NCBI GenBank assembly: GCA_023382385.1
Contig: JAHDVH010000001.1
Location: 615,611-679,610 of the forward strand
DNA length: 64,000 nt
Source: a bacterium
GTDB taxonomy: Bacteria; Electryoneota; RPQS01
Direction: 5' to 3'
How positions within the stretch are numbered: the first letter of the stretch is position 1; each line of letters begins with the position of its first letter. The notes below the pieces were generated by a model. The model worked only from the letters and a program-made list of their open reading frames with translations, had not been told where the DNA came from and searched no databases. Below, piece after piece: positions 1 to 64,000 of the stretch. Both the position numbers and the translations under genes were made by a program.

Positions 1-60
1 CAGAGCAAGCGCGAGGCCGAGCGAGCCGATTAGGAATAAGCGAAAACGAGAGAAGATCAT
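1..60 (-). CDS. Exported protein, N-terminus only (cut by window edge)
   Basis: Only the first 20 codons are in the window, starting at an ATG on the minus strand at 58-60. They encode a short basic start (MIFSRFR) followed by a run of Leu, Ile, Gly and Ala, which is what a signal peptide or first membrane segment looks like. The start lies one base beyond the stop codon of the UbiA-family gene (62-64), so the two are almost certainly translated from one mRNA. In other bacteria decaprenyl-phosphate phosphoribosyltransferase genes sit beside genes for further polyprenyl-sugar metabolism, but nothing in these 20 codons identifies the product. Confidence 0.5.
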   Translation of the reverse strand, partial: MIFSRFRLFLIGSLGLALAL

Positions 61-61
61 G

Positions 62-964
62 TCAGGTAAGATACACAATTGTGGCCGTCGTGAGTGCCCA
101 GAGCGCCACGTTGATCAACGTTCCTCGATCTTTAACGAGCAGCTTTGTGGGGTCTCCCCCTTCACCGCGGTTGTAAATCAGATACAAATAGCGGAAAAGT
201 CCATAGACCACAAACGGCAACGTCCAGAATAAACTTCGAGTGCCATAATGCCTGAATGTGTCGTCCGAGATCGTATACAGACTATAGGCTACCATCGTGG
301 CCGCGCAGAGTGCGGCGAGCATTTGATCGATGAACGTAATGCTGTAGGCGGCCAAGCTGGCGCGATGACTTGCAGCGGCTTCACCAAGAATGGCGATCTC
401 GTGACGGCGTTTTGCCAGAGCCAGAAACAGCGACAGCAGGAACGCACACAGAATCAGCCAATAGGAAAGATACACTTCCGGGAGCATCGCGCGGATTACT
501 GCCACGCCTCCAACAGCGCGAAGCACAAAACCCATGGAGAGCAGCAACACGTCAAGAATCACCGCTCGCTTCAAACCCAGCGAGTAAGCCAGATTCGCGG
601 CCAAATAGGCCACACCCACCCAGCCGAAGTAGGGATCCAGCCAGAACGCCCATACCACGCCCACAATCGCAAGCAGGAGCGAGAATGCCAGCGCGGTTGA
701 CACAGACACTCGCCCGGAGGGCAATGGCCGCGACTTCTTTTTCGGATGAGTGCGGTCTGCGGCAAGATCGAGGACGTCATTCAGCGCATACACCGCCGAG
801 GAAAGCAGACAGAATGCTGCAAAGCCTTGCAACGCGCGCAACAGAACTTCAGGTGATTCGATGACCACTCGTGCTGGCGAAAACAGCACCGCCGCGAAGA
901 TGATCAGGTTCTTCGACCATTGAGCCGGCCGAAGCAGTTCCAGAATCGCTCCCAAGTGCTTCAC
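62..964 (-). CDS. UbiA-family decaprenyl-phosphate phosphoribosyltransferase-like protein
   Basis: This is a polytopic membrane prenyltransferase of about 300 residues. The family transfers a group to or from a polyprenyl phosphate; the closest known activity is 5-phosphoribosyl transfer from PRPP to decaprenyl phosphate, the first step of polyprenyl-phospho-arabinose synthesis. The N-terminal LRPAQWSKN motif and the aspartate-rich NDVLDLAADRTHPKK motif (about residue 62 onward) with the following RPLPSG are typical of this subfamily rather than of quinone or heme prenyltransferases. About eight hydrophobic segments follow. The open frame extends to 1036 inside the dehydrogenase gene, but a GTG at 962-964, just after that gene ends at 978, gives the usual family start. 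The ribosome site is weak, so the start is uncertain. The real substrate is inferred, not shown. Confidence 0.8.
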   Translation of the reverse strand: MKHLGAILELLRPAQWSKNLIIFAAVLFSPARVVIESPEVLLRALQGFAAFCLLSSAVYALNDVLDLAADRTHPKKKSRPLPSGRVSVSTALAFSLLLAIVGVVWAFWLDPYFGWVGVAYLAANLAYSLGLKRAVILDVLLLSMGFVLRAVGGVAVIRAMLPEVYLSYWLILCAFLLSLFLALAKRRHEIAILGEAAASHRASLAAYSITFIDQMLAALCAATMVAYSLYTISDDTFRHYGTRSLFWTLPFVVYGLFRYLYLIYNRGEGGDPTKLLVKDRGTLINVALWALTTATIVYLT

Positions 965-977
965 GTGATCGAGCGGG

Positions 978-2285
978 TTAGAGCTTGACCACGTTATTTC
1001 GCGTACCGAGCGGCGCAGTTGCGTTACGCGCATCAAAAACCAGCGGCACGCTATCGCAAAGCATTGCGTAATCCACAGAGCGATGGTCAGTACAAATCAC
1101 CGCCACATCATACTTTGGTAACGTGGACGAGTTAAATGGCACGGACTTCATATCATGGTGCGCGGTCGCGACTTCGGCGATATAAGGATCGTGATAGTCC
1201 ACTGTCGCACCCCGCTTCATGAGCAGTTCGATAATATCAAGAGATGGCGACTCACGCGAGTCGTCAATGTCACGCTTATAAGCCACACCCATCACCAGCA
1301 CTCTGCAGCCTTTGACCGCTTTACCTCGTTCGTTCAAGGCGTCTGCCACACGCTGCACGACGTATTCCGGCATGCTTGTGTTGATATCATCGGCAAGCTC
1401 GATGAAGCGCGCGCGATATTTCAGCGTCTTAAGCTTCCAAGAAAGATAGATCGGATCAATCGGAATACAGTGTCCACCCAAGCCCGGTCCTGGATAGAAA
1501 GGCATGAACCCGAACGGTTTGGTGGAAGCGGCACGGATGACTTCCCAGACGTCCACACCAAGGATCTCGCACATAATCGCAAGTTCATTCACCAAACCGA
1601 TATTGATTGAACGAAACGTGTTCTCGAGCAGTTTCACAAGCTCCGCTGCTTGCGTGCTGGAAACAGGAACAATCGTGTCAATAACCAGTGAGTAGACTGC
1701 TTGCGCAGCTTCCAGACAGGCAGGCGTCGTGCCGCCCATAACTTTCGGCGTGTTGTGCGTACCGAACTTCTCGTTACCCGGATCCACACGTTCCGGCGAG
1801 AAGCATATGAAAACATCTTCCCCGACTGACAATCCCTTTTCGTGAAAGGCGGGGACCATCAGCTCATCGGTCGTGCCGGGATACGTGGTGCTCTCCAGGA
1901 CAATCAGCAGACCCGGATGAGCATACTTGAGGACCTCGTCGCGTGCAGCCAGAATGTAGGAGATATCTGGATCGCCGGTTTTGCGCAAGGGCGTTGGTAC
2001 GCAAATCGAGATGGCATCCAAGTCTCTAATGACTGAGTAATCGGTCGTTGCCTCCAGCATACCGGATTTTACGAGTTCCGCGAGCTGCTTGTCGTCCACG
2101 TCGAGCACGTAGTTTTCACCACGCTGCAGTTTCTCGACCTTCCGCTCAGAAACATCAATCCCAGTGACACGGATTCCCTTGGCGGCAAACTGGACCGCTA
2201 AGGGTAGCCCAACGTAGCCCAAGCCGATGACGCCAACCCGTAGCGACCCGTCTTGTGCCTTATTTTTTAAGTTGTTCAGAATCAT
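978..2285 (-). CDS. Nucleotide-sugar dehydrogenase (UDP-N-acetylglucosamine 6-dehydrogenase type)
   Basis: A 435-residue NAD-dependent UDP-sugar dehydrogenase that oxidises C6 of a nucleotide sugar to a uronic acid for surface polysaccharide. The N-terminal Rossmann loop GVIGLGYVGLPLA is clear. The middle holds STTYPGTT and SPERVDPG, and the catalytic cysteine sits in GLGGHCIPIDP. The C-terminal UDP-binding domain has VLVMGVAYKRDIDDSRESP. These patterns fit the WbpA/WbpO/TviB group better than UDP-glucose dehydrogenase, though the exact sugar cannot be told. The frame could begin at a GTG at 2321, but the predicted promoter at 2324-2352 would start transcription near 2317. The ATG at 2283-2285, preceded by GAAGGA, is therefore the better start. 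The UbiA-type gene follows 13 bases after its stop. Confidence 0.9.
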   Translation of the reverse strand: MILNNLKNKAQDGSLRVGVIGLGYVGLPLAVQFAAKGIRVTGIDVSERKVEKLQRGENYVLDVDDKQLAELVKSGMLEATTDYSVIRDLDAISICVPTPLRKTGDPDISYILAARDEVLKYAHPGLLIVLESTTYPGTTDELMVPAFHEKGLSVGEDVFICFSPERVDPGNEKFGTHNTPKVMGGTTPACLEAAQAVYSLVIDTIVPVSSTQAAELVKLLENTFRSINIGLVNELAIMCEILGVDVWEVIRAASTKPFGFMPFYPGPGLGGHCIPIDPIYLSWKLKTLKYRARFIELADDINTSMPEYVVQRVADALNERGKAVKGCRVLVMGVAYKRDIDDSRESPSLDIIELLMKRGATVDYHDPYIAEVATAHHDMKSVPFNSSTLPKYDVAVICTDHRSVDYAMLCDSVPLVFDARNATAPLGTRNNVVKL

Positions 2286-2323
2286 ATGATTCGATTTGTC
2301 CTTCAGGAAAATCGGTGACACAA

Positions 2324-2352
2324 AATATACGCACTATGCGGCTAAAAAGCAA
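2324..2352 (-). promoter_or_regulatory. Sigma70-type promoter for the nucleotide-sugar dehydrogenase operon
   Basis: On the minus strand TTGCTT (2347-2352) is followed after exactly 17 bases by TATATT (2324-2329). It lies right after the terminator of the upstream FG-GAP gene and 39 bases before the chosen ATG, so position and sequence agree. Confidence 0.5.
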
Positions 2353-2380
2353 TGAAAAAGGGGCTGACCAACAGCCCCTT
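2352..2380 (-). terminator. Rho-independent terminator after the FG-GAP gene
   Basis: A perfect 9-bp stem (2358-2366 with 2372-2380, core GGGGCTG/CAGCCCC) with a 5-base loop is followed on the minus strand by a T run. It is about 68 bases beyond the stop of the FG-GAP gene and separates it from the sugar-dehydrogenase promoter. Confidence 0.8.
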
Positions 2381-2447
2381 CAAGATGCTTTGCAATTGTT
2401 ATACCGTTATTTACGATTAGTGTGGAACGTGGACGCGTGGGAGAAAA

Positions 2448-3800
2448 CTACTGAATACTCAGCAGATAGACCCGGCCGACATTCTCCTCGATGTCGCGGT
2501 CCCACCAACGAGCACCCAGAGCGATGTCCTTTGCGCCATTTCCGTCCAAATCACCAAGGGCCGCCACACCGTTTCCAGCTACGTCAGCAATTGATTCCCC
2601 CGTAAACTGGTAGAAATCGGTCTCCCAACCTCCGTAATAGAAGTAGACAACGCCCCGACTTTGTGCAGCGTTGGCCGCCTGAACTGCCCAGTCGCCTTTT
2701 CCGTCGCCATTCAGGTCGCCGAGAGAAAAGACACGGTCTCCAAATCTTCCAGCTTCCTGCGAGCCTGAGAACGTGTTGGACGGGCTGTCCGGCAATGAAG
2801 ATCCGCCGTGATATAGATAAACTCTGCCGAGTTGCCGGCCACCGGAGGTGTATTGCGGCGCCCCTACAATGAGTTCAGCCACTCCGTCTCCGGTCATGTC
2901 TTGTCCAATCGCAGTTGCCCAGCCAAACTGGTCCTGGAAGCTGGTTAATTCGCCCTTGTAAAGCTTTGTCGGCTTGGAGACGTTCAGACCCTTACCGCCC
3001 TCAAAAACGAACACTGCGCCGCTGTAAACGGCCTCAGTGCCATAATGCGGTGATCCCACAACAACATCGGCCTGCCCGTCTCCGGTAATGTCCCCAGTTG
3101 CGACAGACATTCCAAACAGGTCGTTCAGTGTGCCAAGTTTTATCTCGACGTCAGGTGACTTACTCAGCTTGCCCTCGGCGTTACCATACCAGATGTAGGC
3201 GCGGCCGGAAGTCGCGCCAGCTTTGGCTGAATGCGGCGCACCGATCACAAGATCGGCGAAGCTATCACCATTCACATCGTTCTGCATGTTGATGGACCGA
3301 CCAAACGAGTCACCGTTTTCGCCTGCGGTAATCATCTGGCTACTCGAACCGAAGGAACCACCACCAAGGTAAAGATATACTTTGCCGGGCGGACGGTTCC
3401 CAGTGCCCTGCCCGCCTTCCGCAGCTACTGCGAGGTCCGGAGTGCCATCGCCGTTGAAGTCACCGGTGGAAAGGGAGCTGCCAAACAGGTCGCCATCCTC
3501 GTGCCCACGAATCGTAAGCACAGGTGACGTTGCCAGCAGTCCGTCATAAATTGTCACGGTGCCGCGGGCAACAGGACCAGCATTTTCGCCAGTGGCGGAG
3601 ACCGCGTAGAGCAGCTTGCCGCCCGTCCACGCATAGGCACCTTCGACAGCCGACCCATAATAGGCCCGCGGTGATTCACCATCCATAACACGCAGAAGAT
3701 ACTTGGCCGCGGCGTTGCGCGACTCGAGCTGTGCCAGCGACAAGGCGTAGACTGCCAATACCAGCACAGACGAGAACAGTATTAATCCAACTCTCTTCAT
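2448..3800 (-). CDS. Exported FG-GAP repeat (integrin alpha-like beta-propeller) protein
   Basis: A 450-residue protein with a signal peptide (MKRVGLILFSSVLVLAVYAL...) followed by FG-GAP repeats. At least six calcium-loop motifs are visible: DFNGDGTPD, DVNGDSFAD, DITGDGQAD, DMTGDGVAE, DLNGDGKGD and DLDGNGAKD, each followed by a hydrophobic strand ending in GAP, GSP or similar. Seven such blades form a closed propeller in integrin alpha chains; a seventh, degenerate blade may lie near the N-terminus. No sorting tail is visible at the C-terminus, which ends just after the last strand. The ATG at 3798-3800 is preferred; an in-frame ATG at 3810-3812 is also possible. It follows the PorV-OmpA gene on the same strand, which suggests a shared role at the cell surface. 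The ligand is unknown. Confidence 0.85.
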   Translation of the reverse strand: MKRVGLILFSSVLVLAVYALSLAQLESRNAAAKYLLRVMDGESPRAYYGSAVEGAYAWTGGKLLYAVSATGENAGPVARGTVTIYDGLLATSPVLTIRGHEDGDLFGSSLSTGDFNGDGTPDLAVAAEGGQGTGNRPPGKVYLYLGGGSFGSSSQMITAGENGDSFGRSINMQNDVNGDSFADLVIGAPHSAKAGATSGRAYIWYGNAEGKLSKSPDVEIKLGTLNDLFGMSVATGDITGDGQADVVVGSPHYGTEAVYSGAVFVFEGGKGLNVSKPTKLYKGELTSFQDQFGWATAIGQDMTGDGVAELIVGAPQYTSGGRQLGRVYLYHGGSSLPDSPSNTFSGSQEAGRFGDRVFSLGDLNGDGKGDWAVQAANAAQSRGVVYFYYGGWETDFYQFTGESIADVAGNGVAALGDLDGNGAKDIALGARWWDRDIEENVGRVYLLSIQ

Positions 3801-3836
3801 GGCTTCATCCATTCTTTTCGAGAGGTCATGGAGTGA

Positions 3837-3875
3837 GTCGAGGAGTGGCGGCCAACAGACCGCTCACTCCTCGAC
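3837..3875. other. Long hairpin between the PorV-OmpA and FG-GAP genes
   Basis: An 11-bp perfect inverted repeat (GTCGAGGAGTG and its complement) with an inner four-base pairing occupies most of the 97-base gap between the two genes. There is no T run on either side, so it is not a classical terminator. It could stabilise or attenuate the message. Confidence 0.5.
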
Positions 3876-3897
3876 GCAGATTACAGTCAGTTCGTGC

Positions 3898-5343
3898 TTA
3901 GCGGACGCGCACGAGGTCGATGCGACGATTCTGGTAGCGACCCTGCTCAGACGCATTGCTGGCAACAGGCTTGGTCGAACCATAGCCCTTGGCCACCAGG
4001 CGACTCGGATCCACACCACGCGAGATCAGGTAGTTGCGAACAGCATCAGCACGCGCCTGTGACAGCGGGTTGTTGATGGCGTCCGAACCGGTGTTGTCCG
4101 TGTGGCCCTGAACTTCGAGCAGCTGAATCTCAGGATGCTCGTTGATCAGCTTGGCAGCACCGTCCAGCACGCGAGCAAACTCGTCCGTGATTTCAGCGGA
4201 ACCCGTGGCGAAGTTGATACCCGGGAAGCTGACCACGCCACCAGTCTCCATCCACACGGCTTCGATCGAATCCTTGTGTTCAGGACGCAGCAACTCCAAG
4301 CTAAGCTTCAGAGACGGATTGCCTTCGAAGATATAACGATGGATGAATTCCTTCGGACCATCGCTCTTGGCAACTGCGGCACCTGCCTGACGATCACGCT
4401 TCAAGCTGCCCATTGCGCTTTTCAGCGAATTGCACTCTCTGAAGAAGAAGTTCACCGAGAGACGGTGATTCTCGTTCAGGAATGCCTGCGGCTCTTCGAC
4501 GTAAGCGTACTGAATGCCAAAACTCTTGAAACCAAAACCGAAGCCTGCGGTCAAACCGCTGTTAGCCTGATCGGTTTCCACGAGGTCATTCATACCTGCG
4601 GCAAGGTAGAAGCTCACGTTATCGCTGACGTCAAAGTCATACGCGGCGCCCACGTCGAGCGTGGCGTCTTCATCTTCGATGACTTGGATATCACCCGAGA
4701 ACGTGACACCTTTCCACGGCATGAAGCCCATGCCCAGTCGCGTCTCAAACGGGATGTCGTCTTTGCCATGCTCACCGGCCAAGTCGCGCACCATCAGACC
4801 CACGAGGATCTCATCGTACGGACGGAACAGTAAGCCTGCGTCCAGACCCCAGCCCGTGTTGTCCGCGAGGTCTTCCTGCAGATACTTCGCGCTCAAACCA
4901 AGCGAGAACCCGTTTCCGAGACCGCGCGCGTAGCTCAGCTGGAAGGCGTTGTTGGACACATCGAAATCTCCGGTCTTGGCGCCCGTACCATCATACTGGC
5001 CGATGCCGGTGATGCCGGAATTAAGCCAAGAGAGGCCGAAGGTTCCAATGCGCTCGGCGCATAGTGATGCACCGATATAGTTGTGATTACGATCGGCCTC
5101 CAGCCCACCGGTGTACATTAACGCCACTTCAAATTTGTGGAGCCAATGTAGCGCTGCGGGGTTCCAGTAAGCCGCGGTCGCGTCGTTGGCGACGGCGGTT
5201 TGGGCCGTACCCATCGCCATTCCTCTCGCGCCCACACCCATCCGTAGATACGGATCAGTATAATTCTGCGCGAAGGCGGCAGAGGCACCGAACAGCATCA
5301 GCATGCACAGTCCCAGCGCCGTATTGCGAATTCGGGATGACAT
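3898..5343 (-). CDS. PorV/PorQ-like outer-membrane barrel fused to an OmpA C-terminal domain
   Basis: A 481-residue outer-membrane protein. After a signal peptide ending in AAFAQ, residues about 30-310 match the PorV/PorQ (UPF0164) pattern: MGVGARGMAMGTAQTA, then NDATAAYWNPAAL, then alternating beta strands rich in glycine and aromatic residues. In type IX secretion PorV shuttles substrates out of the translocon. Residues about 375-481 form an OmpA-type peptidoglycan-binding domain: INFATGSAEIT, VQGHTDNTGS, NNPLSQARADAVRNYL, GYGSTKPV and NRRIDLVRVR. An AGGAGG seven bases before the ATG at 5341-5343 fixes the start, even though the frame is open to 5385. The gene follows the giant-protein gene after a strong terminator. 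A PorV-like barrel with a wall anchor is unusual to me; the T9SS link is inference. Confidence 0.85.
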   Translation of the reverse strand: MSSRIRNTALGLCMLMLFGASAAFAQNYTDPYLRMGVGARGMAMGTAQTAVANDATAAYWNPAALHWLHKFEVALMYTGGLEADRNHNYIGASLCAERIGTFGLSWLNSGITGIGQYDGTGAKTGDFDVSNNAFQLSYARGLGNGFSLGLSAKYLQEDLADNTGWGLDAGLLFRPYDEILVGLMVRDLAGEHGKDDIPFETRLGMGFMPWKGVTFSGDIQVIEDEDATLDVGAAYDFDVSDNVSFYLAAGMNDLVETDQANSGLTAGFGFGFKSFGIQYAYVEEPQAFLNENHRLSVNFFFRECNSLKSAMGSLKRDRQAGAAVAKSDGPKEFIHRYIFEGNPSLKLSLELLRPEHKDSIEAVWMETGGVVSFPGINFATGSAEITDEFARVLDGAAKLINEHPEIQLLEVQGHTDNTGSDAINNPLSQARADAVRNYLISRGVDPSRLVAKGYGSTKPVASNASEQGRYQNRRIDLVRVR

Positions 5344-5403
5344 ATCCCTTCCTCCTGTCCTATCGGCTATTCTCAAGTAACTCATAATTCCGAGTGATTA
5401 CAA

Positions 5404-5441
5404 AACACGGGCTGGGAAGCCGCGTTGTGCGGCTTCCCAGC
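5404..5441 (-). terminator. Strong rho-independent terminator of the giant-protein gene
   Basis: A perfect 13-bp stem (5411-5423 with 5429-5441, GCTGGGAAGCCGC) with a 5-base loop lies 12 bases after the giant gene's stop codon. On the minus strand it is followed by a short T-rich stretch. It separates the giant gene from the PorV-OmpA gene. Confidence 0.8.
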
Positions 5442-5452
5442 ACCGGTTGGGT

Positions 5453-8400
5453 TTAGTTGTCAGCCTTCTTGTAGGCAACCTTCACGATGTTCTTGACAGA
5501 CTTGCCGCCACCGGACACTTCGACATTGGCGAGGTAGACACCGTTAGCGACTTCTTCGCCATTGGCGTTGGTACCGTTCCACGTGATCGGAGTATTCGGA
5601 TCGTTCAAGACACCATCCCACACCGTTGTGACATAGCGGCCGGAGAAGTCGTAGATCTTGATCGAGACCATCGCTCCACCCGAGGAACCATCACCCAGCG
5701 GCAGATGGAACGTCGTGTAGCCATCGGCCTTGGTGAACGGATTCGGATAGTTGTATGTCTCGCCGTCAACGATCGGCGACTCTTGACCGACACGGTAGTT
5801 CCACGTCGCCGAAGCACTATTACCGGCGAGGTCACTGACTTCCGCATGCAGGACGTAGTTACCCACCGCCAGCGCAGCCGGACGCAACGTTGCGAAGCCG
5901 GTCAGGCCGTTCGGGGCAATCGAGACGGTCGGGTTGTTGGCCACGTTCTCACCGCCGGCTGTGGTCAGCCACAGGCGAACAGAAGCCGGATCCAGACCCG
6001 TCGTACCGACTTCAGCGAAGTCCACGCGGAACTCAGGCGAACTCAGGATCGGCAGGATAACCGACGGATCAGGCTGGACGGCCGTGAAGACCGGACGACC
6101 CGTATCCACCGTGTAGACCTGCGAACTGCTCGGGAATGCGATACCACCGTAGTACTGACCACCCAGCGTCGCGCGGATGTTCAGCAGGCCGGTCAGGTCA
6201 AAGTTCGCACAGTAGATTGCCGTGTCGCCACTGAAGTTAACAGGCGCATCCACCACGATCGGGGCGTAGATGAGCTGGCCTTCGACCATCATCGCGCCTT
6301 CGAGCGTCATACGAACCGTAGTGCGATCGAACGCGTCACCCACCAACAATGCCTTGAAGCAATGCGGCATGGCCGACACGTGGAACGGAGGCTGCCATAC
6401 GATGCGCGAGCCGCCCTGACCACCGTTGATCACCACGAAGTCCCAGACCCGGCTTTCGGTGTTGCAGACGCGGTCACAGACCGTCAGAACCACCGTATAC
6501 GGACCTTCGGAGAGGTTGCCTGACCAGGTAATCACACCACCGCCGATCGTCGCACCTTCCATCAGATCAGTGTACTGACCCGTACGGTGATTGTGCAGGC
6601 GGAACTCGATACATGCAAGGTCGATACCGCTGTTGCCATCGAGGCTCGTGACACCACGGGTCAACGCTTCACGCCATGCTCCAAGATCAAGCTTGGTGGT
6701 CGAGAAGGTGGTTGCGCCCTTGTCATCTGAACCCTTCAGACTGACGCCACCGATGAAGCCCGACGCCGGAGCGACGTTCTTATCGAGGAGCGTTGCATCG
6801 CCACCAGGCATACCGGCAGCCGAACCGTAGTCTTCGTCATCGAAGAAGCGGCCGCTGATGGTTACCGGCAGGTCACCATTCACCACGCTGCCAGGCAGCG
6901 GGCTGATGGCTTCGACGATCGGCTTGGCGTCATCAACCACCCAGGTCTGCTGGACCTCACGGACGGTGCCGTACTGGTCACGTGCGGTGAGGATGATGCG
7001 CACATCGGTCGGCGTGCCGTTGCCGCCGAAGTTACCGAACGTCGCGGAACCCATCACCGTGAAGACCTGATCAGTGATCTGGTTGCTATAAGCCGGCGTT
7101 ACGTTCAGGTTGACATTGGCCGTCAGGTCGCGCTCGCAGATGCTGCCATTGCAGTCATACAAGCCGATGAAGCGGACACTGATGTCACCGTTGCGCACGT
7201 TGGCGCCGTCATTCTCAGTTACGGTAGCCGTGAAGTCCAACGGATAATCCGGATTCCAGAAACCGTTGTACTGACAGCTGCCTTCTTCAACATCACCGAA
7301 CACGACGATCGGGCCAGTGCTCAGGACGCGGAATGTCCACGTCGTGGTCAGCAGGTTGCCGACACAGTCTTCAGCGTAACCGTTGACCGTCCACAGACCC
7401 GCGATCGGATCCACCAGAACGATCTTGGCACTGGAGGTCGTACGCTCGATGAAGTCTTCAGCATTTTCATAGCGCTGCACCGGACCACGCGGCGGGACAA
7501 CGACGAACCAGACACGGCTTGGAACAATACCAGAACCGTTGTCGTCCAGCGTGCCGTCGCCATCGCGATCGATGCGCGTTTCGCTCTTATTGGATGCGGC
7601 ATCCTTGCCGGATACGTTCAGCATGCGGGTCGCACCCTTTGCCAGGGTAGCGTCGCCGCCGATCGAAGCCAGCGCTCCGCCGCAATCGTCACTGTAACGC
7701 AGTTCAACCACCACGTTGCCTTCGTTCATGACACTGTCACCCGTTGCCGGGAAGTGTGCCACGTCCGTCGGGGCGCAGTTGTCAGCCCAGTAGGTGCGAG
7801 CCGACATGTTGTAACCGTTATCGCTGCCGGACACGAAGAAGATGTTACGGGTCTCAACTTCGATGGACAGACCAGTCTGGCCATCAGGGAACGAACCGTC
7901 CATCGTGAACGTCACTTCGACTTCGTCACGGCCAGCCGGGTCAATGGTCGTAGGACCACTGATACGGATGCGATCCGGAATCGTCACGACGGTGTAGCTG
8001 ATACCGTTCGGGGCAATGGCTGCTCCGCCGACCGTACGCACCGTAAATCCGAAGTCCTGCGGGTTGCCGGGCTGTGATTCAGGATTGAACCATGCACCGC
8101 ATTCCGTGTCATCAAATTCGACAGACGGTCCCGGACAGTCAACATGCCATGTCCAGCTGATATTCTGATGATCCATCGTACCGATGTTGCCAGCATTGTC
8201 CGGCACAGCGATGGTAATCCGGTGATCACCAGGCGTGTAGAACAAGTCAGCAGCTTCACCGGAGTTCGGACCACCGATGGTAAACACGAAGTCATTCTGA
8301 CCGGGCTGTACGATCCGGAAGTTCAGACCTGCCACCGACGTATCAGCCGCGCTGAATTCGAGGTCGTCGATCCAGAAGCGGACCGCACTAAGGTCGACAC

Positions 8401-11400
8401 CGGAAGCGCCGAAGCAGCAGCGTGCCCAGTCACTGATCGAGGCCTGAATGACAGGACGCTCGCCGCAGTTGAACACGGCCTCTTCGAAGTTGATCGGGTC
8501 TTCGTCGTAGCGGGCAACCCAGCCATTCGACCAGTAGACGTCACCGTCGTTGTTGGTGCAATCAGCAACGTCTTCATTCGCAACACCGTCACCGTCATCG
8601 TCAATCGGCGCACCGACCGGCGACACAGGTGTGATGACCGGCGGAACGATATCCACCGTGTAGCGATAGTCATGCGTGCTTTCATTCTCGAGGCAGACGT
8701 TGTTGTAGACGTGCCAGTGTGCACACAGTGTCAGCGGGCAATTCTCGATGCTATAGGAACCGCTCTCCTCATCGTACCAATAGGAGAACAATCCGTCAAT
8801 CAAGCCATCCCACTGCACAGTGATGGAGGCACGCACACCAATCTGAACACCGTTCTCAAGAATCGGTTGGAACGTCAGGGCTTCCGACGTGATTTCATGC
8901 ACGTAGTCGCCGCCGTCATATTCGCAATTGCGGAGATCGAGGTACACGTACTGTGTATCAATTCCGGATTCGCGGTCAATGAGGTCCGCCCACAGGGTGA
9001 CGTTGACGTCGCCGATGTAGGTTGGTTCAGTGTATGCCGTCGGCAGCGTGTTATCCACGTAGAATTCGGTCACGCGAGTCGGACGGTTATCCACGTAGAA
9101 CTGAATCGTATGGACACCCTGCGTCAGGCAGCCGAACCACGGCGGGCAGCTTCCATAGTTGGGATTGAACTCAACCGAGAAGATACCGCTGACGTTATCA
9201 TATTCGATGTCGAACAGTTCGTCGTAGTAGCAGTTGTCGTAGTTGTAACCATCAAGCTCGACAGGCTCACCGTCATTGACGATGCGGATACCGTCCAGCC
9301 AGACGTCCACGCGGTCCGGCGTCGGCGGAGTTTCGCCTTCACCCAGAACCACCCACCACATCGGGGTACAATCAACCACCGGCAGACCGTTGTAATACGG
9401 GTTATCAAACCACGGGTGGCAGTTGTCGCCGCTGTTCATACGAACGAACTCGTCGATCGGGCGAATCGTAGTCAGGAACACACCAAAGCGGATGCGGTCC
9501 GGACAGATATTAGTAAGGTCAGATACATCCCAATCCGGAATCATCTGGAAGTCCACTATTCCGTTTTCGAGGTCGCGGTCGTTGTAGGTGATACCCCACT
9601 CCTGCCACATACCGTTGTATTGACCAGATTCATCATCCGCATCCCAGTTCCAGTAGGCTACAACGACTTGCCATTCTTCCGCGTTTTCCGGAAGCAGGCT
9701 ATTGTCGAAGCGCATACGGAAGGAAGACGGCGCCTGTTCGATATCGATATCGCCAAGATCATCGCTCTGAATTTCTTCAACCGCGGAGATCAAGGTGTAG
9801 TAGTACTGATAGGCCGGAACCATGCTGTGCGTCTGCGACGGCAGATACGGCTGGAACCAGAGGGATCCGCGCCAGCCGGTACCCCAGGCAGGGATCGTGA
9901 CTTCGAGAACACCGTCTTCGCTGACGAGCGTTCCGTTCGATCCACCCTGGTAGTTGGCCTTGTGGATGTCCATCGCGTACGTGACCATCTGGATGAAGAC
10001 ATTATCACCCTGCTGGATCTTGTTGGAGCTGAAGACCTTGATACGTCCGTCTTCATCTTCAAGTTCGCACGGTCTGGTATTCAGCGGCAGTTCGCCGGCA
10101 TAGAAGCTTGAACCAGCTTCCGGTTCGATACACACAACTCCAGCTTCGATGAGGCAGTTTTCCGTATAGTCTTCCAACGTGGTCAGGACCCACGGCTGCA
10201 TTTCACCGTTGCTCGGGACGCGTACCCAGTCAGGCGCCCAGATTTGCGTTTGGGTGGTAACGGACACATCCTGACGGCGCCAGATCGGCGGGTTCGGATC
10301 GATGTTACCACTTTCATCCCATGCCACCGCACGGAACCAGGCGTTCGCAGGATACAGGTCGAATTCAAGCGTCACCTGCCACAGGTGCCAACCGAGCCAG
10401 TCGTTGCACTGATCCTGACGCGTGTTGACGGCGTCACTCAGCGGAATCCACGTCTGACCTTGGTTGATCGAGACCTGGAACTGAACTTGATCTGTCCAAT
10501 TCGGATCGCAATCATCGGTTACTGCGTACAGGTAGTCACTGCAGCCGAACTCGTTGTCATCATCAAAGCCGACGATGCAAGCGCGCTGGAACTGCGAGTC
10601 TTCAATATAGACCGTTATCATGTGCTCACTGCAGTTGCCGGCCTGATCCCACGCGACCACAACCAGTGTGTACCACGAGTTGGGCGTAAGGGCAGTTGTC
10701 GCCAGCTGTGCCGACCACAGAGGACCTTGTTCATCACAAGAAATCAGGTCGGGGCTGGTATCTTCTTCACCGTAGAAGCACACGCGGCTGATATTGCTGT
10801 TGCCGCCGTTGCCAAAGACATCTTCAGCGGTGGCAACCATGTTGATGACTTCGCCCCATGGGATGACCGTCTGATCCGGCGTCAAGTCTCCGTTCACATT
10901 GGTGAACATGACGGTCGGCGGGCAGTTGTCCACACGGACGGAATCAGCGAACAGTACGTAGGCAAGGTTCGATTCCGGAATGGCGTTATCGCTCATCACT
11001 GCACGCAGGCTAATCGTACCGCACGTGCCTTGGAACGCGTTATAGACATTCCATGAATAGACCCAATTACCAGTGACACCAAGGTCCTGATAGGCATAAC
11101 CGATGGACGACCAGAAGTTCGGATCGTTCGGATCGGCCGCCCACTTCCACTCGAACCAGACGGTGTCGATACCGTTGTCGGTGAGTTCGTTATTGAACCG
11201 TACCCACAGATCTTCAGGACCATTCTCGTTGTTGCTATTGAACTCACAGTATCCACCAATCAGGCCACGTGAACTCGGCAGGTTGCCTTGCAGCACCCAT
11301 GGGAGGCTGTGGTCGATCACGATGTTACGGCAGTCAGTAGCGACTGTCACAAGCTGACCGGCGATATCGGCAGAACCGATCGCGCACAGCTGGCCCGGGC

Positions 11401-14400
11401 CTTCCGGCAGAGTAGTCACATCCCAGTAGGAACCTGAACCCTGACAGTTGGACCATTCAGTCTGACCAACATATCCGGAGACCGTGCGGATTTCATGGGT
11501 GTCACCTTGTGCAGTGACAAACAGGAAGCGCACGTAGTCCAGAGTGGGCTCAGAGTTGGCGTAGATACAGATTTCAGTGCCGTGGACATGCGGAGTGCCT
11601 TCCACGTCAAGGAAATCGTTAATCGCGACGATTGAAATATTGGCTTCTTCATCAACGATTGGAGCAGTCCAGTCAATGATGTAGTTGCCCTGCGCATCGT
11701 ACTGATCAGTCTGTTCACAGTAGTCAACCGCAACAGCCGCGAAGTCGTAGTTCCAACCAACCACCAAGTCCGTCGGCACAACCCAGTTGAAGCTGAACGG
11801 CCATGTACGGTCTCCACCAACCTGGATCCAGTTGTTCGGATCGCCGTTGGTGTGGCGGTAGTAGAAGCGCACCTTGCGGATGCTGAAATTGTCTTCAGCT
11901 TCGATATGGAACGTAACCTCAGCACCGCGCTCAAGCTGCGTCACCGGTGTTTGCGTCGGGTCATCCGTGCGCCAGACCGACAGAATCGTCGCGACCGGAG
12001 CCTGATTGTCAACGTTCACCTGCAACAGAGCATTCGGGGCACCGTCGGCACCTATCGTAAGGTTACCGTTCATGTTGCCGAAATTATCTTCTGCGAACGC
12101 ACCAACCCAGTAGGTGCCGTTCAGCAATTCGGTATTCCAGTAACCTTCGACCGGACCAAACAGACCCGGGTTGCCGGTTACGCGTTCGATCACCGTCCAC
12201 GGGCCGTTCGAACCGACTTCGAGGAAAGCGAAGGTTACAGCCACCACGTCTTCATCGTTCACCTGTGCCTGTAGCGTGATATCGCCGTGGAGGAAGATGA
12301 CGGACGAATCGGGCGTGCAATCCGGTGCGGTAATCAGGTCAAAGGCCATCGGCGCCACCGTGTCGGACACGTAGAAGCGCTTGACGTAACCGTTTGCCAT
12401 CAACCACGCCCACTTCTCTTCGACGGTGGTTCCCTGACCGTAGTTCAGGAACTGCGTCCAAGTGAGTTCGTTGCCGGCTTGGTCAGTCGTGAGCACCGCG
12501 ATATCGTACCACAGACCAGGCTGCGGTGCCGGGCAGTCGTTGTGCCACAGGTCGACGTCATTGACCGAGAACGGACCGGTCGAGTCATCACCGATGAAGC
12601 ACCAGCTCCACATTTCGAGCGGATGATCTTCGGCACGCTTGATGAACCAGTGCGCACCGTACGCATCAGCTTCTTCTTCATCAGCGCAAGCACCGATAGT
12701 GAGAAGTGAGAAGCGCTCGACTTCGTCGCCGATTTGCGGCTCAGTCCAGTGGTCACAGGTTTCGAGGTTGTTAATGTTTACACCATTCTCCCAGACATAC
12801 ACACGGGCCATCGGAGCTTGGACATCGAACGACACGGTGTAGATTTCCGTCTCTTCGAGGTTGCCGCACTCGTCTTCCGCCCACGTGCGGACCAGAACGT
12901 CACCGGCCAAGCCAGAGACATCCCAAACCACTGTCCAGAAGACATCGTGATCCAATCCATCCCACCACGGGGCAGGTTCATTGCCACCCCATTCGCACGG
13001 CTCATTACCATCTTCATCCATGCCGATTTCGAACCAGGTGTTACCGCCGTCCACGCTGTACTCAAAGTACACGCGGCTGATGGATTCGTCACCCGTTGCG
13101 GCAAAGCTGTGCAGCCAGATGTCGTGGATATCGCCAAGGGCGCCGAGGCTGACCGTACGGGTCTGCTGATCGACGATCCACAGACCGTCAACTCCCTGCT
13201 CGCGACTACCATCATCACACCAAGGCTCTTCGCTCGTACCGACCGACCACAGCATGCTGGACGGCGGCGTGGTGTCATAGATATAGATATTGACGAAGTG
13301 ACCACCGTCGAAGGCTTCCATAACGCGTGACACGTCAAGGTCACCATTGCCCCAGCGATCCTGAACGATGGCCACCACGTGGATGGAATCGCCACAGGAG
13401 ATGCCGGACAAGTCAAGTTCGACGTAGTGCGGGTTGCACGGACTCGGAATGTATCCACAGGACGTCCACGCATCGGCCTGGTTCGGATGCCAGATATTCT
13501 TGCACCAGACTTGGACGATGTTGTTGGTCTGCGTCGAGTCATTCGGCACGAGGCCGTCCGTCCACTGCACCCAAAGGGTCACAGGATCTTCGTCACCGGC
13601 GTTGACTTCGTACGTGAAGTTGCCTTCCGTTGCGGGTACGCCGTTAACCTCGGTGATATCTCCCACGGGTTCAGCGTGGTCAACATACACCCAGAATTCG
13701 TCAAGCATTTCAGTCGGTTCAATCTGGCAGATGGCGTCGTGTGCGCGCACCCAGACGCGGTAGTAACCGCTCGGGTACTTAGCAGCACCTTCATCTGTCG
13801 TATCGGCCAGCCACCAGTCCAAGCACCAGTTCGGGTTCAGATGCGACGCAAAGGTCGGATCCCACCAGAATGTGTCTACAGCAGTCTCGGCGACGCCGGC
13901 GGCTTGGCTCTCGACGTACAGGACGACGTAGTGAACATCCTGCTCGTAGCTTGCAATGACACCACAGATCTCGACAGACTGATCGCCACCGATCTCCGTC
14001 GTGCCGTCAAGGATGTCATCACGCAGACTATTGTACTCTCCGTCCACACAGTCGTAGCCCGAGTAATCCATATAGAGGATATCGGTGTGCTCCGGAACGG
14101 TCGGGTAGCAGTCGATACAGATCAGGTCGGTGGCTTCTTCACCACACGTCGTCGTGACCACGACGCTGTCTTCATTGCCCTGACAATCCGTGAAGTGGAT
14201 CGTGAAGGTATAGCAGCCATAGTCAAGGACAGGGTACTGACCGCCTTCACCGGATTCGTAACGGTGCTCGAGCCAGTAGTTACACAGGTCACCACCGAAG
14301 TCGAAGTACCATTCGTCGTCGTCACTGCGGGTAAGGTAACCAAAGTTGTAAGCGTAGTTGCCGTCTTCACGAACCGCAGTCATCCACACTTGATCAACAT

Positions 14401-17400
14401 TGATCTCGTTGGACAGCTGATCCGGATCGAAGTCGACCCAAACGATGGCCTGACCGGGCTGGATTTCGAACCAGCAACGGTCACCGCAAGCGGTCGCAAC
14501 TTCAGCCGTACCCTGTGCCGTGCTGGTACCAGTCGGCGGCAGAGCGTCAACATACAGGACCTTCACGTCAGACGTATCGTTACCGTTGTAATCTTCAACG
14601 ATGACGCGCAGCCAGAAGATTTCCTGATCGCCAACATCCTGCGGCTGCGGCTGGAAGTACACGCAACGCGTGGTATCGCCGTCGAGGCCGTGATTGATTT
14701 GATCCCAGATCGTTTCAATGTTCCGCCAGTTGGACGGCACGCCGTTATTGACAGCCGCATACTGGAAGGTCAGCGAGGCCAAGCCCGTATCAATATTGGT
14801 CGGGGCGAAAATGGCCTGCAGACAATACGGATCAGCCGCATGGATATACAGGATCGAGTCGGACGTGCACGAGGAAGCGATCTCCTCGTTTGCATTGATA
14901 ACCTGATAGAGTTCAATGCGGGCCGCCGGCTGAATATCATTCAGGCGGATCGTGATGTAGCATACATCGTTGTCACAGAGGTCGGTGTTGCCCACCGTGT
15001 CAATGGCGATGACTCGCAGCTGGTACCAGCCTTCCGGATCATTTCCGGTTTCCTGGAAGAAGCTCAAGAGATCCCACGTTGCGGTCAGCGTATTGCCAAC
15101 GTGACGAACTGTGTCGTTGCTAAGCGTATCGGCCTGGATGTTGGTCCAAGGTCCGATCGGGTTCAGCGTACGATATTGGAAGACACCGAGGATGGATGGG
15201 TCAAAGCCCGCGTAATCCTGGTTCGTGGCCACAATCACGAGGTCACGATTGTCCGGGATCACCACCACATCGTTGCCGTTGACACCCGGCTCGACGTCGC
15301 CGACGAGCGAGATGCAAGCGCGTGCTTCGCTGACGTCAACCCAGATGCTCTCTGCGGCGGCGATATAGGTATTACCGCAGTGGTCGACGACGATCGAACG
15401 GCTGTAGAACAGCGTGTTCTCTTCGCCGCGGCCATCGCCACCCTGAACATCATAAGTCTCGTCAACCAAACCGTCACCGTCATTGTCGATATTGTCAGCC
15501 GTCGGGTCATAGGCGGTCCAGAAGGAAGCCCAAGCTTCAATCCAGCCCTGACCACCCGAAGCGTAGACCGTATCCACGTTCACCCAGCTCGAATCCAGTT
15601 CCGGATTCGAAGTCAACGACACTTGATAGATGACCGCGCAGATATCTTCAACCACGAGGTTGTAGTTACCGTCGATCGGCTGAATGTCGGTAACGAAATG
15701 CACGTTACCCGACTCATCACAACGGCCACCATTTACCCAGAAGTTATCAAACTCGATATCGTGCGTCGCCACCGGGGCGTCGTTATCCACGAAGAATACG
15801 TGGAGCGAATCGCCGGGCGCCGGATTCTCAATCACGTGATAGGCAAGTTCGTCGTGCCAGCCGACGACAGTCCGGAACTCGTGATGGCCGTCACCAACCG
15901 ACAGGCTGTTGAAGTTGATCACATATTCGCAGAGGCAAATCGTCGAGTAGGCCGATGAGCTTTCACCATACTGCTGCTCCTGGTCATCGCTGCAACGGTC
16001 GTAAGCAATAGGCTCTTGATCGTTCCAATCGATATTGCGCGGATCATCAATCCAGCGGTCAATACCGGGCTCATCCCAGACGTTGTTGTCGTTAGCATCG
16101 ATGACGATCGAGTAATCGTAGCACGAATTGTCACCGTGGTCGAGATAGATATCCGTCTGCCAGAACCCGTCAGCAACCTCGCTCATCGGATAGAACTGAC
16201 CGGTATTCCAGATGTAGATTGCCACATCCGGGAACAGATCACGCTCTGCATACCACGAATAGATCGGGTTGCTATGACGCTCGTAGTACCAGCCGGCCAT
16301 ACCGGGCAGCTCACGTTCGTCAAACTGGAAGCGCACGTAGGCTTCGCCAGGATAGGCGTCGTAAGTCAGGCCCGTGATCGCGTCGAAGACAGGTACCCAC
16401 GCCGAACCATTCCAGCGCTGGAACCAAACGGTGTCAATTTCACCCGAGAAGTAGCTCGGATCGCTGACATCATTTGCCGACAGCGGGATAGTATTGTGCG
16501 CGCCACAGGCGTCGCCATACGGCGGGTAGCAGAACACGACTTGCGGTTCATTGACATTCACGATGCGCACGACGAGGTCGAGGCGCGTGCTGTCTGAACC
16601 TTCGATGAAGCCGTCGCAATCCGTGTCGCCCTCATTCAGAGTGTCATTGGCGAACGGAGCGTAGACGATGTAATTCACTACGGCCGAGAAGTTGTAGGTG
16701 CCCGGCGGGTAGCTATTGTCGAAGTAGACACCGAACTCATACTGACGCGTGCCAGCATCCGGTGGGAACTGATCCCATGCACGGAAGTCGTTGAAGAAGT
16801 CAAAGACTTCAATCGGACCGCCGTCACAGACAGCCTGCAGCGTGGTATCATCACTCATCATCCAGAGTTCGATATTGAACACCTGAACTGAGTCACCATG
16901 ACAGTTACGAATTGCATCGGCATCCACGTAGAACAGGACCAGTGCTTCCGGATCGTTTGAACCCGGGTCCGTGGTGCGGTTATAGAGGACTTCGATTGTG
17001 TCGGTAATTGCATCCTGCCATTCCACAGGCTCAGTCACGCGGACACGATTCTCCGGATTGTTTACGTCATTGGTGACATAGCTAACATCCGTAATCGGCG
17101 TGTTCGGCGGGCAGAACGTGTAGATGTAACAGGAATTCTGATCACCAATCCACTCGATATTGCCGGTGACGTCAACGACATAAGCGGCGAAGTCCCAGCG
17201 CGAATACACGAGGCCGTCCGCAGCGTCTGCCGAGTCAAGCCAAGCACGAGCATTCGACCAGATCACACCCACCGTGTCGTATGTGCTCTGCAGCACGATC
17301 GCACTGTCGGCGTTGCGCGGCAGCGCCGGGTTCAGCGTGTAGTCGTTCGGAATATCGAAGGTATCAGTCGTACCGTCGGCGCGCCAGAACTTGAAGTACA

Positions 17401-20400
17401 TCAGCCATTCGTCTTCGACATAGTCGGCAACGTTGGCGATGAACATCAGAGTATCCAGCGGATTCTGGTAGTTACAGGTTGAGAACTTGTCGCCATCATA
17501 GATCGGCGTGCTGGGAGCCGTGAACTGCGGGACGCCCCATGAATACCAGCCGTGGTTGTAGCACCACAGGTTGGTGCCGTCGGGGATACGGTCGCGGATT
17601 TCAATGGCCATGCAGCAGATCTCAGAGCCGCACTCGAGGTCACGATCCAAATTGCAGTCGCGGTTATAGTCGCCCTGCATATTGTTGTCACCCCAATCGA
17701 CGTCATCGATGGCGTAAGCGCGGAAGCGTACGGAATCCAGCGGGCTGTTGCCGAAGTCATAAAATGCCACGTGAATTTCGTAGTAACCAGCAGCATCCGG
17801 AGTTTCGATGAAACCATCTCCATCACTGAGATAGAGTTCGGCACCCCAGATTTCGGTCTCCTCGTTCAGGTCATTTTCGAGATTGCGCCAGTTGCCGAAG
17901 CGATCCAGAATCTGGAACTGCACACCGGAGATACCACAAGCCATGTCAAGACCGATGTTGTCCTGTACGTTGGCACGCAGCGCGAAGGTTTCGCCTTCGT
18001 TTTTAGTTCCAACGACAACAAACTCATCCCACCACGGTTCGCCAACCCAGCATTCGGTCACCTGCGGCATCGTGTTGTCCACAAAGACACGTGACCAGAT
18101 CGGATCGGAGTCGAACAGCGCGCTGGTATCGTAGGCTACCGCATACAGCCAGTAGTAGCCGGACAACAGATTATTCGTATTCCAACCGGTCGAACTGTAG
18201 TAAGCCAGACCAGCAGAAATTGAGTCAGGATTCGTCGAGCCGCCGATGAAGGTATGGATACCCAGACCCGGAATCGACAGAGAGTCAACGAAGAAGAAGG
18301 CGATTGAATCCACGTCGGCGAACAGCGGCGCGACGGCCTGTACAGGCACCCACTGCGGTTCGTCACAACGGATATTCGTCACGCACATATCCGGCTCGGG
18401 GAAGCAGACCAACGCCATCGGCGCAGTGGTATCGCACTCGACGCGGAATGTGATCACCGGAGTATTCAGGTAATCATAATTTCCGCAGACGTCGAAGGCA
18501 ACCATACGCAGATTATACTGGCCGCTGCCGAGGTTCGCGATATTCCAGTTGATCGAGAAGTCCTGGAAGTAGTTATGGCGAGCCGTAATCGTATCCTGTG
18601 CATCGCCGTGGAGACCACTCAGAATGTTCACCCAGCCCAAGCTCGGATCAGTGTTGCCCGGAATAATAGCATTGGGCGCGTTGAAGAACTTGTACTGGAA
18701 GACACCTTCGTAGAGATCGAACCAGCGATTGGCTACCGTGAACGTATCACCCGGAATCGGATCATAGAAGAGGTCTGGTGCTATATAGTCCTCAGCGATG
18801 ATGAAGATGGTCGAGTCCGTCATCGTGTTCGGATTGAAACAGGCAACCAGTGATCCCTGCGGGCCTCCGCCAGGGCCAGGAATGGCCGCTGTCAAAGTAG
18901 AGATGTAGGCCAGCGGCGCGATATCGTCGGTGATGTCCACCGCGAAGGTATCGATACACTCATGACCGTAGATATCGAACGCGCGGACGCGGACGAAGTA
19001 ACGGTTGGTGCAGGATCCATCCGGATTGACCGGCGGCAGACCGAGCGTGTCTTCAGACGACCACGGCAGATTGCGGATATTCCAGTATGCGTTGAACGGA
19101 TACTCGGTATCCCAAGCCTGACCTTCGTCAGTCAGCAGGTTGACATTCTGCCAGTAGGTATAGGCGTCAACGTTGCCGTCACGGTTTGCATCGAAGGCGT
19201 ATTCAAAGATCACGCTGTCCACACCGTCGAGCGAGTCGTCAATGTGCGTGTAGATCTCGACATAGTCCCATGACGTATAGAGGTCGGTCACCGGCGTATT
19301 CAGACCAGGACGCGAGACATAGGCGTCATTGATGGCCGGACAGGTCCGGTCAAGAATGAAGCTCCACTGATAGTCGCAGCTGTTGCCGAGACGGTCGAGA
19401 ATCGTAACCCGAACAGTATAGCGACCGTCGGAGAGATTCTCGAGATTGTCGGTCGCATCACTCAACGTCAACGGACCTACATCAAAGAACAGCGTATCAT
19501 CGTAGAACGTCTGGGTAAAGCTCGCCACGACGTTATTGAACGGATCGAGCAACTCGATAGTCGAGGAAGACGTGCCGTTCCAGGTCGTGCTGTCCACCGA
19601 GTTGTCCGGACTCAAGTCCAAACCGGATCCGGGGTGTCCATTGGCATCAAACAGAGCGGGATCACGGGCCCAGACGACCAGCGAGTCAAAGTTCGAAAAG
19701 ATGAACAGGCTGTCGTCGGCGGTCAGTTCGTCAAGCACGAAGGAAGATTCGAAGTTCAGATTCTTCCGCACTTGAACCGGTTCGCCGTCCTTCCAGAAGA
19801 ACATCTCGTCACCAAACGGGCAGGATTCATCTTCGAAGAAGGTCAGAGCAAAGTCACCGTCGCAAGTCAACGAATCACGATGTCCGTAGATATCGCTGAT
19901 GAACAGCTTCACATCGTAACGACGCTCGCTAAAGTTATCGGCATACCAGAGGTAGTCGATCCAGACACCGTTCACGTTCATCGAGTCGACGTGCGCGACC
20001 TGCGGCATCGTATTGATGCGGAGGTCGGCGGTGTAGAAGTCCACACCTTCGCCGATTTCGTCGATCGTGCCGTCGTTATCGTTGTCAATACCGTCGCACT
20101 GCAGAACGCTATCCTGCACGAAGATGAAGAAACGAGTCGTGTTATTCTCTTCGTGTGAGTACCAGTACCACTCGCCGGGCGCGGTGTAGATCTTATAGAG
20201 GTTCTCGCGTTCCGTATCCGGCGAGACCTTCTCGTCATTCCACAGTGCCATGTTGTAAGCATCAACATAGTCCGTATCGGAGCAGGCGACCGTGTTCGAA
20301 TCGCAGAGCAGGATCATGCCGGGGTTCGGCTCATTCCAATTCTGGATCGTGAACGAGATCACGCTGTCGAGATCGGCGGCATTGCAGAACTCTTCAGGCA

Positions 20401-23400
20401 TATTGCAGAGCGTATCCGACAGGTGGAGCGACCACCAGTAACGGTTCGACGGGATATTGACGTTGAACAGCGGTCCACCACCCATGTCGTCATAGAGCGG
20501 GATAATGAACACGAGCGAGTCAATATTGTTTCCATAGACGTTGTAGTACACAACATCCGGATACTGCTGCCAGTCAGTTAAGAAACCAGTGAAGTCAATC
20601 CAGACTCCCGACCAATCGTAGACGGTGTCGCCCGGGCTGACCACGCAGTTATTATCCATCAGCACGGCGACGGTCAGGACACTGTCCCAATCCAAGCCGT
20701 AGACGGAGTTTTGCAGAACAAGAACACTATCCACACCGTTGATGTCCGGATTGCCCGGGAAGCCGGTTTCGACTGTGAAGTCACCCCAAGCTACTGACGA
20801 GAGATACTCGGCAGTGAAGGAGGTACCGGTACCGTATTCGACATCAAGGTAGTAGCCGTGTGAACCACCCAAGCCGGTTTGACGCTGGCCCTTGACCGGC
20901 ACGATGACAGTCTGGCCGCAATCGATGAACTGCGGATCACGGACGATCCACTTGGCAACCAGGCGGGTCATTCCATTGCAGTCGGTTTCAATTTCCCACC
21001 AACCCGGCACGTCGTCGTTCATATTGGGGGCAACACCGTAAGCAGGCGCACCACCGCCGAAGTTCGGCGTGAAGGCGGTCCAAGCGTAGGCCGGGCCAAA
21101 GCCGGACAGGTCGGCCATCAACGAGTCGATACGCAGTGTATCTTCAAAGCCGTTAAACAGGCTGTCCATCCAAGCCCAGACGTAGATCCACTCCCCGCTG
21201 TTTCCATCGAACCAGCCCGGCGCGCAGGAATCTGAACCCATCACCCAAACCGAGTCAACATCCGGAACCGTAGTATCCGCGCCGGAGAACTCGAAGATAT
21301 TGAAGTGCGAGCCCATATTACAGGCGACGTCAGTCACATAGATCCACAGCGAATCGAACGTTCCTTCTGCACCAATCAGGTGGCACGAATAGTCCGGATC
21401 AATCCGCAGGGTGTCGGTAATTTGCGAAAGCGTGTCGCCCGGAGTCAGGTAGACACCGCTCGGCGTCCAACCCCAGTAGGCACGGTAGTTTCCGCCACCC
21501 AGATCAACGATCTCATGAGCATGCACGGTGTCATAGGCAGCCTGCATGATCGGATCGCACCAGAAGCGGCTGAAGTTGGCCCAAACATGTTCCGGCGCGC
21601 TGACCAAGTCGGCAGCGTAGCCGTTGATGTCGGCATAGATGTGAACATGTTCGTCACCCGGCGTCACATAGGCGCGCACCGAGTCGTCACCGATAGTATA
21701 GATGAAGTCCACGATCGGCGGCAGCGAATCGTAAATCGCGATCGGCCAGAGAATCGTGTCTGCATTGCCTGCATTGTCGACGATCGCAAAGTTGACAAAG
21801 ATCGTGTCGCCGTTGTGATACGTCGGGTTATTCAGGATGTACAGCGGACCGGGATTGAGGTCATAACACTCCAGACCCCAGATGTAGCATGCCGTGTCAA
21901 GGACGGGTGGCGCAAGGTCAACCTCTGCATAGAGGTTGTTACCTTCCCACGCGTAGTTTGTATCGATGACCGACAGGTCGGCCCACGCGACATTTGCACC
22001 TTCCGGCAAACCGAGGCTCGAGTCATGATTCGCATCAAAGACGGCGATCTTGAGCGTAACCTCAGAGCCAAAGCTCAGGTACGGCAAGTTAGCCGGCAGA
22101 TCCCAGACCGGATTATTCATCAATAGATCTGCAAGGGCGGTATCGCACTCGCAATAGGCATCCGAGGTGAAGATTTCCGGCGGCAGACAGTCACTGCAGA
22201 AGTTCAGCGTGTCCTGCATATAGAGCTCACGGTCGTGGTGACCGATGAGGTCGTGGGCTGCATGGAAGCGGAACCATGGCGCAACTGAATTCAGGCAGAA
22301 GAATGTCGAATCCGGTGTGAAGTTCCAGTACGCGACAACCTTCAGATCCGGACCCGTGCGGTAGGTCACCTCAAGCGTCCAGTCACGGATAAAGCCTTCG
22401 TCAGCACCAAACACGTCGGAGACGATCAGCGTCCAAGTACCGTTCGGATTCTCGCCGTCGAAGTCAGAGAGATTACCAGCAGGCTGCCATGTGCCCGTGA
22501 ACGGGGCAGTGCCCGGCGGTGCGGGGAATGGCAACGCTGCCTCATCATCGAACGTCACGTCGATAAGGTTATCACCCGAATAGGCGATATTCGAAGGCTT
22601 CAAGAGAACTATCGTCCCGTTCGGCGATTCAAGCGAGATATTGAGGTCGCCGATCCACGTATGCTCGATGACATCCAGCGTGATGTTCACGTCGAGGATT
22701 GCACCGGCATCGGGATCATTAATGAACGCGTTCGAGGTGGTATTGTCTTGGATGGGCACAGGTCCGCCGACATACGGATAGACACCCGTGAATGTTCCGA
22801 ACACCACGTAGGAGTCCGGCGGCACGCTGTCCATCGTGGCATCCTGCAACAGCTGGGAGAGGTCCGCCCACAGCTTGGTGGGATCCACACCCACACCTTC
22901 ACCGTCCGGACAATCTACCTCGCTATCCCACACGCAACCGACCAGCGTAAACGCCTGCTCGGGTTCGATACAGAGTGCGAAGTCGTCCATCTCGATACCG
23001 TTGCTGTCCAACAAGGACCATTGCGTCCACAGCGGCTCGTTGACGTCAACTTGCACACAGTCGTCGAAGGTCATCGAATCGCGGACACCTTCCCAACTGA
23101 CGAAACGAATTTCGAAGTCGAGATAGTCGCCGTCGCACCAGATGGTGGCAAGGTCAGAAGAGTCGGCTCGGATGAACCAGTAGTACATGCGGGCCCAACC
23201 AATCTCGTTGCCCAGACCATCTATATAGATGAACCAGTCACCCACAGAGTCCGGCACAACCCAAGGATTCGGGTCGTCTGTGATGCGCTGGAAGTCACCT
23301 TCCACAACGCGCAGCGAGTCAGCCTTGACACCCGGCAGACACTCGGTCAACTCGCAGGTCTCAATGATGGTCGCGCAAACGGTGATGTTGGTATCTTCCG

Positions 23401-26400
23401 GTGCAATCCAGCCCATAATGCTATCCGGTCCGAAGACGTCCGGACAACCGGCCGCCCACGGGTCGCACGGGATGAGGTGCAGGCAGAACGTCGTGTCTTC
23501 GAAGCTGTCCGCTTCGTAGGCATCGCTGAACGCCGGGCTATTATAGCGGCCCGGGTTGCCACCCTGGTCCCACGCTCCGCGGATTACGAAGCAAGCATTA
23601 TAGATGAACGTATCCGGCGGCATATTAAAGATGCGGCCAGTGAGGGTGTATTCCCACTCATTGCCGGCGAGACTCTCCGGTGCCACCGAAATCAACTCAA
23701 CCTGAATGTACGTACCCGGCGCCGGACCATTATTGATCAGCAGACCGGCGGTACTATCAACAAGCGAAATTTGCCAGTTACCAGTGATGTTCCATTGTCC
23801 AACTACTGCACCAGCATAGCTTGAACCATCCACATTGGGATAGGCCGCCGGATCATAGTGTACTTGCTCACTGGCACGAACCGTCAACTGGAAGGTGTCG
23901 CCTTCAGCATAGCGGAAGCCGCAGTCACCGTCCCAGCCATCATTATTAACAGTGGCCGTGCTGTGCGTCGCCGGATCACGGGTGCCAGCGGGGATACCGG
24001 TCCATTCAAGGAACTCGGGATTCTCGTTGTCCACATCCAACTGAGCAACGGTCGTATCGCACACCATGTAGATCGTATCCATGCCGATGATCTGGGCGGA
24101 GTCGCCGTTGATCGTCCAAGCCAGCACAAGGATTGTGTCCTGACCGGTAATCGGCACCAGCATCTGACTGTCGGTTCCGGCATTGATGAACCACGTGCCA
24201 TTCCACATATAGCGGAATTCCATCAGGCCATTGTTCGTCTCGTTATTTTCGAGACGGCCAAAGTAGACGCTGTTTTGTGGCGGGTCTTCGCAGCCTAAGG
24301 AACCGTCGAGATCAACACACTGCGTGACAAACAACGGCTTGCGGACGATGCGGCTGCGGGTCGGAACCGTATTCGTATTACGGAACTCGACCACGAGCGT
24401 GTCGTGATAGACATCATCGTTGAACGGCGCGCCGAAGTTGTCAGCCTGCGTAATCGACAGGGTATCAATCAGGATACGAACGAAGATTGAGTCATGAACC
24501 TGATCGTGAGCCGGATTCAGGATAGCGTCGTAGGCGCCGTTCGAGTCAACCGAACCGGGCGAGAACGCATTCCAAAGCGGCATTTCACCGAACAGATTGA
24601 AGTCAGCAAACGGACCATCTTCGGAGCCGGCAACCGCGTCCAGCGTGTCCGGATCCAGGAAGTAGAACTCAATCGGTCCGACGATACGCGGACAACGGCT
24701 TTCACCAAGCAACGCGATGTTATTGCACGTCGGGGTGATGTTCGTCGCCTGCGTGAAGTTGCTGTCGGAGTCGAAGGCGATCGCGCGGATAATGCCGTAG
24801 GTTCCGGAATTCTCGCAGTCGGCTTCAAAGTCGTCAATCTGGTAATCGTTGTTCGACACGTCAGCCGTATCAATCATACCCAGATCAACCATCAGACAGG
24901 CGCGCCAGATCTTATAGGTCGCGTTGTCCGTTGCCACCGGCGCATTGACCCAAATCGAGTCATAGGCGGCCGCAACGCTGTCTATATTAAGGATGCACGA
25001 GAAATCGAACAATGCGAACTGCGCGCTGGTGTCGGTGCGCATGTAGACGCACAGCGACTCACCCGCGAAGAAGTTCATGTTGCAGACGTTCGATTCATTG
25101 ACGATGTTCACAGAGTCAATCGCCGGTCCAAGACCGTTGATCCACATGCAAACCTGATCGCCGCGGTAGACGTTTCCGGCATTGTCCTGAAGCTCGAGCG
25201 TCAGGCAATAGAGACCGTCCGGCAACAGCTGATTATTCGGACCGCGCATTCCCCACTGGAAGCGGATCGTGTCCGAATTGATGTCATTAAAGAAGAAGGA
25301 AATCGGCTCACAGTAGCGCGTGTGGCTTCCGTTGCTGGGGTCGCCCTGAGTATAATAGATCGAGTCAGTTATGAACGGCCAGACACCCTGCGTATAGATC
25401 GAATCGAGACGAACCGTGTAGCACAGGTCTTCCGCTAAGCAGGTGTCCAGCAGACCCTGCGTGTAGTAGCGGCGCGCCTTGAACTGAACGAAAGGCAGCG
25501 GATCACCATTTGTCCACAGATAAGGATCAACAATGGACGCGGGCGGATAGTCCGGGCCAATCGGATACTGCGGATAGAACGTGGGCGCAACCAGATCCAG
25601 CGGAATAGTTGTCGTCGGGAAGCACGAATCAACCACCGCATAGAGGTTGTTCAACTGCGTATAGCCGTCCAGAATGTCGGTGCTGCCGTCATGATCGGAG
25701 CCAAGCACGGCGTTACAGCCGCCGGCATCCATATAACGGGCCTCGGTGATACCGACCAGCATACCCCACGGGCAGTACTGAGCCAGCATGTTCAGGTTCG
25801 GATCCAGAGAATCCGGCCCGTTCTTGCCATACCATGTAAAGCAGGCACTGGAATCTATCCCAACGTACGGCGAGCGCCAATCCCAGTTAACCGAGTCGGG
25901 CGCGGCCATCGGGTGGTAGTAGTCCAGAGCCGTGATAATCGCACCAGTCGGGGTATCCGGGTTATCATCCGGAATCACGCGAACGTCAAACCCAATCAGG
26001 TAGACTTTCTGCAGAACGTGAATATAGTTCGCCACGTCATAGACCGAGTCCACGCCGTCCAAGTACCAGCGAATGGAATCGGGAGAAAGGTTCGTAAAGG
26101 CAGTCGCCAGCGCGCTATCATAAGGAGAGAAGCGCTGGTTGCAATAGTTGTCAACACCGTCAAACGTCCAGTAGGTGTCAGCGCCCGGCAGCTGCGGCGG
26201 CTGATTATCCAAACAGACATCACAGCCGGTCAGCGTACCCGTCGTATCGCCGAAGTGAACCGGGTTGGACGGATTACCCGCATCGTCAAGCGAATAGACG
26301 TAAATCGTGTCGCCGTTCAGGAGACCTTCCAGAATACAGAACTCGACAGAATCCCAGTGGGTGGAGTCGCACGAAATGGGAATATCAACCCACATCAGGT

Positions 26401-27742
26401 CGTTGGCCGCGCCCGGATTAGGACCGTTGCCAAAACGAACAGAAACCCAAACGCTGTCCAGCGACAGCAGATTGATCGAGTCCTCGTTCATCGGGAACTT
26501 GTAACCCGGCGGGACGATATCATGGAAGTCTACGGCCATCCATGAAACGTCAAAATTCTGCGAAACCGTGTCGCAGTCCTGCCCCCAGCCGTTGAACATC
26601 GGGTTATAAATATCCAGCAGAACACTGTCGCCGTCGCAGTTGTGCGCCGGATTGTTCTGCGTCGGGAAGCCATTCTGAACCGTCGACAGGTAGATACGGA
26701 AAAAGTCGCCGCAGCCGGCGATAGTGTCGTTATCCAGATAGTTCAGCTGAACAATACCGCAGGAGTCGATGCAAACCTGATCGAGCGTCGGCGGCGAGTT
26801 ATCGACCGGCCGCACGCAGGGAATCGAATCCACGAGCACAGCATCAAACGGCCAACCTTCTTCGCCCTGCGGATCCCACTGGTAGTAATAAAGCCAGATG
26901 GTATCATTCGTGCAGGCGTTGACCAAGCCATTTTCATAGCGGCACGGCTGGACGATAATCGTGTCCCCGGCGAAGAGATTTGCGTCAGCCGGATCACACG
27001 TCAATCCTGAACCGTTCCAAAGCAACGTATCACCAACAGGCATCGTGTCTATGGTCGAGGCCAGCGCAGAATCCAGCCACACAGTGTCGTTGATGGCTAC
27101 GATACCGTCAAACGCGATACCGCCGCCTTCACGATACTGGATGAATGAACAGCCGGATTGGATATCACACGGGGCTGCGATCGTGTACGGGTTATCCGCA
27201 CAGACCGTTGTGCCGTTCGGGGCGGGGGTATCGTCCCAGCCCAGCCACGTGATACCAAAACTCAGCAGTTCGCCTGCCGACACGGACACGCCTTCGGGAT
27301 GGAATTCAATCGTGGCAACCACTAAGCAGCTGTCAAGATTCGTGTTCCAGTTAGCCGGATTGATAGGTCCGGCCAGACCCATGTGAGGCGTAACCACCCA
27401 GTCCATCCGGTACATAACGTCGGACGGACCCGCCGGACAATTAACGACCATGGTGGGATAAAGGGCCGGGATCAGCACACCGAGGTCCGGTGTCGGATCC
27501 AAACCAACCGCGGCCGAATCGCAATAGCGATTCACGTAGGCGGCTCGTGCTGTAAGACGCAGCATGTCGCCGAGCTCATCAATGACGCCGTTCGGCGCCA
27601 CGAGCCCGTTAGAATCTTCAATGCATACTGCGACAACCGGTTCGGTCGCATTGATTTGCGCTTCGGCCGACTGCGGCACGAGCGTAAGAATCAGCGCCGA
27701 CAACGCGGTCGTCAGCCACACAAAAAGAGTCTTGGACCTCAT
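5453..27742 (-). CDS. Giant secreted multidomain Ig-like surface protein with T9SS/FlgD-like C-terminal domain (7,429 aa)
   Basis: One uninterrupted 22.3 kb reading frame. The ATG at 27740-27742 has AGGAG nine bases upstream and opens a signal peptide (MRSKTLFVWLTTALSALILT, cleavage near AEA-Q). The body is a chain of roughly 100-130-residue beta-sandwich-like units: a DxTxP entry, then alternating strands, then a WN...L..G.Y.L...A.D..GN end. At least 22 D-x-x-G-N turns can be counted. Embedded modules include a P/Homo B-like domain (about residues 1664-1799), a CBM48/E-set-like stretch (about 3831-3911), and several calcium-type loops such as DNDNDGTIDE, DNDGDGLVDE, DDDGDGVANE and DRDGDGTLDD. 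The last about 105 residues (YNYPNPF..., then IKIYDFSGRYV, then NGEEVANGVYLANVE) are a FlgD-like domain of the type IX sorting-tail kind. It is rich in Asp, Asn, Trp and Cys and poor in Lys. An adhesin or surface-layer fibre is likely, but no catalytic domain was recognised. Confidence 0.9.
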   Translation of the reverse strand: MRSKTLFVWLTTALSALILTLVPQSAEAQINATEPVVAVCIEDSNGLVAPNGVIDELGDMLRLTARAAYVNRYCDSAAVGLDPTPDLGVLIPALYPTMVVNCPAGPSDVMYRMDWVVTPHMGLAGPINPANWNTNLDSCLVVATIEFHPEGVSVSAGELLSFGITWLGWDDTPAPNGTTVCADNPYTIAAPCDIQSGCSFIQYREGGGIAFDGIVAINDTVWLDSALASTIDTMPVGDTLLWNGSGLTCDPADANLFAGDTIIVQPCRYENGLVNACTNDTIWLYYYQWDPQGEEGWPFDAVLVDSIPCVRPVDNSPPTLDQVCIDSCGIVQLNYLDNDTIAGCGDFFRIYLSTVQNGFPTQNNPAHNCDGDSVLLDIYNPMFNGWGQDCDTVSQNFDVSWMAVDFHDIVPPGYKFPMNEDSINLLSLDSVWVSVRFGNGPNPGAANDLMWVDIPISCDSTHWDSVEFCILEGLLNGDTIYVYSLDDAGNPSNPVHFGDTTGTLTGCDVCLDNQPPQLPGADTYWTFDGVDNYCNQRFSPYDSALATAFTNLSPDSIRWYLDGVDSVYDVANYIHVLQKVYLIGFDVRVIPDDNPDTPTGAIITALDYYHPMAAPDSVNWDWRSPYVGIDSSACFTWYGKNGPDSLDPNLNMLAQYCPWGMLVGITEARYMDAGGCNAVLGSDHDGSTDILDGYTQLNNLYAVVDSCFPTTTIPLDLVAPTFYPQYPIGPDYPPASIVDPYLWTNGDPLPFVQFKARRYYTQGLLDTCLAEDLCYTVRLDSIYTQGVWPFITDSIYYTQGDPSNGSHTRYCEPISFFFNDINSDTIRFQWGMRGPNNQLLPDGLYCLTLELQDNAGNVYRGDQVCMWINGLGPAIDSVNIVNESNVCNMNFFAGESLCVYMRTDTSAQFALFDFSCILNIDSVAAAYDSIWVNAPVATDNATYKIWRACLMVDLGMIDTADVSNNDYQIDDFEADCENSGTYGIIRAIAFDSDSNFTQATNITPTCNNIALLGESRCPRIVGPIEFYFLDPDTLDAVAGSEDGPFADFNLFGEMPLWNAFSPGSVDSNGAYDAILNPAHDQVHDSIFVRILIDTLSITQADNFGAPFNDDVYHDTLVVEFRNTNTVPTRSRIVRKPLFVTQCVDLDGSLGCEDPPQNSVYFGRLENNETNNGLMEFRYMWNGTWFINAGTDSQMLVPITGQDTILVLAWTINGDSAQIIGMDTIYMVCDTTVAQLDVDNENPEFLEWTGIPAGTRDPATHSTATVNNDGWDGDCGFRYAEGDTFQLTVRASEQVHYDPAAYPNVDGSSYAGAVVGQWNITGNWQISLVDSTAGLLINNGPAPGTYIQVELISVAPESLAGNEWEYTLTGRIFNMPPDTFIYNACFVIRGAWDQGGNPGRYNSPAFSDAYEADSFEDTTFCLHLIPCDPWAAGCPDVFGPDSIMGWIAPEDTNITVCATIIETCELTECLPGVKADSLRVVEGDFQRITDDPNPWVVPDSVGDWFIYIDGLGNEIGWARMYYWFIRADSSDLATIWCDGDYLDFEIRFVSWEGVRDSMTFDDCVQVDVNEPLWTQWSLLDSNGIEMDDFALCIEPEQAFTLVGCVWDSEVDCPDGEGVGVDPTKLWADLSQLLQDATMDSVPPDSYVVFGTFTGVYPYVGGPVPIQDNTTSNAFINDPDAGAILDVNITLDVIEHTWIGDLNISLESPNGTIVLLKPSNIAYSGDNLIDVTFDDEAALPFPAPPGTAPFTGTWQPAGNLSDFDGENPNGTWTLIVSDVFGADEGFIRDWTLEVTYRTGPDLKVVAYWNFTPDSTFFCLNSVAPWFRFHAAHDLIGHHDRELYMQDTLNFCSDCLPPEIFTSDAYCECDTALADLLMNNPVWDLPANLPYLSFGSEVTLKIAVFDANHDSSLGLPEGANVAWADLSVIDTNYAWEGNNLYAEVDLAPPVLDTACYIWGLECYDLNPGPLYILNNPTYHNGDTIFVNFAIVDNAGNADTILWPIAIYDSLPPIVDFIYTIGDDSVRAYVTPGDEHVHIYADINGYAADLVSAPEHVWANFSRFWCDPIMQAAYDTVHAHEIVDLGGGNYRAYWGWTPSGVYLTPGDTLSQITDTLRIDPDYSCHLIGAEGTFDSLWIYVTDVACNMGSHFNIFEFSGADTTVPDVDSVWVMGSDSCAPGWFDGNSGEWIYVWAWMDSLFNGFEDTLRIDSLMADLSGFGPAYAWTAFTPNFGGGAPAYGVAPNMNDDVPGWWEIETDCNGMTRLVAKWIVRDPQFIDCGQTVIVPVKGQRQTGLGGSHGYYLDVEYGTGTSFTAEYLSSVAWGDFTVETGFPGNPDINGVDSVLVLQNSVYGLDWDSVLTVAVLMDNNCVVSPGDTVYDWSGVWIDFTGFLTDWQQYPDVVYYNVYGNNIDSLVFIIPLYDDMGGGPLFNVNIPSNRYWWSLHLSDTLCNMPEEFCNAADLDSVISFTIQNWNEPNPGMILLCDSNTVACSDTDYVDAYNMALWNDEKVSPDTERENLYKIYTAPGEWYWYSHEENNTTRFFIFVQDSVLQCDGIDNDNDGTIDEIGEGVDFYTADLRINTMPQVAHVDSMNVNGVWIDYLWYADNFSERRYDVKLFISDIYGHRDSLTCDGDFALTFFEDESCPFGDEMFFWKDGEPVQVRKNLNFESSFVLDELTADDSLFIFSNFDSLVVWARDPALFDANGHPGSGLDLSPDNSVDSTTWNGTSSSTIELLDPFNNVVASFTQTFYDDTLFFDVGPLTLSDATDNLENLSDGRYTVRVTILDRLGNSCDYQWSFILDRTCPAINDAYVSRPGLNTPVTDLYTSWDYVEIYTHIDDSLDGVDSVIFEYAFDANRDGNVDAYTYWQNVNLLTDEGQAWDTEYPFNAYWNIRNLPWSSEDTLGLPPVNPDGSCTNRYFVRVRAFDIYGHECIDTFAVDITDDIAPLAYISTLTAAIPGPGGGPQGSLVACFNPNTMTDSTIFIIAEDYIAPDLFYDPIPGDTFTVANRWFDLYEGVFQYKFFNAPNAIIPGNTDPSLGWVNILSGLHGDAQDTITARHNYFQDFSINWNIANLGSGQYNLRMVAFDVCGNYDYLNTPVITFRVECDTTAPMALVCFPEPDMCVTNIRCDEPQWVPVQAVAPLFADVDSIAFFFVDSLSIPGLGIHTFIGGSTNPDSISAGLAYYSSTGWNTNNLLSGYYWLYAVAYDTSALFDSDPIWSRVFVDNTMPQVTECWVGEPWWDEFVVVGTKNEGETFALRANVQDNIGLDMACGISGVQFQILDRFGNWRNLENDLNEETEIWGAELYLSDGDGFIETPDAAGYYEIHVAFYDFGNSPLDSVRFRAYAIDDVDWGDNNMQGDYNRDCNLDRDLECGSEICCMAIEIRDRIPDGTNLWCYNHGWYSWGVPQFTAPSTPIYDGDKFSTCNYQNPLDTLMFIANVADYVEDEWLMYFKFWRADGTTDTFDIPNDYTLNPALPRNADSAIVLQSTYDTVGVIWSNARAWLDSADAADGLVYSRWDFAAYVVDVTGNIEWIGDQNSCYIYTFCPPNTPITDVSYVTNDVNNPENRVRVTEPVEWQDAITDTIEVLYNRTTDPGSNDPEALVLFYVDADAIRNCHGDSVQVFNIELWMMSDDTTLQAVCDGGPIEVFDFFNDFRAWDQFPPDAGTRQYEFGVYFDNSYPPGTYNFSAVVNYIVYAPFANDTLNEGDTDCDGFIEGSDSTRLDLVVRIVNVNEPQVVFCYPPYGDACGAHNTIPLSANDVSDPSYFSGEIDTVWFQRWNGSAWVPVFDAITGLTYDAYPGEAYVRFQFDERELPGMAGWYYERHSNPIYSWYAERDLFPDVAIYIWNTGQFYPMSEVADGFWQTDIYLDHGDNSCYDYSIVIDANDNNVWDEPGIDRWIDDPRNIDWNDQEPIAYDRCSDDQEQQYGESSSAYSTICLCEYVINFNSLSVGDGHHEFRTVVGWHDELAYHVIENPAPGDSLHVFFVDNDAPVATHDIEFDNFWVNGGRCDESGNVHFVTDIQPIDGNYNLVVEDICAVIYQVSLTSNPELDSSWVNVDTVYASGGQGWIEAWASFWTAYDPTADNIDNDGDGLVDETYDVQGGDGRGEENTLFYSRSIVVDHCGNTYIAAAESIWVDVSEARACISLVGDVEPGVNGNDVVVIPDNRDLVIVATNQDYAGFDPSILGVFQYRTLNPIGPWTNIQADTLSNDTVRHVGNTLTATWDLLSFFQETGNDPEGWYQLRVIAIDTVGNTDLCDNDVCYITIRLNDIQPAARIELYQVINANEEIASSCTSDSILYIHAADPYCLQAIFAPTNIDTGLASLTFQYAAVNNGVPSNWRNIETIWDQINHGLDGDTTRCVYFQPQPQDVGDQEIFWLRVIVEDYNGNDTSDVKVLYVDALPPTGTSTAQGTAEVATACGDRCWFEIQPGQAIVWVDFDPDQLSNEINVDQVWMTAVREDGNYAYNFGYLTRSDDDEWYFDFGGDLCNYWLEHRYESGEGGQYPVLDYGCYTFTIHFTDCQGNEDSVVVTTTCGEEATDLICIDCYPTVPEHTDILYMDYSGYDCVDGEYNSLRDDILDGTTEIGGDQSVEICGVIASYEQDVHYVVLYVESQAAGVAETAVDTFWWDPTFASHLNPNWCLDWWLADTTDEGAAKYPSGYYRVWVRAHDAICQIEPTEMLDEFWVYVDHAEPVGDITEVNGVPATEGNFTYEVNAGDEDPVTLWVQWTDGLVPNDSTQTNNIVQVWCKNIWHPNQADAWTSCGYIPSPCNPHYVELDLSGISCGDSIHVVAIVQDRWGNGDLDVSRVMEAFDGGHFVNIYIYDTTPPSSMLWSVGTSEEPWCDDGSREQGVDGLWIVDQQTRTVSLGALGDIHDIWLHSFAATGDESISRVYFEYSVDGGNTWFEIGMDEDGNEPCEWGGNEPAPWWDGLDHDVFWTVVWDVSGLAGDVLVRTWAEDECGNLEETEIYTVSFDVQAPMARVYVWENGVNINNLETCDHWTEPQIGDEVERFSLLTIGACADEEEADAYGAHWFIKRAEDHPLEMWSWCFIGDDSTGPFSVNDVDLWHNDCPAPQPGLWYDIAVLTTDQAGNELTWTQFLNYGQGTTVEEKWAWLMANGYVKRFYVSDTVAPMAFDLITAPDCTPDSSVIFLHGDITLQAQVNDEDVVAVTFAFLEVGSNGPWTVIERVTGNPGLFGPVEGYWNTELLNGTYWVGAFAEDNFGNMNGNLTIGADGAPNALLQVNVDNQAPVATILSVWRTDDPTQTPVTQLERGAEVTFHIEAEDNFSIRKVRFYYRHTNGDPNNWIQVGGDRTWPFSFNWVVPTDLVVGWNYDFAAVAVDYCEQTDQYDAQGNYIIDWTAPIVDEEANISIVAINDFLDVEGTPHVHGTEICIYANSEPTLDYVRFLFVTAQGDTHEIRTVSGYVGQTEWSNCQGSGSYWDVTTLPEGPGQLCAIGSADIAGQLVTVATDCRNIVIDHSLPWVLQGNLPSSRGLIGGYCEFNSNNENGPEDLWVRFNNELTDNGIDTVWFEWKWAADPNDPNFWSSIGYAYQDLGVTGNWVYSWNVYNAFQGTCGTISLRAVMSDNAIPESNLAYVLFADSVRVDNCPPTVMFTNVNGDLTPDQTVIPWGEVINMVATAEDVFGNGGNSNISRVCFYGEEDTSPDLISCDEQGPLWSAQLATTALTPNSWYTLVVVAWDQAGNCSEHMITVYIEDSQFQRACIVGFDDDNEFGCSDYLYAVTDDCDPNWTDQVQFQVSINQGQTWIPLSDAVNTRQDQCNDWLGWHLWQVTLEFDLYPANAWFRAVAWDESGNIDPNPPIWRRQDVSVTTQTQIWAPDWVRVPSNGEMQPWVLTTLEDYTENCLIEAGVVCIEPEAGSSFYAGELPLNTRPCELEDEDGRIKVFSSNKIQQGDNVFIQMVTYAMDIHKANYQGGSNGTLVSEDGVLEVTIPAWGTGWRGSLWFQPYLPSQTHSMVPAYQYYYTLISAVEEIQSDDLGDIDIEQAPSSFRMRFDNSLLPENAEEWQVVVAYWNWDADDESGQYNGMWQEWGITYNDRDLENGIVDFQMIPDWDVSDLTNICPDRIRFGVFLTTIRPIDEFVRMNSGDNCHPWFDNPYYNGLPVVDCTPMWWVVLGEGETPPTPDRVDVWLDGIRIVNDGEPVELDGYNYDNCYYDELFDIEYDNVSGIFSVEFNPNYGSCPPWFGCLTQGVHTIQFYVDNRPTRVTEFYVDNTLPTAYTEPTYIGDVNVTLWADLIDRESGIDTQYVYLDLRNCEYDGGDYVHEITSEALTFQPILENGVQIGVRASITVQWDGLIDGLFSYWYDEESGSYSIENCPLTLCAHWHVYNNVCLENESTHDYRYTVDIVPPVITPVSPVGAPIDDDGDGVANEDVADCTNNDGDVYWSNGWVARYDEDPINFEEAVFNCGERPVIQASISDWARCCFGASGVDLSAVRFWIDDLEFSAADTSVAGLNFRIVQPGQNDFVFTIGGPNSGEAADLFYTPGDHRITIAVPDNAGNIGTMDHQNISWTWHVDCPGPSVEFDDTECGAWFNPESQPGNPQDFGFTVRTVGGAAIAPNGISYTVVTIPDRIRISGPTTIDPAGRDEVEVTFTMDGSFPDGQTGLSIEVETRNIFFVSGSDNGYNMSARTYWADNCAPTDVAHFPATGDSVMNEGNVVVELRYSDDCGGALASIGGDATLAKGATRMLNVSGKDAASNKSETRIDRDGDGTLDDNGSGIVPSRVWFVVVPPRGPVQRYENAEDFIERTTSSAKIVLVDPIAGLWTVNGYAEDCVGNLLTTTWTFRVLSTGPIVVFGDVEEGSCQYNGFWNPDYPLDFTATVTENDGANVRNGDISVRFIGLYDCNGSICERDLTANVNLNVTPAYSNQITDQVFTVMGSATFGNFGGNGTPTDVRIILTARDQYGTVREVQQTWVVDDAKPIVEAISPLPGSVVNGDLPVTISGRFFDDEDYGSAAGMPGGDATLLDKNVAPASGFIGGVSLKGSDDKGATTFSTTKLDLGAWREALTRGVTSLDGNSGIDLACIEFRLHNHRTGQYTDLMEGATIGGGVITWSGNLSEGPYTVVLTVCDRVCNTESRVWDFVVINGGQGGSRIVWQPPFHVSAMPHCFKALLVGDAFDRTTVRMTLEGAMMVEGQLIYAPIVVDAPVNFSGDTAIYCANFDLTGLLNIRATLGGQYYGGIAFPSSSQVYTVDTGRPVFTAVQPDPSVILPILSSPEFRVDFAEVGTTGLDPASVRLWLTTAGGENVANNPTVSIAPNGLTGFATLRPAALAVGNYVLHAEVSDLAGNSASATWNYRVGQESPIVDGETYNYPNPFTKADGYTTFHLPLGDGSSGGAMVSIKIYDFSGRYVTTVWDGVLNDPNTPITWNGTNANGEEVANGVYLANVEVSGGGKSVKNIVKVAYKKADN

Positions 27743-28321
27743 TCTGTGGTTCTCCTGAATATGGGAAATCTTCTTTGTCCGAGGGGAAATATTTGCGGCG
27801 GTCGCACACGCCGTAGACCCACATGGGGCACTCGTCGCCCTGTGGAAACTGTGGATAACTTGCGATGTCATGAACTGCATGTTCAAGTCGGAAGAAAGGC
27901 TAGAGTCTGGCATGAACGCGTCCGCTTTTTTTGTCAACCCAGCTTGAGGAAAAAAACACAAGCCACCCGAGCCGCAGCAATTCGAGCTTGCCGCAGATTG
28001 CTTCAGGTTGCAATAGTGTTGTGCTGGAAATCAAGTACTTACTAAAAGGGCTGAGACCTAAGTTCAAAAAAGTTCTATACTGGTCAAAGTTCCCCAAATA
28101 TAGTCAATCGGAATCAACTTGTCAAGGAAAATGTTTTGCCTATTTTTAACAATCACAAACTCCGGCAAAACGAAAGTCTTTAATCCTCAGGAGGTTCGCA
28201 ATTATCAGAGACCCAGAACTCGAACTTTGATGCTATCTCAATGTTTCTTATGAATTTTATGGCAAATGACTAGGCAAGTCTATGGCCTAAGTCGTGGCAA
28301 AATGCACGCCACTTAACATGG
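27743..28321. other. 579-base intergenic region: leader and promoter of the giant gene
   Basis: No gene is supported here. The part nearest the giant gene (27743-28090) would be a leader of about 350 bases, long for a bacterial message. It holds a perfect DnaA-box nonamer (TTATCCACA on the minus strand, 27850-27858) and a second TTGACA (27933-27938) with no good -10 partner. The AT-rich part contains the promoter at 28097-28125. The remainder up to the agmatinase stop holds a short imperfect GTGGC/GCCAC hairpin (about 28294-28312) without a T run, and nothing else I recognise. The leader did not match any riboswitch consensus I know. Confidence 0.6.
28097..28125 (-). promoter_or_regulatory. 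Strong sigma70-type promoter of the giant-protein gene
   Basis: On the minus strand a perfect TTGACA (28120-28125) is separated by exactly 17 bases from TATATT (28097-28102), five of six matches to TATAAT. It is the best promoter match I found in the window. It faces the giant gene and would give a transcript leader of about 350 bases. Confidence 0.6.
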
Positions 28322-29146
28322 CTATGCGAGGCTCGTTAGCACGAGCGTCCGCACGATTTTGGAGGAAACAACTGTGGAAACTTGACTTGGATCGTAGTCC
28401 GGGGACAGTTCAACAACATCCCAACCCACCCAATTGCACCCCTTAAGTGCACAGATCCAGGCCTGTAAAGTTTGGTAGGTCACCCCACCCGGCTCAGGGG
28501 TTCCGGTTCCCGGAAGTATAGATGGGTCAAGCACATCCAAGTCAACAGTTACATAGAGCGGTCGGTCGCCAACCCAAGCGCGAAGTGCTTCGGGTGTCGG
28601 GTAGTCGGGGTGGTAAGTTCCAAATTTCTTGGCAGTTTCGAACTCCTCCCGAGTGCCGGACCTCGGCCCAACCTGCAAGATTCGTGACGGATCCACAAAT
28701 TCGCTGATTCTTCGGATAACCGTTGCATGGCTCAACTTTGTACCCAAGAAATCATCACGCAAGTCCAAATGTGCATCAAATTGCACCAAAACCATATCCG
28801 GATTAGACTTAAACGCCGCCTTGACCAGCGGGAGCGTGACCAGATGCTCACCCCCCAACCCAGCGGGCAGGACCCCTGCGCTATAGAGTTCGCCAGCGGC
28901 CTGTTCAATCAATCCCAAGGTCTCAAGCTTGTCACCGGGCGGCAGAATTAGATCTCCGAGGTCGGCAAAATGCACGTCTTCCAGATCCGCGTTGCACACC
29001 GGACAGTACGTTTCGATGCCTTCCGAGACATTCCGGATGGCCGCAGGACCGAACCGCGTGCCCGGTCTGAACGAGCAGGTGCCGTCATACGGAAGCCCTA
29101 AGAGCACCAAACGGGCACCCGCTTCGAAGGCCGGCCGGGCACCCAT
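28322..29146 (-). CDS. speB: Agmatinase (ureohydrolase family)
   Basis: A 274-residue manganese ureohydrolase that should split agmatine into putrescine and urea. The family's metal-binding signatures are present in order: GLGGEHLVT (about residue 97), QFDAHLDLRDD with the D-x-H-x-D ligands (about 122), the SHATVIRR substrate region, and TVDLDVLDPS (about 200) followed by PEPGGVTY. Length is slightly short of the usual 300 but complete. It could act on a different guanidino substrate, since agmatinase, guanidinobutyrase and arginase share these motifs. The neighbouring arginine decarboxylase, AdoMet decarboxylase and spermidine synthase make agmatine the natural choice. It follows spermidine synthase by 65 bases on the same strand. 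The upstream ribosome site is weak. Confidence 0.88.
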   Translation of the reverse strand: MGARPAFEAGARLVLLGLPYDGTCSFRPGTRFGPAAIRNVSEGIETYCPVCNADLEDVHFADLGDLILPPGDKLETLGLIEQAAGELYSAGVLPAGLGGEHLVTLPLVKAAFKSNPDMVLVQFDAHLDLRDDFLGTKLSHATVIRRISEFVDPSRILQVGPRSGTREEFETAKKFGTYHPDYPTPEALRAWVGDRPLYVTVDLDVLDPSILPGTGTPEPGGVTYQTLQAWICALKGCNWVGWDVVELSPDYDPSQVSTVVSSKIVRTLVLTSLA

Positions 29147-29211
29147 AAAGACTTGAGTTCTAATCGTCGGAGTATTGAAGAGCGGCAGCCTCGATATGAC
29201 CGATGAATCGC

Positions 29212-30054
29212 TTACAGCGACAGACCGAGTTCACGTGCCAGAAACGCCGGCACAGCAAACGCCGCATCGTGGATCGCCGGCGTGTAATATTTTGACGACT
29301 GTGTAATCAACTGTTGCCGCTCAAGCTGCGCGGCTTCCATCGGATGCACCCGGTCGGAGGCAAAAAAGAAGCTCCACCATCCGTAAGGGTAGGTTGGGAT
29401 CGGCGCGCCGTACCAATGAACCTGTGAAAAGAACTCGCGCATGACATCCCGAATGTGACGAAGTCTCGATTCCTGATCCCAGGGGCTGTGCGACTGAGTG
29501 ACAAACACGCCGTGTTCGCGCAACGCACGCTTAGCCAAGTCGAAATACTTTTGCGTGAAGAGGACTTCTCCAGGGCCGATCGGGTCGGTCGAGTCGGAGA
29601 GGATAATGTCGAACTCTCCCTGGTGTGCCTGCAGATAGGCGAACCCGTCGCCAACCTGAATATCCACTCGAGGATCATCCAACATAGAGGTATGCTCAGG
29701 GAAGAACTCACGGCAAACATCAATTACGTCGCCGTCAATTTCCGCGAGCACCACCCTCTCAATGCCCGGATGCCGGAGGACTTCGCGCACCGTGCCGCCA
29801 TCCCCACCGCCGACAACACAGACACTTTTGGGCGCAGGATGCGTGACGAGCGCGGGATGGGAGAGCATTTCGTGATAGACAAACTCATCACGCTCGGTGG
29901 TCATCATGCAGCCGTCAAGCACGAGTGTCCTCCCCCACCGCTCCGTCTCAACCACCTCGACCAACTGATACTGGGACTGCTTGGAGTACAGCAATCGGCC
30001 AGCTTTCCAGCCACCGCGGATGGGTCCGTATGTTTCAGTTAGCCAAAGTTCCAT
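29212..30054 (-). CDS. speE: Spermidine synthase (polyamine aminopropyltransferase)
   Basis: A 280-residue cytoplasmic enzyme that transfers an aminopropyl group from decarboxylated AdoMet to putrescine. It has the N-terminal beta-hairpin domain (SKQSQYQLVEVVET, then LVLDGCMMTTERDEFVYHEM). The nucleotide-binding core follows: VCVVGGGDGGTVREVL (about residue 80), then EIDGDVIDVCREF and the catalytic region DIILSDSTDPIGPGEVLFT (about 150). The aspartates of GDGG and DSTD are those used to bind and activate the substrates. The C-terminal PTYPYGWWSFFFAS stretch is also characteristic. The start at ATG 30052-30054 lies some 20 bases after a predicted promoter, with a poor ribosome site. It sits between the terminator of the decarboxylase pair and agmatinase. 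Confidence 0.95.
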   Translation of the reverse strand: MELWLTETYGPIRGGWKAGRLLYSKQSQYQLVEVVETERWGRTLVLDGCMMTTERDEFVYHEMLSHPALVTHPAPKSVCVVGGGDGGTVREVLRHPGIERVVLAEIDGDVIDVCREFFPEHTSMLDDPRVDIQVGDGFAYLQAHQGEFDIILSDSTDPIGPGEVLFTQKYFDLAKRALREHGVFVTQSHSPWDQESRLRHIRDVMREFFSQVHWYGAPIPTYPYGWWSFFFASDRVHPMEAAQLERQQLITQSSKYYTPAIHDAAFAVPAFLARELGLSL

Positions 30055-30074
30055 AGTTCACAAAGGGAAGCCAG

Positions 30075-30103
30075 AAAATACTGAACGGCACTCAGAGAAT
30101 CAA
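30075..30103 (-). promoter_or_regulatory. Predicted sigma70-type promoter for speE-speB
   Basis: TTGATT (30098-30103) and TATTTT (30075-30080) on the minus strand are 17 bases apart. The site lies between the terminator after the arginine decarboxylase gene and the speE start, where a second transcript would need to begin. Confidence 0.4.
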
Positions 30104-30157
30104 CATATCTCAACTTACTCTCTCTTCCTAAATTATGGACTTAAGAGAGTGTGAGGA

Positions 30158-30188
30158 AGAAAAAAGCCTCCCCGTTACGGGAGGCTTT
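30158..30188 (-). terminator. Rho-independent terminator after pyruvoyl arginine decarboxylase
   Basis: A 10-bp stem (30163-30172 with 30179-30188, AAAGCCTCCC) with a 6-base loop is followed on the minus strand by a run of six T. It is about 18 bases after the decarboxylase stop codon and ends the regulator-speD-decarboxylase transcript. Confidence 0.85.
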
Positions 30189-30205
30189 GCAGAAGAGGCT
30201 ATAGA

Positions 30206-30673
30206 CTATGCCCAAAGGACGACACCTGCGAAGGCAGCTCCAATTTTGACCACCTTTCCAGAGGTGACCGCCACTTGGAGATCGGCCAGTGTCCAGCCGC
30301 GGGCTTTGAATGCGGCTTCAACCTTCTTAATGACAATCTGACGGCACTCATCTTCCGAACCCGTCATATGATGTTCCATGATGACACCGGGGAGATTCGG
30401 ATCCGGTGTCACACCCAGTGCGACTCCGGCACAAACAACCGTTCCCGGCACATCACTGCATTCATCCGCATAGGCTATCGGCACAAGGGCTCCATACGGA
30501 AGTTGTATCGGATCAATCTTCGAGGCGGCAGGCGGCAGAATTGAACTCATGCGGACCAGATTTGTATTCCCCACTCCAGCAGCCAATAACGCGTTATCGA
30601 AGGCGTTCAGTTCGGTTTCACCTTCGGCGAAACCTGCGACAAGAAAGTACTTGTCAGGTGTCTTAATGATCAT
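30206..30673 (-). CDS. Pyruvoyl-dependent arginine decarboxylase
   Basis: A 155-residue proenzyme that should cut itself to create a pyruvoyl cofactor and then decarboxylate arginine to agmatine. The family's self-cleavage segment RMSSILPPA (about residues 41-49) is intact; cleavage is expected between the two serines. The downstream YGALVPIAYAD, then VCAGVALGV and IMEHHMTGSE with its catalytic glutamate are typical of archaeal and bacterial PvlArgDC proteins. The length is normal. The ATG directly follows the stop codon of the AdoMet decarboxylase gene (TAAATG), so translation is surely coupled. With agmatinase and spermidine synthase downstream this supplies the first step of an arginine to spermidine route. 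Confidence 0.92.
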   Translation of the reverse strand: MIIKTPDKYFLVAGFAEGETELNAFDNALLAAGVGNTNLVRMSSILPPAASKIDPIQLPYGALVPIAYADECSDVPGTVVCAGVALGVTPDPNLPGVIMEHHMTGSEDECRQIVIKKVEAAFKARGWTLADLQVAVTSGKVVKIGAAFAGVVLWA

Positions 30674-31084
30674 TTAGGCAACCGCCGCGGTCAGTGCCGG
30701 CGCTGCCTTGTGAGAGTCAAACCGCAGACCGTGCGAGTTCATGATACCGCGCTTCATTTCCATGGCGGTGAACTCTTCGGCTTCGAGCGCCTGTTTCAGG
30801 TGTTCGAACGCAACAGCGGGATCAACCTCATCACCACAGGTGAAGAGGTCCACGGCGGCATAGCCGAACTCGGGCCATGTGTGAATGGCCAGATGCGATT
30901 CGGCAATGATGATTGCCCCTGAAACTCCGTAGGGATTGAACAGGTGGAAGGCTTCCGTGACGATTGTTGCGCCCGCCTTCAGAGCTGCTTCGCGCATCGC
31001 ACGCTTGACGGCGGCGACGTCGTTGAGGAGTTCAGGATTACACTTGTGATAATCGACCACAATTTGCTGTCCCAAAGACTTCAA
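30674..31084 (-). CDS. speD: S-adenosylmethionine decarboxylase proenzyme
   Basis: A pyruvoyl enzyme that makes decarboxylated AdoMet, the aminopropyl donor for spermidine synthase. The self-cleavage and active-site region ESHLAIHTWPE (about residues 62-72) holds the serine that becomes the pyruvoyl group and the catalytic histidine. VDLFTCG carries the proton-donor cysteine. The small single-chain size, 136 residues, fits the class 1B (SpeH) form. The frame is open back to 31162, but this would run into the regulator gene; a TTG at 31082-31084 with GGAG eight bases upstream gives the expected start. It lies 50 bases after the XRE-cupin regulator and abuts the arginine decarboxylase gene. Confidence 0.92.
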   Translation of the reverse strand: MKSLGQQIVVDYHKCNPELLNDVAAVKRAMREAALKAGATIVTEAFHLFNPYGVSGAIIIAESHLAIHTWPEFGYAAVDLFTCGDEVDPAVAFEHLKQALEAEEFTAMEMKRGIMNSHGLRFDSHKAAPALTAAVA

Positions 31085-31134
31085 TTCAGGTTCTCCTACC
31101 CAAAAGGGTGAAAAGGTGAAAAACCCAACGCAAC

Positions 31135-31686
31135 TTAGAAAGTGGGCGGCGTTGTTACCCAAATAAACTCGGCGCTTCGCTTGCCGGAGTTTCGAATGAA
31201 ATGTTCCCGTTCGCCGGAATAGTAGAAGCTCGACCCGGCCGACGCGGAGAAACTGTCGCTGCCGAACACTAATTGGATAGCGCCCGACAACACAAACCCA
31301 AAAGCTTCACCCTGATAGGGCTTGGTCGGATAGGTCTGCTGTCCAGCCTCGAGAGTGACCAAGGCGGCTTCCATTTCGCGGTCCGCCCCGCCCGGAATCA
31401 AGAGTTCAAACCGTTCAGCACCGGTCTCCATTAGAGAGATTCGCTCTGACTTGGTAAAAACCACCTGATCAGGTTGCGACTCTTTGAAGAAGTCCGTGAC
31501 CTTAACATCCAGTACTTTCAGGATTTGCAAGAGGCTGTCGACTGAAATACTGGTCTGGTCGCGTTCGAGCAGCGAGATGAACCCTTTGGTCAAATCCGCC
31601 CGTTCGGCTAACTCTTCTTGGGTCAGGTCCCGGGCGAGTCGGAGATTTCGTAAGCGTGCTCCGATATCCACCGGTCTGTGTTCCAA
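31135..31686 (-). CDS. XRE-family regulator with C-terminal cupin domain, PuuR-like
   Basis: A 183-residue DNA-binding protein. Residues about 9-65 are a helix-turn-helix of XRE type (ARLRNLRLARDLTQEELAE, then TKGFISLLERDQTSISVDSL). Residues about 105-180 are a small cupin barrel (GEAFGFVLSGAIQLVFG, then AGSSFYYSGEREHFIRNSG), the usual ligand-sensing half. This layout is that of PuuR, which senses putrescine in E. coli. Here the gene heads the transcript that includes AdoMet decarboxylase and pyruvoyl arginine decarboxylase, so a polyamine-responsive autoregulated repressor is a reasonable inference. The first in-frame start is a TTG at 31684-31686 without a good ribosome site; a GTG at 31669-31671 may be the true start. 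Confidence 0.85.
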   Translation of the reverse strand: MEHRPVDIGARLRNLRLARDLTQEELAERADLTKGFISLLERDQTSISVDSLLQILKVLDVKVTDFFKESQPDQVVFTKSERISLMETGAERFELLIPGGADREMEAALVTLEAGQQTYPTKPYQGEAFGFVLSGAIQLVFGSDSFSASAGSSFYYSGEREHFIRNSGKRSAEFIWVTTPPTF

Positions 31687-31687
31687 G

Positions 31688-31716
31688 TATATTAAACTTT
31701 CTGTTCAATAAAGTGA
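31688..31716 (-). promoter_or_regulatory. Putative promoter/operator of the polyamine regulator gene
   Basis: On the minus strand TCACTTTATTGAACA (31702-31716) resembles, at 10 of 15 positions, the E. coli PuuR site as I remember it, including the TGAACA end. Just downstream AAAGTTTAATATA holds a possible -10 (TAATAT) with a weak -35 (TTCACT) 17 bases upstream. GAAAGTTTAATATA is also one arm of a 14-bp inverted repeat with 31822-31835. Read as an operator this would give autoregulation. The promoter match is modest. Confidence 0.3.
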
Positions 31717-31732
31717 ATGCAAATATACAGAG

Positions 31733-31757
31733 AAAAGGGGGTCTTGTCAAGACCCCC
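31733..31757 (-). terminator. Rho-independent terminator of the phoH-hflX operon
   Basis: GGGGGTC and GACCCCC (31737-31743 with 31751-31757), with further pairing inside the loop, are followed on the minus strand by TTTTCT. It lies about 205 bases after the hflX stop and before the regulator gene. Confidence 0.75.
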
Positions 31758-31961
31758 TCAAGGGACATTCGGCTGTAAGTCACTAAGATTACAAGTGCCT
31801 ATTGAGGACTACTGTGGAGCCGAAAGTTTAATATATATCGTCCTTTATCACACTTAAGCGTGCCCGTCCAATCCCTCAAAAGGCCAAAAATGGGAAAACC
31901 CCGCAAACTACCCCGAAAAATACTTCGTGACTTACGCCTCTGTCTGTGGAAGACGAAGTCG

Positions 31962-33347
31962 CTAAGAGTCAGTCGCTCCACCACGCCGCCAAGGGTCAGG
32001 CTTTGCTTTTTCCAGGAATCCCAGTCTTCCTGCATCCACCTTATCCATCCTGACCTGCAAAGTGACTTTATCCCCAACAGTCTCAGTAGCGAGGACTTCT
32101 CCGACTTTATACAGCTCTTGCCAGAGCTTGCCATCGGCAACATCGAGCTCAATGTCCAGGGTGATTTTGCCCTGCTCGAGGACCATTCGCATCCGTTCCC
32201 GCAAGCTGTCAATCCCTTCCCCGCTCCGCGCGCTGACCAGCACGCCTTCAGGCCGATGTTCTTTCACCCAGCGCAACGGGGATGGGTCTTCCAAAGCATC
32301 GATCTTGTTGAAGACTTCAATCACCGGTATGTCAGAAAGTCCCATGTCCGTCAGAATCTTTTCTACTGTTTCTTTCTGCTCCAGAAAGGTAACGGAGGCA
32401 AGATCCACAACATGCACGATGCAATCGGCTTCTCGAATCTCCTCTAATGTGGAGCGGAAGCTCGCCACGAGTCCGGGTGGTAATTTTCTGATGAAGCCGA
32501 CAGTATCTGACAACACGGCCTTTATTCCCTGTCCAAGAGGCAACATCCGCGTCGTTGAGTCGAGGGTGGCAAAGAGCAGGTTTTCCTCATAAACACCAGC
32601 CGAGGTCAGGACATTCATTAGAGTGGACTTGCCCACGTTTGTGTAGCCAGCCAAAGAGAAGCGGAATACTTCCTGCCGCTTGGCCCGCTGAGTACGATGC
32701 TGGCGCTCGATATCGGCAAGCTCTTCTTCGAGTTTGCGGATGCGTGTGCGAACTATCCGGCGGTCAGTTTCGATCTGGGTTTCGCCGGGACCCCGCATCC
32801 CGATACCGCCGCGCTGACGTTCAAGGTGCGTCCACGCGCCCGTCAGTCGCGGCAACATATATTTGAGCTGTGCAAGCTCGACCTGAGTACGGGCTTCACG
32901 GGTCTGCGCCCGCCGCGCAAAAATGTCGAGGATCAAACCAGAACGGTCAATAACGCGAGACTTTAGCTCGCGCTCGAGATTCCGTGTTTGCGCGGGTGCG
33001 GGGTCTTCGTCGATCACGACCAAGTCCGCCCCGGTTTCCGCGACATACGAGGCGATCTCTGCGGTCTTTCCTTTGCCTAAGTAGAGGGCGGAGTCAATCT
33101 GCCGCAGCTTCACCAGCTCGCGATCCACGATTTCCGCTCCGGCAGTCTCGACCAGCATGGCCAGTTCATCGAGATGATCCTGCGCGGTGGACATAAGTTC
33201 CCCCGGCTTGCAAACTCCGATCAGGAAGGCCCGTTCTTTCTTGGGAACGAGGGCATTTTCGGCATCGCCTTGCGACGCATCTTCGATTCGCAGCCGGTCG
33301 TATCCGAGCGATCGTGCCCGATCTTCCTTCCTGCGACCGGGACTCAA
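31962..33347 (-). CDS. hflX: GTPase HflX (ribosome-associated)
   Basis: A 461-residue GTPase that splits or rescues ribosomes under stress. The N-terminal HflX domain starts at ERAFLIGV and includes ALYLGKGK, and the RGGIGMRGPGETQIETDRR linker is diagnostic. The G domain has G1 GYTNVGKST, G3 DTVGF and G4 NKID. A C-terminal extension follows. The frame is open to an ATG at 33383 inside mazG, but a TTG at 33345-33347, preceded by AGAGGTG and overlapping the mazG stop as TTGA, fits the family start and the coupled style of this operon. It is the last gene of the phoH-ybeY-corC-hypothetical-mazG-hflX unit. The C-terminal tail after the core is basic and variable. Confidence 0.95.
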   Translation of the reverse strand: MSPGRRKEDRARSLGYDRLRIEDASQGDAENALVPKKERAFLIGVCKPGELMSTAQDHLDELAMLVETAGAEIVDRELVKLRQIDSALYLGKGKTAEIASYVAETGADLVVIDEDPAPAQTRNLERELKSRVIDRSGLILDIFARRAQTREARTQVELAQLKYMLPRLTGAWTHLERQRGGIGMRGPGETQIETDRRIVRTRIRKLEEELADIERQHRTQRAKRQEVFRFSLAGYTNVGKSTLMNVLTSAGVYEENLLFATLDSTTRMLPLGQGIKAVLSDTVGFIRKLPPGLVASFRSTLEEIREADCIVHVVDLASVTFLEQKETVEKILTDMGLSDIPVIEVFNKIDALEDPSPLRWVKEHRPEGVLVSARSGEGIDSLRERMRMVLEQGKITLDIELDVADGKLWQELYKVGEVLATETVGDKVTLQVRMDKVDAGRLGFLEKAKPDPWRRGGATDS

Positions 33348-34162
33348 GAGTTCACCTCTTCGCGCGATTTTGCAAGATTCCACAGCTCGTCCATTTTCTC
33401 AAGTCCGGCCTCATGGAGAGGAATTCCAGCTTCGCGCAAGTCCAGTTCAATTTGGCCAAAGCGGTTTGTGAATTTCTCGATGGACGTCCGCAGGGCTTCT
33501 TCAGGATGAATGTTTAACTTGCGTCCCAAATTCACCAAGGTAAACAGCAGGTCACCAAATTCCGCTTCAATGCGCTCGCGGCGGCCCGCAGACAGCTCAA
33601 GTTTCAGCTCGTCGATCTCTTCGGAAAGCTTTTGCCAGACCGGTTCATCGGAGGGCCAGTCGAAGCCGACCGCCGCCGCCTTTTCCTGCACTCGGTAAGC
33701 CCGATTCAGGGCCGGTTGATGCTTGGGGACACCGGACAGGAGTTGCGGGCGATGGGTCTCGGCAAGTTTAATCTGCTCCCACTGCTTGTTCACGTCATCG
33801 GTCGAGTTCACAACCGCATCGCCGAACACGTGCGGATGGCGGCGTATCAGCTTCTCGTTGATTTTTTGCAGCACGTCCACGAGCGTGAATAGTTGTTCTT
33901 CTTCGGCGAGCCGCGCATGAAAGACGATATGCAGGAGCAAGTCCCCAAGCTCCGACTTCAATTCGACGTAGGCCTTGCGGTCGATCGAGTCGAGGACTTC
34001 GTAAGTCTCTTCGATGAGATAGGGGCGCAGCGATTCATGCGTCTGCTCGCGGTCCCACGGACAACCGTCCGGTGCGCGGAGAGCTGCCATAATATGCGCA
34101 AGCCGCGCGAACTCTGCGGCGGCTTGGTCAGTAAACGGAGTAGGCTGAAAGACTCTGGTCAC
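33344..34162 (-). CDS. mazG: Nucleoside triphosphate pyrophosphohydrolase MazG
   Basis: A 272-residue housecleaning enzyme that hydrolyses (d)NTPs to NMP and pyrophosphate. It carries two MazG domains in tandem: the first, after LRAPDGCPWDREQTHESL, has EETYEVLDSID and ELGDLLLHIVFHA with the metal-binding E-E-x-x-E/D pattern, and the second has KLSEEIDELKLEL and EAEFGDLLFTLVN. The start is a GTG at 34160-34162. The length matches E. coli MazG. It begins 12 bases after the upstream hypothetical gene and its stop overlaps the TTG start of hflX. Confidence 0.95.
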   Translation of the reverse strand: MTRVFQPTPFTDQAAAEFARLAHIMAALRAPDGCPWDREQTHESLRPYLIEETYEVLDSIDRKAYVELKSELGDLLLHIVFHARLAEEEQLFTLVDVLQKINEKLIRRHPHVFGDAVVNSTDDVNKQWEQIKLAETHRPQLLSGVPKHQPALNRAYRVQEKAAAVGFDWPSDEPVWQKLSEEIDELKLELSAGRRERIEAEFGDLLFTLVNLGRKLNIHPEEALRTSIEKFTNRFGQIELDLREAGIPLHEAGLEKMDELWNLAKSREEVNS

Positions 34163-34174
34163 AAGTGCTTTTCT

Positions 34175-34696
34175 TTACAAGTATTGCAGCAACGCGTTGA
34201 TACGACGCGCGTGATCGCCGGATCTGCTGTCCACTAATAGATGATAGAGAGTCTGCCGACAGGGATGGGCAAGCGCAATCTTCGTTCGTGCGCGCAGTTC
34301 GCAGGCCAAAGCAGTTACATATAGTTCGGGATTAAGAGACAGATCAATGAGCAGGTCGTGCTCCACCGACTTTAAAGCGCGCAGCGTTTGAGTATTGGGC
34401 AAGCCAAAACGTGTGGCCGCCGCAGGATCATAACTCATGACCGTGCAATATTCGTTGATGACCAGCCAGCTGCGGAAGTTGTCCCTCACCCAGATAGTAA
34501 TCAGCCGCCCATCCAACCGGTCAAGCAGTTCGGGCAGAAAGGTCCTCACAAGATCGAAATCGTCAAAATTCGCAGGAAGTAGAATACACGCGCGCTGCGT
34601 CTTCCGGACGAGGCCCGGCAACTCGACCTGTCCATCCTCGTTGGCATGTGTGCGCCACGTGAGCAGCTTCCATCCGATGCGTTCACGCAGACTCAT
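34175..34696 (-). CDS. Conserved hypothetical protein, possibly DUF6913-like
   Basis: I cannot name a function for this 173-residue soluble protein. The central part (CILLPANFDDFDLVRTFLPE, then WVRDNFRSWLVIN) and the later block HDLLIDLSLNPELYVTALAC, then RTKIALAHP, look like a Rossmann-type fold. They resemble the Bacteroidota family DUF6913 and, more distantly, the N-terminal half of GT9 heptosyltransferases. No catalytic motif is evident. Its ATG overlaps the corC stop by four bases (ATGA) and mazG follows 12 bases later, so it is made together with the RNA-processing and housecleaning genes around it. A role in envelope or nucleotide metabolism would be a guess. Confidence 0.7.
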   Translation of the reverse strand: MSLRERIGWKLLTWRTHANEDGQVELPGLVRKTQRACILLPANFDDFDLVRTFLPELLDRLDGRLITIWVRDNFRSWLVINEYCTVMSYDPAAATRFGLPNTQTLRALKSVEHDLLIDLSLNPELYVTALACELRARTKIALAHPCRQTLYHLLVDSRSGDHARRINALLQYL

Positions 34697-35991
34697 TTCG
34701 AAGAGTCCTCAATAGCCTCGCGGCGAATGATTCTCACGCGGCCCAGCCTGTGTCTGCGCACTTCTTCAATAATGAACTCATAATTGTGGTATTCAACTCG
34801 TGCATGGGCTTCTGGGAAATCGCCAATTTCGGACAGCAAGAATCCGCCGAGTGTATCGAAGTCGTCGTCGATTGGAATAACATCGTCGCCTAAAACTTCG
34901 TTCACGGTTTCCACGTCGACTTTAGCATCAAACAGGATAGTATATTCGTCGATACGCGTCCACAGCGGGCGTTCGGCATCATGCTCGTCCTGAATCTCGC
35001 CGACGATCTCTTCGATGATGTCTTCAAGTGTCACCAGCCCGGCCGTACCGCCGTATTCGTCCACGGCAATGGACATGTGAATGCGCTGCTCCTGAAACTG
35101 CTTGAGCAACTCATCGATAGTCTTGGCCTCAGGGACGAAGTGTGCCTGACGGAGAACTTTCTTCAAATCCACTTCTTGGTCAAAAGGATAGAATGTCATC
35201 AGGTCTTTCGCATGCAAGATACCGATGACATTATCCACACGCTCGTCATAGACCGGCAACCGCGAGTGTCCGCATTCACGGAGGATCTCAAGAACTCTGG
35301 TCAATGGGGTTCGGACTTCTATGGCGACCATATCTGTCCGCGGCACCATGATTTCGCGCACCGAGATTTCACCCAATTCAAAGATTGAGTGAATCATTTC
35401 GCGTTCCGTCTTTTCCAGCGCCCCATGCTCTTCGCCGACTTCAAGGAGAGTCTTAATCTCTTCCTCCGAGATCCAAAGCTTCCGTTTTTCGACACCGAAG
35501 GTCTTGGCGACTCCGTCGGCAATCGGGGTAATCACCAACGCAAAGGGATAGAGCAGCTTATCAAACAAAGTCATGGGACCAGCAATCGCACGCGACCACT
35601 TCAACGGGTTGCGGACGGCAGCGAATTTGGGGATGATCTCGCCGCAGACCAGCAAGGCAATCGTTACAGCAAGACCCTGCACGACGAACACGATCCACGG
35701 ACTCGCGTTGAAATGACTGACTACGCGGGCGGTGGCAATCGCAGCAACGGTAGCTGCCATGATGTTGACAATCGTATTACCGATCAGCAGATTGATCAGC
35801 AGACGGCGCGGATCTTTCAGGAGCTTTGCCAGCACCCTGGAGGCCGGATCGTCAGACGACTCTTCCATCAGTTCGCGAATCTGCGAACGAGTCAGGGAGA
35901 ATAGAGCCGTCTCGGAGGACGAGAAGAACGCTGAAAAGACCAGCAGCAAGCAGAACGCAAGCAGGCTCCAGAGGGAATAGGCGTCAATCAT
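34693..35991 (-). CDS. corC: CorC/HlyC-family CNNM transporter-like membrane protein (DUF21-CBS-CorC)
   Basis: A 432-residue inner-membrane protein of the CNNM/CorC family, linked to magnesium or cobalt efflux. Residues about 1-180 form the DUF21 membrane domain (FFSSSETALFSLTRSQI, then LINLLIGNTIVNI, then GEIIPKF). Two CBS domains follow (IMVPRTDMVAIE, then GILHAKDLMTF, then HMSIAVDEYGGTAGLVTLED), and then a CorC_HlyC domain (residues about 350-420, ILFDAKVDVETVNEVLG, then DDDFDTLGGFLL). A GAGGGCGGA site precedes the ATG at 35989-35991, which overlaps the ybeY stop. Next to phoH and ybeY this reproduces the ybeZ-ybeY-ybeX order of E. coli. The exact ion is not shown by the sequence. Confidence 0.92.
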   Translation of the reverse strand: MIDAYSLWSLLAFCLLLVFSAFFSSSETALFSLTRSQIRELMEESSDDPASRVLAKLLKDPRRLLINLLIGNTIVNIMAATVAAIATARVVSHFNASPWIVFVVQGLAVTIALLVCGEIIPKFAAVRNPLKWSRAIAGPMTLFDKLLYPFALVITPIADGVAKTFGVEKRKLWISEEEIKTLLEVGEEHGALEKTEREMIHSIFELGEISVREIMVPRTDMVAIEVRTPLTRVLEILRECGHSRLPVYDERVDNVIGILHAKDLMTFYPFDQEVDLKKVLRQAHFVPEAKTIDELLKQFQEQRIHMSIAVDEYGGTAGLVTLEDIIEEIVGEIQDEHDAERPLWTRIDEYTILFDAKVDVETVNEVLGDDVIPIDDDFDTLGGFLLSEIGDFPEAHARVEYHNYEFIIEEVRRHRLGRVRIIRREAIEDSSK

Positions 35992-36446
35992 TCCGCCCTC
36001 CCTCTGCGCAGCGCAGCGTCTTCCAAGCGGCGCATTTCGGTTTTGCCGGAGTCCGTGTGATCGTCATAGCCTGCAAGATGCAGCACGCCATGTGCGGCAA
36101 GTCGCGCCACTTCTTCGTAGAGCGGCACACGATAGTCACGCGCTTGTCTGCGCGCTTGATCGAGACAAATGTAGATCTCACCCTCGAGCGCTTCGCCGGG
36201 TTCGGAGAGATCAAATGTCAAAACGTCGGTCGTGCCGGGCACGTTCAGGAATTCACGGTGGAGGGCGGCCATCTTGCGGTCGCCGATTAGAACCAGCCGA
36301 ATCGATCCGACGGAGTTTGGGACGCGGCGCATCGCCGCGGCCGCACATGCCAAGGTGTAGCTTTTGCGCACGCGCGCTCGGGGAATCTCGGAGTAGAACT
36401 CTATCGAGCCGCGAGCGCGCCTGCGCGGGGGAGGTTTGTCATTCAT
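35988..36446 (-). CDS. ybeY: Endoribonuclease YbeY (rRNA maturation)
   Basis: A 152-residue zinc-dependent RNase needed for 16S rRNA processing and ribosome quality control. The family core is present: IRLVLIGDRKMAALHREFLN, then GTTDVLTFDLSEP, then GEIYICLDQA, and the zinc signature AHGVLHLAGYDDHTD near the C-terminus. The third zinc histidine is one residue further along than in the usual GYDH form, because of an extra Asp. The N-terminus starts with a basic Pro/Arg-rich stretch. The chosen ATG (36444-36446) overlaps the end of phoH by eight bases; no clear ribosome site is visible, so translation may depend on coupling. The corC start overlaps its stop by four bases. Confidence 0.92.
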   Translation of the reverse strand: MNDKPPPRRRARGSIEFYSEIPRARVRKSYTLACAAAAMRRVPNSVGSIRLVLIGDRKMAALHREFLNVPGTTDVLTFDLSEPGEALEGEIYICLDQARRQARDYRVPLYEEVARLAAHGVLHLAGYDDHTDSGKTEMRRLEDAALRRGRAE

Positions 36447-37524
36447 CTGAGGTGGAGTGCGGCTCACCGGGTTTAGAAGGCAGCTTGCCGAGCGCTTCGC
36501 CTGTTTCTGATGCCGCGGACTCGCTCTCGTCCGGGTGTGATTTAGTATACCTGTCGTAGGCTCGCACGATGTGCCCCACGAGCGGATGGCGCACAACGTC
36601 CGAGGATTTCAATTTGATAAACTGAATGCCCGGGATAGTCTCAAGGATCTGCTCAAGGCCCAGTAGACCGCTATCTCCCTTACGCGGCAAGTCAATCTGA
36701 GTCATGTCGCCGGTAATTACGGCTTTCGAGTTTTCTCCAAGACGCGTCAGAAACATCTTCATTTGACCGTAGGTCGTATTCTGCGCTTCGTCAAGAATTA
36801 GGAATGCGTTATCGAGTGTACGGCCACGCATATAGGCGAGCGGGGCGATTTCGATGATTTGCCGGTCGAGCAATTTGCGCAATCTATCGGCGGGAATCAT
36901 CTTCATCAATGCATCATATATTGGCCGGAAATACGGGTCCACTTTTTCGCGCACATCACCCGGCAGAAAACCGAGGCTCTCCCCTGCTTCAACGACCGGT
37001 CGCACGAGAATGATCCTATCGAACTTTCCCGCCTGGAACATCTGCACGGCACAGGCAACAGCAATGAACGTCTTGCCGGTTCCCGCGGGACCGAGCGCGA
37101 ACGTCAAGTCATTGCGCTGGATAGCTTCCCAATACTCATTCTGTCCGGACGTGCGAGGATTGTAGGTCCGATCTCCGGAGCGGAACATAGCGGCAAAGGG
37201 AGCGCTGGGGTCGGCGTGGAGTTCGCGTTGCGCGCCGGTCGCCGGAGCACCGGAAATTCGCAGCACTCTGTCAATATCTCCTCGCGTCAAATGCCCCTGC
37301 TTGCGCGTGATACCGACGAGTTCCATGATAACTTCCACAGCCTCGAGATTGTCCTGTTGTGTTCCGCGAATCAGAACTTTTTCGCGACGCGCCGTGACTT
37401 TGGAGCTAATCATGCGCTGTAAGTAGCGCAGATTCTCGTCGTTGGGTCCGAGCATCGGGCGCAGAACCCCGTCCTCGACAGGCAGTTCGACGATTTCAAT
37501 AAAGTCTTGAGGGGCTTGTTGCAT
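36439..37524 (-). CDS. phoH: PhoH-family ATPase
   Basis: A PhoH-like P-loop ATPase (about 361 residues), often paired with YbeY in RNA metabolism. The N-terminal part FIEIVELPVEDGVLRPMLGPNDENL is followed by a KH-like segment. The ATPase core has Walker A FALGPAGTGKTF (about residue 138), then RPVVEAGESLGFLPGD, Walker B AFLILDEAQNTT (about residue 235), and TGDMTQIDLP. The ATG at 37522-37524 gives normal family length. The frame extends to ATG 37566, and the only strong ribosome site, AAGGAGG, lies 27 bases upstream of 37524 and six bases before an in-frame CTG (37543-37545). The true start is therefore open. It heads the six-gene operon with ybeY immediately after. Confidence 0.93.
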   Translation of the reverse strand: MQQAPQDFIEIVELPVEDGVLRPMLGPNDENLRYLQRMISSKVTARREKVLIRGTQQDNLEAVEVIMELVGITRKQGHLTRGDIDRVLRISGAPATGAQRELHADPSAPFAAMFRSGDRTYNPRTSGQNEYWEAIQRNDLTFALGPAGTGKTFIAVACAVQMFQAGKFDRIILVRPVVEAGESLGFLPGDVREKVDPYFRPIYDALMKMIPADRLRKLLDRQIIEIAPLAYMRGRTLDNAFLILDEAQNTTYGQMKMFLTRLGENSKAVITGDMTQIDLPRKGDSGLLGLEQILETIPGIQFIKLKSSDVVRHPLVGHIVRAYDRYTKSHPDESESAASETGEALGKLPSKPGEPHSTSDE

Positions 37525-37709
37525 TGCGGCAGATCTATGATTCAGGTCATGCCTCCTTGGGTTCATCCAACAAAAAATACCTCACAACGGTCAACTGGGA
37601 CCGCAGGAGGTACAGCTTGTACGTGCGAAATGAGGTTTGACTTCGGTACTTATCCACTAAGCGTGGGTCGTCGCGGTTACCTATACTTCTTCGGGCTGAC
37701 CACAGACAT

Positions 37710-37738
37710 AAATTAACAAAAAACGGGCCGCAAGTCAA
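37710..37738 (-). promoter_or_regulatory. Sigma70-type promoter for the phoH operon
   Basis: TTGACT (37733-37738) and TAATTT (37710-37715) on the minus strand are 17 bases apart, with a T-rich spacer. They lie about 190 bases before the phoH start and after the aspS stop. Confidence 0.5.
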
Positions 37739-37758
37739 CAAAGCCAAGGGCAGTCACC

Positions 37759-37781
37759 AAAAAAACAGGTTGTGGATAACC
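37759..37781 (-). terminator. Possible terminator of aspS
   Basis: A short GGTT/AACC stem around ATCCAC is followed on the minus strand by TG and seven T. It is about 60 bases after the aspS stop. The stem is weak, but the T run and position fit. Confidence 0.4.
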
Positions 37782-37842
37782 CCGTTAGGAAATTGTGATT
37801 TCAGGACTTGACTTATCCAGACTTATCGGAAATCCAGAATTG

Positions 37843-39627
37843 CTAGGACTTTCCAGTGTCCAACGGAAGAAGGTCTATCTTCAAGTCAGTCAAAAGCTTA
37901 CGCTCAATCGGGGAGGGACTGCCGTCCATCAGTGACTGCGCCAGTGTCGTCTTGGGGAATGCAATGACGTCGCGAATCGGACGATTTGTCAACACCATGA
38001 TCATCCGGTCGAAGCCAAGCGCAAAGCCTCCCATCGGAGGAGCACCATATTTCAAGGCATCCACAAGGAACCCGAAGCGAAGTTTAGCCTCTTCGTCCGA
38101 AATCCCGAGGAGCTGGAAGATCCTCGCTTGCTGGACTGGATCATGGATACGGATGGAGCCGGACAGCAGCTCGTTGCCGTTCATGACAAGGTCGTAGGAG
38201 GTGCTTCGCACATTCCACGGCTCGGTTTCGAGCAAGTGCTCATCCGCCGGATCGAATCCAGTGAAAGGATGGTGGGCAGGTGCGACTTCGCCGGTATCTT
38301 CATCTCTCTCGAACAGCGGAAAATCCACAACCCAGAACATCGAGACTTTGCGGTGATCCGCCGGATCAAACAGTTTAAAGTACTCGGCGAGTTTGATTCG
38401 GAACACACCGAGAGACTTTAAAACCTTACTCTTTTGTCCAACGGCCAACAGAAGCAAATCTCCCGTCTCCCCGCGCAGTTGGTCAGAAATCTTTTTCAAC
38501 GCGCTATCATCAACCTTACCAGAAAGCATGCCCCCAAAGCCTTCTGCAGACAGTTTCAGAGGCAGAATACCACCGAGTCCGGCATGCTTGGCGAGTTCTT
38601 CGACTTCGCTAAACTGTTTGCGGGAAATCTCGGCATGCCCGGGCACTCGTAGCCCAATGACCACTCCTCCTTCTTCCACAGCGCCGCGAATCACCCGGAA
38701 TTCGGTGTCTTTCACAAGCTCGGTAACATTCTCAAAGCGCAAGTCATACCGCAGATCCGGCTTATCCGAGCCGTAATGCTCAATGCACTCTGTGTAGGTC
38801 AGTCTCTTGAGCGGCACGGGCAGCTCGACTCCCCACACTTCTCGGAGGATTTTCACCCACAGCGACTCGACAACTGCAAATACGCCATCGCGCGTGGCAA
38901 ATGACATCTCGACGTCAATCTGCGTGAACTCCGGCTGGCGGTCGCTGCGCAGGTCCTCGTCACGGAAACACTTACAGATCTGAAAGTACTTGTCAAAGCC
39001 CGCAACCATGAGAATCTGTTTATAGATCTGTGGCGATTGCGGAAGCGCGTAGAACTGATGAGGAAACACGCGAGACGGCACGAGATAGTCGCGTGCACCT
39101 TCGGGTGTGCTCTTGACCAGACACGGTGTTTCAACTTCGATGAAGCCCTGCTCTGTGAAGTGATTGCGCGCTATGTTCGCGACCTTGTGCCGCAGAATCA
39201 GCACGTCCTGTAATTCGTGTCTGCGCAAGTCGAGATAGCGATATTTCAAGCGGAGCTCGTCGGACGCCTTCTCCGCACCTTCGATCTGGAAGGGTAACTC
39301 CGGGCAGCGGTTCAGCACTTCGATGGAGGACGCCACAACTTCCACTTCACCAGTTGGCAAATCGGAGTTGATCATCCCTTCGGGCCGCAACCGCACGGTC
39401 CCGTGAATCTCGATCACCCATTCATTCTTCAGCTCGTGGGCAATCTTCGCAACCTCGGCCGAGTCCTCCGGCTGCACGACGACCTGGGTTTTTCCGTAGC
39501 GGTCCCGCAGGTCAATAAAGACCAATCCGCCGAGGTCACGCGCGCGCGCCACCCAGCCTTGCAGCACAATTCGTTTTCCGTTGTCGCCCTTTCGAGGCTC
39601 CCCACAGGTATGAGTTCTTGTCGTCAT
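37843..39627 (-). CDS. aspS: Aspartyl-tRNA synthetase, bacterial type
   Basis: A 594-residue class II synthetase that charges tRNA-Asp. In order: the N-terminal OB anticodon-binding domain (VLQGWVARARDLGGLVFIDL), catalytic motif 1, the flipping-loop region SPQIYKQILM, motif 2 FQICKCFRDEDLRSDRQPEF, then the bacterial GAD insertion domain (about residues 290-410). Motif 3, GGFALGFDRMIMVL, comes near the C-terminus. All key residues and the full length are present. The N-terminus reads MTTRTHTCGEP, the usual start. The gene is flanked by intergenic regions on both sides and probably has its own promoter at 39728-39756, with a GC-rich hairpin in the leader. Whether it also charges tRNA-Asn cannot be decided from sequence here. 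Confidence 0.97.
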   Translation of the reverse strand: MTTRTHTCGEPRKGDNGKRIVLQGWVARARDLGGLVFIDLRDRYGKTQVVVQPEDSAEVAKIAHELKNEWVIEIHGTVRLRPEGMINSDLPTGEVEVVASSIEVLNRCPELPFQIEGAEKASDELRLKYRYLDLRRHELQDVLILRHKVANIARNHFTEQGFIEVETPCLVKSTPEGARDYLVPSRVFPHQFYALPQSPQIYKQILMVAGFDKYFQICKCFRDEDLRSDRQPEFTQIDVEMSFATRDGVFAVVESLWVKILREVWGVELPVPLKRLTYTECIEHYGSDKPDLRYDLRFENVTELVKDTEFRVIRGAVEEGGVVIGLRVPGHAEISRKQFSEVEELAKHAGLGGILPLKLSAEGFGGMLSGKVDDSALKKISDQLRGETGDLLLLAVGQKSKVLKSLGVFRIKLAEYFKLFDPADHRKVSMFWVVDFPLFERDEDTGEVAPAHHPFTGFDPADEHLLETEPWNVRSTSYDLVMNGNELLSGSIRIHDPVQQARIFQLLGISDEEAKLRFGFLVDALKYGAPPMGGFALGFDRMIMVLTNRPIRDVIAFPKTTLAQSLMDGSPSPIERKLLTDLKIDLLPLDTGKS

Positions 39628-39664
39628 CTTAAATTCCGCTTTTGTAGATCTGAGACCTGCAAAG

Positions 39665-39708
39665 GCATAAGATTATTAGAAATAACAGCGCCGCCAAGCA
39701 GGCGGCGC
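39665..39708 (-). terminator. GC-rich hairpin with T-rich tail upstream of aspS
   Basis: GCGCCGCC and GGCGGCGC (39688-39695 with 39701-39708) form a perfect 8-bp stem with a 5-base loop, followed on the minus strand by TGTTATTTCT. It would terminate the upstream gene's message. However, it lies downstream of the predicted aspS promoter, so it may act as an attenuator of aspS. Confidence 0.5.
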
Positions 39709-39727
39709 AGGTCATGCGTTCCAGCAC

Positions 39728-39756
39728 AATATGGAGCAAATTTGGGGGAAAATCAA
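39728..39756 (-). promoter_or_regulatory. Predicted sigma70-type promoter of aspS
   Basis: TTGATT (39751-39756) and CATATT (39728-39733) on the minus strand are 17 bases apart, about 100 bases before the aspS start. Confidence 0.4.
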
Positions 39757-39856
39757 CCCGGCAACAGGAACATCTGCAAGCCAGTGAATTAAAGACAAGT
39801 CAGACCATTCGTAACCTTGTGCTGACTAGACCGGTCCATTCACCGTCATAAACAGC

Positions 39857-39879
39857 CGGCGGCCCCTTCTGAGCCGCCG
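39857..39879 (-). terminator. Hairpin after the 667-residue exported protein gene
   Basis: CGGCGGC and GCCGCCG (39857-39863 with 39873-39879) form a 7-bp GC stem with a 9-base loop 31 bases after the stop codon. The tail has only GTTT, so it is a weak terminator, perhaps acting with the second hairpin at 39688-39708. Confidence 0.45.
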
Positions 39880-39909
39880 TTCCTTGGCCGCGCACAATGC
39901 AACGGCTAA

Positions 39910-41913
39910 CTATCTCCCTGCCTGCAACACCCCGCCTCTAAGCGGGTATCTTTGGGGATCTCGTTCAGAGAGCCGCGCGTAGAGTTCTCTCCCCCCCTGC
40001 AGCAAGTAGCCGTTAACTTCCGCCCACTGATGTCCGCTCTCGAGCGTCTGCATTTCCGCATCCGCAGCCTGTGAGCTGAATTTGTAGAACTTCGAGCGAA
40101 GGCCTGCTGCCTTCGGATCCCGGCGGTCGAGAGTATGTGTTGCGAGTTCGAGCGACTCGTGCAACGTCCGGTTCATGACAGCATAGTCACGGTGCAATGC
40201 GAGTTTATGCTCGGCCAACAAGGCCAGCGAATCCCGTTCAGGCACTGCAGCGAATAGGAGAGTGAACATGTCGCCGAGGGCGATCGAGGATTCCGCAGCA
40301 AGCTTCTTCGCCTCCCCAATCTGAACGGTTAGGGCTTCGCTTAGTGATGCCACCGCATCGGGGTTCGCGGTTGCGGCCAGCGTCCGAGATATCTGTGTGG
40401 CGGTGGCTGCCGTCGAATGCCATTGGCTGCCACAGAGCTTGCGTAGTTCTTCAACGGGCCTGACAAAATCTCCGTAGAGACCGGTGATAGAGACATCAGC
40501 ATTCTGCAGCTCACGATGCTGCAACGCGAACCGCCGTGCCAGTTTGCGGTAGGTGGCAGCCTGCGTGAGAATGGGAAAGGCGTCGTGCACGATGCCGTCA
40601 AAGCGAGGAGAATAGCCGTTCTGGCCGAAGCTCTTCAGCGGCGTCTTTTCCCACTGTGCCGAAGACCACATGACCAGCTGATTTGCAGCGTGCACATAAA
40701 CATCATAGGCATGCTGAGCCGCTTCGGCCTTAAAGTCGTTAGAGAGAGTGGACCAGTGACCTTCGGCAAGCGGAGGAATAGACGCTTGCGGGCGCTGCGC
40801 AGTCATCGTAAACAAGTCTGCGGCCAGCGTGTAGGCCGAAAGCGCGTCTGACAGCAGGAGATCGCGTTTCGACAAGTCCTCGGGACGGCTTGAGTACATT
40901 CCGAGCTTAAATAGTGCATCGCCTTCAAGTCGATGCACACGGCCAATCAGTACGGCCACCGCGGCGTCATAATCAGGCGCGAGCACCAGCAGCTCCTGAC
41001 TGTTGCGCTGCAATTCCCTGCAACGACGCTTCGCTTCCTTTGCGCTCCATTCGAGCGAAACTTGCAGTGTTTTTTCGAGAGCCGCAAACTCGAATTGCAG
41101 CAGTTCCCAGCGTGCGCGCGACGCCGCATTAGCCACCGCAGGCGAGTCAAAGCCCTCGCGTCTGCGCTGTTTCTGCCAGACTCCCCACGCGAGTTCGAAC
41201 TGTTGTTTTGCCTGAATATCCCGATGCAAAACCTGTTCAATCAAACCCAATTCGACCGCCGCACGCAGCGCTTGCGGAGTATTCGGTGCGGCATTGCTCG
41301 AGAGTTTATAGAGCAGATCACGCGCTTCCTCGACACGATTGCTGCGCAGCAGCGTATTGCCCAACACGAGTTGATCTTCGGGCTGAAGAGGGTAGTTCTT
41401 CTTCAAAAGCTGCGCGCCGAGAAACGCAGCAGAATACCAGAGTTCATCTTGAGAATAAGCACGGAAGAGTGCGGCTTTGAACTCATTGGCCCACGGCTGT
41501 TGCGGATTCAGATCAGCTCGGTCCAGAAGAACGTCTGCCGCCAGAAGTTTGTCTTCAGGTGAATCATTTCGGGGCCAAGCGTATTTGAGGACGTGCTTCA
41601 TCCACGGCGCCTCCGGATCGGCCAGGCAGAGATTCAGTGCCCAGCGGAAGCCCGGCGGGTCACCAGAAGTTGCGCGCGAGATTTCTGCAATAGTGACACA
41701 AGTTGAGTCCGTCCAACGTCCTGCGTCTCCGCTCAGAACCAGCGACTTAAACCCGCTCAACATATGCACGAGAGTGGTCGAGTCCGGCGCCGGCTGATCG
41801 AGCAGGAGTCGTGCATTCTGCAATTGCTGCTGCAAGTCTGATGCAGCCCAGGAAATAGAAGTCGTCGAAACAAGGCAGAGACAGGCGAGATATCGCAACA
41901 AAAAGTAGCGCAC
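39910..41913 (-). CDS. Large exported alpha-helical (TPR-like) protein of unknown function
   Basis: A 667-residue protein that I do not recognise. A GTG at 41911-41913 with GGAG eight bases upstream opens a signal peptide (YFLLRYLACLCLVSTTSISW, cleavage near WAA-S). The rest is almost all helix-forming and rich in Ala, Leu, Glu and Arg. It has paired-helix patterns such as NTLLRSNRVEEARDLLYKLS and ELGLIEQVLHRDIQAKQQFE that resemble tetratricopeptide repeats, and amphipathic helices to the end. No catalytic motif or membrane segment after the signal is visible. It is probably a periplasmic scaffold or protein-interaction factor. It stands alone: it follows the ATP synthase terminator and is followed by two hairpins and aspS. 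Confidence 0.75.
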   Translation of the reverse strand: MRYFLLRYLACLCLVSTTSISWAASDLQQQLQNARLLLDQPAPDSTTLVHMLSGFKSLVLSGDAGRWTDSTCVTIAEISRATSGDPPGFRWALNLCLADPEAPWMKHVLKYAWPRNDSPEDKLLAADVLLDRADLNPQQPWANEFKAALFRAYSQDELWYSAAFLGAQLLKKNYPLQPEDQLVLGNTLLRSNRVEEARDLLYKLSSNAAPNTPQALRAAVELGLIEQVLHRDIQAKQQFELAWGVWQKQRRREGFDSPAVANAASRARWELLQFEFAALEKTLQVSLEWSAKEAKRRCRELQRNSQELLVLAPDYDAAVAVLIGRVHRLEGDALFKLGMYSSRPEDLSKRDLLLSDALSAYTLAADLFTMTAQRPQASIPPLAEGHWSTLSNDFKAEAAQHAYDVYVHAANQLVMWSSAQWEKTPLKSFGQNGYSPRFDGIVHDAFPILTQAATYRKLARRFALQHRELQNADVSITGLYGDFVRPVEELRKLCGSQWHSTAATATQISRTLAATANPDAVASLSEALTVQIGEAKKLAAESSIALGDMFTLLFAAVPERDSLALLAEHKLALHRDYAVMNRTLHESLELATHTLDRRDPKAAGLRSKFYKFSSQAADAEMQTLESGHQWAEVNGYLLQGGRELYARLSERDPQRYPLRGGVLQAGR

Positions 41914-42006
41914 GGTAAACACTCCGGTTTTAGCTACTGCGTAAGGGGCAACTCGCGTGCCTGTTAGGCGAGCCAAGTATATGTGACGTGTGTCAGGCAA
42001 GGAACA

Positions 42007-42039
42007 CAGCAAAGAAGGTCGAGCTTGCGGCTCGACCTT
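42007..42039 (-). terminator. Rho-independent terminator of the ATP synthase operon
   Basis: AAGGTCGAGC and its complement (42015-42024 with 42030-42039) form a 10-bp stem with a 5-base loop, followed on the minus strand by CTTTGC. It is about 47 bases after the atpC stop. Confidence 0.65.
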
Positions 42040-42085
42040 GCGATATTCGGACTTTAAGTGCGACTGGCTGGGCGCCTATCGGCAG

Positions 42086-42499
42086 CTAATCTCCCTTGTG
42101 TTCCGCGACAAGAATCAGCGCATTGGCACGACTCAGTGCGGCGCGGGCTTCGTCCCGTTCAACGGGTCGCGTGGCGGCCTCAATGCGCTGCTGGGCCTTC
42201 TGCTTGTCACTGCGTGCGCGTTCGAGGTCAATTTCGGACTTACGGTAACAGGTTTCAGCCAGAATAATCACCTTGTTACTGTCTACAGTGAAGTAACCTC
42301 CGCTGACCGCAAACTCCTCCTTCTTATTGTCCGGGAAGTCAATTTGCAACCTACCCGGACCTAATCCGGCCACCATGGGAGAGTGATTGGCGAGCACACC
42401 AAAATCCCCATTTGATCCGGGCGCACGCACGTGCACAACTTCAGCGGAGAGCAGATGCCGTTGCGGGGTAATCAGTTCAACGTGAAAGGTCGCGGCCAT
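42086..42499 (-). CDS. atpC: F1Fo ATP synthase epsilon subunit
   Basis: The 137-residue epsilon subunit of the F1 central stalk, which couples and inhibits rotation. The N-terminal beta-sandwich is recognisable: FHVELITPQRHLLSAEVVHV, then GSNGDFGVLANHSPMVAGLG, then FAVSGGYFTVDSNKVIILAE. A C-terminal helical hairpin follows (DLERARSDKQKAQQRIEAA). It starts three bases after the atpD stop, in the standard D-C order, and is the last gene of the operon before a terminator. Confidence 0.95.
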   Translation of the reverse strand: MAATFHVELITPQRHLLSAEVVHVRAPGSNGDFGVLANHSPMVAGLGPGRLQIDFPDNKKEEFAVSGGYFTVDSNKVIILAETCYRKSEIDLERARSDKQKAQQRIEAATRPVERDEARAALSRANALILVAEHKGD

Positions 42500-42502
42500 G
42501 TG

Positions 42503-43975
<1,473 letters not shown>

Positions 43976-44023
43976 TTATGAGAAGAAATTCGGTTTTTCG
44001 ATGCTGACCTGAATACCGCTGAC

Positions 44024-44794
44024 TTAGAGCCTGGACAGCAGCTCGTCCCGAAGATCAGGATGCTTGCGGGCGAACGCGCCTTCGAGAACGAGCGGAATCA
44101 GTTCGGAATTGTAGGAAGACCCTTCGGCGATGCGCGCGTCCAGAAATTCGAATACGCTTTCAAATTCTGTTCTGCCGATTTCCCGCAGAGCGGAAACGAC
44201 ATTGCGTCTTACGTACTCAGCCGAATCTTCGTAGAGCGGTGCAAGCAGCTTCAGCGTGCGCGCCGCCTTTTCGGACGACTGCGAAGCAAAGCCCGACAGC
44301 GTCCGTGTCACCAGACGACGAATCCGGTAGTTTGGATCAGAGCGCCACTCTTCACAAAGCGAGAGAACATAATCCTCATGAAATGCGACCCAACCGGACA
44401 AATTCGGCCGGTCGTCCATGATCATCGCTGCCATGTCGCGCACTCCGGAGTTCTCATCATCGGCAAGCTGCTTAATCAGCGATGACCAAGTGCGCGGATT
44501 GAAACGTCCGATACGAGCAATCAAGACACACCCAAGCGCACGTGCCGCTTCGACCGAAGAACAGCTCAAGCGCATCGTGATATCTACGGCTACTTCCGGC
44601 GATCGTTCGATCTTATCAGCAGCAGAGCTTCCAAGCTCGATAATACGATACGACTCTTCAGCCGAATACTCAGAGAGCAGTTGTTCACAATCGGAAAGAT
44701 GCAGTTCAGCATCTTCTGGTTTATCGCGCCAACGTTCAAGAGAGGCAATTACGGCGGACGTCAGCGCGTCGCGGTGGGAGGCCGACTCCGTCAC
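44024..44794 (-). CDS. HEAT-repeat-like helical protein inside the atp operon
   Basis: A 256-residue soluble all-helical protein. Several helix pairs resemble HEAT or DNA-alkylation-repeat units, with lines such as SVEAARALGCVLIARIGRF, then NSGVRDMAAMIMDDRP, then DPNYRIRRLVTRTLSGFA and SAEYVRRNVVSALREIGR. The R-x-x-x-x-V/A pattern at helix starts is typical. The AlkC/AlkD repair family has this architecture, but I see no diagnostic active site, so only the fold is called. It begins with GTG at 44792-44794, three bases after the stop of the NYN gene, and lies between atpG and atpD. Expression with the ATP synthase is therefore likely; a role in assembly or RNA handling is speculation. Confidence 0.7.
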   Translation of the reverse strand: MTESASHRDALTSAVIASLERWRDKPEDAELHLSDCEQLLSEYSAEESYRIIELGSSAADKIERSPEVAVDITMRLSCSSVEAARALGCVLIARIGRFNPRTWSSLIKQLADDENSGVRDMAAMIMDDRPNLSGWVAFHEDYVLSLCEEWRSDPNYRIRRLVTRTLSGFASQSSEKAARTLKLLAPLYEDSAEYVRRNVVSALREIGRTEFESVFEFLDARIAEGSSYNSELIPLVLEGAFARKHPDLRDELLSRL

Positions 44795-44797
44795 CTG

Positions 44798-45379
44798 TTA
44801 ATGCTCGTGATCGTGATCCAGCATCGGTCCGCCAAACCTGTGTTCACGCGGCTCAGGTGCCGTGCGCTCGATTTGAGCGCGCAGGTCTTGCAGATCAATG
44901 AAGTGCGAGCCGATAGCCTGACGGAGTTCCGCAGCGATCCAGTTTTGCGTTGACACGACACAGATATTCTTGCCGCGCGAGCGTAGCAATTCGAGAGCGC
45001 GTTCGAAGTCGCCGTCACCCGACAACAGAATAGCCTTGTCGTAATTCTCGATGGTATTAAACATGTCCATCACGATCTCGACATCGAGGTTAGCTTTTTG
45101 TGTCGTCTCGCCTGTTTCGCTGTCATAGATCGTTTTCAAACCCTTTGTCCGCACAACATAACCCGCGTAGGACAGAAAGCGCACAAAGTTCTCGTCACGG
45201 GGATCAGGCGGCTGCTTGAGGCCCATATACCAGTAAGCATCCGTCAGCTCATCATCGGCACGTAAGACTTTCAATAACTTTGCAGGATCAAAGAACCAAC
45301 CGAGGCCCTTCTTCTGCGTATAGAACATATTAGCGCCATCCACGAATATCGAGATGCGGCGCTTCCAATACTGCGGCAT
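44798..45379 (-). CDS. NYN domain (LabA-like PIN-fold) nuclease-like protein
   Basis: A 193-residue protein of the LabA/NYN family, whose PIN-like fold is expected to cut RNA with metal ions. Three acidic motifs are present: IFVDGANMFYTQ near the start, KANLDVEIVMDMF (about residues 93-105), and AILLSGDGDFERAL (about 115-128), followed by GKNICVVS. These hold the conserved aspartates of the active site. The C-terminus ends in a charged, His-rich tail (DHDHEH). The ATG is at 45377-45379. It sits in the atp operon between a methyltransferase-like gene and a HEAT-repeat gene; the three are tightly spaced. Activity on RNA is family knowledge, not shown here. Confidence 0.88.
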   Translation of the reverse strand: MPQYWKRRISIFVDGANMFYTQKKGLGWFFDPAKLLKVLRADDELTDAYWYMGLKQPPDPRDENFVRFLSYAGYVVRTKGLKTIYDSETGETTQKANLDVEIVMDMFNTIENYDKAILLSGDGDFERALELLRSRGKNICVVSTQNWIAAELRQAIGSHFIDLQDLRAQIERTAPEPREHRFGGPMLDHDHEH

Positions 45380-45387
45380 ATATCAAA

Positions 45388-46035
45388 TTACCTTTTACGT
45401 ATTAATAAGAACAGGCGGCGATGCCGTCTCATGGGAACCGTTTCCGGCGGAAGCGGCTCTTCTGGGACAGAATGAGCATGCGGATCCGAAAATTTCATCA
45501 TTACTTTGCGCAGTATGGACATCTGCGCCATATATAAGTGGCGAGTTGCTTGCTCGTGATAGTAGAGCACGTCACCCGCGTAGAACAAATCTATATCAAG
45601 AAACCCGTGTGCCCACGAGGCGGCATTGACAGGATCCGGAAGACCATATTGAAGGGCGAGCGCGATTTCAGACGGAACCTCTTCACGCAGATCTTGCGCC
45701 AACTTTGCCAGGCTTCTGTAGATGGTGAGCTGAAGATCTGTTCCCAACGGACACGCGATGATTAATTCACGTCGCACCAAGTCTGCAAGTCGCGACACAT
45801 GTGCGGAACGCTCAGAAGCCTTCAGCAGATGAATTTCGTCCCACGAAACGATTACGTCTGCAGGACTCACGCCAGTCACGACTCTGAAGGAACGCGCTCT
45901 CAGTTTGTTTGCAAGCGTTTCGGAGTGATGACCGGAGACAGCGACGGAATCGAAGGGCGGTTCGACACCATCGAGGAGGTCGGCAAGGTAACTTGCACTG
46001 GACTCAAGATCAAAGAACGGCAGCAATTGCGGCAA
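45388..46035 (-). CDS. Methyltransferase-like protein with degenerate SAM site
   Basis: A 215-residue protein whose middle part resembles the second half of class I SAM methyltransferases found near glycan genes: DVIVSWDEIHLLKASERSAH in the place of the VxxLDVLEH strand, then LADLVRRELIIACPLGTD, and then SEIALALQYGLPDP. The N-terminal part lacks the glycine-rich SAM motif (no GxGxG), so it may be a non-catalytic relative, or the resemblance may be superficial. The only in-frame start is a TTG at 46033-46035 with a poor ribosome site. It lies eight bases before the NYN gene and 40 bases after atpG. The C-terminus is basic (RRHRRLFLLIRKR). Confidence 0.5.
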   Translation of the reverse strand: MPQLLPFFDLESSASYLADLLDGVEPPFDSVAVSGHHSETLANKLRARSFRVVTGVSPADVIVSWDEIHLLKASERSAHVSRLADLVRRELIIACPLGTDLQLTIYRSLAKLAQDLREEVPSEIALALQYGLPDPVNAASWAHGFLDIDLFYAGDVLYYHEQATRHLYMAQMSILRKVMMKFSDPHAHSVPEEPLPPETVPMRRHRRLFLLIRKR

Positions 46036-46075
46036 GATTATGCAGGCTGAATATACCTGCGCTGGCCGAAAGTAT

Positions 46076-46930
46076 CTACTTCAGACCCTCGGCGCCGGCG
46101 ACGATTTCAAGAATTTCTCCCGTAATCGCAGACTGACGTGCCTTGTTGTAATTCAGGGTCAGCCTGTCAATCAACTCGCCAGCATTCTTCGTGGCATTTT
46201 CCATTGCAGTCATACGAGCAGCCATTTCAGAAGCAAAGGACTCGAGCAGAACCCGCCACATCTGAACGTTTATGTGCTTCGGCAGTATAGCCTTTAGCAC
46301 CTCAACTTCGCTCGGCTCAAAGATAATCTGCGTGCCGGGATGGGCAATCTCGCCATCAGATTCAATTGGAAGTAACTGCTCGACCACAACTTGCTGTTGA
46401 ATGACCGATTTGAACTCGTTGTAAACGACGTAGACGCGATCCATCGTTCGATTCGTAAACTGCGCAGTGACGGATTCGCCGAGTTCGATGGCGTGATCGA
46501 AGCTCAGAGAATTGAAGAATCCCTGCATGCGATGCGCGACATTGGCATTTCTACGCGCAAAAAACTCCGCACCCTTCTTACCAACAGTCATCAGATGCAC
46601 GTCGTGCTGCGCATTCGCCTGCATCAATTGTTGCGCGCGCTTCATGATGTTCACGTTGAAGCTACCCGCCAGCCCGCGGTCACCGGTTACCACGATAATC
46701 CCTACATTCTGGACATCTCGGATTTCCAGCAGCGGATGCGCGGAGCGATCCACACGTTCGGAGAGGTCCCGAACAGCGTCACGCAGAGTGAGCGAGTATG
46801 GCCGCGCATTCATCATGGCATCCTGCGCACGACGCAAGCGTGCGGCAGCGACCATCTTCATGACGCGAGTGACTTGCTGTGTTGCTTTGACGCTGGCAAT
46901 GCGTCGTTTGATTATTTTAAGACCAGCCAC
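46076..46930 (-). CDS. atpG: F1Fo ATP synthase gamma subunit
   Basis: A 284-residue central rotor shaft of F1. The N-terminal helix LKIIKRRIASVKATQQVTRV and the conserved region IIVVTGDRGLAGSFN are present. The C-terminal helix, with SEMAARMTAMENATKNAGEL and LTLNYNKARQSAITGEILEI, is the classic signature that rotates within the alpha/beta ring. It starts with GTG at 46928-46930. Normally it follows atpA directly; here a GT87-like gene of 1.25 kb lies between them, and three further genes lie between it and atpD. Confidence 0.97.
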   Translation of the reverse strand: MAGLKIIKRRIASVKATQQVTRVMKMVAAARLRRAQDAMMNARPYSLTLRDAVRDLSERVDRSAHPLLEIRDVQNVGIIVVTGDRGLAGSFNVNIMKRAQQLMQANAQHDVHLMTVGKKGAEFFARRNANVAHRMQGFFNSLSFDHAIELGESVTAQFTNRTMDRVYVVYNEFKSVIQQQVVVEQLLPIESDGEIAHPGTQIIFEPSEVEVLKAILPKHINVQMWRVLLESFASEMAARMTAMENATKNAGELIDRLTLNYNKARQSAITGEILEIVAGAEGLK

Positions 46931-46963
46931 AATTCACGAGAAGTTGAAATGGAATCAGAAGAA

Positions 46964-48211
46964 CTAAGAATTCATGTTAAGCGGGGTGCATCGCACAGTT
47001 CGGCGGATGCGATGGAGGAGCCAGAACCAGAGCATAATCATGCCTACGCATTGACTGCCGCTGAAAACGCGTCCCACATCGGTCTCGTCGTAGAAACGCG
47101 TGAGCTTTGTCAAGAAGAAGATGCTTGCGATGAGGATCCAAGTCAAGCGGAAGCGAGACTCGTTGTGCGTCCATTCTTCATGAAGCGCCCAGCCCAGCAC
47201 AGGTAACATCCAAAGCCAATAGTGCTCCCATGCCGTAGGCAGCGCAAGGAGTGTTCCTGATAGCAGCAAGCCGGCGAAAGCGGGAAAACTCTCTTTGTCA
47301 TATCCCCTTCGAAAGAACACAAGCCACGCGATCGTGGGCAAGGCAATCAATGCGATAATCGCAAGCTTGGCTGTTTCCATGCGTGCATCGCTAAATGGAA
47401 CGATATCGACCAGCGATTTGTCGTAGACCAGTCGCACGAACCAGCCAAGGAGCGACTGATTCCCCTGATAGGGATAGGTCAGGGTCCGGAACTCATTAAC
47501 TGCCGCCCAAAAGAGTTCATGTACACGCAAACCCAGCACAAGCAGCGAAACTCCGAAAATCGCAATGAAGATCAATGCCGCCGACTTCACGGTCTTCCAG
47601 CGCTTCATCACGACCGGCAACGCCACAAATCCGATGGGAAACAATTTGACTGCACCCACGAAACCGAGGAGCACACCAGCAAGGGTATCTTTCTCCGCAC
47701 GAAGCCACAGCAGACCTGCCCAAGTCAAAGCGGCGAGTGCGGGCACGATCTGACCAAGTTTCGCCGCACGGCTCATCGGATAACAGAGCAGAACAAGCGA
47801 GACACACCACAATGCATTGCGGAGTGTACGGTTCGCTCCGGTAAGCAGCAGAACAAACCAAGCATTAAGAAAGATCAGGCAGACGTTTGCCGCGAAAAGC
47901 ACATTGCGCCAAACCCTTGCGTGGACAGAACTGGCAGGTGCGAGCGTTGCAGCCACGAACGGAGGATAGAAGTAAGGATTGCCAAATCCTTCACCTCCAA
48001 GACTTCTTGCGACAGGTTCATAAGTCTTGTACCACTCGTCGAACCTGTCAACTGGCGCGTACATATTTTCGATATCTCCCTGACCCCATTGATGCGCAGC
48101 CAATTGAATCGGCAACAGATCCACCATCCAGGGCGGGAATGCCGTGCGCTGCCAGAGGTAGACTCCGGCGACCAGCAAAAGAGCAAGAATCCAGTCGGGT
48201 GGGTGTTTCAC
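46964..48211 (-). CDS. GT87-family (DUF2029) polyprenyl-phosphate-dependent glycosyltransferase, in the atp operon
   Basis: A 415-residue integral membrane protein with about ten hydrophobic segments. After the first one, a long loop holds the acidic pair typical of GT-C enzymes and GFGNPYFYPPF. Then come AKLGQIVPALAALTWAGLLW and GVLLGFVGAVKLFPIGFV, both characteristic of GT87 (DUF2029), and a later GNQSLLGW. Members such as mycobacterial PimE transfer mannose from polyprenyl-phosphate donors outside the cytoplasm; the sugar here is unknown. Start GTG is at 48209-48211, 13 bases after atpA; atpG starts 33 bases after its stop. It shares the atp transcript, an odd place for such an enzyme. Confidence 0.8.
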   Translation of the reverse strand: MKHPPDWILALLLVAGVYLWQRTAFPPWMVDLLPIQLAAHQWGQGDIENMYAPVDRFDEWYKTYEPVARSLGGEGFGNPYFYPPFVAATLAPASSVHARVWRNVLFAANVCLIFLNAWFVLLLTGANRTLRNALWCVSLVLLCYPMSRAAKLGQIVPALAALTWAGLLWLRAEKDTLAGVLLGFVGAVKLFPIGFVALPVVMKRWKTVKSAALIFIAIFGVSLLVLGLRVHELFWAAVNEFRTLTYPYQGNQSLLGWFVRLVYDKSLVDIVPFSDARMETAKLAIIALIALPTIAWLVFFRRGYDKESFPAFAGLLLSGTLLALPTAWEHYWLWMLPVLGWALHEEWTHNESRFRLTWILIASIFFLTKLTRFYDETDVGRVFSGSQCVGMIMLWFWLLHRIRRTVRCTPLNMNS

Positions 48212-48224
48212 CGACTGTCACGCT

Positions 48225-49751
48225 TTACGCAGCGCGAACCTTGTTGTAAGAGATCTTGAATTCCTCAATATGAGACTTCATCCTGCCCGTCAGATCATCG
48301 TCAAGTGCCTTCTTGGTCCTAATCCCCTCAAGCACCGCTGTTCCCACGGAGCGCAGATACTTCATATACTCAACTTGAAAAGCGGCAATCTCTCCGTTCG
48401 GAATATCATCCAGATAGCCCTGACCGGCGGTCCATAGAATAACGACTTGCTCTTCGACGGGCCAAGGGGCATACTGACCTTGCTTCAGGACTTCTGTCAG
48501 CTTGGCACCGCGCGTTAGCTGCGCCTGTGTCGCTTTGTCGAGGTCCGACGCAAACTGCGCAAATGCTGCGAGAGCGCGATACTGAGCAAGGTCGAGTCGA
48601 AGCTTACCAGCCACTTGGCGCATGGCTTTGATTTGAGCATTTCCACCGACACGCGAAACAGAAATACCAACGTTGATAGCGGGACGAATACCGGAATAGA
48701 AGAGTTCAGATTCGAGGAAGATCTGTCCGTCGGTGATCGAAATGACGTTCGTTGGAATGTAGGCGGAGACGTCACCAGCCTGTGTCTCAATGATCGGTAG
48801 TGCGGTCAGCGAACCACCGCCGAGCGAATCATTGAGCTTGGCAGCACGTTCAAGCAGTCGCGAATGCAAATAGAACACGTCACCGGGATAGGCTTCGCGG
48901 CCCGGCGGGCGGCGCAGAAGCAAGGACATCTGACGATAGGCCCAGGCATGCTTTGTCAAGTCATCATAGATGCACACAGCATGCTTGCCATTGTCCCGGA
49001 AGAACTCGCCCATTGCGCATCCTGCGTACGGAGCGATGAACTGAATCGGAGCGGGCTCAACCGCGGTAGAAGACACCACGATCGTATGCTCCATCGCACC
49101 ATGATCCTCAAGAGTCTTGACGACTTGAGCGATCGTGGAACCTTTCTGTCCGATGGCGACATAGATACAAACGACACCCTGACCCTTTTGATTGATGATC
49201 GCATCAATGGCAATGGCAGTCTTACCGGTCTGGCGATCGCCGATGATGAGCTCTCTCTGACCACGGCCAATGGGAATCATCGCATCGATCGCCTTGATTC
49301 CGGTTTGCAGCGGCTCCTTCACGGGCTGACGCGTGACCACGCCGGTTGCAAGCCTTTCGACCGGGTTGAAGATTTTCGCGTTAATGGGTCCCTTGCCATC
49401 CAGCGGCTGCCCAAGAGGGTTGACCACACGACCCACGAGTTCCTCCCCGACAGGAACCTGTACGACTTTGCCGGTGCGCTTGACGATGTCGCCTTCCTTC
49501 ACCGACTGGTCGGAACCGAAGAGCACGCAGCCAACATTGTCCTCTTCGAGATTCAAGGCCATGCCTTGCACGTTGCCGGGGAATTCGACGAGTTCGCCGT
49601 ACATGACCTTGTCGAGGCCATAGACACGGGCGATACCGTCACCGACGTAGACGACGCGGCCGACTTCATCCACAGCAGACAGGGCTTGGTAGTCCGCGAT
49701 CTGCTCTTTGAGTATGGAGGTAATTTCTTCGGGCTTAAGTTTGGTGGACAT
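48225..49751 (-). CDS. atpA: F1Fo ATP synthase alpha subunit
   Basis: A 508-residue regulatory F1 subunit. It has the N-terminal barrel ([18 protein letters not shown]), the P-loop [18 protein letters not shown] (about residue 170), [35 protein letters not shown], and the signature [14 protein letters not shown] near residue 370. The arginine finger lies in the last of these. It is complete and starts at the ATG at 49749-49751. The gap of about 130 bases to atpH is longer than other gaps in the operon, with no clear signal in it. Confidence 0.98.
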
Positions 49752-49880
49752 GGTGAAGGTGAAAACTTGAAAATGTTACTTCTGGAAGCAGTTACAGAAA
49801 CGAACGTCTGCAACAGCAATTGAACAAATTAGATGGCAGCAAGTCTGCGAAGAATGAGCGGCACAAAGGACATTGCCGGA

Positions 49881-50432
49881 CTATGCCTGGCCGACGAGAT
49901 GTTTTTGCAGTTCAGAAACCTTGCGGGCAAGTGAACCATCGAGCTGATGATCGGGATAGATCACCACGATCCCGCCGAGCAGCGCAGGATTTACCTGATA
50001 TGTGATGACAGGTTTCTTTCCGCTCCGGGCTGCAACGCTCTGCTTGATCTGTTCTCTTAGAGTTTCGGAGACCGGAACGGCAGTCTGCACAGTGACTTCG
50101 ACCTGTCCTTCATAGTGCCGCCAATACTCGTGGTAGCGGCCAGGGATAAGCGGGAGCAAATCCAGCCTTGACTTTTCAATCAAGAGATCGATGAACCGAT
50201 TGGTCATTGAACAGAAGCCGAGTTTGGCCCCGAGACTGACAAGAATGCCACGGAGCTTAGCGCTGCCCAGCGATGGATTGGACAGCAGATGAGGTAGTTC
50301 ACGATTCTCCGTGAACACAGCTTCGAGCGCCTGCAAGTCCCGTTCAACTTCGACGACACAGTTGCCCTTCTGAGCAGCAAAAAAGAGCGAGCGCGCATAG
50401 CGCGTCGGCAACGGACCGTGGAAGCCTTTCAA
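49881..50432 (-). CDS. atpH: F1Fo ATP synthase delta subunit
   Basis: A 183-residue peripheral-stalk subunit that ties F1 to Fo. The N-terminal helical domain (TRYARSLFFAAQKGN, then FTENRELPHLLSNPSL) is followed by the C-terminal domain with VEVTVQTAVPVSETLREQIK and the conserved NPALLGGIVVIYPDHQLDGS, which is diagnostic. Its ATG overlaps the atpF stop by four bases. Sequence conservation is low in this family, but position and motifs agree. Confidence 0.95.
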   Translation of the reverse strand: MKGFHGPLPTRYARSLFFAAQKGNCVVEVERDLQALEAVFTENRELPHLLSNPSLGSAKLRGILVSLGAKLGFCSMTNRFIDLLIEKSRLDLLPLIPGRYHEYWRHYEGQVEVTVQTAVPVSETLREQIKQSVAARSGKKPVITYQVNPALLGGIVVIYPDHQLDGSLARKVSELQKHLVGQA

Positions 50433-50923
50433 CGATCCTCCTTCAAGGCATCCATAATCAACTTCTCGTGTTCTTTGTCGTCGATGACGCGACCCAAGAG
50501 ACGGGAGGTGGCTCTCGCGGTTAACTCGGCGACATGGCGCGAGAGTTCGGCTTTGGCGCCTTCAGATTCACGGGCAATGTCCGCACGCGCGCGCTCAATG
50601 AGCTTGTGCGACTGTTCCTTGGCTTCAACTTCGGCTTCGCTGCGGAGCTTTGCCGCGTGGTCTTGTGCATGCTGAATAATCTCCGCGGCTTCCTTCTTCG
50701 CATTGGCCATGGCCTTTTTGTAATCGTCAAGCAGGGCGCCCGCCTTCTCGCGTTCAGCCTTAGCTGTCTCGAGGTCATTGCGGATGGATGATTCGCGATC
50801 CTGAAGTCCTTTGATGATAGGCTTCCAGGCATACTTGCCGAACAACCAGACGACAATTAAGAAGGTGATGATCGTCCAGATGACCGATCCGGGTTCGATA
50901 TTCAGGATATTTTGCAGGCCCAT
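50429..50923 (-). CDS. atpF: F1Fo ATP synthase b subunit
   Basis: A 164-residue stator subunit. Residues about 12-30 form a membrane helix (IWTIITFLIVVWLFGKYA). The rest is a long charged helix with a coiled-coil pattern (ETAKAEREKAGALLDDYKKA, then AKLRSEAEVEAKEQSHKLIE). KPIIKGLQDRE after the membrane segment is typical of b subunits. It lies after atpE with an unusually long gap of about 150 bases that contains a small hairpin. Confidence 0.95.
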   Translation of the reverse strand: MGLQNILNIEPGSVIWTIITFLIVVWLFGKYAWKPIIKGLQDRESSIRNDLETAKAEREKAGALLDDYKKAMANAKKEAAEIIQHAQDHAAKLRSEAEVEAKEQSHKLIERARADIARESEGAKAELSRHVAELTARATSRLLGRVIDDKEHEKLIMDALKEDR

Positions 50924-51043
50924 GAGGTCTTAGACAAGCTCCAATTTACAGGTTCCGGCTGATTTGCGTGGAGGTTTGAAAACACAAAACAGCACCGATT
51001 GAAAGACGTGCCAGCAGTGAGCGTGACACAACTGAGTGTCCGG

Positions 51044-51059
51044 CAGCGTCAGAACGCTG
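51044..51059 (-). other. Small hairpin between atpE and atpF
   Basis: CAGCGT and ACGCTG pair with a 4-base loop 15 bases after the atpE stop, in a 150-base gap. No T run follows. Such a hairpin may slow decay or thin out transcription after atpE, whose product is needed in many copies. Confidence 0.35.
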
Positions 51060-51073
51060 ACGAGAACCGATCG

Positions 51074-51304
51074 TTACTTCGTCCAGATCAGAATTTCAAC
51101 GAGGAAGGCGAAGAGCGCAGCTCCTTCAACCAGACCGGCCATCACAAGGGCGGCACCTTGAATTTTACCGGCGGCTTCGGGCTGACGGGCAATACCTTCC
51201 ATAGCGCTCTTACCAATCGCACCGATACCAAAACCAGCACCGAGGGCGAACAAACCGGCGCCCAAACCAGCGCCAAGCAGAGCGAGACCGTTTCCGAGTT
51301 CCAT
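51074..51304 (-). CDS. atpE: F1Fo ATP synthase c subunit (rotor ring)
   Basis: A 76-residue hairpin of two membrane helices joined by the polar loop EGIARQPEAAGKIQ. The glycine-rich first helix (LLGAGLGAGLFALGAGFGIG) packs the ring. The ion-binding carboxylate is the Glu in MAGLVEGAALFAF on the second helix. The residue after it is Gly, not Ser or Thr, and no Gln is seen at the matching place of helix one, so a proton rather than sodium is the likely coupling ion. GGAG lies ten bases before the ATG. Confidence 0.97.
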   Translation of the reverse strand: MELGNGLALLGAGLGAGLFALGAGFGIGAIGKSAMEGIARQPEAAGKIQGAALVMAGLVEGAALFAFLVEILIWTK

Positions 51305-51407
51305 GAGAGAAGTTCTCCGAGAAGTTAGCTTGTGTATGAATGAATTGAGTGAATTCTGATCAAGATCTGCAGTGCGGGTGAACTCGCGACGGCAGAAACA
51401 CTCGAGA

Positions 51408-52331
51408 TTAGTGCGAAGGATGCATGGTCAATCCTACAAACACTGCGGTCAGCATGATAAAGATATAGGACTGAATCAGCGCGACAATGATTTCGAGCAG
51501 GAACACAGCGGTAGCCACCGCGATCGCAGGAGCGGCAAACAACAGACTGACTATCAATCCGAGCAAGACTGCAAGGACTGCATGTCCAGCCAACATATTC
51601 GCAAAAAGACGAATGGTAAGTGCAAAGGGACGAATGAGGAAGCTCACGATTTCAATGATAATCATGAGGGGCATTAGCCAGCCCGGGACTCCGGGAGGCG
51701 CGAAGATGTGCAGAAAGCCGCCGACACCGTTTGCTTTGATTCCCATTCCGACCATGAGTCCGAGTGTGCACAATGCAAGCCCTGCGGTCACATTCACGTT
51801 GCCTGTTGCGGAACTTCCCCACGGCAGAAGTCCGAGCAAGTTGGAGAAGAGTATGCCGGTGAACAAGCACATGAAGTAGGGCATGAACGCGTCGGTCTTT
51901 TCATGCAGATTAGGCTTCACGACATCATTCCGCACGAAGAGCACGAGAGCTTCCAGTGCGTTGCGAAGTCCCGAAGGAACAGGGGTTTTCTGACGTGCCG
52001 CACTCCAGACCACCAGCCCCATGAGCAGGAGAGCGATCAGCCACCACAAGCGATGTTTACTGAGCAGGAACTCGAAACCGCCGATCTTAAAAGTCGGCAA
52101 ATGAAAACTCAGGCCCAGGAACTCGAAGTGATCGGAGTCCACAAGGTGATGTTCAAGAATGTGAATCAGTGTCGTGCCTAAATCATCTTTGTGACCGTCG
52201 CCGTGCGCAGCATCAGCCGGAGCAGTATTCGCGTGTGGGTCGGTTTTCGCAACCTTATTGTCCACACGCGCAAAAGCCAGTCCCACAAGGACAGTCAAAG
52301 AAAAGATGATGAGCAGGCGAACGAGTTTCAT
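51408..52331 (-). CDS. atpB: F1Fo ATP synthase a subunit
   Basis: A 307-residue membrane subunit that forms the proton half-channels. It begins with a signal-peptide-like segment (MKLVRLLIIFSLTVLVGLAF) and a polar, His- and Asp-rich stretch of about 50 residues before the core, an extended form seen in Bacteroidota and relatives. The core has RNDVVKPNLHEK, then MCLFTGILFSNLLGLLPWG and the essential-arginine helix IRLFANMLAGHAVLAVLL near residue 240. The last helix ends AVFVGLTMHPSH. Its ATG overlaps the atpI-like stop. Confidence 0.95.
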   Translation of the reverse strand: MKLVRLLIIFSLTVLVGLAFARVDNKVAKTDPHANTAPADAAHGDGHKDDLGTTLIHILEHHLVDSDHFEFLGLSFHLPTFKIGGFEFLLSKHRLWWLIALLLMGLVVWSAARQKTPVPSGLRNALEALVLFVRNDVVKPNLHEKTDAFMPYFMCLFTGILFSNLLGLLPWGSSATGNVNVTAGLALCTLGLMVGMGIKANGVGGFLHIFAPPGVPGWLMPLMIIIEIVSFLIRPFALTIRLFANMLAGHAVLAVLLGLIVSLLFAAPAIAVATAVFLLEIIVALIQSYIFIMLTAVFVGLTMHPSH

Positions 52332-52600
52332 GCAGTTCTGCGGTGAATTAAGTATTCAAGTCCGAGGCTAACAAAATAGGCGACGACAACGCCAAGCAAC
52401 AGGGGAACCTTGGCAGTTTCAGGCTGCTTCAGCTGCCCAATCAACCCAATCCCGATCAACGCAAACCGAACAACCATACCAGCGGCACGCAGCTTGACAT
52501 AGCCGGACATTCCACTCTTGGGTCGAATCCAAGCCAAAGCAAGCGGAGGAAGCGAGGCAACTGTGCCAATCAGCAATCCGGAGAGGAAGGAATTCATCAT
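52328..52600 (-). CDS. ATP synthase I-like membrane protein
   Basis: A small protein (about 90 residues) with three hydrophobic segments: LLIGTVASLPPLALAWI, then AAGMVVRFALIGIGLIG and LLLGVVVAYFVSLGLEYLI. AtpI-type proteins help insert the c ring and precede atpB, as here. The frame is open to a TTG at 52642, but the ATG at 52598-52600 (a second ATG follows) with GGAG twelve bases upstream is more plausible. Sequence conservation is low in this family, so the call rests on size, hydrophobicity and position. The stop overlaps the atpB start. Confidence 0.75.
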   Translation of the reverse strand: MMNSFLSGLLIGTVASLPPLALAWIRPKSGMSGYVKLRAAGMVVRFALIGIGLIGQLKQPETAKVPLLLGVVVAYFVSLGLEYLIHRRTA

Positions 52601-52651
52601 ATCTGTTTGCGGCTCCAGATCCTTCCGATCTGAGCGGCGCAAGAGAGCAAT

Positions 52652-52876
52652 TCACTTCGAATCATTTGTGGAGTCTTCGCGGCGGAGGACAAGGACAGTG
52701 CGGTAGATTGCAAGTGCGAGTCCGAGCATAGCGCCGAGACTCATCAGTATTGGAAAGCTACCGATCTTCTTGTCTACCCACCAACCCAGTAATCCAAACA
52801 CCGCGGTAGATGCAACAATGGTCAGCCCAATCTGCAGAGGATCCTGCCGCCGCGGGGGCTGAAAACCTTCAAGCAC
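52652..52876 (-). CDS. AtpZ/AtpI-type FoF1 assembly protein
   Basis: A 74-residue protein with two membrane helices (IGLTIVASTAVFGLLGWWVD, then LMSLGAMLGLALAIYRTVLV). The GWWVDKKIGSFPILMSLGAMLG pattern, shown here from its conserved Gly/Trp/Asp part to the LG-rich second helix, is that of AtpZ (PF09527), thought to carry Mg2+ or to assist ATP synthase assembly. It is the first atp gene and overlaps the end of the bactofilin gene by eight bases. Confidence 0.85.
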   Translation of the reverse strand: MLEGFQPPRRQDPLQIGLTIVASTAVFGLLGWWVDKKIGSFPILMSLGAMLGLALAIYRTVLVLRREDSTNDSK

Positions 52877-53330
52877 CGTCAGGAACAGTCACCGGGCGGT
52901 TGCGGGGAACCAAGCCATTAGGATCGGTCAAGGCAACTTCACTCATAACAGGCTTTGCAGACGGGACGCGATCAGTTTCCGTCGCTGCGTGACCTCTGAT
53001 GCGGGCACCTTCCTGAATCGAGAGCTTGCCTGCTTTCAAATCACCTTCGAGATCAGCGGTTGACTCAAGATGAATCTTTTGCTTAGCGACCAGCGACCCC
53101 TTCACACGGCCCGACAGATAGACATTTTCGGCGAGGATATTGCCTTCCACGTAGCCTGACGAGCCGACCGTGATGCTTTTGGTGCAAATGATGTCACCGA
53201 CGATTCTGCCATCCACACGTAGCGACCCTTGCGTACGGATCGTACCCTGAATTTCAGCATCTTTGGCGACCAAAGTAGACATCTCCCCGGCGCTGTCGTC
53301 GGGTGATGTCAAACGTGTCCATTTAGCCAT
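52869..53330 (-). CDS. Bactofilin
   Basis: A 153-residue cytoskeletal protein that polymerises without nucleotides into filaments at the membrane. Residues about 17-110 form the right-handed beta-helix with regular six-residue turns: LVAKDAEIQGTIRTQGSLRV, then DGRIVGDIICTKSITVGSSG, then GNILAENVYLSGRVKGSLVA. A disordered C-terminal tail follows. GGGAGG eight bases before the ATG at 53328-53330 supports the start. It is directly downstream of an M23 peptidase, a common partnership in which bactofilin positions wall-cutting enzymes. The atpZ start overlaps its stop. Confidence 0.93.
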   Translation of the reverse strand: MAKWTRLTSPDDSAGEMSTLVAKDAEIQGTIRTQGSLRVDGRIVGDIICTKSITVGSSGYVEGNILAENVYLSGRVKGSLVAKQKIHLESTADLEGDLKAGKLSIQEGARIRGHAATETDRVPSAKPVMSEVALTDPNGLVPRNRPVTVPDGA

Positions 53331-53386
53331 GAATCCGACCTCCCTGTGTTGGGATGTGGCGGGACGTAATGCGGTTGTACAGAATG

Positions 53387-54223
53387 CTATCCTGCCTCAC
53401 GAGCGAGAACGGATTCGGGGTTGACCCGTACTCCGTCTTTCCAAATTTCAAAGTGTAAATGTGGAGCAGAACTGCGCCCGGAATTCCCTAGAAGGGCAAT
53501 GGGCTGCCCTTGCAGCACTCGGTCACCGGGCTGAACTAACAGAATCTGATTGTGGCCATAGAAAGACTGATAACCGGACTTGTGCGCGATAATGACCAGA
53601 TTGCCGTAGGGATAACTCCATCCGGCAAAGAGCACCAGGCCATGAGCGCTGGCGAGGACGGGCGTCCCTTCACGCGCAGCGACATCGAGCCCATGGTGGT
53701 CGGCAACATCAAGCGACGTCTTGTGCTCGAATTGTCTAGTCACATAACCGCGCACGGGAGGGAGCGTTGGAACATCAGACGGAAGCACACTTTCCACGAC
53801 CACATCGGGGGCGCGCTCGGCATAGACACCAAGCACAGTGGCATCTTCGGGCAAAGTCTCAAGGGTTGCAGCGCTATCATCGGAGAGCAAGGCATCAGCC
53901 GGAGGAACTATCCCTTCGGGCAGAAGCAGGCCTCGGCGCAGCTGCTGTTCAAATTGTTTTAGTTCAGCCAGTCTCTGAGCAAGATCGCGAATTCTATCAT
54001 TGGTCTGCTCAAGCTCCACGAGGCGGGCTTTCATGGCGGTGTTATCTTCGATTTGCGAAGATAACGACCAAGTCATAATGCTCAGAACCAGCAAAAGTGT
54101 CACACAAGCGACGGCCGCCGCCACAGCGACAATCAGCCAGCTCTTCTTGACACGAAACTGCCTCATTCGGGCCTGAGTTTCGGAGAGGACAACCACAGTC
54201 CATTCAGACTTGCGCTCAGGCAT
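53387..54223 (-). CDS. Membrane-anchored M23-family peptidase (LytM type)
   Basis: A 278-residue zinc endopeptidase-type protein. A short cytoplasmic part is followed by one membrane segment (SWLIVAVAAAVACVTLLLVL), a coiled coil (about residues 55-100) and a C-terminal M23 domain. The metal ligands are present: HHGLDVAA (H-x-x-x-D), and HLHFEIW (H-x-H). With SFYGHN and LGNSGRSSAPH they form the full active site, so it is likely a real peptidoglycan hydrolase rather than a degenerate activator. The start is ATG at 54221-54223; an upstream TTG is less likely. It precedes bactofilin by 56 bases, the usual pairing for cell-shape control. Confidence 0.92.
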   Translation of the reverse strand: MPERKSEWTVVVLSETQARMRQFRVKKSWLIVAVAAAVACVTLLLVLSIMTWSLSSQIEDNTAMKARLVELEQTNDRIRDLAQRLAELKQFEQQLRRGLLLPEGIVPPADALLSDDSAATLETLPEDATVLGVYAERAPDVVVESVLPSDVPTLPPVRGYVTRQFEHKTSLDVADHHGLDVAAREGTPVLASAHGLVLFAGWSYPYGNLVIIAHKSGYQSFYGHNQILLVQPGDRVLQGQPIALLGNSGRSSAPHLHFEIWKDGVRVNPESVLAREAG

Positions 54224-54327
54224 GATTCTCAAGAAGCGGCAATTTCAACAATTCCGGAATATAAGAATTTCGACGTGGGGAGTCAAGTGAAAAATCTCGC
54301 AATTTATCTCGAATCGTATTAATTTTA

Positions 54328-55143
54328 CTACACTTCGGGAATAAGCTGACGAGATTGGGCAGCTTCAAAGAGGAGCACCGCTGCGGCTGCGGATACGTTC
54401 AGGCTATCGAGATCCCTAAACAATGGGATCTTAATTGAGACATCTGCCCGTTTCTGCAGGACGGGCGAAACTCCTGATCCTTCTGCACCTAAGACGAGAA
54501 CAGTCGGGCGATCCCAATCGAAATCAGAGTACTTCACGGACTGGGGGTCTGCCATGGCAACAACAATCCACCAGCCGCTCTCTTTGAGAGCACGAATCGT
54601 TTGATCAAGATTCGTGACCTGATAAAGGTCAATCAGGGCCGCACAGCCCGCTGACGCCTTGAACACCACATCGGTCAAAGGGGACTGTCTATGCTTTCGA
54701 AAGATAACAGCATCCACCGCCGCAGCGTACGCAGTGCGCAGAATCGCGCCGAAATTACGCGGATCCTCGACACCGTCCAACATCAATACCAGCGGCGCCG
54801 GCTTACGGTCCACGATTTCGTCCAAGACCTCAAAGTCCTGTGAAACGTGCGGGGCGTGGATACGAGCGCGCACCCCCTGAGTAGGAGCTTCGCTCTCCTC
54901 GGCATGAATTTCCCGTTCGATCAGTGGAATACGCGAGAGCTGCGCGAGATCGCGAATAGAATCGATTGTCGCACCGTGAGCACCCGGCGCGATCACAATT
55001 TCCTGTGCGAGTCCCCGACGCAACGCTTCGAGCACAGGATTGCGGCCGAATATAGTGACGAACGACTCCGAGATTTGGCGTTCAGCTCGCGAGGCGAGCG
55101 GGCGATCAGGCTTTGAGCGTGAGGGGTGGTGCGAGCGAGGCAA
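54328..55143 (-). CDS. rlmB: 23S rRNA 2'-O-methyltransferase, TrmH/RlmB family
   Basis: A 271-residue SPOUT-fold RNA methyltransferase. An N-terminal substrate-binding domain (FGRNPVLEALRRGLAQEIVI) precedes the catalytic domain with motif 1 DGVEDPRNFGAILRTAYAAA (about residue 125), motif 2 TVLVLGAEGSGVSP (about 217), and motif 3 SLNVSAAAAVLLFEAA near the end, forming the knotted SAM site. This is typical of RlmB, which methylates G2251 of 23S rRNA. The only in-frame start is TTG at 55141-55143 with GGAT upstream. The first 20 residues are basic and variable. Confidence 0.92.
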   Translation of the reverse strand: MPRSHHPSRSKPDRPLASRAERQISESFVTIFGRNPVLEALRRGLAQEIVIAPGAHGATIDSIRDLAQLSRIPLIEREIHAEESEAPTQGVRARIHAPHVSQDFEVLDEIVDRKPAPLVLMLDGVEDPRNFGAILRTAYAAAVDAVIFRKHRQSPLTDVVFKASAGCAALIDLYQVTNLDQTIRALKESGWWIVVAMADPQSVKYSDFDWDRPTVLVLGAEGSGVSPVLQKRADVSIKIPLFRDLDSLNVSAAAAVLLFEAAQSRQLIPEV

Positions 55144-55211
55144 GTGTAGGAGATCCGAAGAATGACGTGGTAAGTGAATGGTGCTGGGACCCGAATCTCA
55201 CGCGTCGCGAA

Positions 55212-56084
55212 TCAGCGGTCAACGATTTCAAGGAGGCGGTTCAGGTCGTCTACGGTGTAGTAGGTAATTTCGATGGTACCGCCTCGCCCTTTAGGCTTGA
55301 TCTTGACGCGCGTGGAAAGTTGACGGCTGAGCACCGACTCTACATGGGCAATGGCCTTGGCATCGCGGGCTTCAATGACGGCCTGCGCAGATTGAGGTTT
55401 ATGTTTGACGGGCTTCTTCCGCGTCATTGCTTCAGCGGCACGCACAGTGACTTTGCCGTCCACCAGAAAACGCTCGAACAGATCCAGTTGCTCTCCCTCA
55501 TCGACAACAGACAAAAGGGCACGCGCGTGACCCATCGTGAGCTTGCCTTCATTCAGTGCCTGCTGTATTCGCACCGGGAGTTTGAGCAATCGAGTCAGAT
55601 TTGCAACGTGTGCACGGCTCATTCCCATTTTTTCGGCAATAATCTCCTGAGTCAGCGAGTATTGCTGCTGGAGATTAACAATGGCATTCGCCAGCTCGAT
55701 AGGCGTGAGATCTTCACGATGAACATTTTCGAGAATCGCAAGTTCAAGCATCTCTTCGGCGGACTCGACCATACGAATCTGGGCGGGAATGCTTGTGAGA
55801 CCTGCGGCTTTTGAGGCTCGCAGCCGACGTTCACCGAGAATCAATTGATATCGTGCCCCTGCAGGACGCACGACGACGGGCTGCAAGATGCCCTGTTTGA
55901 GGATTGAGTTCTTCAACTCCTCAATCGCTTCATCGCGGAAGATCCGGCGCGGCTGGAAGGGGTTGGGATCGATCATATCGATCGCAAGGTGCGTGACTTC
56001 CGGCGCAGGCGAAGTGGACGTGGAAACTTCTTCGTCCGTAATCAGCGCGCGCAGACCTTTGCCGAGAGCCTTGTGAGATTTCAT
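55212..56084 (-). CDS. parB: Chromosome partitioning protein ParB
   Basis: A 290-residue ParB/Spo0J CTPase-clamp that loads at parS. It starts with the usual KALGKGLRALI. The N-terminal domain has ILKQGILQPVVVRP and the CTP-binding motif LGERRLRASKAAGL (about residue 80). The helix-turn-helix LTQEIIAEKMGMSRAHVANL lies near residues 135-155, followed by LLKLPVRIQQALNEGKLTMG and GHARALLSV. The C-terminal dimerisation part is short but complete. Its ATG overlaps the parA stop by four bases. No parS palindrome was recognised in the window. Confidence 0.97.
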   Translation of the reverse strand: MKSHKALGKGLRALITDEEVSTSTSPAPEVTHLAIDMIDPNPFQPRRIFRDEAIEELKNSILKQGILQPVVVRPAGARYQLILGERRLRASKAAGLTSIPAQIRMVESAEEMLELAILENVHREDLTPIELANAIVNLQQQYSLTQEIIAEKMGMSRAHVANLTRLLKLPVRIQQALNEGKLTMGHARALLSVVDEGEQLDLFERFLVDGKVTVRAAEAMTRKKPVKHKPQSAQAVIEARDAKAIAHVESVLSRQLSTRVKIKPKGRGGTIEITYYTVDDLNRLLEIVDR

Positions 56085-56872
56085 GCTACTGCCTCGCGGG
56101 GCGGAAGGTGCTGGTGGCTCAGGAACTCGACGGTAAATTCGCGGTAGTTCTGTGCGCCACGGCTCGTCGGGTCATAAGTATAAACAGTTTGACCAAAGCT
56201 GGGTGCCTCAGACAACCTGACATTGCGCAGAATCATTGTTCGATAAACACGCTTTTCGAAAACACCCGTAATCTCATCGGCCACCTGCTTGGTCAGATTC
56301 AATCGACCGTCGTACATCGTAAGCAGAATGCCTTCGATTTCGAGTTTGGGATTCAAATGACGTTTGACGAGATTGACGGACTTCATGAGCTGTGCAAGAC
56401 CCTCAAGCGCGTAGTACTCGCATTGCATCGGAACAATCAAAGTATCAGCGGATGCCATGCCGTTCAAGGTCAGCAGTCCGAGCGACGGTGGGGTGTCCAG
56501 AATGACAAACTGGAAATCGCCATCAAGATCATCAAGCGCCTCAGCAAGGATACGTTCGCGCGCGAGCTTGGAAACCAACTCAATTTCGGCACCGTGCAGG
56601 CGGGTGTCGGCCGGCAGAATGCTGAGACCGGAAATATTGGTCGGGCGAAGTGCTTCCTTGGCGGGCAACTCGTTGATCAGAACATCATAGACACCGCTTT
56701 GCGATTCTGCAGGTGTAACCCCCAGACCGGCCGTTGCGTTGGCCTGCGGATCGAGGTCAACCAGCAATGTCGGATAGCCTTCAAGGGCCATTCCTGCTGC
56801 GAGATGTACAGCGGTCGTGGTCTTACCCACTCCGCCCTTCTGGTTGGCAATAGCGATGGTTTTAGTTTGCAT
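56081..56872 (-). CDS. parA: Chromosome partitioning ATPase ParA/Soj
   Basis: A 263-residue ParA-type Walker ATPase that segregates chromosomes along the nucleoid. It begins TKTIAIANQKGGVGKTTTAV with the deviant Walker A lysine signature. Then come LLVDLDPQANATAGLG, the switch region FVILDTPPSLGLLTLNG, and VPMQCEYYALEGLAQLMKSV. It is complete. The ATG at 56870-56872 is chosen; a TTG 21 bases upstream is less likely. It follows recG by 47 bases and is coupled to parB. Confidence 0.97.
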   Translation of the reverse strand: MQTKTIAIANQKGGVGKTTTAVHLAAGMALEGYPTLLVDLDPQANATAGLGVTPAESQSGVYDVLINELPAKEALRPTNISGLSILPADTRLHGAEIELVSKLARERILAEALDDLDGDFQFVILDTPPSLGLLTLNGMASADTLIVPMQCEYYALEGLAQLMKSVNLVKRHLNPKLEIEGILLTMYDGRLNLTKQVADEITGVFEKRVYRTMILRNVRLSEAPSFGQTVYTYDPTSRGAQNYREFTVEFLSHQHLPPREAVA

Positions 56873-56919
56873 AATAGTAAGATAGACCCCCAAGAGGAGA
56901 GATGCAAGACTTTTTGGCC

Positions 56920-59016
56920 TTATCCGCCTGCCAGAAGGCCGAGCTTTGCGAGGTGAGTTTCGCGGAATTTTTCTCTAAGTGCAGGATATTGAGACAATTC
57001 GGGGTCCTGTGCGACCAAGTCGAAAGCTCTTTCTCGAGCGTAATTGAGGAGCGGTTCGTCCCGTTCCGGAATGTAGTGGCGGTATTCTGATTCACCTGAT
57101 TGCCGCGTCCCAAAGAGTTCACCAGCGCCGCGCAATTGGAAGTCCAACTCGGCAATTTCAAAGCCATCACTGGTAGATTGGATGGCATTTAATCGCGCCT
57201 TTGCCTCTTCGGTCAATTTGGGGCCGGGTAGGAGGATGAAGAGGGCCTTCTGCCCTTGTCGTCCAATTCTGCCTCGCAGTTGGTGCAGAGCGGCAAGTCC
57301 GAGCCGTTCGGGATTTTCGATGACCATGACCGTCGCGTCAGGTACGTCAACACCGACTTCAACTACTGGTGTTGCAACAAGGACCGGGGTTACACCATCT
57401 CGGAAAGCTTTGATCGCAGCTTCCTTTGAATCGGAGTCCATGCGGCCATGCACAAGCCCGACTTTCGTGTCTCGTAATGCTCCACTTGAGACACGCTTAT
57501 GATACTCGACTGCTGCTTCGGCCTGCACCTTGTCGGACTCTTCGACCAGCGGACAGACGATGAAAACTCGCTGATTCTGTTGTGCCTGCTCAACTATGAA
57601 TTTATAGACGCGCTCACGATCCGGCGCAAATCTTACTACGGTCGTGACATTGCGCGGTCCGCCGGGAAGTTCGCGAAGTGCCGATACATCTAAATCCCCC
57701 AACTCCGAGAGACGCAAGGTGCGGGGGATGGGAGTCGCAGTCATCACGAGCAAATTGGGGCGTTTCCCTTTGCCTGCGAGTTGCGAGCGCTGCTCAACGC
57801 CAAACCGGTGCTGTTCGTCAATTACAAGTAATCCAAGTCGAGGAAAGCTGAGCTTTTCACTTAGGAGAGCGTGGGTTCCGACGAGGATATCGACAACTCC
57901 CGCCGCAACCGCAGAAAAGACGTCACGCTTTTGCGATAGAGTCTGCTTGCCGCGCAGAATGCGGACATGTAATCCAGCGGCCTGTGCGGGTGGCGCGATT
58001 GTACGGGCATGTTGCTGTGCGAGGATTTCCGTCGGCGCCATGAAAGCAGTTTGAAATCCCGCATCAGCAGCCATCGCAGCGGCGAGCAAGGCAACAGTGG
58101 TTTTCCCCGACCCTACCTCCCCATGAAGCAGCCGCTGCATCGGAATCGGACTCGTAAGATCCTGCCGAATTTCGGTAAGAACTTCCTTTTGACCTTCCGT
58201 AAGCGGAAAAGGAAGGGCGTCCAGAACTTTCCGTGTGAGTGGACCGATGTTCTCGAAAGGTCCAACTCCGGGCAAGACACGATTGTAATGCTTGCGCAGC
58301 GCAAATAGCAGCTGATGAAAAAACAACTCCTCAAACCGCACGCGCCTCCAGGCCTGAGCGAGAAGTTCGCTATTGTCAGGGAAATGCACTTGAAAAAGTG
58401 CTTGTCCGAGTGGCAGCGCACTCATGATTCTTAAGTCTTCAGCGGGTAGAAACTCCACCAACTCGTGCTGCACGAGAGCAAGTGCTTCCTGCTGGACACG
58501 ACGTAAAGTCCGCGACTCCAGTCCGACTTTTCGGAGGTCAAGGGTTACGGGGTAGAGTGCGACGATTTGCCCTGTATTGAACATTCTGGACTCATCGCCA
58601 TCCTCGCCGAGACGATCCACCGCGGGATGATAGAACTCTCGAGCATCACTATCGGTCAGTTTCCCGCTAACTGCCACAAGCTCACCCACGACGAGCTGTT
58701 TCTGCCAGTATTGCGCACCTTGAAACCAGACGCACTTCAATGTGCCAGACAGATCGTTGATAAGCGCTGTCAGCAGCGTCTTCCCCGTACGGGTACGGCG
58801 CACATCAGCGGAAATGACTTTACCGACGACTGTGACTTCGTACTCAGTTGGAACAAGATCGCGAATCAACAGTTGCCGGGAACGATCGAGGTAGCGGCGT
58901 GGGAAGTAGCGAAGCAGTTGACCAAGCTCGCGGATACCAATCTTCTCGAGAGCCTTGGCACGATGCTCGCCAACCTGACGAAGCCTCGTAACGGGTTCAT
59001 GAAGTAGATCGGGCAC
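56920..59016 (-). CDS. recG: ATP-dependent DNA helicase RecG
   Basis: A 698-residue branch-migrating helicase that remodels stalled forks. The N-terminal wedge/OB domain (TEYEVTVVGKVISADVRRT, then KCVWFQGAQYW) is followed by the helicase core: motif I LHGEVGSGKTTVALL (about residue 290), motif II LLVIDEQHRFGVEQR, motif III VMTATPIPRTL, then VFIVCPLVEESDK and VEVGVDVPDATVMVIENPER (motif V), HQLRGRIGRQGQ (motif VI), and the C-terminal TRQSGESEY region. It starts with GTG at 59014-59016. Length is normal. It lies eight bases after the DUF4139 gene. Confidence 0.97.
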   Translation of the reverse strand: MPDLLHEPVTRLRQVGEHRAKALEKIGIRELGQLLRYFPRRYLDRSRQLLIRDLVPTEYEVTVVGKVISADVRRTRTGKTLLTALINDLSGTLKCVWFQGAQYWQKQLVVGELVAVSGKLTDSDAREFYHPAVDRLGEDGDESRMFNTGQIVALYPVTLDLRKVGLESRTLRRVQQEALALVQHELVEFLPAEDLRIMSALPLGQALFQVHFPDNSELLAQAWRRVRFEELFFHQLLFALRKHYNRVLPGVGPFENIGPLTRKVLDALPFPLTEGQKEVLTEIRQDLTSPIPMQRLLHGEVGSGKTTVALLAAAMAADAGFQTAFMAPTEILAQQHARTIAPPAQAAGLHVRILRGKQTLSQKRDVFSAVAAGVVDILVGTHALLSEKLSFPRLGLLVIDEQHRFGVEQRSQLAGKGKRPNLLVMTATPIPRTLRLSELGDLDVSALRELPGGPRNVTTVVRFAPDRERVYKFIVEQAQQNQRVFIVCPLVEESDKVQAEAAVEYHKRVSSGALRDTKVGLVHGRMDSDSKEAAIKAFRDGVTPVLVATPVVEVGVDVPDATVMVIENPERLGLAALHQLRGRIGRQGQKALFILLPGPKLTEEAKARLNAIQSTSDGFEIAELDFQLRGAGELFGTRQSGESEYRHYIPERDEPLLNYARERAFDLVAQDPELSQYPALREKFRETHLAKLGLLAGG

Positions 59017-59024
59017 TACAGAGG

Positions 59025-60359
59025 TTAGCGATTGCGAATCGTATAGGTCAAGACTACTTCCTGATCCGGTCTCGCTTCCACATCAAATTCGAACTTACTG
59101 GCCGAAACCTTTCGAACAGGCAGGCTCGACTTCGTAATCTCCCAATCGCCCCACGCCTGATCTACTACGACAATCGTCACAGTCTCTTTCTTGCGGTTTC
59201 GAAGTTTCACTTCAATATCCTGCTCCGAGACGCGGTCGCTGATACGTCGATACTCTTTTTGTACACGCTCGACAGCGATATCAAATGCATTGCCGATCGT
59301 GAGCCTGACTTTCTCATCGCGCGGAGTGTGTTCAATGTTGTCTTCACCAATGAATTCTTGTGAACCATCATTGTCACGCTGGAAGACCCGAACACGTCCG
59401 GCAGGCAGCGGGATTCCGAGCTGGTTGTCCTTGGAGTTCAGGAATTCGAGCGAGACAGAAACGCGATCTGTGCTCCTGGAATAGTCGTACTCGTATATGC
59501 GTCGACTCTGCACTGAAGCATCAGGGAAAAGACTAACTTGCTTAGTCTGTCGATCGAGCAGGTCCGTTGGACGCTCGAGGGTATAAAGATGATACTCGAA
59601 AAAGGACTTCTCCGAGAACTGCGCTCCGCCATCCATTGCCATCTCCATCGCAGCGTACGCGCGGTCAAACTTTGGTCGTGGCGCCTGTGCGCGGTGCACT
59701 TCCCCCGCGATAAGCTTCAACATTGCATTCCTGTACGAAGCGCCAGAGTTGTTGTTAAGTGTTACCCACGCTGAGAAATCGGCCCGGTTACTCTCGTCAA
59801 TAACTGCTACGTAGTCGGCGTTCCAGCTCATGCCCCCGGTAAGGTAGGAGACTTCAGCTTCCCTGGCCCCTCCGGCGGGACTGTTCACGAGCCAGCGCAG
59901 CGTGGGACGCGTGATAAGACCTGCAGGAAGCTTGGGAAAGCGCACCTCTTGAATCGACTCGGCAAGCAAAGAGCGCAAGGACCCGTCATTCATCTGAAGA
60001 ATGATGGATTGCCCTGCGTTTGACATGAGTTTGCCCGAAGCCAGATCCCCGTTCTCAGTAATGACCTCGACATTCTGATCTACGTACTTCTCCAGCAATT
60101 TGTCAGGTGACACAAGGTCGTAATCGAAATTCTGCTCGAGCAGAGTAACGCCCTGTGCATTGAAATGTACAGAGGAGGCGTCAATTAGCGCGGCAACATC
60201 ACGAAAGAGGAGTTCACCAGTGCCTTTGGCAAAGTCCATTTCGCGGACGTCGCGAATAAGCGCAAGATCCTGATTGTAGACCGTGACAGAAACTCCGGGC
60301 TTTGCAATTGCAGATACGAAAAGCGACAATGCGAGAATGCTAAAAAAAAGACTCTTCAT
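59025..60359 (-). CDS. Exported DUF4139 domain protein
   Basis: A 444-residue protein with a signal peptide (MKSLFFSILALSLFVSAIA, cut before KPGVSV). The rest matches DUF4139: VTVYNQDLALIRDVREMDF near the start, then VSYLTGGMSWNADYVAVIDE (about residue 170), ADFSAWVTLNNNSGASYRNA, and a C-terminal part with RVFQRDNDGSQEFIGEDNIE, then KKETVTIVVVDQAWGDWEI and a final VLTYTIRNR. The last segment is typical of an Ig-like beta domain. The family's function is unknown; members are exported and often found in environmental bacteria. GAGGGG lies four bases before the ATG at 60357-60359. It is in a run with valS and recG. Confidence 0.9.
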   Translation of the reverse strand: MKSLFFSILALSLFVSAIAKPGVSVTVYNQDLALIRDVREMDFAKGTGELLFRDVAALIDASSVHFNAQGVTLLEQNFDYDLVSPDKLLEKYVDQNVEVITENGDLASGKLMSNAGQSIILQMNDGSLRSLLAESIQEVRFPKLPAGLITRPTLRWLVNSPAGGAREAEVSYLTGGMSWNADYVAVIDESNRADFSAWVTLNNNSGASYRNAMLKLIAGEVHRAQAPRPKFDRAYAAMEMAMDGGAQFSEKSFFEYHLYTLERPTDLLDRQTKQVSLFPDASVQSRRIYEYDYSRSTDRVSVSLEFLNSKDNQLGIPLPAGRVRVFQRDNDGSQEFIGEDNIEHTPRDEKVRLTIGNAFDIAVERVQKEYRRISDRVSEQDIEVKLRNRKKETVTIVVVDQAWGDWEITKSSLPVRKVSASKFEFDVEARPDQEVVLTYTIRNR

Positions 60360-60428
60360 TTTCCCCTCACAAAAAGTTTCATAAACACAATGCCGCAATA
60401 AAAAGACGAATCGGCAGGCTTGCGGACA

Positions 60429-63122
60429 CTACTCCGCAGCATCAAGTTCATCGAGGAAGTGACGAATACGATCATGTGCATGCTCAAGTTCGGCGAGCTT
60501 TTCACGCTCTGACTCAACGACTTCCGGTTTCGCACGTTCAATGAAATTTGAATTCGCGAGTTTGGCTTTTGTGGATTCAACAAGCTTCAACAGTCGTTCG
60601 TCTTCCTTGCCGAGCCGCGCGCGCTCGGCGACAACATCAATGAGTCCTTGGAGCGGAACATAGACTTCGAGTCCCTGAACAATGGCAGAGGCGCTGCCTT
60701 TCGGGCGCGGCTTATCCAGCGACAAATCGGATAAACCGGCGAGGCGATTCACGAAGTCTGTCAACGGTTCCCACTCTTTTGCAGTCAGTCGGTGGTCGGA
60801 GCGCAAGCCCGCCGGAATGCGTAGAGCGGGTGCGATACGCAATTCACCGCGAATGTTGCGAATCGCGGTGACGACATCCTGCAGCCTGCTAAACTGAGAT
60901 TCAACGGACGAGTCCACGAGGGCCTCAACGTAAGCCGGATACGCTGCTTGCATGATGCTTGCGTGACGACTGTAAACGGGCCAAGTGGATGCGGACAATC
61001 TGCACAACGTTTGATAGATTTCTTCGGTAACAAACGGCATGAAGGGATGCAGCATTCGAACGATGCCATGCAGCACGCCAAGAGCATGCGCCAGTGCGTC
61101 TTGACGGCCGCTGTTAGTGTTTTGTAAGCGGACCTTGATTAATTCAAGATACCAGTCGCAGTAGTCATTCCATACAAAGCCATAGGCACGTTTGGCCGCA
61201 TCAGAAAATCTAAACTCTGCGAGCGCACGATTCACGTCGTGTGCACAGGAGAGAAACGCTGAAGTAATCCAACGGTCGATGACATCGTCCGGCGCGCTGG
61301 GCAGGCTTTCGATCGGATCAAAGGCGAACGTCTCACCTTCTTCCGGAATATTCATGAGGAGAAAACGTGTCGCATTCCAAAGCTTGTTGGCGAAATTGCG
61401 CCCATGCTCGCAAAGTTCAACGCCAAAACGAATGTCCCCGCCGCGAGGGGTCTGCGAGATAATCGTGAAACGCAGCGCATCAGCACCATAGCTTTCTACA
61501 ACTTCAAGAGGATCCGGTGAGTTCCCAAGAGACTTCGACATCTTGCGTCCCTGCATGTCACGCACCAAGCCGGTGAAGTAGACATCCTTAAATGGCTCCA
61601 CTCCGAACACTTCCTCCGATGCGATGATCATTCGCGCCACCCAAAGGAAGATAATGTCAGGCGCAGTAATGAGCGTACTTGTAGGGAAGAAATGTGCGAG
61701 GTCGTCGGTTTGTTCCGGCCAACCGAGCGTGGAAAAAGGCCACAGCCAAGACGAAAACCAAGTATCAACAACATCGGGGTCCTGCTCAAGTGTCAGGCCT
61801 GAATACTTTACGTCCTGTGACGGGTCGTCAAGCGAGCAGATGATCTCACCGGTTTCTTTGACCGTCCACAGGGGAATCCGATGCCCCCACCATATCTGTC
61901 GGGAGATGCACCAATCGCGAACATTCTCAAGCCAGTGATTGTAAGTCTTTTCCCAATGCGGTGGGTGAAATTGAACTTTCCCTTCGCGAACCGCCGCAAG
62001 CGCAGGTTCGGCAAGTTCCTTCATCCGGACAAACCACTGCTCAGAGAGAAGAGGTTCGATCACGGTGCCAGTCCGCTCATTGTGACCAACAGAATGTGTG
62101 TAAGGCAGTACTTGCGCCAGAAGTCCCTGTGCATCGAGCGTTGCGACGACGCGTTTTCGAGCTTCATTGCGGTCAAGGCCGCGAAACTCAACGGGAACAG
62201 CATCAGTCATTGTCCCGTCCGGTGCGATGACCACAACAAAGTCCAAATTGTGACGCAAAGCAATCTCAAAATCGTTCGGATCGTGCGCAGGTGTGACCTT
62301 GACACAGCCGGTTCCAAACTCGCGATCAACGTACTCATCGGCAACAATGGGAATCAATCTTCCGACAAGGGGGAGTTTCACGCTCTTTCCATGCAAGTGT
62401 CGATAACGTTCATCCTCGGGATGAACAGCAACGGCAGTATCTCCAAGCATGGTTTCTGGGCGGGTCGTCGCCACGACAAGGTGTCCGCTGCCATCACTTA
62501 ACGGATACTTGAAGTGCCACAGATTCGAATGAATATTCTTGTACTCTACCTGCTCTTCGGAAAGCGCCGTCTGTTTTTCCGGATCCCAGTTGACGATGCG
62601 CTTGCCTCTATAAATTAGTCCTTTATTATACAGGCGAACGAATATCTCGGAAACAGCACGTGAAAGTTCAGGATCAAGGGTGAAACGCGTGCGTGACCAA
62701 TCGCACGATGCTCCGATTTTCCGGAGTTGCTGCAGAATTATGCCGCCGTAATTTTCTCTCCACTCCCAAATCCGTTCAACGAGTTTCTCGCGTCCCAAGT
62801 CGTGACGGGATAATCCTTCCTTTGCAAGCTGATCCTCGACTTTAATCTGCGTGGCAATGCCAGCATGATCGGTACCCGGCAACCACAGTACGTCATCTCC
62901 GCACATGCGTCGCCAACGCGCAAGCAGGTCCTGTAATGAGTTATTCAACACATGGCCGAGCGTCAACATGCCGGTCACGTTGGGCGGCGGCATCATAATA
63001 ACGTACGGCTTATGGCCTTTGCGAATTGGCGCCCGGAAGCAACCGAGCGACTCCCACATCGCATAGAGTCGGGATTCGGTGGAGGACGGCGAATAAGTCT
63101 TGTCGAGTTCTATCTTGGGCAT
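60429..63122 (-). CDS. valS: Valyl-tRNA synthetase
   Basis: An 897-residue class I synthetase. The signature PPPNVTGMLTLGHVLNN (HIGH region) lies near residue 45. The editing CP1 domain (about 190-340, with TTRPETMLGDTAVAVHPED) follows, then the KMSKS loop RKMSKSLGNSPDP (about 520), and the anticodon-binding helical domain. The C-terminal coiled-coil arm (VESTKAKLANSNFIERAKPE) seen in ValRS is present. It is complete. A -10-like TATACT lies about 25 bases upstream of the ATG at 63120-63122 (63147-63152), but no good -35 accompanies it. Confidence 0.98.
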   Translation of the reverse strand: MPKIELDKTYSPSSTESRLYAMWESLGCFRAPIRKGHKPYVIMMPPPNVTGMLTLGHVLNNSLQDLLARWRRMCGDDVLWLPGTDHAGIATQIKVEDQLAKEGLSRHDLGREKLVERIWEWRENYGGIILQQLRKIGASCDWSRTRFTLDPELSRAVSEIFVRLYNKGLIYRGKRIVNWDPEKQTALSEEQVEYKNIHSNLWHFKYPLSDGSGHLVVATTRPETMLGDTAVAVHPEDERYRHLHGKSVKLPLVGRLIPIVADEYVDREFGTGCVKVTPAHDPNDFEIALRHNLDFVVVIAPDGTMTDAVPVEFRGLDRNEARKRVVATLDAQGLLAQVLPYTHSVGHNERTGTVIEPLLSEQWFVRMKELAEPALAAVREGKVQFHPPHWEKTYNHWLENVRDWCISRQIWWGHRIPLWTVKETGEIICSLDDPSQDVKYSGLTLEQDPDVVDTWFSSWLWPFSTLGWPEQTDDLAHFFPTSTLITAPDIIFLWVARMIIASEEVFGVEPFKDVYFTGLVRDMQGRKMSKSLGNSPDPLEVVESYGADALRFTIISQTPRGGDIRFGVELCEHGRNFANKLWNATRFLLMNIPEEGETFAFDPIESLPSAPDDVIDRWITSAFLSCAHDVNRALAEFRFSDAAKRAYGFVWNDYCDWYLELIKVRLQNTNSGRQDALAHALGVLHGIVRMLHPFMPFVTEEIYQTLCRLSASTWPVYSRHASIMQAAYPAYVEALVDSSVESQFSRLQDVVTAIRNIRGELRIAPALRIPAGLRSDHRLTAKEWEPLTDFVNRLAGLSDLSLDKPRPKGSASAIVQGLEVYVPLQGLIDVVAERARLGKEDERLLKLVESTKAKLANSNFIERAKPEVVESEREKLAELEHAHDRIRHFLDELDAAE

Positions 63123-63173
63123 CAGGAAAGCAAGAATGAAGAGGTTAGTATAAAAGCAATATTCCGCACAAGT

Positions 63174-63872
63174 CTATCTAAACGAGTTCGAACGTCGAAT
63201 CGGGCGATTGGGGCGAACACCAGCGAGAAGAATCATCACGACTCCCGCAACAAAACCACCTATGTGGGCGAGCCAAGCCACTCCGCCACCTTGGCGACCC
63301 ATATCGCCTGCAAATCCTGTCAGCTGCATGAAGAACCAAAACCCGAGCATGAGCAGGGCAGGAACGCGAATGAACCGAATGATGAAAACGATGAACAAGA
63401 GTACTACTACATTCGCACGGGGAAAAGCTAACAAATACGCTCCCAACACAGCGCTGATGGCACCCGAAGCCCCAACCATAGGGATTGTGGAGTGCGGCTC
63501 AAAAACAACGTGACTCAGAGCTGCAACCAATCCTCCGACAAGGTAGAACAGCAGGAACCTTGCGTGTCCGAGAATATCCTCGATGTTGTTTCCGAAGATC
63601 CAGAGATAGAGCATATTGCCGCCCAGGTGCATCAACCCTCCATGCATGAACATCGAGGTAAGCAGCGTTACCCACGCTGCCGGAACAGCGGGCAGCAGTT
63701 CGAAACCGCTCGTAATGTCGCGTGGGACTGCACCCCAAGCGAAGACTATCGCTTCCTGCTCTTCAATTGGCTGCAAGAACTGCAACACGAATACCAGTAC
63801 ATTAGCGGTGATCAAGCCAACCGTTACATAAGGTGTCCCGCTTGCAGGGTTTTCATCACGTATAGGAATCAC
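63174..63872 (-). CDS. Rhomboid-family intramembrane serine protease
   Basis: A 232-residue membrane protein with about six helices. It has the rhomboid features: IPIRDENPASGTPYVTVGLI at the start, then SMFMHGGLMHLGGNMLYLWI (the HxxxN loop), the catalytic serine in MVGASGAISAVLGAYLLAFP (GASG, about residue 140), and the catalytic histidine in AWLAHIGGFVAGV near residue 210. It should cut within membrane segments of other proteins. The start is a GTG at 63870-63872 whose bases overlap the stop of the preceding gene (GTGA). The C-terminus is a basic cytoplasmic tail. The window suggests no specific substrate. Confidence 0.93.
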   Translation of the reverse strand: MIPIRDENPASGTPYVTVGLITANVLVFVLQFLQPIEEQEAIVFAWGAVPRDITSGFELLPAVPAAWVTLLTSMFMHGGLMHLGGNMLYLWIFGNNIEDILGHARFLLFYLVGGLVAALSHVVFEPHSTIPMVGASGAISAVLGAYLLAFPRANVVVLLFIVFIIRFIRVPALLMLGFWFFMQLTGFAGDMGRQGGGVAWLAHIGGFVAGVVMILLAGVRPNRPIRRSNSFR

Positions 63873-64000
63873 GGGATAGTGACCATGACATCCCAAGTTC
63901 TAGCAAGACCTGCGCGATTGGCCGCTTCAAAGATCACGCGATGTTGTCCTGACTTCAGCCTGTCAGCGGTCCAGATCGTACCACCGCTTTCTTCGTACTC
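63869..64000 (-). CDS. Ig-like surface or periplasmic protein, C-terminus only (cut by window edge)
   Basis: The last 43 codons of a gene that enters from the right edge. They read as the end of a beta-sandwich: an edge strand with Trp, then KSGQHRVIFEAANRAGLART and WDVMVTIP before a TGA stop at 63869-63871. This GxHxVxFEAxNxAG pattern is common to the Ig-like modules of secreted proteins, including those of the giant gene in this window. Its stop overlaps the GTG start of the rhomboid gene by four bases. Confidence 0.75.
   Translation of the reverse strand, partial: EYEESGGTIWTADRLKSGQHRVIFEAANRAGLARTWDVMVTIP

Follow-up and report, generated by a model that had tools for sequence, protein, structure and literature searches.

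A 7,429-residue modular protein with a PorU-type tail and its PorV-OmpA neighbour, a candidate T9SS surface-display pair of an uncultured bacterium

The window analysed here is a stretch of 64,000 nucleotides that lies within a 0.99-Mb contig (JAHDVH010000001.1, Electryoneota) of a 2.9-Mb genome. It harbours a very large gene, hereafter called the giant gene, followed 67 bp downstream by a gene for a PorV-family barrel fused to an OmpA domain (PorV-OmpA) and by a third gene for an FG-GAP protein (Table 1). An earlier note on this DNA, made from the sequence alone, had singled out the giant gene at 5453-27742. That gene is real, but taking it alone understated the system, as the PorV-OmpA gene downstream probably belongs to it.

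Table 1. Coordinates, strand and supporting evidence of the features described in the window
Feature	Position	Strand	Evidence
Giant T9SS-exported multi-module protein (predicted export)	5453..27742	(-)	Single frame; end-to-end orthologs in the order
Sec signal peptide, aa 1-28 (MRSKTLFVWLTTALSALILTLVPQSAEA, followed by Q)	27659..27742	(-)	Predicted by reading the sequence; start backed by Shine-Dalgarno
Proprotein-convertase P-domain, aa 1687-1791, lineage-specific insertion	22370..22684	(-)	PF01483 E 1.2e-13
PorU-type Ig + T9SS C-terminal sorting domain, aa 7289-7421	5480..5878	(-)	NF033707, TIGR04183, PDB 6za2
PorV/PorQ-family outer-membrane barrel fused to OmpA domain, 495 aa	3898..5385	(-)	NF033709 + PF00691
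OmpA-type peptidoglycan-binding domain of the fusion	3925..4212	(-)	Conserved Asp + Arg of NxxLSxxRA motif; solved OmpA-family chains match
Secreted FG-GAP beta-propeller protein, 454 aa, predicted	2448..3812	(-)	PF01839 E 6e-45; orthologs
Sigma-70-like promoter TTGACA-17-TATATT, conserved	28097..28125	(-)	Aligned upstream regions of G000, G001, G002, G011
Leader element GTATAGAACTTTTTTGAACTTAGG, conserved, unique in genome	28057..28080	(-)	Aligned upstream regions; genome search

The giant gene runs from ATG to TAA without internal stops and codes for a protein of 823.7 kDa with a pI of 4.05, rich in Asp (10.1%), Asn (6.6%), Trp (3.4%) and Cys (2.4%). These values confirm the uninterrupted frame, the mass of about 0.8 MDa and the very acidic, Asn/Asp/Trp/Cys-rich composition announced earlier, to which we add the minus strand, as none had been given. 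The protein is among the larger known bacterial proteins, and its host is uncultured. Lys residues number 51 out of 7,429 (0.7%), five of which are found within the last 16 residues; they are scarce in the orthologs as well.

The frame remains open for 73 codons farther upstream, to position 27961. A Shine-Dalgarno sequence (CAGGAG, 27752-27757), conserved in the relatives whose upstream regions were aligned with that of the window's genome (G000), namely G001, G002 and G011, is found just 5' of the ATG at 27742, which is therefore the likely start. Longer starts at 27913 and 27961 were ruled out, since the similarity upstream of 27742 corresponds to the conserved Shine-Dalgarno sequence and leader. 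The signal peptide proposed earlier for the N-terminus is of the Sec type, as read from the sequence. The giant gene has a long leader and promoter region (27760-28125) that contains GTATAGAACTTTTTTGAACTTAGG as well as a T-rich stretch resembling a hairpin; an Rfam search of the leader gave no match. Regulation of the long operon by this leader is possible. A DnaA-box-like sequence, TTATCCACA, lies in the leader at 27850-27858; it is present in G001 but not in G002.

Orthologs in one frame were identified in three other genomes, G001 (7,799 aa), G002 (7,289 aa) and G011 (7,834 aa), with the upstream extension counted in; their end-to-end identities to the giant are 71, 52 and 45%, respectively. 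Most remaining genomes of the order harbour giant fragments, at contig ends, and gene order around the giant is fixed across the relatives in the order. Because of the three one-frame orthologs, an assembly artefact or a frameshift fusion, the first of which the earlier note had named as fatal to its proposal, was ruled out. Differences between G000 and G001 amount to 0.22, 0.17 and 0.47 at codon positions 1, 2 and 3, with the third-position excess found in all coding 500-aa bins of the giant, and these comparisons indicate purifying selection along its whole length; the earlier note had proposed that the gene is under selection. One third of the aligned columns are invariant across the order, foremost those of Cys, Asp and Trp. 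The giant gene is present in a single copy. In one genome (G008), it has shrunk to 2,310 aa, comprising the signal peptide and the C-terminal third, with both the tail and the PorV-OmpA neighbour retained.

The motif D-x-x-G-N, at least 22 copies of which had been counted earlier as module ends, occurs 26 times in the giant versus about 4 times (maximum 10) in shuffled sequences. Where consecutive motifs are 90-150 residues apart, their median spacing is 129 residues, which suggests an estimated 57-60 modules; we thus estimate that the giant consists of roughly 60 beta-sandwich modules in tandem, each some 130 aa long. Over 74 windows of 120 aa, the best internal match has a median of 21.6 bits and a maximum of 33, whereas the median against an ortholog in another family is 78.6 bits, and this ortholog scores above every paralog in 74/74 windows. 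Judging from these comparisons, the modules are conserved by position and barely alike between them, which bears out the great divergence of the units reported earlier. The weak internal matches rule out near-identical repeat expansion.

Pfam recognises a P-domain, weak Big_3_3, Big_7 and Big_13 signatures and the FlgD-like tail, and little else, and no ligand-binding domain common to all orthologs is recognisable. Two AlphaFold2 models from the C-terminal third, one of aa 4951-5900 and one of aa 6280-7429, are all-beta with low confidence; as their pLDDT values are just 52 and 58, we draw only the fold class from them. Foldseek searches with these models returned chains of tandem Ig, FN3 and macroglobulin domains, together with 6xi3, an adhesin extender, and 9flw, a fragment of the grappling hook protein GhpA. 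A PDB sequence search with the same two segments gave no match except PorU. The profiles, models and fold matches support the secreted chain of Ig-like beta-sandwiches described in the earlier note. No described giant family matching the protein from end to end was found, an outcome that leaves that description standing. An adhesin or surface fibre, its functional proposal, is still the best guess, with the reservation that no ligand-binding module was identified.

The giant also bears traces of exchange and local change. A mosaic segment (18470-21390 of the window, aa ~2120-3090) is nearer to its counterpart in G002, which belongs to another genus, than to that of the congener G001. Trees of two blocks conflict at 100/100, with G000 grouping with G002 for aa 2120-3090 and with G001 for aa 4000-4900. 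As they disagree with full support, about 1,000 codons were exchanged between genera. Most orthologs, among them those in G002, G003, G005 and G011, are devoid of the P-domain, the alignments of these four jumping from about aa 1647 to 1803, and G001 seemingly harbours a second P-domain (G001:C1:249630-250031). Tandem copies matching aa ~6500-6690 of the giant are found in the orthologs of G012 and G004 (L045, L026 and L028), an expansion absent from the window. Such mosaicism would suit a surface protein under changing contact.

The earlier description of a FlgD/T9SS-like tail was confirmed by profile matches and can be made more specific. On the PorU profile NF033707, the C-terminal 133 residues reach 60 bits (E 9e-17), versus 14 and 23 bits for two canonical T9SS substrates encoded in this genome, and they match the sequence of the PorU crystal structure (PDB 6za2) with an E value of 5e-9. 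The match is confined to these 133 residues, with no full-length NF033707 match (>420 bits required) of the kind expected for a PorU sortase. The tail scores 30.8 bits on TIGR04183 (cut-off 23) and thus qualifies as a type A sorting domain. On PF18962 it reaches 18-22 bits, below the cut-off of 27, and at 21.5 bits it is the weakest of the 126 matches of the genome; on the type B domain CHU_C (PF13585), it reaches 13.5 bits for a cut-off of 27. In a tree of the tails, the giants group with other barrel-adjacent tails with weak support (80/59). According to a review (PMC10202324), PorU itself retains its sorting domain, through which it remains attached to PorV, and PorZ likewise binds PorQ by a retained sorting domain.

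The barrel part of the PorV-OmpA protein (aa 45-313) belongs to the PorV/PorQ family with 120.7 bits on NF033709 (cut-off 90), and aa 392-487 belong to the OmpA family, with 80.2 bits on PF00691 (E 1.5e-22, cut-off 27.2). The protein also matches the PorE profile NF052230 with 65 bits, in its OmpA part only and far from the >600 bits required of a full-length PorE. In nine genomes of the order, the PorV-OmpA gene immediately follows that of the giant, and its product is 57-84% identical among relatives. Of the 13 genomes of the order, the fusion was found in 12, and the remaining one is 56% complete. Within the order, the FG-GAP gene is conserved as the third gene, with G008 as the exception. 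Literature searches confined to open-licence papers turned up none that describes a PorV-OmpA fusion in such a role. By analogy, PorV-OmpA is probably the anchor and partner of the giant.

The genome harbours T9SS machinery, namely SprA (SprA_N, 131 bits), PorU (650 bits) and the PorV family, the latter with about a dozen genes. GldL and GldM were not found, in searches that lacked a firm positive control. PorU, a PorU2-like protein and several FlgD-tailed proteins are each encoded directly before a PorV-family barrel, and such pairs of FlgD-tail gene and following barrel gene recur at L070, L071, L077, L079 and L082. This pairing may represent a general scheme of cargo-specific barrels.

The sequences also place the pair in an unrelated lineage, family f106. 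Among 386 genomes scanned by profile search, all candidates checked outside the order and f106 were barrel-only or OmpA-only proteins, never both. The fusion is present in all seven genomes examined of the phylum of f106. Intact giants of 4,937, 4,956 and 4,922 aa are found in G387, G388 and G390, respectively, with the fusion directly after them; G136 and G386, of the same phylum, were left out of the tally of intact and interrupted giants. In G389, the giant consists of two overlapping frames owing to a frame shift, and in G274 one in-frame stop (G274:C34, near 21600) splits it into two frames (L119/L120), by error or decay. The f106 giants harbour D-x-x-G-N modules, their PorU-type tails score 52 and 48 bits, and some of their stretches are 24% identical to the giant of the window (E ~2e-9). 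Their fusion partner scores 99.5 bits on the PorV-family profile (cut-off 90), with thrombospondin type 3 repeats between the barrel and an OmpA part that matches the PorE profile. No FG-GAP gene was seen beside the pair in f106. Because the other f106 neighbours differ from those of the window, the giant and PorV-OmpA form a conserved unit.

We somewhat favour the view that these two genes constitute a surface-display system, in which a T9SS-exported fibre or adhesin would be held non-covalently by a peptidoglycan-tethered barrel. Sec would carry the giant across the inner membrane and SprA, the T9SS translocon, across the outer one; the dedicated barrel from the adjacent gene would receive its PorU-type sorting domain, kept uncleaved as in PorU-PorV. 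The periplasmic OmpA domain of the barrel would then grip peptidoglycan, fixing on the cell a chain of about 60 modules that might form a fibre of some 0.2 micrometre if fully extended (our estimate), probably for adhesion or cell-cell contact. Export, interaction between tail and barrel, non-cleavage, tethering and the adhesive role are all inferences on our part; the pairing of the tail with a peptidoglycan-held barrel is proposed because of the analogy with SprB-SprF and PorP-PorE-PG1035. More tentatively, we put forward the broader proposal that giant multi-module fibres which bypass sortase cleavage and are tethered to peptidoglycan by PorV-OmpA represent a novel mode of T9SS display, found in two or more bacterial phyla.

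Alternatively, the giant might be an ordinary type A cargo whose tail is cleaved by PorU, with ensuing linkage to lipopolysaccharide or release, and with PorV-OmpA as a general shuttle rather than a cargo-specific anchor. The TIGR04183 match and a genome that has PorU, PorV and numerous sorting-domain proteins and PorV-family genes are in line with this. We nevertheless regard it as unlikely, given that the tail ranks last of the 126 on PF18962 and scores far better on PorU, and that the fusion accompanies the giant in two lineages and was not found elsewhere among the candidates tested. A component of a structural surface layer, sheath or stalk rather than an adhesin would agree with the strict position conservation of every module, the many conserved Cys, Asp and Trp residues, the single gene copy and neighbouring genes for envelope polysaccharide precursors. 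This possibility is improbable, as about two thirds of the giant are missing in G008 and as the internal swaps and P-domain insertion better fit a changeable contact surface.

Giant T9SS protein and adjacent barrel also recall SprB-SprF (PMC9143113), and the giant could be a mobile gliding adhesin that the T9SS motor propels along the cell surface. Such a function is very improbable: GldM and GldL were not detected, within the limits of the searches mentioned above, the tail is of the PorU/type A kind rather than type B, a fixed protein is what an OmpA tether would suggest, and mobile type B proteins are proposed to be devoid of a PorE link (PMC9143113). Lastly, there is scant chance of a predatory or prey-capture appendage like the T9SS-secreted hook GhpA of Aureispira (PMC11205867), since the match of the C-terminal model to 9flw (Foldseek E 4e-14) is generic, with complement, contactin and axonemal Ig chains scoring equal or higher, PorU is the sole sequence match in the PDB for the segments searched, and no hook-like unit was seen.

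A two-gene display system held by PorV-OmpA would bear on how T9SS cargos without covalent lipopolysaccharide linkage remain cell-bound. With barrel and peptidoglycan anchor in one protein, paired with giants in two unrelated lineages, it offers a clean test case, and the fusion provides a handle to search for similar systems. Each module of this 7,400-residue protein is individually conserved, in contrast with the near-identical repeats of many giant adhesins. Huge bacterial surface proteins of >5,000 residues with Ig-like repeats (Big_13, Big_3_3) and, like the giant, an inferred surface role have been surveyed (PMC11573180); the portion of that survey considered here does not describe the pair of giant and PorV-OmpA. 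GhpA (PDB 9flw) is also a very large T9SS-secreted chain of tandem beta-sandwiches, with no sequence relation to the giant found in the PDB search of aa 4951-5900 and 6280-7429 and a generic similarity of fold.

The closest tail sequence is that of the PorU-PorV attachment complex, in which the protein with the C-terminal domain is likewise encoded beside a PorV-family barrel, but the giant has no matched sortase domain and its barrel is fused to OmpA. In SprB-SprF and PorP-PorE-PG1035, surface proteins are anchored by barrels, with PorE as the peptidoglycan anchor (PMC9143113). SprB of Flavobacterium johnsoniae is, like the giant, a very large T9SS surface protein whose gene neighbours that of its own outer-membrane barrel; SprB has a type B domain, a PorP-like partner without peptidoglycan domain and a gliding motor, whereas the system described here combines a PorU-type tail with a PorV-family barrel carrying OmpA, and no motor was found. 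In Porphyromonas gingivalis, a surface protein similarly sits on a barrel tied to peptidoglycan via an OmpA-like domain, but PorP-PorE-PG1035 are three separate proteins with a type B cargo, whereas barrel and OmpA domain form one polypeptide in the window. On these analogies, the arrangement is best read as a counterpart of SprB-SprF and PorP-PorE in which a single protein, PorV-OmpA, would provide the anchor.
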